From the IMG/VR virus record IMGVR_UViG_3300021185_000648, positions 1 to 28,426 of that record: 28,426 nt of DNA. The stretch is one strand, 5' to 3'. Both the position numbers and the translations under genes were made by a program. Below the pieces are notes generated by a model. That model was not told the origin of the DNA. It made no database searches and saw only the letters and a list, made by a program, of their open reading frames with translations. Each line of letters opens with the position of its first letter. Position 1 is the stretch's first letter. Origin of the DNA: a virus. This document shows, in pieces, positions 1 to 28,426 of this stretch.

Positions 1-74
1 CCATACACAACACTGTCTAAGTAAGTACCAGTAGTAGAGCGTGTGAAGTCTATTAGTTCGTTAAATGTACTCAT
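1..74 (-). CDS. Tail-protein gene, N-terminal fragment
   Basis: The first 24 codons of a gene that runs off the left edge. It begins MSTFNELIDFTRSTTGTYLD, which resembles the opening of many phage tail/fibre proteins with a carbohydrate-binding-like N-terminus ('FTR-(S/A)-T-TY-D' pattern). Its ATG overlaps the TGA of the preceding gene (ATGA), so it is translationally coupled and belongs to the same minus-strand tail operon. Only the N-terminus is visible, so the function is a family-level guess. Confidence 0.6.
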   Translation of the reverse strand, partial: MSTFNELIDFTRSTTGTYLDSVVY

Positions 75-1882
75 ATCACGCCCCCATTGCTGTTCTTAGC
101 TGTGTAAGTGTTAGCACCAAAGTTCAGGTCTAGTGTGGCTATACCGTCTACCTGTGCCTTCAAGCCTGTCTTATTGGCTACAAAAGTCTCAGCCTTAGCT
201 ATCTCTTCGTCTGTGGACTCTGCTGCTCTTAGGATGGTCTGGTACATGTTGCCTCCAACGCACCGTCCATCATTGTCGATGGCCGTAAACAGTTTAATAG
301 TCCCACCAATAGCTTGCTGGTCGTAGGTTGTATCAGAGTATTCCTGAGTGCCATCAATACGAATCTTAGCGTCATCTTCTACTAGGTCGTAGGTCAAGAC
401 TTTTATAACCTCAGCATCAGCATCAAATTCTGACCAAGCCCCATCGTAATAAAGAATAACCCCCTCTTTAACAGCAAACACAGTCCTGCCAGATTGTATG
501 TCTAATAAATATTTACTAGTAGTAGATTCAGCATTAGTAGCACTATAGCCAAACAACGAAGTAATAGGAGTAGAGGAAGATGTCAGGTTATTAATAAACA
601 TTGAATCATCAGTACCATCAAACTTCAGGTAGTACACCTCGCCAACACCTGACTCAGTTACGTCAATGTCTGTTACTACCTTCTGGTAGTTGGAGGCTTC
701 TGCTGCTTCTTCTAGCTGTGCGCCCCAAGCGTAAACCCCATCAGTGCCGTTAGTTGCTCCTGAATAATATCTTGCGGGTTGAGCCTGCTGTATTGTAGCC
801 CAAGCGTAAACCCCATCAGTGCCGTTAGTTGCTCCTGAATAATATCTTGCGGGTTGAGCCTGCTGTATTGTAGAGCCGCTGCCTTGTACGGTTATGCTTA
901 CTCTCCACCACCCGTTTCCTGCATCTTCCACTTCATAACTTGTAGTGCCGGTGCCAGTAATGACACTGCCGTCAGAAAGAGAAATAACTATATATCGGTC
1001 AACGCCAGTGTAAAAGTTATGCCTAACAGTATTGTTTCCAGCCGCTTTATAGTAACAACTAAAAGTAAGGAGGTTACTTGTATTAAAAGTTCGTTTTAAC
1101 CACGAGTTAGTGCTAGTAGCCGAAACTTTGTCTGCGGTAGTTGTACCGTCAGGCGCTATTGTGGCGTTAGCAGTTATGGTTGAACCTTGTTTAGTCCAAT
1201 AACCATTATCAAACTGCTCTGTGTAGTTCAACAGATTCCTAATGCCACCCTCTGGATGTCTTGCGTAGATAGGGCGCTTAGTGGATGTAGGCTGTGTAGC
1301 GTGTGAGCCTTGTATCTCTGTTACTGATACGTTGTCTAAAGACACAACGCCAATTCCAAACTTTTTAAACTGTAGCGTAAACGAAGTTGCTGTTGCTTGA
1401 AGGGTATAAGAATGTCTGCCTTGGCTAGAGGTAACCCCTTGTACATAAACACCTAAAAAGTCATCTATATACCAGCTGGAATCTCCTGAAATGGCTTCTG
1501 TATCTAGTGTTAACTTATAAAACTTACCCACAGTAAGTCCAGAAACACCTTGAAACGCTTGCGCCCCATACGTAGATGTATTTGTTAGATGAGCTGAACC
1601 AGAAACAATAGAAACACTTCCCGAAGTAACCCAGCCAGTTAATCCATTGCTAAAGTCACCATTAGTAATTTCTTCTGGCCCTTGAGCTAATCCCTTAGAC
1701 TTATCCAGCATTAGCCCTACAGGCTCTCCTACTGCTGTTACAGGCGTTAAACCTTGATAGTCTTGGTAGAGGGTATGGCTTGGGAAGGCAGCCTTAAACG
1801 CGTTAGCAAACGTGCTTAGGAGATTGCAAAAACACCACTTCCAGCAGAGTCTGCTGCTTGCGTTATTGAACAGCGATACCAC
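71..1882 (-). CDS. Carbohydrate-binding-like tail protein (frame-disrupted 5' end)
   Basis: A 603-codon frame of Thr/Ser/Gly-rich beta-type sequence typical of phage tail or receptor-binding proteins. Recognisable blocks: a 'TLYQD..G.TPVTAVGEPVGLMLDKSKG' type segment near residue 37, a 'NGDFSNGLTGW' jelly-roll-like module near residue 74, and a second module starting 'RNLLNYTEQFDNGYW' near residue 215, like the one in the upstream gene. The C-terminal third looks like a LamG/concanavalin-type fold by composition. The frame opens with a GTG and its first ~20 residues (Cys/Trp-rich) look like out-of-frame translation of the upstream gene, so the true product probably continues from the upstream frame after a 1-nt frame change. 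It contains a perfect 25-residue tandem duplication. Its stop overlaps the next start (ATGA). Confidence 0.65.
   Translation of the reverse strand: MVSLFNNASSRLCWKWCFCNLLSTFANAFKAAFPSHTLYQDYQGLTPVTAVGEPVGLMLDKSKGLAQGPEEITNGDFSNGLTGWVTSGSVSIVSGSAHLTNTSTYGAQAFQGVSGLTVGKFYKLTLDTEAISGDSSWYIDDFLGVYVQGVTSSQGRHSYTLQATATSFTLQFKKFGIGVVSLDNVSVTEIQGSHATQPTSTKRPIYARHPEGGIRNLLNYTEQFDNGYWTKQGSTITANATIAPDGTTTADKVSATSTNSWLKRTFNTSNLLTFSCYYKAAGNNTVRHNFYTGVDRYIVISLSDGSVITGTGTTSYEVEDAGNGWWRVSITVQGSGSTIQQAQPARYYSGATNGTDGVYAWATIQQAQPARYYSGATNGTDGVYAWGAQLEEAAEASNYQKVVTDIDVTESGVGEVYYLKFDGTDDSMFINNLTSSSTPITSLFGYSATNAESTTSKYLLDIQSGRTVFAVKEGVILYYDGAWSEFDADAEVIKVLTYDLVEDDAKIRIDGTQEYSDTTYDQQAIGGTIKLFTAIDNDGRCVGGNMYQTILRAAESTDEEIAKAETFVANKTGLKAQVDGIATLDLNFGANTYTAKNSNGGVI
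724..873. repeat. 75-bp perfect tandem duplication (2 copies, in frame)
   Basis: Positions 724-798 and 799-873 are identical. The unit is 25 codons, so the tail protein frame stays open and repeats the block that ends '...NGTDGVYAW' twice. The next base on each side differs, so there is no flanking microhomology. See the findings on the six duplications. Confidence 0.97.
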
Positions 1883-2379
1883 CCGTTTCCTACATCTGTA
1901 ATTGAAAACGATGTTGCGGGAAGTGAAGGGCTGTTTGTTGCTGTGCCGTTTTGCAAATCAAAGAATGCTATATAGTTTGTTGAGAAGGCTCCACCAGACA
2001 TATACCGCAAAGCTACCCAGCGTCTTCCCCCTTGCTTCACATAACAACTTGCTGTGTAAGAAGCACCTGCTGTCATTGATATACTGCGACTAGTGTTGTG
2101 ACCAGAATTAGCAGTGTTATCAATTAATTTATCGCCTGTAACACTTCCATCAGGAGCAGCAACAACATTAGGTGTAACTGTAGATTGGAGTTTACTCCAA
2201 TAACTATTATCAAAGCTCTCAGTGTACTCAAGTAAGTTCTTGCGCCAATCAAGCGAGCCTGACGCAGCAGAGGGGTCATACCATACTCCCGCCTCTCCAT
2301 TGTTAAACAGAGACGCAGGGGTAAACTGTAGCCCACCTTTTACAGCAAGCCTTTGCAGATTCATGCCAAGATTTAACAT
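1816..2379 (-). CDS. Carbohydrate-binding-like tail protein, N-terminal part
   Basis: A 187-residue product starting MLNLGMNLQRLAVKGG, then 'SLFNNGEAGVWYDPS' and a carbohydrate-binding-like module ('RKNLLEYTESFDNSYW ... DVGNGWYRCSITQ'). The same module recurs in the downstream frame. In related modules a strand ending near 'YxWGAQLEE' normally follows; here the frame stops at 'GSGVFAIS', in the middle of the expected domain, while the downstream frame opens in the overlap. This suggests a frameshift or a recombination junction joining two related modules. The start is firm: the upstream gene's TAA abuts the ATG. Confidence 0.65.
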   Translation of the reverse strand: MLNLGMNLQRLAVKGGLQFTPASLFNNGEAGVWYDPSAASGSLDWRKNLLEYTESFDNSYWSKLQSTVTPNVVAAPDGSVTGDKLIDNTANSGHNTSRSISMTAGASYTASCYVKQGGRRWVALRYMSGGAFSTNYIAFFDLQNGTATNSPSLPATSFSITDVGNGWYRCSITQAADSAGSGVFAIS

Positions 2380-2652
2380 TTAAACCACCAGTGCGTGAAT
2401 GCCTGTTGCGGTAGTGCCTGATGATAAAACTCGCCCAACAGAACACACAAGATAAAAGTTATCCGGGACGTTAAAAGTTCGGACATTGCCATCCATGTTG
2501 TGAATTGAAACTGAACCGCCTGCCTCAATGTAAAGGCCGATAGCTACGTTATCCTCACCAACATTATCAGTGCTGTTGTTAGGTACTACAGGAAGCATGT
2601 CGTAAACCATGCCGCTTAGTGTTGTTGGTTTGCCGAGAAACGGGTTAGCCAT
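2380..2652 (-). CDS. Spike-base-like small virion protein
   Basis: A 90-residue protein with the pattern of the gene-transfer-agent/phage 'spike base' family: an N-terminal 'P.NNSTDN', a central 'AIGLYIEAGGSVSIHNMDG' strand pair, and a C-terminal 'V..VLSSGTTATGIHAL' segment. The family is thought to sit at the base of a head or tail spike, which fits its place between tail-fibre genes. RBS GGAG lies 9 nt before the ATG. It abuts the next tail gene with no gap. The family assignment is by pattern memory and has not been searched. Confidence 0.6.
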   Translation of the reverse strand: MANPFLGKPTTLSGMVYDMLPVVPNNSTDNVGEDNVAIGLYIEAGGSVSIHNMDGNVRTFNVPDNFYLVCSVGRVLSSGTTATGIHALVV

Positions 2653-2677
2653 GATTATATCTCCAAAATTTGTTTAA

Positions 2678-3502
2678 TTAGTGTCCGATTGCAATGAATC
2701 TGAATAGACGAGAGCTTCCATTGCCGTTAGTCAGGTAATAAGTAGACGTTGTCGGTGATGTAGAGCCTAATCCCCAGTTGTCCCCTTCACTGGCGCTGCT
2801 GACTACGCTTGTTGCAATTACCTGAAAGCATGCTGTCGGGAAAGATGTCGGGAATGAAGTCGCCTTGTTGGTTTGGTTTCCTGAAACAGTAGTGCTGCCC
2901 CACTGGACCATAAGGCCATTAGGAAGGGTAACATAACCGTTAGAAACGGCACTGGTTGTATAGTCAGAGTCTTTTACAAAATCAGACGCTGCAGCTCCCT
3001 GGAATAGGTCTGCGTCCAGTCCGGAGCCAGTCCCATCTACTGTTTTAATCTTCGTTAGGATATCAGCAGCAGTGTAGTCAGCTATAGCCAGCTTCTGATC
3101 TAAAGCACTTTGAAGATAATCGACATTACCAATTGTATGGCTATGGCTATCATCAACAACTGTCGCGGTTATGCTAACACTTGCGCTACCGTCAAAAGAC
3201 ACAGTACCAGTAACATCGCCAGTCAAACTTATGTCAACCGCAGACGCCAGGGCTGAGGCTGTAGAGGCGTTGCCAGATATAGCGCCTGTAGCACTTATAG
3301 TCGTAAAAGCACCAGTAGAGGCAGCGTTGGCGCCAATAGGAGTGCCATCAATTGAGCCGCTGTTTATATCAATGCCAGTTATCGGGACATCGCCACCCAA
3401 AAGGTCATCGACTTTTTCAGTGTTTCCATTTAAGTCGGCTCCCCATGTATTTAGGCTTGCACCTACGGTAGGGGTAGCGAATGAGTAATTAGTTGTTGCC
3501 AT
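2678..3502 (-). CDS. Tail fibre protein with gp53-like C-terminal domain
   Basis: A 274-residue fibre. Residues 1-40 (NYSFATPTVGASLNTWGADLN) resemble an N-terminal attachment segment common in phage fibres. Residues 45-180 are a low-complexity Ser/Thr/Ala repeat shaft with 'LDQKLAIADYTAADILTKIKTVDG' like other fibre shafts. Residues 189-274 match the gp53-like fibre tip ('GYVTLPNGLMVQWGS ... SFPTSFPTACFQV'), a trimeric receptor-contact domain. A longer reading starts 5 codons earlier, but the ATG at 3502 has GGAGAG 7 nt upstream and overlaps the adaptor stop (TAATG), so I chose it. It probably binds the host surface. Confidence 0.85.
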   Translation of the reverse strand: MATTNYSFATPTVGASLNTWGADLNGNTEKVDDLLGGDVPITGIDINSGSIDGTPIGANAASTGAFTTISATGAISGNASTASALASAVDISLTGDVTGTVSFDGSASVSITATVVDDSHSHTIGNVDYLQSALDQKLAIADYTAADILTKIKTVDGTGSGLDADLFQGAAASDFVKDSDYTTSAVSNGYVTLPNGLMVQWGSTTVSGNQTNKATSFPTSFPTACFQVIATSVVSSASEGDNWGLGSTSPTTSTYYLTNGNGSSRLFRFIAIGH

Positions 3503-4410
3503 TATCTGTCTCTCCAATAGTTGGCTGATCGCCCGGTGTCTAGGCCTTTAACTCGCATACCTAAGCCAGACCCTGAGTATTTCGCAGATTCCGACTCTTC
3601 ATTAAGTCTAAGAACTGCGGCACTGTATAGCTGAGCCCATACGCCAATTCGCTCATCATTAGCCAGGTAAGGGGCAGACTGTAAGAGAGACCCGTAAAGG
3701 TATACATCGGGCGCGGCGCTTAAAAGCCAGTTAGTTGGCGCACTGTCTTGCTGTGAAGTCTGCGACTGAAACGGTGTTAGCGTACTTCCGAATTGCGCAT
3801 AAAATGCTTCAGGAGTATATCTGGTAATTGCCGCGTCACCGATAACCCCAAAAAGAGATCCGTCAACAAGGTACTCACCAGTAGCGCTATCATACGAATA
3901 TACATGATGTACTGGGCCATTGGCTCCTACCAAAGCGTTAGCCAGGGACAGCGCATTAATGTTTGTGAGGTCGTAATCCTGACCAAAAAACACACTTGCC
4001 CCAAGTGAAGGGACTCTTGCTAAGTAAACGTATGTAGCAGACTCTGCTTGATCAGGGGAGGGCCAAACTTCAATGTCTTGCCCGGTGTTCTTATAGTAGC
4101 GAGGGCTTCCGGCAGTGTTTCCGCTGTTTGACCTGCGCTCATTCATTGCTGAGGTGCTTAACAACTCAAGATTGTTAGCTGATCCACCATCAAGAGTGAT
4201 ACTTACAGTTTCAACCCAATTAATAGGTCTTAATGTATACCGCCCCTCGATGCTTAACGTGGCCACGGTCTCCATTTGATAATGCCTGACATCTCGATTA
4301 ATCTGGGCTTCAGCCAGGTCAATAAATGTCGGAATCACAGATGCCAAATCTTCCCGGTTTAAAAAGTCCGCGATGCTCGATTGTAACTCTGCGTAGGTTG
4401 TTAATGCCAT
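3502..4410 (-). CDS. SU10-type head-tail adaptor with a large insertion
   Basis: The 302-residue product opens with the hallmark of the SU10 adaptor family, 'TTYAEL..SIADFLNR.DL...IP.FI.LAEA.INRD.R', and keeps 'P.NW.E', 'LARVPSLG' (~131-137) and 'TNWLLSAAPDVYLYGSLLQSAPYL' (~226-249). Adaptors form a ring between portal and tail. Family members are usually near 200-220 residues; in them the 'ARxP' strand is followed almost at once by 'xTNWLL'. Here about 86 residues (~138-223, including 'GQDYDLTNINALSLANAL') separate the two, so an extra domain seems to be inserted. RBS GGAG is 7 nt before the ATG. The gene has its own promoter-like motif just upstream. Confidence 0.88.
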   Translation of the reverse strand: MALTTYAELQSSIADFLNREDLASVIPTFIDLAEAQINRDVRHYQMETVATLSIEGRYTLRPINWVETVSITLDGGSANNLELLSTSAMNERRSNSGNTAGSPRYYKNTGQDIEVWPSPDQAESATYVYLARVPSLGASVFFGQDYDLTNINALSLANALVGANGPVHHVYSYDSATGEYLVDGSLFGVIGDAAITRYTPEAFYAQFGSTLTPFQSQTSQQDSAPTNWLLSAAPDVYLYGSLLQSAPYLANDERIGVWAQLYSAAVLRLNEESESAKYSGSGLGMRVKGLDTGRSANYWRDR

Positions 4411-4429
4411 TCTGTACTCCAGTATTATT

Positions 4430-4443
4430 TCCCGATTATAACA
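4430..4443 (-). promoter_or_regulatory. Extended -10 promoter TGTTATAATCGGGA
   Basis: Minus-strand TGTTATAAT (TGnTATAAT extended -10) followed by CGGGA lies between the large virion gene and the adaptor. Predicted start of transcription falls about 20 nt before the adaptor RBS. No convincing -35 is visible. It belongs to a set of similar sites in this window. Confidence 0.6.
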
Positions 4444-7104
4444 TTAAATTGGACTTAACATGGACAATATACCAGCAGTAGTCATACCAGCCCTTCTAAG
4501 GCGCTCTGCCTCCTCAGCCATTCTAGGGTCAAGGTATATTTGTTCTGGCCTTAGAGGTGCTTTAGCTTCTTCTGGAGCCATCATTGCGTCCCTGTTTATA
4601 TCCTCGTACTGCTGAGAGGCGTAAGCAGGGGCTGTCACATATCCGCCCCCAGAGAATGTATCCTTCAAGTAATCTACGCCGCCTTCGCCAACGCCAGACG
4701 CGAACTGCAACAAAGACGGTAACGCGTTAGCTTTAGTAAATTCTTGAAGCTCTGGGCTTGCAGGGCTGCCTCTCCTGTCTCTACGGCTCATTCCAGCTCT
4801 ATCTGAGCGCTCTGCCATCAGCAGGCCAAACTTCTTATCGTCTGCTGCATCTGCATCTAAAGGCAAAATGCTGGCGCCTATCCCTACGCCGGCTGGACCA
4901 TGCACCCTATCTTTGAATCCTCGAAGCTTAATTGCATTAGGAGACGGCCTTCCTTCAGGGTATAAGATGTCCTCTACCTTATTGTAATTTTCCGCCCCCA
5001 TTTTTTCATGCACCTCCCTAAGCAACTTGGAGTCCCTGGCATTCCACATATGCGCACCATCCATAGATAGATATGTGGAAGGCACTAGCTTGTTGCCGCT
5101 TATCTCTTCAGCAGCATCATACATTTCACCTGCCAGACCCTGCCTGCGGTAACCTGGGTCAATCTCAGTATTTAGCGAGGACATATAACCCTCATCAAAT
5201 CCAGAGTCAATGGCGTAATCTGTTTTTAAAGAACCAATGCTTTTAGTGTCGCCGTCCTTCCGCAAAAAATATTCCCCGACTCGACTATCTTCAGGATCAA
5301 TCAAATCTACTAACTCCATACCGCGAGCTGCAAGCTTAGCAACAGACGCATCAGCATCTTCACTACCAAGCACTCCCGCGCCAAGCAATCCAGCAGTAGC
5401 TACAGGGGCAGCCTGGCGTATGACTGCGCTGCCATAGACTGGATGTTTTTTGCCTCGAACATCAATCTCACCAATCTGCTCACCTAGCTCTACAAACCCT
5501 TTCCTGGTTGGGCGAAGTCTTGGTTCAGATGCAGATTTCTCATATCTTGCCAGGTCAACTCCATCAGGGAATTGCGCATCAACCGTATAGTAATGATTTT
5601 TACCATCCTGCACCGAAACAATAGGGAAGTTGCCTGCCGGTTCTGGGTCATAACCCTCTGGAACTTGACTCCACTTCCATCCTGCTTTTTTCTTAAAAAG
5701 GTTGGTCTTAATTTTTCGCCCTTCATTTGGTGGAGTGCCAGAGCGCTGCTCACCCGCAACTTGGAACTTTGGCTTACCGTCTGGGCCAACAGATATGTTA
5801 GCAGAAGCAGGGTATTGACCAGTTATGTCAACAGGGCCATTCTCACCCATCTCTAGGTATCGACCGCCAGGCTGCTGCTCAAACTCACTTAAAAAAGGCT
5901 TAAAGTCTTTGCTGTTAGGGTCAAACATTCTTTGAGGCGCAGGAAATACATCTTTAAAGGCAGCTTTGGTGCCAGATACTACACCAGCATCAGCATCTTC
6001 ACTACCGAGCAAAGACGCGCCAGCAACGCCAGCAGTCGCAACACCAGGAAGAAGGCCGCTGTTAACCTTAAAGCCCTCTTCGCTTAGTCTTCGGAGTAGA
6101 GCCTCATCAATTAAGCCACCCCAGTAACCAACCTCCATAGCCCTTCTTGGAGCAAATCTGGTAGACAGTAAGTCTGGACCTTGAGGGCCGGTATCAAAGG
6201 TTCCATCTTTCTTCAATGCTCTGGCATACCGCTCGGGGTTTAAATCCATAGCAGTGACATCAGTATCGAGAGTTCCTAAATAATCTCCAGCTAAGCCAGA
6301 AGGATACGTTGCGTTCCCGCCACCCTCAAGGACACCACGCTGTAAGTCTACTTCACCGACATTCTGAAACCCACTAACGGGAGATAGGAGCTGAGACTGA
6401 TCAGAAACTGCTAATCTGGCCTGAGTCTGAGAGATACCGCCCTTGTTGCGATACTCTTTGTCTAACATGTTCATGGCAGTTTTTCTCTGCGTGTCAGACA
6501 GAGCGCCATACTGCTCAAGACTTTTAGGGTCGTCTACCCCAGCCCAATCAGGAACAAACTTCTTCATGTCAGCATCTAGCTGCTTTTTGTAGACTTTTGG
6601 CATGTTGCCTGCCGCCCAGGACAGCATCGTCTGGCCAGTCATGTGAGCAAAGTCACCCCCACTAGGAGCCATTCTCCAAGGCATAAAGACAGGAGAGGAG
6701 CCGTACTGGTCTTCCAGTTCCTTGGCAGCCTTTACCATGTTAGGCACAACGCCTGCGCCAGAAGCCCACAGCTCACCAGTGTCATCACGCATGTAATCTT
6801 GTCCGCCAGTTAAGCGGATAGGATGAGCAAGGGGCTTGTTACCGATGCCTTCAAGCAAACCGCCAGCAGCAGTTCTGTCAGACATTGTTGTAAAGTATGG
6901 CCTTCCCTCTAGGTCTTGTAGAGCAATGCGCTCTTGAGGGATCATGGTGCCTGTGTCGATTACATTAGCGCGATATTCAGGGGAATCTTTGACTCTCAGC
7001 TTGCCACCCGGATAGAATCTAGGGTCAAACTCAGCTCTGTCATACTTGGCATCTTTAATTGTCTCGGCAACAAAGTCCATAATGCCTTTAATTCTTCCAG
7101 CCAT
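4444..7104 (-). CDS. Large multidomain (polyvalent-type) virion protein
   Basis: An 886-residue protein next to terminase and adaptor. Residues ~137-235 ('FMPWRMAPSGGDFAHMTGQTMLSWAAGN' onward) form a helical domain I associate with phage polyvalent or internal proteins. Three Gly/Ala hydrophobic segments, each followed by an acidic 'DADA' motif, divide it: ~351-373 (GSEDADAG), ~565-587 (GSEDADAS) and ~737-756 (LDADAAD). Residues ~605-700 look like a GNAT-type acetyltransferase: 'EIDPGYRRQGLAGEMYDAAEE' carries the R-x-x-G-x-A acetyl-CoA loop. Such proteins are thought to ride in the capsid and be injected with DNA. Neither catalytic activity nor cleavage at the acidic motifs can be shown here. 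Confidence 0.65.
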   Translation of the reverse strand: MAGRIKGIMDFVAETIKDAKYDRAEFDPRFYPGGKLRVKDSPEYRANVIDTGTMIPQERIALQDLEGRPYFTTMSDRTAAGGLLEGIGNKPLAHPIRLTGGQDYMRDDTGELWASGAGVVPNMVKAAKELEDQYGSSPVFMPWRMAPSGGDFAHMTGQTMLSWAAGNMPKVYKKQLDADMKKFVPDWAGVDDPKSLEQYGALSDTQRKTAMNMLDKEYRNKGGISQTQARLAVSDQSQLLSPVSGFQNVGEVDLQRGVLEGGGNATYPSGLAGDYLGTLDTDVTAMDLNPERYARALKKDGTFDTGPQGPDLLSTRFAPRRAMEVGYWGGLIDEALLRRLSEEGFKVNSGLLPGVATAGVAGASLLGSEDADAGVVSGTKAAFKDVFPAPQRMFDPNSKDFKPFLSEFEQQPGGRYLEMGENGPVDITGQYPASANISVGPDGKPKFQVAGEQRSGTPPNEGRKIKTNLFKKKAGWKWSQVPEGYDPEPAGNFPIVSVQDGKNHYYTVDAQFPDGVDLARYEKSASEPRLRPTRKGFVELGEQIGEIDVRGKKHPVYGSAVIRQAAPVATAGLLGAGVLGSEDADASVAKLAARGMELVDLIDPEDSRVGEYFLRKDGDTKSIGSLKTDYAIDSGFDEGYMSSLNTEIDPGYRRQGLAGEMYDAAEEISGNKLVPSTYLSMDGAHMWNARDSKLLREVHEKMGAENYNKVEDILYPEGRPSPNAIKLRGFKDRVHGPAGVGIGASILPLDADAADDKKFGLLMAERSDRAGMSRRDRRGSPASPELQEFTKANALPSLLQFASGVGEGGVDYLKDTFSGGGYVTAPAYASQQYEDINRDAMMAPEEAKAPLRPEQIYLDPRMAEEAERLRRAGMTTAGILSMLSPI

Positions 7105-7132
7105 ACCCTAAATCTCAATGTAATTTATAGAT

Positions 7133-7146
7133 GGCCGATTATATCA
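7133..7146 (-). promoter_or_regulatory. Extended -10 promoter TGATATAATCGGCC
   Basis: Minus-strand TGATATAAT plus CGGCC lies in the 46-bp gap between terL and the large virion gene, a few bases after the terL stop. Predicted transcription start is about 28 nt before the ATG at 7104. There is no clear -35. Same motif family as the sites near 4435, 9044, 16654 and 27534. Confidence 0.6.
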
Positions 7147-7150
7147 CAAA

Positions 7151-8437
7151 TCAGACAATTCCCTGAAGGTTCCTGCGGATAGGCTCGCCCCAATTAGTAG
7201 CTGGCCTGTAACCAACTGACAGGTATCTAAACGCATCGGCGCAATGACTGGTCCAGTCGTGCAATGGGCGCCCACGCCACACCATGTTCTTGTCGTCATA
7301 GTCTCGGCGGTACTGTCGCAAAGCATCAATGCCTCGCTCGCACTTACCGGTATCAAACCAGCACTTGTGAAGCATGGTCCTGGAAGCCTGGATGCCGTCA
7401 TCTACCCCAAGCTGTGGGGCAATAACAACAGGTGTTACCCTAAGAGCCTCTAATGTTTCTAGCCTAGACTTACCAGTGCCAAGCTCCCTCACCCTGACAT
7501 CATGCGGAAGGATGTGACTTTCGTAGTGGTAGCCTTTATCAGCCAAAACCTTGGCGTAATGGTCCAGACCGACACCGCTGCACTCATAGTAGTCTATAAG
7601 GCGCACCTCCTGCCCCACAAACTGCGCAAACCAAATAGAGGTACTATCGCCTACCCCAAGATCCCAAGCCGTTACAACGCCAACAGCGCGGTCGTATGGC
7701 ACTACCCCAAGCCTACCCTCCTCGTTAGCTAGGCGCATCTCTGTTGCGTAGTACGCACCATCAGCATGGATTAGCATGTCGCCTTCCCAGATGTGGTCAT
7801 ACATGTCAGGGCGCAGCTTCTTGTCCTCTAGGCGCTCACGGTTAAGGACGTCAGGGAAGTAGGGGTTGTCCTGCCAGTTGATAGTCGCGATCTTCATATC
7901 TTCTGGAGGGTTCAATCTAAACCGGCGGTGAGTAGCTGATTGCTTTGTCTCCGGGTTCCATGTCACCCAGATCTCAGAGCCATCTTCTCGGACCGTAGGA
8001 ATAAGCTTTAGCCAGGCGGACTCAGACACTCCCTCGGCCTCGTCTACCCATGCCAGGATAACCCTAGCCTTTGACTTGATTGAATCTAGATTGCGCCTTA
8101 GACCGGCAAAGACGTAATTGATACGCCCATCTTTAGACCTAACAAACTTCTCACCTATCTCGTAATAGGCGGCCAGCCAGTCAACGCTGCGAATAGCAGA
8201 TTTAATTTCTTCTAGGGATGATTCATCAAGGGAGTTGAGGTGTTCACGCGCACATAGGATCTGCCCACTCTGCCCGGACATACCCCATTTGTATCCTACG
8301 ACTGCAGTCATCAATGCAAAGGATCTAGTCTTACCTGACCCTCGACCACCATAAGCAACACGATACCTAGCCTCACCCTCGAATATAGAAACAATCTTAG
8401 GCGGTAGCCTGATCTCTGCTTTAGTGGGTTTGGCCAT
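7151..8437 (-). CDS. terL: Terminase large subunit
   Basis: A 428-residue packaging motor/nuclease of the PBSX/P22 type (Terminase_3). Walker A is GGRGSGKT (residues 30-37). Walker B is VILAWVDEAE (126-135), with catalytic Glu after D132. The coupling motif is WVTWNPE (157-163). The RuvC-like nuclease shows AWDLG (D259), PHDV (D313) and CADAFRY (D401). All expected motifs are present, so it should be functional. A TTG two codons upstream could also start translation, but the ATG at 8437 is preferred. It overlaps terS by 17 nt, the usual arrangement. Confidence 0.97.
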   Translation of the reverse strand: MAKPTKAEIRLPPKIVSIFEGEARYRVAYGGRGSGKTRSFALMTAVVGYKWGMSGQSGQILCAREHLNSLDESSLEEIKSAIRSVDWLAAYYEIGEKFVRSKDGRINYVFAGLRRNLDSIKSKARVILAWVDEAEGVSESAWLKLIPTVREDGSEIWVTWNPETKQSATHRRFRLNPPEDMKIATINWQDNPYFPDVLNRERLEDKKLRPDMYDHIWEGDMLIHADGAYYATEMRLANEEGRLGVVPYDRAVGVVTAWDLGVGDSTSIWFAQFVGQEVRLIDYYECSGVGLDHYAKVLADKGYHYESHILPHDVRVRELGTGKSRLETLEALRVTPVVIAPQLGVDDGIQASRTMLHKCWFDTGKCERGIDALRQYRRDYDDKNMVWRGRPLHDWTSHCADAFRYLSVGYRPATNWGEPIRRNLQGIV

Positions 8438-8858
8438 TATCAAACTCAGGGAAAGGCTCTGCTACTAACGTGATGATAGTAGGCTGGAATGAGTCATCAG
8501 AGGACGTTACATCCAACTGCTGCTTGTCTCCATACTTCTTAGGGGACATCCTGGCAACCTTCCACTTGCGTGAATCTATGCGCAGCTTGGCCTTGTTAAT
8601 AGCGTTACTGTCTACGTCATCACCAAGCTCATCAGCTATGTCTACGATTTCATCTGCGTAAAAGTCAGCCTGACAGTCTCTAGCTCTCGCGTACTGCTCC
8701 GAAAACTCTTTCTTGTCTGTCTCTGTAAGCCACTTCATCAGCGTAGATAGACTAGGCATCTGGTCTGACCGGCATATCTGCCTGGCGCTCTCTCCCATTG
8801 ATAGCCTGTAACAAATGCTGTCACCCAACTCAGGAGTGAATATTGATGGTCTGCTCAT
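8421..8858 (-). CDS. terS: Terminase small subunit
   Basis: A 145-residue DNA-recognition subunit. Residues 1-60 form a helix-turn-helix of the Sf6/P22-like small terminase type ('RPSIFTPELGDSICYRLSMGES..QICR..QMPSLSTLMKWL'), followed by 'YARARDCQADFYADEIVDIADE', the oligomerisation helix typical of the family. It directly precedes terL. Its ATG overlaps the TGA of the 60-residue gene upstream (ATGA). Confidence 0.9.
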   Translation of the reverse strand: MSRPSIFTPELGDSICYRLSMGESARQICRSDQMPSLSTLMKWLTETDKKEFSEQYARARDCQADFYADEIVDIADELGDDVDSNAINKAKLRIDSRKWKVARMSPKKYGDKQQLDVTSSDDSFQPTIITLVAEPFPEFDNGQTH

Positions 8859-9037
8859 ACCTTTTCACAAATACAGGTTACTTCATAGCACCTGCAATTA
8901 GCCTCAAGTCGTTCCCACGCTAAATAGACAACCTCTCCCATCAGGTGCTTGTCCCTGTCACTCAAAGCTAAGGCAAAGTCGTTTACCAACTCTACGTCAG
9001 CCTCGTGTATATCTTCGTCTATCGTTATCCTTATCAT
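8855..9037 (-). CDS. Small acidic protein, unknown
   Basis: A 60-residue acidic protein starting MIRITIDEDIHEADVELVND, with four Cys near the C-terminus (CRCYEVTCIC). It is not recognised. It is coupled to terS by an ATGA overlap. Its start codon lies exactly 6 nt after a TATAAT hexamer and has no good Shine-Dalgarno sequence (only GGG at -4 to -6), so a leaderless transcript is possible; otherwise it is read through from the upstream gene. Confidence 0.65.
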   Translation of the reverse strand: MIRITIDEDIHEADVELVNDFALALSDRDKHLMGEVVYLAWERLEANCRCYEVTCICEKV

Positions 9038-9038
9038 A

Positions 9039-9052
9039 GCCCGATTATACCC
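9039..9052 (-). promoter_or_regulatory. -10 promoter motif GGGTATAATCGGGC abutting a start codon
   Basis: Minus-strand TATAAT with CGGGCT then ATG. The hexamer-to-ATG gap is 6 nt, which would place +1 on the A of the ATG. The TGn extension is absent (GGG instead) and no -35 is visible, so this is the weakest member of the motif set by promoter criteria. Confidence 0.5.
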
Positions 9053-9054
9053 TA

Positions 9055-9261
9055 TTACTGGTCTTCCTCGATAGTTTCAGTCCATTCTATCTCAGTAGGT
9101 GACGATAGGTGGCATATGTCGCAAACTCCGTAAGCTGTTTCTTCCCGCTCGCACAGCCAATACTTCATCTCTTGACCGCAATCACAGTAAACCTTCTTGA
9201 GAAGCATAGCAGTTTTGCTGCCATCTTTTTGCTGACCGACTAAATTGATCACCTTGCTCAT
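9055..9261 (-). CDS. Zinc-ribbon-like small protein
   Basis: A 68-residue protein with paired cysteines, CDCG near residue 26-29 and CDIC near 47-50 plus an extra Cys and His, consistent with a small zinc ribbon. Function unknown; such proteins are common in the accessory block before terminase genes. RBS AGGAAGAG precedes the ATG. It is co-oriented with DUF3310 upstream and the 60-residue gene downstream. Confidence 0.7.
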   Translation of the reverse strand: MSKVINLVGQQKDGSKTAMLLKKVYCDCGQEMKYWLCEREETAYGVCDICHLSSPTEIEWTETIEEDQ

Positions 9262-9273
9262 AAGCTCTTCCTT

Positions 9274-9504
9274 TTAACTTTCATCAAACACTACTTCCTG
9301 CAGAAGCTTGGCTAAATACCACTGAGCCTTCTGCAAGTCCTCTACTGGATTGTCAGGGTGCTTTGTCTCATACCGCCAAAGGTACTTCATGCAGTTACCC
9401 TTCAAGTAGCCTTTAAATGCATCGCTAGACATAGACTCCTGGATTGCATCAATACACTCTACGTTGCCAGACTTGTAGTGGTCAGGGTTAATTGCATCGC
9501 TCAT
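9274..9504 (-). CDS. DUF3310 (SaV-like) protein
   Basis: A 76-residue protein with the whole DUF3310 signature: 'NPDHYKSGNVECIDAIQ' at the N-terminus, 'GNCMKYLWRYETK' in the middle and 'DLQKAQWYLAKLL' at the C-terminus. It is frequent in phages, sometimes fused to or near nucleotide-metabolism genes; the biochemical role is not established. Its start overlaps the stop of the metallophosphoesterase gene (ATGA). Confidence 0.9.
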   Translation of the reverse strand: MSDAINPDHYKSGNVECIDAIQESMSSDAFKGYLKGNCMKYLWRYETKHPDNPVEDLQKAQWYLAKLLQEVVFDES

Positions 9505-10300
9505 TTGCCTTCGTACTCCGATTTTAAGTAGGGCAAACTAATAGGCATCTCATCAAACTGCCCATGCTCGTCTACCTCGTTAAACATCCAAATACCCCTC
9601 CAGCTATTGTTTGTCTGAGGGTTTAAATAATCTTGATCTTCAGTATAGAATATCCCGGCAAACACGCCAGTCATTCGCTTACCGTCAGCCCTCTTAGCAA
9701 ATGCAATCTGCCTGTCTTGAACATGGCCCATACATGTACTCATATGTAGCTTGTTCAGCATAAGCTGCGCAGATGATACAGGACGACCCATTACGCCTGA
9801 GCAGTGGTAATGCCCATTACGCCTGAGCAGTGGTAATGAGAGTAGCAAATTCCATCGATTACAACAGGCTCTAAGAATCCATAAACCTCCCAGCCCATCT
9901 CCTGAAGCATCAGATCCTGAAATCCTATCAACCCCTCTAGCTTAGGGTCATCGTTAATAGCTCGCGCTATACGGTTCTCGTGATTACCAAGAGTAAACAC
10001 CATGCGAGGGTTCCAGCGTTTATCTTTGTTTCTAACAAGCCTTCGCCTCTCTTCAATAATAGGCTCAAGGAATATCCTCATAGCGTCTAAGCCAGAGTTT
10101 ACATCGTCAACGTAGCGCCTGCCCTCAAAAAGCTTTTTTCCGACATCAAAGCTTGAAAGGCTGGGCATGTCCCAGTGGTCCCCCGCGTGAACAATAACGT
10201 CAGGTTTCTTTTCTGCTGCATACAAGCCAGCCCAGCGAAGATGTTCAAAGTCTTGGCCGGGCTTGCACTGCGTGTCTGGGATGATTAAATGTCTTGCCAT
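9501..10300 (-). pseudogene. Calcineurin-like metallophosphoesterase split by a 26-bp duplication
   Basis: Two frames together make one metallophosphoesterase. The N-terminal part, from ATG 10300 (GGAG 7 nt upstream), shows metal motifs PDTQ (D9, Q11), GDHWD (D41, D44), GNHE (N106, H107) and SHYH (H155, H157). It then enters a 26-bp tandem duplication (9787-9838), shifts frame and stops near 9791. The C-terminal part, with the last metal motif GHVQ, lies in the other frame and ends at 9501. Removing one 26-bp copy gives an uninterrupted 257-residue protein (774 nt = 258 codons). As written, the product lacks the final metal ligand and should be inactive. Family members are probable phosphodiesterases/DNA-repair-type phosphatases. 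Either a real mutation or an assembly error. Confidence 0.88.
9787..9838. repeat. 26-bp perfect tandem duplication (2 copies, frameshifting)
   Basis: Positions 9787-9812 and 9813-9838 are identical. 26 is not a multiple of 3, so the metallophosphoesterase frame is broken; deletion of one copy repairs it exactly. Confidence 0.97.
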
Positions 10301-10329
10301 AACAACTCCAACTTGCTGTATATGGAAAC

Positions 10330-10338
10330 AGTATACCA
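10330..10338 (-). promoter_or_regulatory. Possible extended -10 (TGGTATACT)
   Basis: Minus-strand TGGTATACT lies in the 39-bp gap before the metallophosphoesterase start, giving a leader of about 20 nt with the GGAG site. There is no -35 and it lacks the CGGG tail of the other sites. Confidence 0.35.
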
Positions 10339-10339
10339 C

Positions 10340-10696
10340 CTATTTTGACAATAACTCCATAACCTGCCTTTCCTGCTCCGGCGTCACCCAAATACTAATC
10401 TCAGTTAGCCCTTCAGTTTTTCTGCGCTCACGCATGTCACGCATCATCTGAGCCTTGTCCTTTGGCTTCTTCTCTTTGTTTCTAAATATGGCGTCAAAGT
10501 TCGACTCAAACTTTTCCCGGTTAGGCATTGGCCTGGGGTCAGTTAGCCCCTCAGTTTTTCTGCGCTCACGCATGTCACGCATCATCTGAGCCTTGTCCTT
10601 TGGCTTCTTCTCTTTGTTTCTAAATATGGCGTCAAAGTTCGACTCAAACTTTTCCCGGTTAGGCATTGGCCTGGGGGCTGATCCTTTACCATTCAT
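10340..10696 (-). CDS. Small charged phage protein with 46-residue internal duplication
   Basis: A 118-residue basic protein. The opening MNGKGSAPRPMPN.EKFESNFDAIF matches a small phage protein often seen as 'MNGKGS.PRP....F..N.D.IF'; its function is unknown. Residues from 'PRPMPNREKF' to 'KTEGLT' are repeated back to back, so the normal protein would be about 72 residues, ending 'ISIWVTPEQERQVMELLSK'. I chose the ATG at 10696, which overlaps the upstream TGA (ATGA) and has GGAG 9 nt upstream, rather than the ATG 5 codons earlier. Confidence 0.75.
   Translation of the reverse strand: MNGKGSAPRPMPNREKFESNFDAIFRNKEKKPKDKAQMMRDMRERRKTEGLTDPRPMPNREKFESNFDAIFRNKEKKPKDKAQMMRDMRERRKTEGLTEISIWVTPEQERQVMELLSK
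10401..10676. repeat. 138-bp tandem duplication, one mismatch, in frame
   Basis: Positions 10401-10538 and 10539-10676 are identical except for one base (T at 10412, C at 10550; a synonymous change). The unit is 46 codons. It is the only one of the six duplications with a difference between copies. Confidence 0.97.
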
Positions 10697-10911
10697 TGCG
10701 GCATACTCCATTGTGAAACGGTGCAGTTTTCGCCAAACCTGTTTTTAACAGTTATCTGCTCCTTTTGAATTGCAACACCCTGGCGCTTGATGTCGTATAT
10801 CCGAGAAGCAAGGCGCATAATGCCAAGCTCCTTCCAGGCATCTAAAGACGTTATTTTGTTTCCTTGACTAAGGTAATTTATCACACGCTCATTTTGCGTT
10901 AGCTTTTTCAT
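10693..10911 (-). CDS. Helix-turn-helix domain protein
   Basis: A 72-residue winged-helix-like protein of the small phage HTH family: 'NERVINYLSQGNKITSLDAWKELGIMRLASRIYDIKRQG' is the DNA-binding part, followed by a beta wing 'ITVKNRFGE...VSQW'. Such proteins are common accessory regulators in phages; the target is unknown. RBS GGAG is 7 nt before the ATG. It overlaps the next gene by ATGA. Confidence 0.85.
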   Translation of the reverse strand: MKKLTQNERVINYLSQGNKITSLDAWKELGIMRLASRIYDIKRQGVAIQKEQITVKNRFGENCTVSQWSMPQ

Positions 10912-10922
10912 CAGACTTCTCC

Positions 10923-11390
10923 TTAATTGTAATCGCTAGTTTCTTCAAGACCCTGAGCGTCAAAAAGCTTTTCGCGCAACGTGCTTTCAAGATTAAGATA
11001 GATAAGCTCTTTAAGCATATCTGCGTAGCCAATATTACTATCATCAAGAAAAGCAGCGGCATCAGTGCAGAGAGTTTCAAAATCACCCAGAGCCGAACTT
11101 GAATAAAATACATCTTCGTTACCCTTTACCGGAATGTCGTGTTTTTCACTGTAAATAGAGCGCCTTGCATTGAGTATTGCCTCAAAGCTCTTTGAATCCT
11201 CATAAAGAACCTTAATCATTGTCTTCTCAAGGCCATAAACCGCTTCAGGAAGGTAGTCATTAATCCAGCTTGGGTAAGCTTTAAACCAGCTATAAACTGC
11301 TAAGTCCTTCAGCTCATCTGACAGGCTCATTAGATCACTGTCCCAATTAACTGGCGCTTGCGCAATTACGTTATCAAAAGTGCATTTCAT
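10923..11390 (-). CDS. Hypothetical protein, 155 aa
   Basis: An acidic, mostly helical protein ('LSDELKDLAVYSWFKAYPSW', 'LKELIYLNLESTLREKLF') with no motif I recognise. RBS AAGGGG lies 9 nt before the ATG, right after a UUCG-loop hairpin. Second gene of the unit transcribed from the 11.7-kb promoter. Confidence 0.75.
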   Translation of the reverse strand: MKCTFDNVIAQAPVNWDSDLMSLSDELKDLAVYSWFKAYPSWINDYLPEAVYGLEKTMIKVLYEDSKSFEAILNARRSIYSEKHDIPVKGNEDVFYSSSALGDFETLCTDAAAFLDDSNIGYADMLKELIYLNLESTLREKLFDAQGLEETSDYN

Positions 11391-11407
11391 TTTGTTTCCC
11401 CTTAGTT

Positions 11408-11421
11408 GCCCCCGAAGGGGC
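11408..11421 (-). other. Intergenic hairpin with UUCG tetraloop
   Basis: Minus-strand GCCCC-TTCG-GGGGC between two co-transcribed genes, just upstream of the next RBS. No U-run follows, so it is not a standard terminator; it could stabilise or process the mRNA. Confidence 0.5.
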
Positions 11422-11428
11422 GGTTAGA

Positions 11429-11674
11429 TTATATTGCTTCGATGCGCTGACGGCCTAAATCTTTATACATTCTGTCGGTTAAGTCATTGCCAAGGTCAAC
11501 AGTTCGCATAACGTCTGGGCGGTCTGTGTATTCTGCGCCTTCGGATATTGATTTAGTTACTGTAAATTCAATCACGCCGTTATAAATGCTAGTAATGATT
11601 CCTTCAATGTAGCAATCAGTTCGTGAGATGAAGTCATAAGATCGGATGTTTTGGCCGATTTGAAAGTTAGTCAT
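11429..11674 (-). CDS. Hypothetical protein, 81 aa
   Basis: An 81-residue protein starting MTNFQIGQNIRSYDFISRTD; the 'IGQ.IRSYDF..RTDCYIEG.I' pattern looks like a conserved small phage protein with a beta-barrel-like N-terminus. Function unknown. The frame extends 14 codons upstream, but that stretch contains the -10 box, so the ATG at 11674 is the start. It is the first gene after the 11.7-kb promoter, with a leader of about 25 nt. Confidence 0.75.
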   Translation of the reverse strand: MTNFQIGQNIRSYDFISRTDCYIEGIITSIYNGVIEFTVTKSISEGAEYTDRPDVMRTVDLGNDLTDRMYKDLGRQRIEAI

Positions 11675-11707
11675 TTTGTAAATCCCGCTCTTGGTTAGTG
11701 TGGGTCT

Positions 11708-11736
11708 ATTATACACCGGTAACGGTTACTGTCTAA
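11708..11736 (-). promoter_or_regulatory. Sigma70 promoter with operator-like palindrome
   Basis: Minus strand TTAGAC (11731-11736), 17-nt spacer, perfect TATAAT (11708-11713). The spacer holds the perfect palindrome GTAAC-G-GTTAC (11719-11729), an operator-like site where a repressor would block polymerase. It should drive the genes from 11674 down towards terminase. Confidence 0.75.
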
Positions 11737-11867
11737 GAACTTAAATGCATATGCTTATTCCAGAAAGTTAGGTACTCCCAGGCATGACTACACTAATAGG
11801 ACATTTAAGCCTCTATGCCACGCCGCGCAAGGGTTTCAGACATGCTAGTTAATCTTAAATAGCAGGC

Positions 11868-11893
11868 AAAAAAAAGACCCTGCGTAAACAGGG
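11868..11893 (-). terminator. Rho-independent terminator of the early minus operon
   Basis: Minus strand CCCTG-TTTACG-CAGGG followed by TCTTTTTTTT. It ends transcription coming from the XRE/NinB/NinG operon before the next promoter at 11.7 kb. Confidence 0.8.
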
Positions 11894-11923
11894 CCAAAGG
11901 GGGAGTACAATCAACTGGCGCTA

Positions 11924-11986
11924 GGTGATAGTCAGTCACCAAAGCTTAATCATGCGAATGAAACATGATTGTGTGCAAAGTTGCAC
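11924..11986 (-). other. Three consecutive inverted repeats in the 3' region
   Basis: The gap 11717-11988 has no gene on either strand. Besides the promoter and terminator it holds three inverted repeats in a row: GGTGA...TCACC (11924-11940), AATCATG-9nt-CATGATT (11948-11970), and GTGCAA-AG-TTGCAC (11973-11986). With the terminator they would form a four-hairpin RNA tail of about 120 nt, which may be a structured 3' UTR or a small RNA; alternatively they are protein-binding sites. Confidence 0.45.
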
Positions 11987-11988
11987 GA

Positions 11989-12252
11989 CTATGATTCTAC
12001 ATCAAACAATGGATTTAGCAACTGTAATTGCTCTTCGTCAACAGGCTTATGCAGCTCGGCAATGACATCCTGCACCTCGAAGGAAATGGCGTTTATTTCT
12101 TCAAACGCATCACAGGGTTTAGCACAGCCAGAGATAATAGACTGAGTGATGTTGTATATTCTCTGTTTTGCGTCAATAAAACCATACTTTTCGGTTAGAT
12201 CAATCAATTGACCAACGTCATACACCTCATATTCATTGTTAGTGCTTATCAT
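11989..12252 (-). CDS. Hypothetical acidic protein, 87 aa
   Basis: An 87-residue acidic protein (MISTNNEYEVYDVGQLIDLTEKYG...), not recognised. Last gene of the early minus operon. I chose ATG 12252, which has GAGG about 9 nt upstream; an ATG three codons earlier would abut that site. It overlaps the end of the 44-residue membrane protein gene. Confidence 0.65.
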   Translation of the reverse strand: MISTNNEYEVYDVGQLIDLTEKYGFIDAKQRIYNITQSIISGCAKPCDAFEEINAISFEVQDVIAELHKPVDEEQLQLLNPLFDVES

Positions 12253-12373
12253 TAGTAGCATCCTCGTTTTTACGATTTAATGACTTATCAACTTCCATTA
12301 CATACAATCCGTAGACAAATATGCCAGCAAGTCCTAATACTGCAGTAAAAAATAACGCATCAAGTACATTCAT
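12239..12373 (-). CDS. Small single-pass membrane protein, 44 aa
   Basis: A 44-residue open frame MNVLDALFFTAVLGLAGIFV... with one hydrophobic helix (about residues 4-26) and a charged C-terminal tail (EVDKSLNRKNEDATNDKH). The ATG overlaps the NinG TGA (ATGA), and GAGGAAAGG precedes it, which supports translation. It overlaps the next gene's start by 14 nt. Role unknown; a membrane effector or small regulatory protein is possible, but it is short for a holin and not next to the endolysin. Confidence 0.65.
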   Translation of the reverse strand: MNVLDALFFTAVLGLAGIFVYGLYVMEVDKSLNRKNEDATNDKH

Positions 12374-12777
12374 GACAACCTTTCCTCTTCTAGCTTCATT
12401 TGATTTTTCATTGACTCAAGCATCTCCCGGTAATCTGCCGCATACAGCTTTTTTAGCTTGCGCTTGTCCCGGTGCATGTTTTCAACAAACTCTTTACCGT
12501 AATAATCAATCATCCAAAGAGTGTACTGACCCTCAGCACTGCCTCTCGACATTCCAAAAATGTTGCAGCCAACACATTGAGGATGTACGTTCTCTTCCTC
12601 TAGAGCCCAGTAAGACGAGCTTCCTTTTGCTATGTAATGACCACCCTGGGCTTCTTTCCAGTGCAGATAAGCATTGCACGACACGCAATTGACCATTCCT
12701 TCATCATTTGCCGCCTTCATTCTAACCAAGCGCTGTATAGCTTCTAGGCACTGCGCCCTAAGTGTCTTCTTAGCCAT
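12370..12777 (-). CDS. ninG: NinG-like recombination protein
   Basis: A 135-residue member of the lambda NinG/Rap family. It shows the zinc-binding core CVSC (C31, C34), GGHYI (H47), then ENVHPQCVGCNIF (C68, C71), in the usual order. In lambda this protein promotes recombination by acting on branched DNA. It lies 3' of ninB with an 8-nt overlap, as in lambdoid nin regions. Family members are often longer (about 200 residues), so this is a compact form. Confidence 0.92.
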   Translation of the reverse strand: MAKKTLRAQCLEAIQRLVRMKAANDEGMVNCVSCNAYLHWKEAQGGHYIAKGSSSYWALEEENVHPQCVGCNIFGMSRGSAEGQYTLWMIDYYGKEFVENMHRDKRKLKKLYAADYREMLESMKNQMKLEEERLS

Positions 12778-13222
12778 TCTTGCTCGCCTTCTCAGGATAA
12801 TCTAGCATAGATGGAAACTGCTCGTTTACTTGACCATTCGTTAAATCAATCAACTTTCTGTTTATAATATCATAAATTTTGCTAACTTTATCTTTTGGGC
12901 ACTTCCTTGTCGAGTCACCAGTACCTGGCGCAACCGCTTCTTGCACTGTGAGCCACATTTTAGATACCAAATCTTTGTTCCACTCCACCTCGATATCGCT
13001 TTTAAACATTGGAGAGCTGATGTAGCACGACATACCAATCCTGTTAAGACCTTCTGCTACATGGCCAAAGTATTTCCACATCGCTGAGTTTTGGTTGTTT
13101 GTCCTTTTCTTTCCTGTAACCCAAGTGTAAGTTACCCAACCGCTTGATGCGTGAAGCTCTGCAACTCGAGACATAAACGTGCCAAGCGACTTGTCGCTGT
13201 TTACCGTAACCTGTTCGCCCAT
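12770..13222 (-). CDS. ninB: NinB-like recombination mediator
   Basis: A 150-residue homologue of lambda NinB (Orf), which binds ssDNA and assists loading of annealing proteins. Family features: 'KKRTNNQNSAMWKYF' near residue 38 and 'CPKDKVSKIYDIINRKL' near the C-terminus. It overlaps the upstream stop by one base (TAATG) and ninG by 8 nt. Its presence with the plus-strand Rad52-like protein fits a phage recombination system split over two operons. Confidence 0.92.
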   Translation of the reverse strand: MGEQVTVNSDKSLGTFMSRVAELHASSGWVTYTWVTGKKRTNNQNSAMWKYFGHVAEGLNRIGMSCYISSPMFKSDIEVEWNKDLVSKMWLTVQEAVAPGTGDSTRKCPKDKVSKIYDIINRKLIDLTNGQVNEQFPSMLDYPEKASKNG

Positions 13223-13590
13223 TATAATTTAACCTTTAACCACTTATTTGAAAGTATTTCAGATTTGCTTTCACACCTGTTGATCTGCAGCGCTCTATTT
13301 CTATCAGTTTTGTTAGCTTGTTTTGGCTTAGCAAACGCCCTTTCTTGCGGTGTCCTTAACGTAAATCGGGTGACCACCCACTCAGATCCATCTTTTTTAT
13401 CAATGTTTTCATCTCTTAACCTGGTCCTCAAAGATTCTTGCTTTATTCCTGTTGCAGCGGATATACATTTGTAGCTGTAGCGATTGCCGCTAACAAAACC
13501 AAGATAACTATCTCCAACATATTTAAACCAATGCCTTTTGCGATCATTGTGAGCATTCTTCTTAGGTTGATAAAAATTAGTGTTCTTCAT
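13222..13590 (-). CDS. Hypothetical basic protein, 122 aa
   Basis: A Lys/Arg-rich protein. Residues ~45-70 ('SYKCISAATGIKQESLRTRLRD') suggest a helix-turn-helix-like segment; a 'FTLRTPQERAFAKPKQ' stretch follows. Not recognised. It starts by ATGA overlap with the replication protein, so the upstream in-frame MGI start is not used. DNA-binding is an inference from charge and the helical segment. Confidence 0.65.
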   Translation of the reverse strand: MKNTNFYQPKKNAHNDRKRHWFKYVGDSYLGFVSGNRYSYKCISAATGIKQESLRTRLRDENIDKKDGSEWVVTRFTLRTPQERAFAKPKQANKTDRNRALQINRCESKSEILSNKWLKVKL

Positions 13591-14276
13591 AATGCCCAAC
13601 TCCGATCCTGTGCGTCACTTAAAATGTCGCGGTTTCTAATAGACGAACCTGCATCTGCTAAATCTTTCTGTGCCTTCAACTTGTCGCCACGCTCCCACGT
13701 TCTAATGCAAGCCTGCCAGTCACTCACAGTAACTCCTTTGTTAGTCTTCCATCCTCTTGTAGAGTAGAAATCAACAAAATACTGACCATCGATACCGTTT
13801 GCCCTATCGTTGCAATACTGCTGAACCTCTTCAGCCGTGGGTCGCTTACTTACCACTGTAGTATTATTTGTATTATTAGGTTGTAGTATTAACCTAGAAC
13901 TTTCGTTCGGGGGGGTATTGAAGTTTTCTTCTATAGGGTCGTGAACATTCGTTCTAGGGGTACTGAACATTTCTTCACCACCTACCGAAGCAGGCACACA
14001 ACGAATATAGCGCCTCTCAACCTGCTTAGTCCCGTCACGGTACTTTAGTTGCGTCTGAATGTAACCGCAGTCGGTAAGCTGCTTAATCCACTTGGTTATC
14101 GACCTGGTTGAGCAATCATACTGGTCAGCAAAGTATTCGTTAAAAGCCCAGCAGTAACCTTTCTCATTGCACAGAGCTGTAATCTCGCCGTAAAGCAGCC
14201 TTGCCATCGGGGTTACCCTTTTATCGTACCTGACGCTTGCAGGAATGATTGCGTAGTATGACTTTTTATTTTCCAT
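13587..14276 (-). CDS. Winged-helix replication initiation protein
   Basis: A 229-residue protein with an N-terminal winged helix (residues ~20-80: 'VTPMARLLYGEITALCNEKGYCWAFNEYFADQY..STRSITKWIKQL.DCGYI'), an Asn/Thr-rich linker, and a C-terminal helical domain ending 'W.TNKG..VSDWQACIRTWER', which resembles the DnaT/primosome-type C-terminus found in phage O-like proteins. It likely recruits host replication factors at the phage origin. Position just after the regulator matches lambda O. ATG 14276 has GGTGA 6 nt upstream; an ATG 4 codons earlier also exists. Confidence 0.82.
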   Translation of the reverse strand: MENKKSYYAIIPASVRYDKRVTPMARLLYGEITALCNEKGYCWAFNEYFADQYDCSTRSITKWIKQLTDCGYIQTQLKYRDGTKQVERRYIRCVPASVGGEEMFSTPRTNVHDPIEENFNTPPNESSRLILQPNNTNNTTVVSKRPTAEEVQQYCNDRANGIDGQYFVDFYSTRGWKTNKGVTVSDWQACIRTWERGDKLKAQKDLADAGSSIRNRDILSDAQDRSWAL

Positions 14277-14281
14277 ATTTT

Positions 14282-14491
14282 TCACCATACAACATACAAA
14301 ATAAATTCGCTTAAAGGAACCTGCAAGCCTTTACTAATCTTTATTAAAGTCTTAACGCTAGGGTTACTTTTGCTGCCTTTGAGGAACGACAACTGCTGTG
14401 GCAACATGCCGCATAAACTAGCAATCTCCGCATTGTTTAAGTTATGTATCCCGCCTGCCACTCTTAGGGCTTGCTTTAAATTAAATTCCAC
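14282..14491 (-). CDS. XRE/Cro-type transcription regulator
   Basis: A 69-residue HTH_3 protein: 'NLNNAEIASLCGMLPQQLSFLKGSKSNPSVKTLIKISKGLQVPLSEFI' is the classic Cro/CI five-helix fold. It starts at a GTG with AAGGAA about 8 nt upstream. It is the first gene of the early minus operon and faces the divergent recombination operon, so it probably controls the 14.5-kb region, including its own promoter. Confidence 0.88.
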   Translation of the reverse strand: MEFNLKQALRVAGGIHNLNNAEIASLCGMLPQQLSFLKGSKSNPSVKTLIKISKGLQVPLSEFILYVVW

Positions 14492-14510
14492 TGTATTTCC
14501 TTGCTGTTTG

Positions 14511-14550
14511 AGTGATTAAACACTATACATACCATAAACACATAGGGCAA
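14511..14550 (-). promoter_or_regulatory. Early minus-strand promoter and operator candidates
   Basis: Minus strand TTGCCC (14545-14550), 17-nt spacer, TATAGT (14522-14527), about 30 nt before the XRE start. An imperfect palindrome AGTGATTAAACACT (14511-14524) overlaps the -10, and its half-site GTGTTTA recurs 18 bp away (14535-14541) in the spacer. These are candidate binding sites for the XRE protein. Confidence 0.6.
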
Positions 14551-14584
14551 CTATATAAATGTAGATAACGATTTAAATTAGGTG

Positions 14585-14613
14585 TTGCGCATCTAGAAAT
14601 TATCACGTACAGT
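14585..14613 (+). promoter_or_regulatory. Weak candidate promoter of the plus-strand operon
   Basis: Plus strand TTGCGC (14585-14590), 17-nt spacer, TACAGT (14608-14613), about 30 nt before the ATG at 14644. Both boxes are poor matches; some promoter must lie in this 150-bp divergent gap, but this is only the best candidate by eye. Confidence 0.3.
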
Positions 14614-14643
14614 TCAATAACTAACTGAAACCGAGGAATCAAA

Positions 14644-14829
14644 ATGCACAACTTTACCGTGTCTGACCTAATGGACTTCAACACATTCTATGCTCGCATG
14701 GGTGAGCTAGACTTTTACGAAAACTCTCCAGCCAAAGACAACATGCCAGATAGCTACTATTTGGCGTATGGGGCTTTGTATTCTGAATCTGAAAGGCAAT
14801 CACACTTAACTGAAATTGAGGAACTATAA
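14644..14829 (+). CDS. Hypothetical acidic protein, 61 aa
   Basis: A 61-residue acidic, Tyr-rich protein (MHNFTVSDLMDFNTFYARMGE...). No family recognised. RBS AGGAA lies 7 nt before the ATG. Its TAA overlaps the ATG of the Rad52-like gene by one base, so the two are coupled. First gene of the plus-strand recombination operon. Confidence 0.7.
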   Translation: MHNFTVSDLMDFNTFYARMGELDFYENSPAKDNMPDSYYLAYGALYSESERQSHLTEIEEL

Positions 14830-15230
14830 TGAGCGAAAATAAAGAGTGGATAACTGTTCAGGCCGCATTGAAAGCGCCGTTTAACCCAAGGGCTTTGAGT
14901 TGGAGAAAGCAGGGCGGAATTGATTTGGCATACCTCAACGCAAGGGATGTTATGAAACGTCTTGATGACGTTGTAGGTATAGAAAACTGGCAGGACCGTT
15001 ACGAGGAATGCAGTGGCAGGGTGATTTGTTACATATCTATTCGGGTTGATGGTGAGTGGATAACTAAAGCTGATGGCTCTGGCGACACTAAGATAGAAGG
15101 CGACAAGGGTGGTATATCTGGTGCCTTTAAGAGGTCTGCAGTCCGATGGGGAATTGGCCGATACCTGTACTACTTAAAGCCTGGTGCATCTGCCAATAAC
15201 TTGCCAGCTTGGGCGGTTCCAAGTGAATAA
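14829..15230 (+). CDS. Rad52/Sak-type single-strand annealing protein
   Basis: A 133-residue Rad52/22-family recombinase. Key blocks: 'APFNPRALSWR', 'LAYLNARDVMKRLDDVVGIENWQDRYEE', 'VICYISIRVDGEWITKADG' and 'EGDKGGISGAFKRSAVRWGIGRYLY'. These proteins form rings that anneal complementary ssDNA after exonuclease resection. It is shorter than most phage members (about 170-220 residues) because it ends soon after the core and has no C-terminal tail. Exonuclease and SSB genes follow directly. Confidence 0.92.
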   Translation: MSENKEWITVQAALKAPFNPRALSWRKQGGIDLAYLNARDVMKRLDDVVGIENWQDRYEECSGRVICYISIRVDGEWITKADGSGDTKIEGDKGGISGAFKRSAVRWGIGRYLYYLKPGASANNLPAWAVPSE

Positions 15231-15990
15231 GTATGTGGCCGAATCAGGCCACTGGTACGATCAGGACGGAAACCCAGCATATACGATTGTTGGCGCCAAC
15301 GGATCTGAGCGCAACACTACGCTCCGTGATGCTCGCAAATTAAACCTTGTCCCATCAGTTACTACTATACTCGGAATAGCTGCAAAGCCAGCGCTAGAAA
15401 ACTGGAAGGTAGACCAGGCAATATTAGCAGCCACAACTCTTGAGCAGCATAACAGCGAGACACTTGATGAATTCAGGTCAAGAATAAAATGGAAATCAAA
15501 GCAAGAGGGAAAGAAGGCCGCTGAGCGTGGCACTCAAATACACGCACAGATTGAAAAGGGCTTTAAAGGCAGAAGCAACAATGCTGCGTACTGCGCAGTT
15601 CGTGATTACTTGGAGATAATGTTTCCCGGCGAGACTTGGGTTGCTGAGGAGTCGTTCACAAGCCCTTTAGGATTTGGCGGTAAGATGGACCTGAGAAGCA
15701 AGGCAGGAGTGTTTGTAGATTTTAAGACCAAAGACGGTCTTACAAAAGATTCTGACGGGTCTAAGTTGGTGTATGATGAGCATGGTATGCAGTTGTCTGC
15801 CTATGCTGCTGGTGCAAACTTTCTTAACCCGGAAAGAATGTCGGTGTTTATTGACCGAAAAGACCCAACTATAGTGTGTGGCTATGTTTGGCCAGAAGAA
15901 TCACATAATCGACATCTTGAGATGTTTAAACAATTGCTTTCATATTGGAAGCTAGTAAAAAAATACAATCCTAATGAGGAAAAACAATGA
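15223..15990 (+). CDS. PD-(D/E)XK RecB/Cas4-like exonuclease
   Basis: A 255-residue nuclease partner of the annealing protein. It shows the RecB-family set in order: 'RGTQIHAQIE' (H107), 'GGKMDL' (D156), 'VDFKTK' (D166, K168) and 'QLSAY' (Q190, Y194). It should resect dsDNA to make 3' ssDNA. I chose the GTG at 15223, overlapping the Rad52 stop by 8 nt with GGGCGG upstream; an ATG at 15184 would add 13 residues encoded out of frame within the Rad52 gene, which look unrelated. Confidence 0.9.
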   Translation: MNKYVAESGHWYDQDGNPAYTIVGANGSERNTTLRDARKLNLVPSVTTILGIAAKPALENWKVDQAILAATTLEQHNSETLDEFRSRIKWKSKQEGKKAAERGTQIHAQIEKGFKGRSNNAAYCAVRDYLEIMFPGETWVAEESFTSPLGFGGKMDLRSKAGVFVDFKTKDGLTKDSDGSKLVYDEHGMQLSAYAAGANFLNPERMSVFIDRKDPTIVCGYVWPEESHNRHLEMFKQLLSYWKLVKKYNPNEEKQ

Positions 15991-16373
15991 GCGTATCAGT
16001 AACAGGAAAATTAAACCGAGCAGCTAACCAATTTCAAGCCGGCGATAGCACGGGTTATGGCGTCAGATTAGGCGTTAAGTTTTACAACCGAGAAACCAAG
16101 TCCCAGGAGTACACTAATTACGAAGCTGTAATATTTGCCAGGCCAGGCAACCAGGCAGAATTTTATGCTGGCGCGCTAGTTGAGGGATCTGTAATTGAGA
16201 TCAGCGGTTCTGGCTGTCAGATTAAGACTTTTCAGGGAAAAAATGGACCGATAAACTCTATTGCAATACTTGACGCAAAGCTTGGGTATGTTGGAGTAAA
16301 AGAACAGGCAGCAGCAGCTCCACAAGCCGCTCTTCCTACAATTGAAGAATTTGACGCCGACATCCCGTTCTAG
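15987..16373 (+). CDS. ssb: Single-stranded DNA-binding protein
   Basis: A 128-residue OB-fold protein. The N-terminus 'SVTGKLNRAANQFQ..DSTGYGVRLGVKFYN' and 'YEAVIFAR.GNQAEFYAGALVEGSVIEISG' match phage SSBs, and the C-terminus ends in the acidic partner-binding tip 'FDADIPF'. It starts inside the exonuclease stop (ATGA). It protects ssDNA made by the exonuclease and works with the annealing protein. Confidence 0.9.
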   Translation: MSVSVTGKLNRAANQFQAGDSTGYGVRLGVKFYNRETKSQEYTNYEAVIFARPGNQAEFYAGALVEGSVIEISGSGCQIKTFQGKNGPINSIAILDAKLGYVGVKEQAAAAPQAALPTIEEFDADIPF

Positions 16374-16455
16374 CGTTAATTAACTACCAAGCGTCCTCGC
16401 GCTTAGTGACAGGGTTGGCCCACCTGTGGTAGAAACGGGCCGCTTATATCATATG

Positions 16456-16482
16456 TGGTATACAAGTCATGATAATTCATGA
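16456..16482 (+). promoter_or_regulatory. Extended -10 with paired TCATGA sites
   Basis: The gap 16374-16540 holds no gene of normal size. It has plus-strand TGGTATACA (16456-16464, extended -10 like) followed by two TCATGA hexamers (16467-16472 and 16477-16482), one helical turn apart, which form a larger inverted repeat. The layout resembles an operator just after a promoter. A GGCCC/GGGCC stem with no U-run lies upstream of it. Confidence 0.35.
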
Positions 16483-16540
16483 TTTCCGCTCATAAGTGAT
16501 ATCAATTAAAATCGCACCCTATTCAAGTAAGGGGTGTAAC

Positions 16541-16618
16541 GTGATTTGGTATGGTATTACAGTGGTGCTGCTTGGGTTGGCAGCGATAGCAAAAGAAGAC
16601 CTAAAGAAAGACTCCTAG
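16541..16618 (+). CDS. Candidate 25-aa membrane micro-protein
   Basis: A 25-codon frame from GTG: MIWYGITVVLLGLAAIAKED plus a short Lys/Asp tail, with one hydrophobic helix and a good Shine-Dalgarno AAGGGG 6 nt upstream. Its stop lies inside the stem of the following terminator, so it would be the last gene of the recombination operon or of the local promoter at 16.46 kb. Function unknown. Confidence 0.5.
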   Translation: MIWYGITVVLLGLAAIAKEDLKKDS

Positions 16619-16633
16619 CGGGGTCTTTTTTTT
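16609..16633 (+). terminator. Rho-independent terminator of the recombination operon
   Basis: Plus strand AGACTCC-TAGC-GGGGTCT (7-bp stem with one G-T pair) followed by a run of eight T. It closes the Rad52/exonuclease/SSB transcript. Confidence 0.85.
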
Positions 16634-16664
16634 GCCCTAATTTCGGGTTGTGGTATAATCGGGG
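16632..16664 (+). promoter_or_regulatory. Promoter TTGCCC-16-TATAAT with TGn extension, leaderless layout
   Basis: TTGCCC (16632-16637), 16-nt spacer, TGG-TATAAT (16654-16659), then CGGGGT and ATG at 16666. The 6-nt gap puts the expected +1 on the A of the ATG. It starts immediately after the terminator and shares the TATAATCGGG core with four minus-strand sites. Confidence 0.75.
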
Positions 16665-16665
16665 T

Positions 16666-16950
16666 ATGAAGAAAAAAGATAGCAAACTTACAAACGCAGG
16701 CGTAAGTGCTTACAATAAGCCAAAGCGCACTCCCGGTCACAAGACCAAAAGCCACGTTGTCGTAGCAAAAGAGAATGGGAAGACAAAAACCATTCGATTT
16801 GGGCAGCAGGGCGTGTCTGGATCACCCAAGAAAAAAGGCGAATCAGAAGCATCTGCAGCAAGACGCAAGTCATTTAAGGCCCGGCACAGTAGCAACATAG
16901 AAAAAGGCAAGATGTCAGCGGCTTACTGGTCAAATAAAACCAAATGGTAG
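16666..16950 (+). CDS. DUF6321-like basic protein
   Basis: A 94-residue Lys-rich protein: 'NKPKRTPGHKTKSHVVVAKENGKTKTIRFGQQGVSGSPKKKGES....RKSFKARHSSNIEKGKMSAAYWSNKTKW'. This matches a small basic family seen in many phage genomes (I recall it as DUF6321). Unknown role; charge suggests nucleic-acid contact. A longer frame exists upstream, but the ATG at 16666 follows the promoter and terminator, so the upstream part is not coding. Confidence 0.8.
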   Translation: MKKKDSKLTNAGVSAYNKPKRTPGHKTKSHVVVAKENGKTKTIRFGQQGVSGSPKKKGESEASAARRKSFKARHSSNIEKGKMSAAYWSNKTKW

Positions 16951-16959
16951 GAGCAGGTT

Positions 16960-17070
16960 ATGCCCAAGGTCGGTAAAAAGCATTATCCGTACACCAAAGA
17001 AGGACAAGCTGCCGCTAAAAAGGCTGCAAAGAAGTCAGGCAAAAAAGTAACCAAGAAAAAGAAATACTAA
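16960..17070 (+). CDS. Small Lys-rich phage protein, 36 aa
   Basis: A 36-residue protein opening MPKVGKKHYPYTKEGQAAAK and ending in a run of lysines. Very similar short proteins (MPKVG..K.PYTKEG..AAKK) are common in phage genomes, often near structural or DUF6321 genes; role unknown. RBS GGAG is 6 nt before the ATG. Its stop overlaps the endolysin stop on the other strand by 3 bp, so the two genes converge with no spacer. Confidence 0.8.
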   Translation: MPKVGKKHYPYTKEGQAAAKKAAKKSGKKVTKKKKY

Positions 17071-17462
17071 TAACACCATGACACTGGCGTGGTATCTCGA
17101 ATATCTAGATGCACAAACGACTTGTGAACACCGATGCCGCTAAACCCTAAAGCATATGCGTGACGCTGTATTTCATAGCGCTGAGAGCCGTTTAGAGCCC
17201 TTATATCCGCAGCTATACCTTTGGTTAGAGCCCTTATATCCGCAGCTATACCTTTGGTATGACTTCCTCCTCCATTTGCCTTAGATCGCTCTAGGGAGTG
17301 GTTTAGCGACCTGTAACCGCTGGTAACCACAAAAGGAAACCCGCAAACGTGACGCAGGTGGTCTAGCTTGTACAAAAACTCCATATCCATCTCATTCTCG
17401 CCAGTCTCCTGGCAGTCAAAGTCAGACAGCTTAAAATACTTTAAAGGCTTCTTGTCAGTCAT
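17067..17462 (-). CDS. Peptidase M15 endolysin-like protein with duplicated zinc motif
   Basis: A 131-residue M15A peptidase (D-Ala-D-Ala carboxypeptidase-like or L-Ala-D-Glu-type endolysin), which cuts cell-wall peptide. Motifs: 'VVTSGYRSLNHSLERSKANGGGSHTKGIAAD' gives H68 and D75 as zinc ligands, and 'GIGVHKSFVHLDIRD' gives H118 and catalytic-region D120. An 11-residue in-frame duplication (TKGIAADIRAL twice, residues ~69-90) inserts a second copy of most of the zinc motif, which may disturb the active site. ATG 17462 overlaps the upstream TGA by one base. No signal peptide, so a holin is needed. Confidence 0.88.
   Translation of the reverse strand: MTDKKPLKYFKLSDFDCQETGENEMDMEFLYKLDHLRHVCGFPFVVTSGYRSLNHSLERSKANGGGSHTKGIAADIRALTKGIAADIRALNGSQRYEIQRHAYALGFSGIGVHKSFVHLDIRDTTPVSWCY
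17192..17258. repeat. 33-bp perfect tandem duplication (2 copies, in frame)
   Basis: Positions 17192-17224 and 17225-17257 are identical, with one extra matching base at 17258. The unit is 11 codons and repeats the zinc-motif segment of the M15 peptidase. Confidence 0.97.
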
Positions 17463-17758
17463 CAAAAAGTCCCGCCCCACACTCGGAATTTGTCAAAGTC
17501 ACCAGATAACATCTTTTTCCTGATAATCTCTTTTCGAGCATCGTTATCATCCAGGGCAACACCGGCCTCTTTCATCCATTCTGTCACCATAAACATAGGT
17601 ATCCTTCCTACAAGCCTGTTTTCGCCTGTAACGCCAGCTCCTGCGTCTCTAATGACCTTGTTCTGCTCTAGTATCGGATTTACGTCATATTGTCGCTGAA
17701 TTGTAAATTTGTCACTGTCGTTGTGATAGTGAACCTTTTCTTTAAACTTATCGTCCAT
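17462..17758 (-). CDS. Conserved hypothetical phage protein, 98 aa
   Basis: A 98-residue protein (MDDKFKEKVHYHNDSDKFTIQRQYDVNPILEQNK...) that resembles a conserved small protein found next to capsid genes in related phages; function unknown. I chose ATG 17758 with GGAG 6 nt upstream rather than earlier ATGs in a longer frame that would cross the capsid terminator. It is co-oriented with MCP and the endolysin, 81 nt after the capsid stop. Confidence 0.8.
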   Translation of the reverse strand: MDDKFKEKVHYHNDSDKFTIQRQYDVNPILEQNKVIRDAGAGVTGENRLVGRIPMFMVTEWMKEAGVALDDNDARKEIIRKKMLSGDFDKFRVWGGTF

Positions 17759-17788
17759 CGTAATCTCCATTGCTGATACTTGGTGTAC

Positions 17789-17816
17789 ATAAAAAAGGAG
17801 GGCCGAAGCCCCCCTT
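17789..17816 (-). terminator. Terminator after the major capsid gene
   Basis: Minus strand AAGGGGGGC-TTCG-GCCCTCCTT (9-bp stem, one G-T pair, UUCG loop) followed by a T-run. It is a strong hairpin placed directly after the MCP stop, able to end or attenuate transcription and protect the capsid mRNA 3' end. Confidence 0.88.
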
Positions 17817-17839
17817 AATTCTAACCTATCTAGCAATTA

Positions 17840-18787
17840 TCAGCTAGTAGTCAGATCAGCTACGATACCACTTGCAGCTTCGTTCTTAGACACAAGAGTC
17901 AGCTCGGTAAGGATCTGACGCATGGTAGAGTCGCCAGTCTTAGCCAGTGCAACGCTCTTAGTCGGACGCAGTACGCCAGCGCAGAACATATCGTTCTGAA
18001 GGATGTAAACGTCACGCGAACGGTTCTCACGGCTAGGAACAAACTCTACAGTACCCCAAGGAGTAACGTAAACGTCCAAAGACTTAACAACTTTAGCATC
18101 GCCTGCCTGAACAGTAGAGCGCTGGTTGTTGTTGCCGTTAAAGCCAAGTGCCTTGTTCATCTGGAAAGGAGACAGGTAAACACGATCAGGATCGCCACCA
18201 TTAGTCCAGATTTGCTCCATTACAGAATCAAACTTAGCCTGGTCAAATGCTCGCTGAGTACCGTCAGTACGCTTGTTAGTACCATCGCCAGCCGGAGCTG
18301 AGCCACCAGTGCCTTTAGATTCGTTAGATTTGATCCAAGATCCAAGACCAGCTAGTTTACGAGCAACAGTAGCGGAGCCAGCAACGCGCTCTTGGTTCTC
18401 AAACAAAGCTTTCTCGATGTCTAGCTTCTGCTGACGAGCTTCTTTAAGCATTTGGTAAGCCATTTCTTGCTTACGTCCTGCCTTCAGTACGCCTTCTTCA
18501 GTATCAGCGATAACAACAGCGTTCTTAAAGATCTGAGTGTAGTTGCCCAGGCGAGTGGTAGCGGTAACTGCATCAGCAGTAGTATCGCCGCCTTCAATGT
18601 GAGCGTTTACAGCAGAGTTGCGCAACGAGTCGGTCTGCCATTCGTGCAGAGTGTTAGTTGCCTTTACTTTCTTACAAGCAGTGTAAAACGGGGTGTCATC
18701 AGGGGTAACTGAGTAGATAATATCGCTCAGGTCTTCGCGGATGCCCTTGGCATCATAAGTGTCAAAAGTGTTAGTAGGCTGTGCCAT
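17840..18787 (-). CDS. Major capsid protein, SU10 type
   Basis: A 315-residue capsid protein of the SU10 major head family (DUF5309): 'NTFDTYDAKGIREDLSDIIYSVTPDDTPFYTACKK', 'EWQTDSL', 'GNYTQIFKNAVVIADTEEGV', 'YQMLKEARQQKLDIEKALFEN', 'VYLSPFQMNKALGF' and a C-terminal 'VVKSLDVYVTPWGTVEFVPSR' are characteristic. It forms the icosahedral shell with the scaffold encoded just upstream (gap 11 nt). RBS AAGGA is 8 nt before the ATG. Followed by a strong terminator. Confidence 0.93.
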   Translation of the reverse strand: MAQPTNTFDTYDAKGIREDLSDIIYSVTPDDTPFYTACKKVKATNTLHEWQTDSLRNSAVNAHIEGGDTTADAVTATTRLGNYTQIFKNAVVIADTEEGVLKAGRKQEMAYQMLKEARQQKLDIEKALFENQERVAGSATVARKLAGLGSWIKSNESKGTGGSAPAGDGTNKRTDGTQRAFDQAKFDSVMEQIWTNGGDPDRVYLSPFQMNKALGFNGNNNQRSTVQAGDAKVVKSLDVYVTPWGTVEFVPSRENRSRDVYILQNDMFCAGVLRPTKSVALAKTGDSTMRQILTELTLVSKNEAASGIVADLTTS

Positions 18788-18798
18788 TTTAAAATTCC

Positions 18799-19842
18799 TT
18801 AATCAATTAATAAAGCTATGGCGTCCTCAACGGAGCCAGTGCGGGATAAAGTTTGCTTTGCCTTTTTGCGCTTAGCATTATTACTTCCGGTTTGCTTCGA
18901 TCCAGACTTAACGGGGCGCTTTCTGCGCTTTGCCGGGTCAGCTTTCTCTTCAGCAGCCTTCTTGCCTTTCAATAGCTCCTGGTACTTAATTGCATCACTT
19001 AAAACCCGAATGGCTCTGTGATCCATAACCTGAGATATCTCATCGGCAGCGTATCCATAAACAGATTCACCAACGGTAACCAATTGCTCTCGCAATGCCT
19101 GAGCCTTTTCTTGGTCCGCAAATTCTGGCATAACCTTTTGTAGATTAGCCAATTCATGCTGCAAGTAAGCCTTCTGTGCCGCCTGAGTCGCTTCAGTTTG
19201 TTGTTGATTAACAGCTTCCATCTGTTGCATTTGATTCTGATAAGAACCTAAAGCTTCGTCATATTTCAGTTTTGCATCCATATAACCGAGTGGATCTGCT
19301 TCAAACAACTCCCTGCTGGGCTCAATTGGCGCAGTAGCTAACTGCCCGTTCTTTGCCTGTTCGTATACTTGTGCAATTTGCTGTCGCTCATGCAATAGGG
19401 CGCTATAGACCTGCTCAGCCATCTTCTTGGCTTCAGAGGCTTCCTGCATTCCCTTTTGGATGTACTTTTGCCCACTGTATCCTTGCTTCAATTCATCAAG
19501 GGTTACAACTGTATTCTTGCCATCAACTTTGACGGTGAATTTCTGTTGCTCTTGTTGGTCTTCGGCTTCTTCAGTGTCTTCGTCATCCTCATCGGACGGT
19601 CCTTCTTCCTCATCTGATTCTTCTGACTCTTCATCGTCATCTTCATCAGGTTGCTCGGTTTCAACATCCTCCGGCTCATCCTCTTCCTCGTCTGGGGTAG
19701 CGGGTTCAATCTCAGACTCTACTTCTGTCTCATCTTGAAGCGCCTCCGACTCGGTGTTGGCCTCCTCTTCTGGTTGTATCATTGATGCAATGGCTCCCTC
19801 AATAGAGCCGTCTGTACTGCCTAAAGTTTCAGTCGTTTCCAC
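18799..19842 (-). CDS. Capsid scaffolding protein
   Basis: A 347-residue protein with a very acidic low-complexity segment (residues ~24-100, almost all Glu, Asp, Ser, Pro, Gln), a short beta-rich motif 'KFTVKVDGKNTVVTLDELKQGYSG', a long Gln-rich coiled coil (~125-240), and a basic C-terminal tail (RRKRPVKSG...). That plan is typical for internal scaffolds; the basic tail would bind the capsid protein. It lies directly before the MCP gene. It starts at a GTG with AAGGA upstream and overlaps the previous gene by 22 nt. No protease motif seen. Confidence 0.88.
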   Translation of the reverse strand: METTETLGSTDGSIEGAIASMIQPEEEANTESEALQDETEVESEIEPATPDEEEDEPEDVETEQPDEDDDEESEESDEEEGPSDEDDEDTEEAEDQQEQQKFTVKVDGKNTVVTLDELKQGYSGQKYIQKGMQEASEAKKMAEQVYSALLHERQQIAQVYEQAKNGQLATAPIEPSRELFEADPLGYMDAKLKYDEALGSYQNQMQQMEAVNQQQTEATQAAQKAYLQHELANLQKVMPEFADQEKAQALREQLVTVGESVYGYAADEISQVMDHRAIRVLSDAIKYQELLKGKKAAEEKADPAKRRKRPVKSGSKQTGSNNAKRKKAKQTLSRTGSVEDAIALLID

Positions 19843-20081
19843 GGTGCTGTTTCCTTCTGCTTTTTGTCGTAGATCGCTTCGTCTGTAAATACAGTGTTGA
19901 ATTGATCTTCAATCAAATTAAGCGCCTTAATTATATCATGGGCGCCCTTAATAGTCTCTATTTGAGACTGGCTGTTCAGGAAGACAGAGGACTGCCTATC
20001 CCGAATAATTTGCAAGATTTCCTGAAAGGTTTCATCTCGACTTAAATTTCTGGCTCGTGCAGCCTTATCTTTTATATTCAA
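19821..20081 (-). CDS. Hypothetical head-operon protein, 86 aa
   Basis: An 86-residue helical protein (MNIKDKAARARNLSRDETFQEILQIIRDRQSS...) between portal and scaffold, resembling small conserved proteins at that position in related phages; function unknown. It starts at TTG overlapping the portal's TGA, with GGCGG upstream. It ends inside the scaffold gene start. Confidence 0.75.
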   Translation of the reverse strand: MNIKDKAARARNLSRDETFQEILQIIRDRQSSVFLNSQSQIETIKGAHDIIKALNLIEDQFNTVFTDEAIYDKKQKETAPWKRLKL

Positions 20082-22071
20082 AATCTACCGCCGGTTACAG
20101 CTTGAACCGGAGTGCTGTCTGGGTATCTAGGTGCAGCTTGCTCGGCCTTAATTCGTGCTGTGTCTACTGCTGTGCCGTACTTGCCCAGTATCTCAGCCGC
20201 GTCGACCAATAGGTCTTGATCCATCTGATCACGCTCGCGGTCATCATTGGTTGCTTCTGACCTTGTTGCTGTTGTTGTTGCTGCTGTTGAATCTGCTGCT
20301 CAATCTGCATATCCATAGGCATAAAGTATCGCTCGGCGTTGGTAAGACCATTAATGGCCAGCATATCGGCCAAAGTGTTTCTTATTTGCGTCATTCCGAC
20401 CAAACCGTTTCCTATACCATACGTTTGGAATACCTGCATTTGCACTTGCAGTGCCTGCTGTAAAGCGGCCATTTTTTCGCCATCTTGGCCAGTTCCAAGC
20501 CCGACATTGATTCTAACGTCCATAGCCTTGTCCCACGACCGGGGATCTATAGGCTCATACTGCCCACCCGTAACGCGCATAATTGTGGCTTCGTCACAGT
20601 TCTCAACAACAAGTTTAAGCATCAATCTGAACAACTGAGTCATTCCGCCTTCAGCAAGGTTTCTGGCCATGATCTCAATTTGATCATCTCCACCCTGCCT
20701 AGCAGCCATAATAGCTGTTGCTGTGCTTGCCTGGAGTACGTCCGGGTCTAGACCCATACTGGCCTTTGATATTCCGACCTTGTTTTGAATCTCTTGATCG
20801 TAATATTGAATAGCAGTTAAGGTTTGCCCGGCGACAAAAGGAACTGACTGTGGAGTAATCGCGCCAGCTTGCTTGGTACGGATGATCCCGCCAATCTCGT
20901 TATTTAGCAGGTCGTCAATGTTAACCTGGCCATCAATAATTTCTGTACGAGGATTGTTAGTGAGAGCAATGTTATCAAGTACGCCTCGAAGCAATGCCGT
21001 GGCACTGTCCTGGTCGTTAAGTATTAAGTCTGCAACAGAGTTGCCATAGAATGTATGTGGCTCAGGATCGACCTCAAATACTGCAAATGGCAGGTGGCCC
21101 CAAAGCTCCATATCTAACAGGTGGTAATTATCTCCACCCATAGTCAGCTTGTACATTTGGGGAATGCCAGTACCGTCAACGTCCATCTTCATATAGCACT
21201 CGGTAATCATAACCAGGCGCATACTAGGGTCAGCGTCATCGTTGTCGTTGTAGTCGTCCATGTAACCTGTGCGCTCAAACTCTTCCATATCAGAGAAGGT
21301 AGAAGATTGCGAAGAATCTCCAAGCTCTGCTACTTCATCAAAGTCAAAGCCCATCTCAACCAGGTCGCCAACGCGCATGTCTGTTCTGTGGCATACAGCG
21401 TAAGCGTCTTCCAGCGATTTAGCATTTGAATCAACAAAAAACTCTTCTGGCGGGACGCTTTCAAGCTTCAGGCTGCCCATCTCCTTGGTACGCATAATCT
21501 TTAAATCGTGCCGTGGAGACTCAACCTCAAGCCCCATCTGGTCCAACTCAATCTCAATGCGCGTAGTATGCTCTATAACTTCAACACCCTCGTCATTTAC
21601 AATAGCAGTAAATTCCATATCGTTAAGGTTATCAAAGCTGTAAGTCTCTGCTTCTTCTGAAGTATCCCAGTAAGACTTAATAATACCGTTCTTCTTCAGT
21701 AGGGCATCGTGTATGGCGTCATACAGCACTCTGTAGCCATTTAACTCGTTAAACTTGTAGTTGACGTACTTGGTAGCTTGCTCGGCAAATGGGACATCCT
21801 GGGGCTTCTCAGGGATATACTCGACAGCCCGGTCAGTTTGCAGGAACACTCTCATCAGGCTGGGCTTAATAGCTCGGATTGCATCACGCACTTTTGTAGA
21901 TACAACGCTGGACCGACCTTCCTCCTGGCCAATGTCCACGTTACCCTCGTAATAGCGTTGCGACTTCAGTCGGCTAAAAGCAATCTCAGACTCTACAAAA
22001 TCAACACAGTCCTCAATGGCGCTTCGAGCAATGTTCTGGATCTCATCTTTCTCTAAAGGCTTTAATTCCAC
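20078..22071 (-). CDS. Portal protein with C-terminal frame change
   Basis: A portal of about 664 residues. Supporting features: N-terminal 'FVESEIAFSRLKSQRYYEG', 'RSSVVSTKVRDAIRAIKPSLMRVF', 'GVLDNIALTNNPRTEI', 'IGGIIRTKQAG', 'LDPDVLQASTATAIMAARQ' and a C-terminal Gln-rich tract. It forms the dodecameric DNA channel. I chose GTG 22071, with AGGAGA upstream and just after the previous stop; an upstream GTG at 22113 would overlap the previous gene. The straight frame ends at 20164 with a Trp/Arg-rich tail; the -1 frame instead gives 'NDDRERDQMDQDLLVDAAEI', 'LGKYGTAVDTARIKAEQAAP' and a stop at 20078 next to the following gene, clearly the true C-terminus. One base is missing or the ribosome shifts. 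Confidence 0.88.
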
Positions 22072-22072
22072 G

Positions 22073-23962
22073 TTACAATCTCTCCTGTCCGAATTGAGCG
22101 CCTTGTTGCGCACCTGCTACTCCTGACCCTCGCGTAAACCCAGCAGCCAGAGTTTCCGCTCTTTTGATGAGCTTTGCAAGTACGGTTTTGTCAGTCAACG
22201 CTTGAGCTACTAATTCAGGGTTTTCAGAATATAAAATCCGCCCCACCTCTGCCATTTGCTGCTGACTTAATCCTTGAGCCGAAGGAATGCTTGCAGATAC
22301 AAGCTTAATAATGGCCATCGGATCGCCCTGAGTTGCCCTAAGCATGTCTTCCGCAGAATTACCGCTACCGCGCAACTCCTGTTCTCTTATCAATCCCGCA
22401 GTCGGTGACCCGGAAGTAGGTTGGATAAACTTGTCCATTTCTGAAGCTTCAGCAGCTCGACCAACTCTAGCTAGAACATCAGGAGCCTGACCCTCTGGCA
22501 ATAAAACTCGAAGTGCAGCTCCAACTTGAACGTCTTCTTTAGCCAAGTCTCGAAGAAGAACTCCAGATCGCCTTGCTCTATTTCTTAGCGCATCCATTGA
22601 TCCCGCCCTAAATGCCGACAAAGCCTCTCCTTTTAAAGACGCCATAACAATTTCTAGCTCATCAACATTCATGGTTAAAGCTTTTTTGCGCCCTTCATCA
22701 AACGCCTTGTTCGCATCCATCATCTGGCTGTATTTTTGCCGTACCGCAGCCAAGTCAGGAGATTCTAAATTAATTGCTTGCCGCAAAGGAGCCTCAGTAC
22801 CACTAAGCGCTTCTCCAACAGACCCTTCACCAGCTCGGAACCTGGCACTAGCCTCTTCTCCAATGTTCCTGCGAAGTATCTCAGCGTCCTCTAAGTTAGG
22901 CTTTCTGACAAAAACAATAGCGCCATTCGGCTCTTCTTTAAACAGAGGCACTAAGTTTCTAATCCTATAAAGCTCATCTAGCTTTGATTTTGCAGTAGGA
23001 ACGCTTTGAATAATGTTAAGCATTTGAGCCTCTACCTCTGGACTCACAGATGGAGAAGATGCAAAAATCTCATCATATGCGCCGCCTTGCTCTTTTTTAA
23101 GCTCATCTTCCTGCAGTCTGCGAGCCCTCAAAACATTGGGGTCACCCACTTCTGGAGCTAACGCGCCTCTTAAAGATTCAGTTGCCTCCGACCCGGTTGA
23201 TGCTCGCCTGGCGCTACTAGCAGCTAAAATTTCAGCCCTGGTTAAACCGCCTTCTTGCACCATTGACTTAATCGCAAGTCCAAGCGTCTTGTTGTCTGCT
23301 ATGACTCGACCGGAAGCAACATCTGCAATAATCTCATCAATTGACTTGCCTGTACCTTCCGCAAGCCTGCGTAGCTCAGCTTGCACAGCAGTATCCGCCC
23401 CGCCCATATTTTTTCGGACAAAACTGATAAGTTTAGAGCTAAGCTTGCCAAACTGTCCAAGTGCAACTTCCGACCCGACACCAAGAGCAGTTCCTACGCC
23501 AGTTCCCACGACAACGTCTTTGGCTCCTGTCTCAAAATCATCTGCCTCAGAATATCCGGCAGAGCTTACTAAAGCTTCTCCTGCGCCTCTTGTAGCTATG
23601 CTTCTAAGGTTTTGACCAGCGGCCACTCTAGATCCAGGAACAGGCGCTATAGCCATTACGATAGATGGCAAAAATGCTCCCGCTAATTCAGCAGACAACG
23701 CAGCCCCTGGATTTTGCTCAGCATAGTCAGATAGCTTGCGTCTTAGCTCATCTCTCACTTCAGTGTACTTACCGCCACCCATTGATTCAGGAACAACAGC
23801 GCGAACCGCAGCTTCAATCTCGTCTGCAAATCCAAAAGTTGCCCCTTGAGCAAAGGTTCTTCCAAGCTGGCTTTCAGCCGGAACTTGTCCTTGGGCTGCA
23901 GGTGCAGCAGAAACATCTTGAGATTGCCTAGCTGCTCGAATTGCATCTAAAGCTTGACTCAT
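22073..23962 (-). CDS. Internal virion (ejection-type) protein, 629 aa
   Basis: An Ala-rich, largely helical protein. 'LGRTFAQGATFGFADEIEAAVRA' near residue 33 is a pattern common in phage internal or injected proteins, and two Gly/Ala-rich hydrophobic stretches (about 85-110 and 147-168) could insert in membranes. 'AILRRNIGEEASARFRAGEG' and 'AAVRQKYSQMMDANKAFDEGRKKAL' suggest coiled domains. It lies next to the portal and other internal proteins, so a role in DNA ejection is likely but inferred. ATGA overlap with the upstream gene. Confidence 0.7.
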   Translation of the reverse strand: MSQALDAIRAARQSQDVSAAPAAQGQVPAESQLGRTFAQGATFGFADEIEAAVRAVVPESMGGGKYTEVRDELRRKLSDYAEQNPGAALSAELAGAFLPSIVMAIAPVPGSRVAAGQNLRSIATRGAGEALVSSAGYSEADDFETGAKDVVVGTGVGTALGVGSEVALGQFGKLSSKLISFVRKNMGGADTAVQAELRRLAEGTGKSIDEIIADVASGRVIADNKTLGLAIKSMVQEGGLTRAEILAASSARRASTGSEATESLRGALAPEVGDPNVLRARRLQEDELKKEQGGAYDEIFASSPSVSPEVEAQMLNIIQSVPTAKSKLDELYRIRNLVPLFKEEPNGAIVFVRKPNLEDAEILRRNIGEEASARFRAGEGSVGEALSGTEAPLRQAINLESPDLAAVRQKYSQMMDANKAFDEGRKKALTMNVDELEIVMASLKGEALSAFRAGSMDALRNRARRSGVLLRDLAKEDVQVGAALRVLLPEGQAPDVLARVGRAAEASEMDKFIQPTSGSPTAGLIREQELRGSGNSAEDMLRATQGDPMAIIKLVSASIPSAQGLSQQQMAEVGRILYSENPELVAQALTDKTVLAKLIKRAETLAAGFTRGSGVAGAQQGAQFGQERL

Positions 23963-25259
23963 AACAAACCCTCACCTTTCATTATTGATTCGCGCTCTTC
24001 TAAGTTAAAGGTTTCCCACTCAGCTTTTGTAAGGTCAGGAATAGCTTTTTGAAGCTTACTAAAAGATTTGTCAGCCGCATCGTGGCGCTTTCTATTATCG
24101 ATCTTGTACTCAGCGTATGCATTTAATCCAGATCCGCCAAGGAGCATCTGTACTTCAGGCATCAATGCGTTGCGCAGCTTGGTTTGAGCAGCTATTTTGT
24201 CTTGAATATACTTTACTAAAGCATCACCTGTTAGGTTTTGATCAAAGCCAGTAGATAATGCAAGCCGAAGCTCTGTAGCACTTAGCGCTCCAAAAGTAGC
24301 GGAATTGATAATATCAATACCCATTTTATTGGCAATTTGACGCAACTCGGTAGTTGCAGCATCTGTAGATGGAATAAATTTTGTAAGAAATCCAGTTTTT
24401 GCACCCTCATCGACTAAATCTCCAATACGCCTAAAGTCTTGTATTTGACGGTCAATAAGATTGAATTGATCAAATATTTCTTCGCCTTTCTTTAAGCCTT
24501 GGGTAAGATCAGAGGTTGCTCGCGTTTGAGCAAGAAGAGCAGCGTTCTTTTCTGCTTCAGTTGGGCCAAAGGCGCCAGGTATATCTGTTCTTGTAATATC
24601 TCCAGTGTTGGGGTTTTGTTCAACAGTAAACATCTGCCCCGTATCTTGGTCAACCTGTACACCACCAACGGTTTTACGCATAAATCCGCCAGCTTTCGAT
24701 GTAGCCAATCCTTTTAAGACTTCTGCAGCCATTGTGGGGTTTGACTCAACCAGGTCGGCTAAATCATCGCGCCCCTGCGCCCGAAGATACTCAACAGTTT
24801 TGTTAGCTTGCTTAGTGGCCGATCTTACAGCCATCATGTCACTAGCGCGTTGCTGCAGAGCCTGATTCGGATTTAATGTCATCGAGTCAAACGCAGCAGA
24901 CAAACCAGCAAGGGTTGTAGGGTCTTTTAAAGAAGTCCCGAGGCGAGACAAAAAGCCCGGAGGCTTTGGTGCTTCGGGCGCTCTTTGGGGCTGCTGGCTT
25001 GCAGGGATTAAAGGAGACATCTGTGGTTGCGACATTACATCCTGTCCTGCTCGCCCCATAGCGTTAGCGTTGCTGAGTATTCCCGGAACATCTTGAGAGG
25101 TTACAGGCATAGGGGAGGACCGCCCATAGCGTTAGCGTTGCTGAGTATTCCCGGAACATCTTGAGAGGTTACAGGCATAGGGGAGGACCGCTGAAGCATC
25201 GCCTCATCAGCACGTTTTTGTCTTTCTCTGTCAATTAAGCTATCAAGTATTCCAGCCAT
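23959..25259 (-). pseudogene. Internal virion protein gene split by a 68-bp duplication
   Basis: The open frame that starts at 25110 (MPVTSQDVPGILSNANAMGR, 383 residues) is only part of the gene. Upstream, an ATG at 25259 opens MAGILDSLIDRERQKRADEA and runs into the second copy of the same MPVTSQ segment, then shifts frame in the 68-bp tandem repeat and stops. Removing one copy joins them into a 410-residue protein (1233 nt = 411 codons). The body is helical, with 'FGALSATELRLALSTGFDQNLTG' like other phage internal proteins. Because ATG 25110 lies in the inner copy, a 383-residue product may still be made, but no Shine-Dalgarno is evident for it. Confidence 0.78.
25055..25191. repeat. 68-bp perfect tandem duplication (2 copies, frameshifting)
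   Basis: Positions 25055-25122 and 25123-25190 are identical, with one more matching base at 25191. 68 is not a multiple of 3, so the host gene's frame is broken at its 5' end. Confidence 0.97.
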
Positions 25260-25269
25260 CAAACAACCC

Positions 25270-25749
25270 TCACATTCTGCCCATTTGCTGGGCTCTTTTA
25301 ATCAATTCCATTAAGCCCATATTGTCAGCCGCGCCACCCAAAGCTTGTGTTCTATTGCCTTGCATGGGCGTGTAGCCCATAGGCTTTGCTTGAGGTAGAG
25401 GCGGAGCGTCAAATTGCATCATAGGCGTAGCTGCCATGCTTGATGCAAGCTTGCCCATATCTAGAGACATTCCACCAGCAGCCCCTTTTGAGGCTTCTAT
25501 CATTGCTGGGTTAAGGTCAGGGGAGCTTCCGATATCTGCAATAGTAGCAGCGACATTATCAACACCTGCTCCGGGGGTTAGACCCATCAGGTCGCCACCA
25601 GGCGCTTGAGTGGTTTCAATAGTTGCTTTGATGTTATCAATTCCGCCTGGAGCAGCAGTCATACCCATCATTGCAGACGGGTCATACATTTTGGAGCTTT
25701 CAGCGATCTTTCGCATCATTTCTTCTTTGTCGTATTCTGCACCAAACAT
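25270..25749 (-). CDS. Hypothetical Met/Gly-rich structural-region protein, 159 aa
   Basis: A Met-, Gly-, Ala- and Pro-rich low-complexity protein (MFGAEYDKEEMMRKIAESSK...) with two loose copies of an 'APGGxDNIKATIE / GAGVDNVAATIAD' motif around residues 33-70. No family recognised. Gene order places it among internal virion proteins. RBS GAGG lies 8 nt before the ATG. Adjacent genes are packed within 11 nt. Confidence 0.65.
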   Translation of the reverse strand: MFGAEYDKEEMMRKIAESSKMYDPSAMMGMTAAPGGIDNIKATIETTQAPGGDLMGLTPGAGVDNVAATIADIGSSPDLNPAMIEASKGAAGGMSLDMGKLASSMAATPMMQFDAPPLPQAKPMGYTPMQGNRTQALGGAADNMGLMELIKRAQQMGRM

Positions 25750-25750
25750 C

Positions 25751-26716
25751 TTATAAGCCTCTATACAATTCTTGATAGTTTACGGCCAAGTAGCCAGATG
25801 GCGTCTTTACAGTCAGAGAAGGATCAAATGCCTCTACTTCTTGAGCAATTGCACCCAAATTCATGTTGTTGCTTAGACCCTTCTCTTTGGCGTCCTCAGT
25901 CCATTCCCAGGTATATAGACCTAGACCATTAGGAAGCTCGCCAACGCGCTCTATGTTCGTTTTAAGGCGCATGTCAGACATCGCTCCAGCTGCTTGAGTT
26001 CCCATAGACAGGTAATCAAACAACCCTGGCTGTTTGGTCGTAGTTTGCGACTGGGGAATAGTAGAAGAACCTAGAGCTTGAGACACATAACCGATGGTGT
26101 CTGCTGGGGCGCCAGTGTAGCCAGCGAACTGCTGTTTAGCCGCGTCAATTAACTGCTGCTGCATTAGCTGCTCGATATTGCCCTGGTTCATAAGGTCTTG
26201 GTTGACTTCACGGCCCATGCCAAATCCTAAGTTGCCGATGTTAGCAAATTGACTGGCTGCTTGAAGACCTCTGTTAGCTTGCTGCTGCCCTGCACCTTGA
26301 TTAGCTAGGTCAGCTTGCATGCGTCCAGAAATGTCCTGCTGGGCCATGTTCTGAGCGTTCTGAAAGCCTGCCTGACGCAATCCGCCAACTGTAGACCCAA
26401 GACGATCATAAAAGTTTCTGTTTGTCTCGGCTTCGGCAATGCCATGACGAGATCCGCCAAAAGCACCAGCCTGCCCCATTTTGGCGCCACTTAGCATCTG
26501 CTGCTGCTGACGCGCTCGCTCCATATCAGAGACAGTTTGCCCAACAACTTGGCTCTCGTATGGGTTTGTGTAAGCGCTTAGATCTGTGCCGGCAAGCTGC
26601 CCTGCCTGGACCTGCATTGGCTGATACATCCCTGCGGCTGCAGTTCCTGCCATGCCGCCTTGAATGCCTTGCATAGCCATTTCGTTGATGCTTCCGCCTT
26701 GATTAGCTCCAGCCAT
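25751..26716 (-). CDS. Gln/Gly-rich virion protein with C-terminal S74 autoprocessing domain
   Basis: A 321-residue protein. Residues 1-240 are Gln/Gly/Ala-rich and helical. The C-terminal ~75 residues form a Peptidase S74 (intramolecular chaperone) domain: 'SDMRLKTNIERVGELPNGLGLYTWEW ... GAIAQEV ... GYLAVNYQEL'. In this family the chaperone cuts itself off before the Ser-Asp of S-D-x-R-L-K, using Ser and the Lys five residues on; both are present (S247, K252). The domain would trimerise the protein and then leave. I chose ATG 26716 (GGGAG upstream, adjacent to the previous TAA) over a start 5 codons earlier. Confidence 0.82.
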   Translation of the reverse strand: MAGANQGGSINEMAMQGIQGGMAGTAAAGMYQPMQVQAGQLAGTDLSAYTNPYESQVVGQTVSDMERARQQQQMLSGAKMGQAGAFGGSRHGIAEAETNRNFYDRLGSTVGGLRQAGFQNAQNMAQQDISGRMQADLANQGAGQQQANRGLQAASQFANIGNLGFGMGREVNQDLMNQGNIEQLMQQQLIDAAKQQFAGYTGAPADTIGYVSQALGSSTIPQSQTTTKQPGLFDYLSMGTQAAGAMSDMRLKTNIERVGELPNGLGLYTWEWTEDAKEKGLSNNMNLGAIAQEVEAFDPSLTVKTPSGYLAVNYQELYRGL

Positions 26717-26717
26717 C

Positions 26718-27143
26718 TTAGTATCTCCCAATTCTCATTGCGTAATCAGAAAGCCCAGGCATGCTGCTGCCCGGAACCTGCTTGCCAAACAAAGCGTCAT
26801 ATTTAGCCTGCTGTGCTGGGTCTCTTGCTGCAAGCTCTTGTTGCGCTTGCTCAAAGATAGGAAATGCAGAGTAACCCTGAACACCACCAAAATCTTGCGC
26901 CTGACCTAGAGACTGCATAGGAGCGCCGCCGCCACCTAATCCAAATGCTTCAGCCGCATCAATTTGATTCTGAAAGCCAGCCATCTGAGTTGGATTAAAA
27001 GCTGCTAAGTCTGGCCCCATATATGGTTGATAGCCAATCTGCTGAGCTGCTTCAGCCCTTGCCAGGTTTCGTATCGTAGGCTCTTTTGCCCACTCAGGTA
27101 TTTTTGCTTCGCTTGTTTGGCTTCCGCCTTTTCCACCACTCAT
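26718..27143 (-). CDS. Hypothetical virion-associated protein, 141 aa
   Basis: A 141-residue Gln/Gly/Ala-rich protein starting MSGGKGGSQTSEAKIPEWAKEP; 'IPEW..EP..RNLARAE....IGYQPY.GPD.AAFNP.Q' recurs in phage structural clusters near S74-domain proteins. No known function. It directly precedes the S74 gene (2-nt gap) and the two share composition, so they may once have been one protein or may assemble together. Confidence 0.7.
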   Translation of the reverse strand: MSGGKGGSQTSEAKIPEWAKEPTIRNLARAEAAQQIGYQPYMGPDLAAFNPTQMAGFQNQIDAAEAFGLGGGGAPMQSLGQAQDFGGVQGYSAFPIFEQAQQELAARDPAQQAKYDALFGKQVPGSSMPGLSDYAMRIGRY

Positions 27144-27144
27144 C

Positions 27145-27510
27145 TTATAGCTCCTTAGCTAATGTGGTGAACGACTCAGTCCACCCTTCGTTTTTTAAGA
27201 CTCTAGACCAACCTTTACGGCCAGCTATGGACATTCCGTCACATCCTTGAGCCTTTGCAAATTGTGCTGCTGAATCATTCATATCTACTATCTGATCCAT
27301 CTCTCCTCCAGCCAAGAAAACATGGAATATCTTCTTTTTTGGAAAGACGATTATTTCTGTAACGGCGCAGCCTCTTTCGGCAGGCCAGAACTGATATCGC
27401 AATCGATGTATTCCCTCAACAATGTCGTCAAAATCGTGTGTGCCGCCTGAGTATTCAAGGGCAGATTCGATCCATTCACGGCATCGAGACAGCTCATCAT
27501 CTATATTCAT
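27145..27510 (-). CDS. Conserved virion-cluster protein, 121 aa
   Basis: A 121-residue protein with '..IIVFPKKKIFHVFLAGGEMDQIVDMNDSAAQFAKAQGCDGMSIAGRKGWSRVLKNEGW', resembling a small acetyltransferase-fold-like protein that recurs in phage head/tail clusters; GNAT fold is a guess from the beta-alpha pattern. No acetyl-CoA motif is certain. RBS AAAGGTG is 6 nt before the ATG, and a TGGTATAATCAGGC promoter motif precedes it. Confidence 0.65.
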   Translation of the reverse strand: MNIDDELSRCREWIESALEYSGGTHDFDDIVEGIHRLRYQFWPAERGCAVTEIIVFPKKKIFHVFLAGGEMDQIVDMNDSAAQFAKAQGCDGMSIAGRKGWSRVLKNEGWTESFTTLAKEL

Positions 27511-27528
27511 TCAAACACCTTTTATAAT

Positions 27529-27542
27529 GCCTGATTATACCA
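27529..27542 (-). promoter_or_regulatory. Extended -10 promoter TGGTATAATCAGGC
   Basis: Minus strand TGGTATAAT plus CAGGC in the 33-bp gap between the split tail gene and the 121-residue gene, giving a leader of about 18 nt with the RBS. No clear -35. Same motif set as the other four sites. Confidence 0.6.
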
Positions 27543-27543
27543 C

Positions 27544-28267
27544 TTATTGCCTTGATCTGGTGATACTAATGCGAACAGCTTCCGATGAAGGCGCAAAAGA
27601 CGTAGCAGCAGCCGCATCTAGCCATAAATCAGTGTCATCAGTAGCCCAGTATAAGTTTATGTAATCGCCAGCAGAGAGGCTTACCTGGTCTGTAATAGCC
27701 AGCAGAGAATAAGCGTTGTTATTGTGTAAAGTTAAACGCTCAGAGTGATCTACGGCAACACCGTTTACCGCAAGCCAATAGTACATAGTTTTGCTGGCGG
27801 CGCTGCTGCTTTTTATTTGAACATGTCCTGTAATTGAATACACACCCGCTTCAGCAAAATCTATCTTAGTGCTATCGTTAACGTCTAGGCTTAACCCACC
27901 ATTCGCAGAGGAAATGTTAAAAGGAATTTTGTAGCCAGTGTTTACCGTCTAGGCTTAACCCACCATTCGCAGAGGAAATGTTAAAAGGAATTTTGTAGCC
28001 AGTGTTTACAGCAGCAGCAGTTAAAGTTACAGAAGATGCAAACTCTCCATATCCGTCAGCCAGGACGATTTGACGCCACTGATCATCTTTAGAAACGACT
28101 GGATACCCGGTGCGGTCCCATAAAATAACACCATCCTCCTGAGCTGTATCGCCAGCAACATAAAAAGCCAGCTTAGACTTAGTCCGAACCAGAAAGTCGT
28201 TTAGCCTTTCAGACCAGCGCCTGTATTCAGTTCTACCTGCAGACGGTGGCCTTTCAGCTAAGCTCAT
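27544..28267 (-). pseudogene. Tail/neck protein gene split by a 64-bp duplication
   Basis: The 5' frame (ATG 28267, MSLAERPPSAGRTEYRRWSE, 116 codons) ends within a 64-bp tandem duplication; the 3' frame (to 27544) continues as a beta-rich C1q-like or jelly-roll segment 'VYSITGHVQIKSSSAASKTMYYWLAVNG'. Removing one copy gives a 219-residue protein (660 nt) joined at 'GGLSLDVNDSTKIDFAEAGV'. The N-terminal part has 'ILWDRTGYPVVSKDDQWRQIVLADG', seen in phage structural proteins. As written it makes two fragments; the second has an ATG but no clear RBS. It overlaps the upstream gene (ATGA). Confidence 0.82.
27882..28009. repeat. 64-bp perfect tandem duplication (2 copies, frameshifting)
   Basis: Positions 27882-27945 and 27946-28009 are identical. 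64 is not a multiple of 3, so the tail/neck gene is split. Confidence 0.97.
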
Positions 28268-28426
28268 CGGCTACCTCCGGCAACAGCATTTATGCGCATC
28301 ACTCCAGCCTTCCAATCAGTAAGCTCTACGCCGGTCATCCGCATTCTAATTTGACGACCTTGAAATCTTACACCGGTTGGATTTAGCATGGTGTAAGGAC
28401 CGTAAGAGTATTCTGTGTCAGTAGGG
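28264..28426 (-). CDS. Large tail/neck (DNA-stabilisation-like) protein, C-terminal fragment
   Basis: The last 53 codons of a gene entering from the right edge. The end 'PTGVRFQGRQIRMRMTGVEL' followed by 'TDWKAGVMRINAVAGGSR' resembles the C-terminus of large phage tail/neck or DNA-stabilisation proteins ('GRQ..LR.....WR.G..R.DV.PGGRR'). Its TGA overlaps the next ATG (ATGA). Only a fragment, so family placement is tentative. Confidence 0.55.
   Translation of the reverse strand, partial: PTDTEYSYGPYTMLNPTGVRFQGRQIRMRMTGVELTDWKAGVMRINAVAGGSR

Follow-up and report, generated by a model that had tools for sequence, protein, structure and literature searches.

Gene content and relatives of the phage contig

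We analysed the complete IMG/VR virus record IMGVR_UViG_3300021185_000648, a stretch of 28,426 bases that is here called the window and that contains no N. Its gene matches are those of a tailed phage with a portal protein and a major capsid protein of the SU10 type and a Terminase_3 large subunit. Among the first matches listed for the terminase protein was that of a Paracoccus phage (53.5% identity over 96%), with two further records counted at 60-80% identity, and among those listed first for the portal protein was that of an Octadecabacter virus (48.9% over 91%). A megablast search with the first 25,000 bases of the window matched no phage record.

For the comparisons, we used a dataset of 236 fetched loci totalling 2,349,551 bases (2.35 Mb), several of which overlap or come from one contig. 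Protein scans supplied contigs that share about 95-99% DNA identity with the window over long stretches, as well as more distant ones. One of these scans contributed the best 80 of 232 relatives and another the best 80 of at least 589, some of the loci being only distant relatives. The closest relatives differ from the window by roughly 1-5%, and the identity of individual segments to relatives shifts along the window. Copy number was scored as the length between flanking anchors in each fetched locus that aligned across a site. Loci were collapsed by contig name, and in the resulting counts contigs that share a sample or a reassembly may be non-independent.

Tandem duplications and deletions in the window

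The window contains six two-copy tandem duplications and two joins at which bases present in related contigs are missing (Table 1). These eight lesions range in size from +138 to -112 bp.

Table 1. Positions of the eight lesions, the genes that they affect and the homology at their junctions
Lesion	Position	Gene context	Reading frame	Junction homology
75-bp unit, two exact copies	724-873	tail-protein ORF 71-1882 (-)	in frame, +25 aa	0 nt
26-bp unit, two exact copies	9787-9838	metallophosphoesterase-like ORF	out of frame	0 nt
138-bp unit, two copies with one mismatch	10401-10676	77-aa ORF, 123 aa in the window	in frame	0 nt
33-bp unit, two exact copies plus 1 nt	17192-17258	M15-peptidase/endolysin-like ORF	in frame, 125-126 aa to 137 aa	1 nt
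68-bp unit, two exact copies plus 1 nt	25055-25191	5' end of 411-412-aa ORF broken	out of frame	1 nt
64-bp unit, two exact copies	27882-28009	219-aa ORF split	out of frame	0 nt
103-bp deletion join	20249-20251 (at 20250)	SU10-type portal ORF 20164-22113 (-), C-terminus altered	out of frame	1 nt (ambiguous)
112-bp deletion join	1820-1822 (at 1821)	frame break between ORFs 1816-2379 and 71-1882 (-)	out of frame	1 nt (ambiguous)

A previous reading of the window from its letters alone (the sequence-only reading) had described the six duplications as five perfect units and one with a single mismatch, flanked by 0-1 nt of homology, and all six were confirmed here. The mismatch sits in the 138-bp pair, with T at position 10412 and C at 10550, and the base at this site is C in all six aligned relatives. 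In total, the two copies of the six pairs match at 403 of 404 positions. TRF placed the start of the 64-bp repeat at 27878, which adds one mismatch and a TTA that matches by chance; the placement in Table 1 is the exact one. By eye, three of the six duplicated units open with CCCA on the + strand, a possible base preference at the junctions.

The statement of the same reading that nothing else in the window is repeated in this manner was nearly right, the qualification being that TRF lists further short or imperfect arrays and that a 7-bp unit is doubled at 14286-14299. Under a single rule for near-exact tandem repeats with periods of 20-299, we counted six in the 28,426 bases of the window versus five in the 236 fetched loci, an excess with a Poisson probability of about 6e-11 from those counts. 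These five background repeats are located in four of the loci and every one of their periods is a multiple of three, whereas three of the six in the window are not. An earlier and looser scan of the first 95 fetched loci had yielded three repeats, again all multiples of three.

Copy number in related contigs

At five of the six duplication sites, every fetched contig that aligned across the site carried a single copy and the window was longer by exactly one unit. This was the case in 11 of 11 contigs (14 loci) for the 26-bp unit, 7 of 7 (9 loci) for the 138-bp unit, 8 of 8 (16 loci) for the 33-bp unit and 4 of 4 (7 loci) for each of the 68-bp and 64-bp units. The comparison with relatives that the sequence-only reading had proposed thus found the duplicated form in none of the contigs aligning across these five sites. 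No fetched contig aligned across the 75-bp site at the DNA level. The spacing between conserved protein motifs there is 58 aa in the window versus 27-44 aa in the 6 loci that have the motif pair, while the matches in L097 and L098 lie in the preceding, similar domain; the shorter spacing in relatives weakly suggests a single copy at this site.

The two deletions belong to the same size class as the duplications and could not have been seen from the window alone. At 20250, all 15 contigs aligned (25 loci) have extra bases, namely 103 in 8 contigs, 106 in 5 and 109 in 2, lengths that differ by multiples of three so that the frame is kept among the relatives. At 1821, the one contig aligned at the DNA level, the close relative L098, has 112 bases more than the window, and at the protein level the net difference was 130 in L097 and 112 in L098.

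We also searched a viral contig collection for the exact junctions of three of the eight lesions. The 138-, 75- and 103-bp joins gave no match in this search, outside which very near records may fall. The search is weak for the 138-bp junction, since a 22-mer of the unit was found, besides the window's own locus L001, only in L084 and L114, which represent one contig. As a control for the 103-bp junction, the undeleted form was present in five loci from three contigs, whereas the 75-bp search had no such control.

Disruption of reading frames

Five of the eight lesions are out of frame, namely the 26-, 68- and 64-bp duplications and both deletions, and five genes are accordingly split or altered at one end in the window while their frames are open in the relatives compared. 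The 26-bp duplication divides the metallophosphoesterase-like ORF into 182 and 115 aa; in relatives this protein has 270 or 287 aa, with a complete frame in five loci and an open-ended one in L084. Damage from the 68-bp duplication falls at the start of an ORF that is a single frame in four relative loci, and the 64-bp duplication leaves ORFs of 116 and 99 aa where four relative loci have one frame. The sequence-only reading had noted that dropping one copy restores a single frame of sensible length, and at all three sites this matches the single frames of the relatives. The portal gene is a single frame of 698-712 aa in five relative loci, and the frames across 1821 are open in L097 and L098. 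The genes altered by the out-of-frame lesions, the portal gene among them, are presumably essential. A microhomology-mediated duplication in a viable phage would be expected to leave essential genes intact; in the window, the portal gene and four other ORFs are altered or split.

Homology at the junctions and small indels

The homology at all eight junctions is 0-1 nt, as compared to a mean of 0.71 nt for random joins in the window sequence, and the probability that eight random joins would all have at most 1 nt is 0.23. The unit boundaries thus carry microhomology at the random level only. Likewise, five of eight out-of-frame lesions is the number expected without selection.

The three in-frame units of 75, 138 and 33 bp could conceivably have arisen by natural repeat expansion and have been kept by selection. 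Such an origin would fit the variability of the tail-protein ORF around the 75-bp repeat among relatives and the fact that the five natural repeats in the fetched loci are all in frame. However, near-exactness and random-level homology are common to the in-frame and the out-of-frame units, and both the 33-bp and the 138-bp unit are single in every contig aligned, making selected expansion an extremely improbable source of these three units.

In comparisons with L084, L093 and L083, the small indels were mutually cancelling pairs or groups, changes at 17771-17841 (the window being like L084 and L083 there), an in-frame difference of 6 bp at 25980 where it agrees with L093, and the 7-bp duplication, which was the only private uncompensated small indel found against these three loci. 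Ordinary mutation does not look like the source of several larger random joins when small indels private to the window are almost absent.

Probable origin of the lesions

The eight lesions are most likely assembly errors in one record, in which adjacent contigs from the genome of an ordinary SU10-type marine phage would have been joined at the wrong spacing. Neighbouring contigs would have been set end to end with their overlap unchecked and the gap between them unfilled. Where the contig ends truly overlapped, the overlap would have been written twice, giving the six duplications, and where a short stretch lay between the ends it would have been lost, giving the deletions of 103 and 112 bp. 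The near-identity of the duplicate copies may be explained by both contig ends having been built from the same reads. We infer this joining step from the lesions themselves, their absence in the aligned fetched relatives, the random character of homology and frame, and the near-identity of the copies. As expected of wrong spacing, the errors have both signs, they depend neither on homology nor on frame, and the duplicated form is missing in relatives, if weakly so for the 75-bp site. The sequence-only reading had left the choice between repeated insertion of duplicated segments by the assembly and a phage population that often undergoes tandem duplication. Assembly error is supported by the single copy at five of six sites, the like-sized private deletions, the random-looking joins and the broken frames, whereas the second option received no support, given that no fetched contig has a duplicated form, that homology is at the random level and that the portal gene is damaged.

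Several observations count against assembly error. There are no N or gap marks at the joins, which would therefore have to have been made without the usual filler; in our judgement, such marks are common at joins yet not required, since gaps can be closed or dropped. The six testable breakpoints lie outside strain-divergent stretches, whereas such stretches are one kind of site at which metagenome contigs would be expected to end. A real duplication followed by mutation could account for the T at 10412. Close relatives at the DNA level are lacking across the 75-bp duplication, and across the 112-bp deletion there is a single one. No second record with a like pattern was present among the 236 fetched loci, and any record with the same junctions could have gone unseen because very near records may fall outside the searches.

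Joins between strains in a mosaic assembly were considered, rejected and given no weight. Segment identities do change along the window, but the degree of divergence is highly uneven throughout. None of six relatives showed a raised SNP density close to the breakpoints that could be tested (six of the eight, with two to six per relative), and in one of them, L005, it was lower (0.017 tail).

The lesions could instead be real DNA, belonging to a variant of the phage that may be defective and of low abundance and that acquired them by homology-independent end joining or template switching. The six duplications and two deletions do exist in the record, the record is free of N, and the derived base in one of the 138-bp copies fits a mutation after duplication. 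Against this stand the five broken genes, including the portal gene, with frames that are open in relatives, the lack of any duplicated fetched contig or of an exact match to the three junctions searched, and the 7-bp duplication as the sole private uncompensated small indel against L084, L093 and L083. The junction homology of 0-1 nt also contrasts with the typically 6-10 bp of microhomology described in the account of tandem amplifications in phage T4 (PMC9391042). A real variant thus seems very improbable, and a real marine phage lineage or defective subpopulation in which segments of about 25-140 bp are often duplicated and deleted independently of homology, as by an end-joining mutator, more improbable still.

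When little template is amplified, direct joins between nearby sites and deletions can form, and chimeric molecules from library preparation or whole-genome amplification (such as MDA), if assembled as genuine, would also explain joins without N. Chimeras of this kind are usually inverted and use short homology, in contrast to the random-level homology seen here; nine inverted repeats with a length of at least 18 nt were reported in the window, and their arms are 1,310 nt or more apart. A chimera would moreover have to make up most of the reads at each of eight places. We regard this origin as unlikely.

Comparison with published assembly errors and phage amplifications

Overlapping scaffold contigs, negative gaps, end-to-end placement and false duplication are treated in passages of PMC2864568, PMC9516828, PMC5368935, PMC8849508 and PMC4177539. 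In the duplicated overlapping contigs described in PMC2864568, the terminal sequence of a contig recurs at the beginning of the following one while the genome has the segment once, as proposed here. The cases in that account differ in that they concern separate contigs in diploid vertebrate assemblies with divergent haplotypes, whereas the window is one gapless phage contig with nearly identical copies. The same account states that a duplication is seldom false if both copies lie in a single contig, since reads had to support the path, which counts against assembly error. The negative-gap scaffolds of PMC5368935, PMC8849508 and PMC4177539 resemble the proposed situation in that adjacent contigs overlap and programs either merge them or place them end to end; neither this record nor its pipeline is described in the relevant passages, and here no N is left.

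The segmental amplifications of T4, as presented in PMC9391042, are likewise tandem direct duplications with deletions elsewhere in the phage genome. However, the T4 units carry a selected locus, whereas the units in the window are 26-138 bp long, have at most 1 nt of homology and in several cases disrupt genes. No report of the exact pattern was among the matches listed in our literature search, an absence that does not show it to be unreported.

If the lesions are assembly errors, the finding points to no new phage biology and is an ordinary data error. The record then provides a clear example of a public virus contig with a number of duplications, deletions and split genes that are probably false but with no N as a warning. 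Scanning for clustered exact two-copy repeats that are out of frame and lack homology at their junctions could identify such records before they are used to infer gene counts or phage evolution.

Other differences along the window

Additional differences from the relatives were noted that are distinct from the eight lesions. The doubled 7-bp unit, CATACAA, lies at the start of ORF 13587-14288 and is single in L084 and L093 (two contigs checked); it could be due to ordinary slippage. A segment of 262 bp with a small ORF (11433-11694) is absent from L084, while L004 has 241 non-aligning bp in its place, and this looks like a natural spot of gene presence and absence, which we did not count as a lesion. 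One-base differences from L004 at 11414, 11421 and 11875 were dismissed since L084 agrees with the window. ORF 3502-4410 has about 77-86 residues more than its homologues, in frame, at 3750-4003 (differences near 3700-3800); no repeated DNA was found there and the segment looks like a domain insertion.

A 57-bp repeat with 79% identity occurs at 5348-5404 and 5987-6043, 639 bp apart, and L007 is without the intervening stretch, as if recombined across the repeat. Opposite 16704-16862 and 16948-16950, L093 has about 160 bp missing and about 70 bp extra compared to both the window and L084; these positions were rejected as lesions of the window since L084 agrees with it. The alignment of L083 ends at 16948, and this locus may share the form of L093. 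Position 17771 was rejected as a variable spot, where the window is like L084 and L083 but not like L093, L085 and L082. We also considered whether single N letters in L005 and L070 mark joins of the wrong size and rejected this, since the closest relatives of these loci, L002 and L072 respectively, align across them without a gap. Compared to a small number of more distant loci (three rows for each difference), the window shows a net difference of -22 at about 16950-16957 (near 17000) and of +1 at 19852-19854 (near 19900), the latter on the strand opposite the called genes.

Follow-up and report, generated by a model that had tools for sequence, protein, structure and literature searches.

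Large multidomain phage cargo has to pass through a narrow tail, cross a membrane, and then act as separate enzymes. How it does so is a question raised here by an intact open reading frame for an 886-residue protein (counted from its ATG) on the virus contig IMGVR_UViG_3300021185_000648. The window, meaning the whole stretch of 28,426 nucleotides (28.4 kb) that was analyzed, also encodes terminase, portal, scaffold, major capsid, ejection, and tail genes. The direct neighbors of the 886-residue gene are the terminase large subunit (TerL) and a phrog_2941 virion protein, so it is encoded among packaging and virion genes. In the same contig, a phrog_4287 DNA ejection protein spans two adjacent overlapping ORFs at 25751-27143 (profile positions 5-89 and 101-386), which are either a split gene or a frameshift, and two adjoining ORFs at 71-2379 both align to one part of tail family phrog_5939, which hints at duplication of a tail domain.

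About 80 related marine loci were gathered from IMG/VR with TerL as the anchor, and the position after TerL was termed the cargo slot. A long variable ORF lies right after TerL in nearly all of these loci (about 530-1700 residues in complete cases), and a phrog_2941 homologue usually comes next where the contig extends far enough. In a few of the more distant loci, this position is taken by a short ORF or by the adaptor. The isolated phages closest by TerL (Paracoccus, Rhizobium, Sulfitobacter, and Microcystis) have the portal or small ORFs after TerL and no cargo gene, and a host search with TerL against bacterial genomes gave distant matches only. From the genomic context only, we infer that the window protein is packaged and injected. 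That it is not virion cargo and acts in the producing cell is improbable, given its fixed place between TerL and a virion gene and its kinship with module families known from head-packaged polyvalent proteins.

The protein divides into four modules separated by three joints (Table 1). The full-length AlphaFold model has M1 and M2 folded separately with the first two linker stretches disordered, and the GNAT and C-tail modules are poorly modeled. The first-pass annotation had described repeated linkers between separate domains, a reading against which one continuous fold with no GNAT core would have spoken. The models bear the reading out: M1 and M2 fold separately, a GNAT fold is present, and the linkers are module boundaries. 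The chain contains at least two unlike domains, the folded M1 and M2 plus the GNAT, and the GNAT alone has a nameable activity class. Pfam, PHROG, and NCBIfam scans of the whole protein gave no match, and PDB sequence matches to AlkZ, glutaredoxin, and SHANK were rejected as chance (E 0.5-1). M1 has no sequence match in Pfam, PHROG, or PDB, and Foldseek with the full-length model found no significant fold for M1 or M2. The top VIA matches to M1 (window 6070-6969) are all YTH with Z of 5-6.4 over many entries, below the trust level, and the model bears at best a weak resemblance to YTH/PUA-like domains.

Table 1. Features of the cargo slot. In the joint sequences, the slash stands before residue +1.
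Feature	Position in window	Strand	Remarks
Virion structural/adaptor protein (phrog_2941)	3502..4410	(-)	Downstream anchor of slot
Mosaic polyvalent-type protein, 886 aa	4444..7104	(-)	Slot between TerL and adaptor/virion gene
C-tail module, aa 754-886, type C1, ends -ILSMLSPI	4447..4845	(-)	Low-confidence model
Joint 3, aa 736-753, GPAGVGIGASILPLDADA/A (GPAGVGIGASILP-LDADA/A)	4846..4899	(-)	Weakest of three
GNAT-fold module, aa 587-735	4900..5346	(-)	Minimal GNAT; CoA loop R-R-Q-G-L-A; confident fold to about aa 725
Joint 2, aa 563-586, RQAAPVATAGLLGAGVLGSEDADA/S (RQAAPVATAGLLGAGVLG-SEDADA/S)	5347..5418	(-)	
Module M2, aa 374-562, all-beta, pLDDT about 80-90	5419..5985	(-)	Widespread in other phage proteins
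Joint 1, aa 349-373, SGLLPGVATAGVAGASLLGSEDADA/G (SGLLPGVATAGVAGASLLG-SEDADA/G)	5986..6060	(-)	Signal-peptide-like; predicted cut after A373
Module M1, N-terminal, aa 1-348	6061..7104	(-)	Folded core about aa 46-290
Terminase large subunit (TerL)	7151..8443	(-)	Upstream anchor of cargo slot

Two further observations concern individual modules. M2 looks circularly permuted near the C terminus of unrelated phage proteins of about 1500-2000 residues (L047, L053, L075, L076, and L081), where the part matching residues 461-573 comes before the part matching 370-452. A C-terminal -[SGM]P[IL] is found in 16 of 33 distinct slot proteins compared to 4 of 2813 other ORFs (LLSPI, SEFLSPI, LLGPI; window 4447-4470), and it could be a packaging tag, though many such tails are homologous. 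Many slot C-tails begin with a basic amphipathic stretch like MxxRIKGIxD.

One module had been likened to an acetyltransferase, and modeling it in isolation upheld the assignment. The GNAT module alone matches Acetyltransf_1 weakly (E 0.03), and 19 of the 21 members of its family match this profile, the best with E 5e-4. AlphaFold (AF2) modeled the isolated module with a pLDDT of 83.8. Essentially all of its top 50 Foldseek matches are GNATs, mostly with probabilities of 0.95-1.0 and with E-values of only 1e-3 to 2e-2, and VIA-align again returned GNAT domains with Z up to 8.4. The CoA loop RRQGLA fits Q/R-x-x-G-x-G/A, and among the 21 relatives the R is nearly invariant and the G invariant. 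The helices between strands 1 and 2 are missing, which makes the module a minimal GNAT. It shares the fold and the CoA loop (R-x-x-G-x-A/G) with minimal GNAT domains of the YjdJ, RibT, and Acetyltransf_CG type; the strand 1-2 helices are missing and sequence similarity is weak in this comparison, and the window GNAT differs in sitting inside a phage mosaic protein. These models confirm the segment after the second joint as a GNAT-fold domain, and acetyl transfer is its predicted activity.

The joints were then defined by their anatomy. Three Gly/Ala segments had been seen to precede acidic motifs, and this reading holds with two SEDADA motifs and a weaker LDADA. A six-frame scan of the window found no [DE][AS][DE]A motif with a hydrophobic Gly/Ala lead beyond these three, and no other window ORF of at least 80 residues has Gly/Ala hydrophobic segments ending in DADA. 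Hydrophobic uncharged stretches of the slot proteins were picked by composition alone, using no motif, and the 54 non-redundant segments were compared to 71 control stretches, likewise hydrophobic, in the non-slot ORFs of these contigs. The tripeptide [AVST][DEQ]A falls within 7 residues after the segment in 40 of the 54 slot segments and in 2 of the 71 controls, which is beyond chance (Fisher p = 2e-18), although many joints share ancestry and neither the p-value nor the counts describe independent events. In 2000 shuffles of the tails, at most 21 of the 54 segments carried the tripeptide. These counts use [AVST][DEQ]A because the first [DEQ]A is a poor anchor: in EDADA-type tails it puts the site in the wrong place. 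The longer string G-x-E-D-A-D-A-G was rejected as a stand-alone signature: its 119 IMG/VR matches are nearly all chance, with real joints only in L107, L158, and L198. The L107 protein belongs to the same family as the window protein. In L198 and L158, whose TerL is 45-50% identical, the slot holds ART-like and GNAT modules with one GSEDADA joint and a conserved tail of the SNPVAT..GLLANVTGQPSN type.

Numbered from the predicted cut, all 40 sites have S, P, G, or T at -6, and -5 and -4 are mostly acidic or Gln. The -3 position is A20 S12 V7 T1, -2 is D22 E13 Q5, and -1 is Ala; the -1 Ala and the small -3 residue are partly imposed by the search. The +1 position is S16 G13 A8, with the others E or Q and no Pro, and neither this preference nor that at -6 was imposed. 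All four Ala codons are in use at -1, which points to a constraint on the protein and not on the DNA. Net charge is higher before the segment than after it in 36 of the 40 joints, and the 15 preceding residues are net positive in 25. The h-region is 14-21 residues long. It is only modestly hydrophobic: the best 19-residue Kyte-Doolittle mean is 1.19 and no segment reaches 1.6, which makes membrane insertion uncertain. For a signal peptide, acidic residues at -5, -4, and -2 would be unusual. Among related joints, the C-terminal ones are degenerate (ETAEP). The window joints are internal, and the N-terminal position of a signal peptide is seen only in relatives, L331 and L337 among them. In sequence, the joints have the (-3,-1) pattern known from signal peptidase I substrates, apart from the acidic c-region, the modest hydrophobicity, and the internal position. 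The linkers of the first-pass annotation are now defined as segments with signal-peptide anatomy and an A/V/S/T-x-A site, in a protein that we group with the polyvalent family.

Comparison of the slot proteins showed where modules are exchanged. Module seeds mapped onto these proteins reveal a small module set recombined in different orders and combinations. The usual slot order is M1 (six variants), then M2, GNAT, Zn-peptidase, ART or others, and then the C-tail; outside the TerL set the order is permuted, as in L337 where the GNAT comes first and M1 later. Among the sister modules, Pfam scored LPD23 above its cut-off with a Peptidase_M78-like Zn-peptidase domain (LPD23 in L005), and ART-PolyVal (L242/L013), Methyltransf_23, and GNATs below cut-off. 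The GNAT start SVAKLA and its variants (S-V/L/I-A-K-L) stand exactly at +1 behind at least a dozen unlike upstream segments. Among these segments are two short N-terminal leaders, in L331 (MSVFASVARNISDSRSKRNIGIAAVGAGTVLAPQESEA) and in L337 (MSSRIKGIIDAVLRSGIVGAGVAQSEDADA), that read like ordinary signal peptides. Conversely, the single upstream segment AALIAAVGLPATMAT leads to M2, Zn-peptidase, ART, or GNAT modules. At the DNA level, L015 has an unalignable M1, then 96% identity over 71 bp to window joint 1, then the window's GNAT, and it later turns to L012 DNA (98.8% over 880 bp) inside a hybrid joint. By its alignments, L015 combines window-like with L012-like DNA, and its breakpoints lie inside joints. 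Window joints 1 and 2 share the identical 20-mer GGTAGTGAAGATGCTGATGC and about 83% identity over 58 nt. These comparisons show the joints as module boundaries and swap points between phages.

The shared joint DNA and the breakpoints within joints would fit an ordinary polyvalent protein. In such a protein the joints would be Gly/Ala linkers that stay uncut, either flexible or touching the membrane, and they would resemble each other from use as recombination patches for module shuffling. The disorder that AlphaFold assigns to the linkers agrees with this explanation, and it is a serious possibility, short of even chances. What it leaves unaccounted for is that very unlike upstream segments keep the -6/-3/-1/+1 pattern and that four Ala codons serve at -1, so DNA homology alone is insufficient to explain the motif. 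The joints could also act as membrane anchors that, like ejection proteins, hold the modules on the host inner membrane after ejection with no proteolysis. A hydrophobic stretch of 14-21 residues, flanked by basic residues on its N side and acidic ones on its C side, would suit an anchor, but the hydrophobicity is below the usual threshold for stable helices and the exact A-x-A is left unexplained. Moreover, nearly all joints have one polarity, and an uncleaved chain could not span the membrane at each of them in turn. Anchoring is unlikely on these grounds. Equal polarity fits repeated cutting and misfits a stable multi-spanning chain.

The reading that we put at even chances is a chain of exchangeable, separately folded modules that is probably packaged and injected, with host signal peptidase I as the favored means of cutting the joints. 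A podovirus-like marine phage would make the M1-M2-GNAT-C-tail chain together with its virion genes, and this polyvalent cargo would probably enter the next host with the DNA. Each joint is a weak signal-peptide-like segment of basic residues, about 14-21 Gly/Ala-rich hydrophobic residues, a helix breaker, and an acidic c-region ending in [A/V/S/T]-x-A, and modules are exchanged between phages inside these segments. The chain would cross the inner membrane N terminus first, and each joint would lodge there, its basic N side cytoplasmic. The active site of signal peptidase I faces the periplasm, and the AxA site would meet the host enzyme on that face. The upstream module, still bearing a short membrane tail, would then be freed within the cell. 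Cleavage by signal peptidase I, taken on its own, is less likely than not. Against it stand the acidic -5/-4/-2 residues, the modest hydrophobicity, the weak joint 3, and the related named isolates that lack the motif. If the leader of L331 or L337 is a real N-terminal signal peptide, the GNAT would be exported away from acetyl-CoA in the producing cell, which also counts against the proposal. The fullest version, an injected-effector polyprotein split by host signal peptidase I at repeated internal signals with joints that serve as standardized effector-swapping connectors between phages, is rather doubtful.

The cutting enzyme might instead belong to the phage. The Zn-peptidase modules of sister proteins, or a maturation protease, could cut the joints before or after packaging, in the manner of the autoproteolysis proposed for P1 DdrB by Iyer et al. 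(PMC5512222). The window protein and several relatives have joints with no peptidase module, and no prohead protease was recognized among the scanned window genes, making a phage protease quite improbable.

We place the protein in a known class, the polyvalent proteins (Iyer et al. 2017, PMC5512222), and the new element is the recurrent signal-peptide-like joint. Like polyvalent proteins, the slot proteins string numerous unlike enzyme domains into a single chain, and their genes lie among packaging and virion genes. The sister proteins contain ART-PolyVal, LPD23, Zn-peptidase, and GNAT modules. The named polyvalent families occur only in these sister proteins, LPD23 above its cut-off and ART-PolyVal below; the window protein has the GNAT alone, which was not matched to the two GNAT families of PMC5512222. 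The main text of that paper makes no mention of linkers, signal peptides, or transmembrane segments. P1 DdrB and the N4 virion RNA polymerase are large multidomain head-packaged proteins (PMC5512222), and the window protein resembles them in size and multidomain build, with its own packaging inferred; no such repeated joints are described for them there, and DdrB processing is ascribed to its own peptidase domain.

In flavivirus polyproteins, host signal peptidase cuts at internal signal sequences. If the proposal is right, the likeness is one of mechanism only: several internal signals of one polarity and products separated by host signal peptidase. The differences are an unrelated virus, a bacterial membrane, an incoming instead of a newly made protein, and cleavage that is predicted here. 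Among the papers searched, no phage polyprotein cut by a signal peptidase came up, though this does not prove that none exists.

The joint grammar extends beyond the TerL-anchored loci. A second phage group, whose portal differs (L349), has it too, as do L018-L020, L301, L302, and most of L352-L370. In contrast to the window protein, the giant ART-bearing polyvalent proteins L303-L328 lack the joint motif, with L304 giving a single incidental regex match. The motif is likewise missing from named phages that carry related modules, and a tblastn search of named phages with a 30-residue joint gave no match. Given its absence from the ART giants and the named phages, the joint grammar is a feature of one group of phages, uncultured and apparently marine, and not of polyvalent proteins at large.

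With a joint that is conserved, exchangeable, and built like a signal peptidase site, the question of how such cargo is separated becomes a residue-level prediction. In uncultured phages, the joint signature also offers a way to locate the borders of modules and to discover effector families. If the proposal is true, a phage would deliver several proteins as a single chain and the host would cut them apart.
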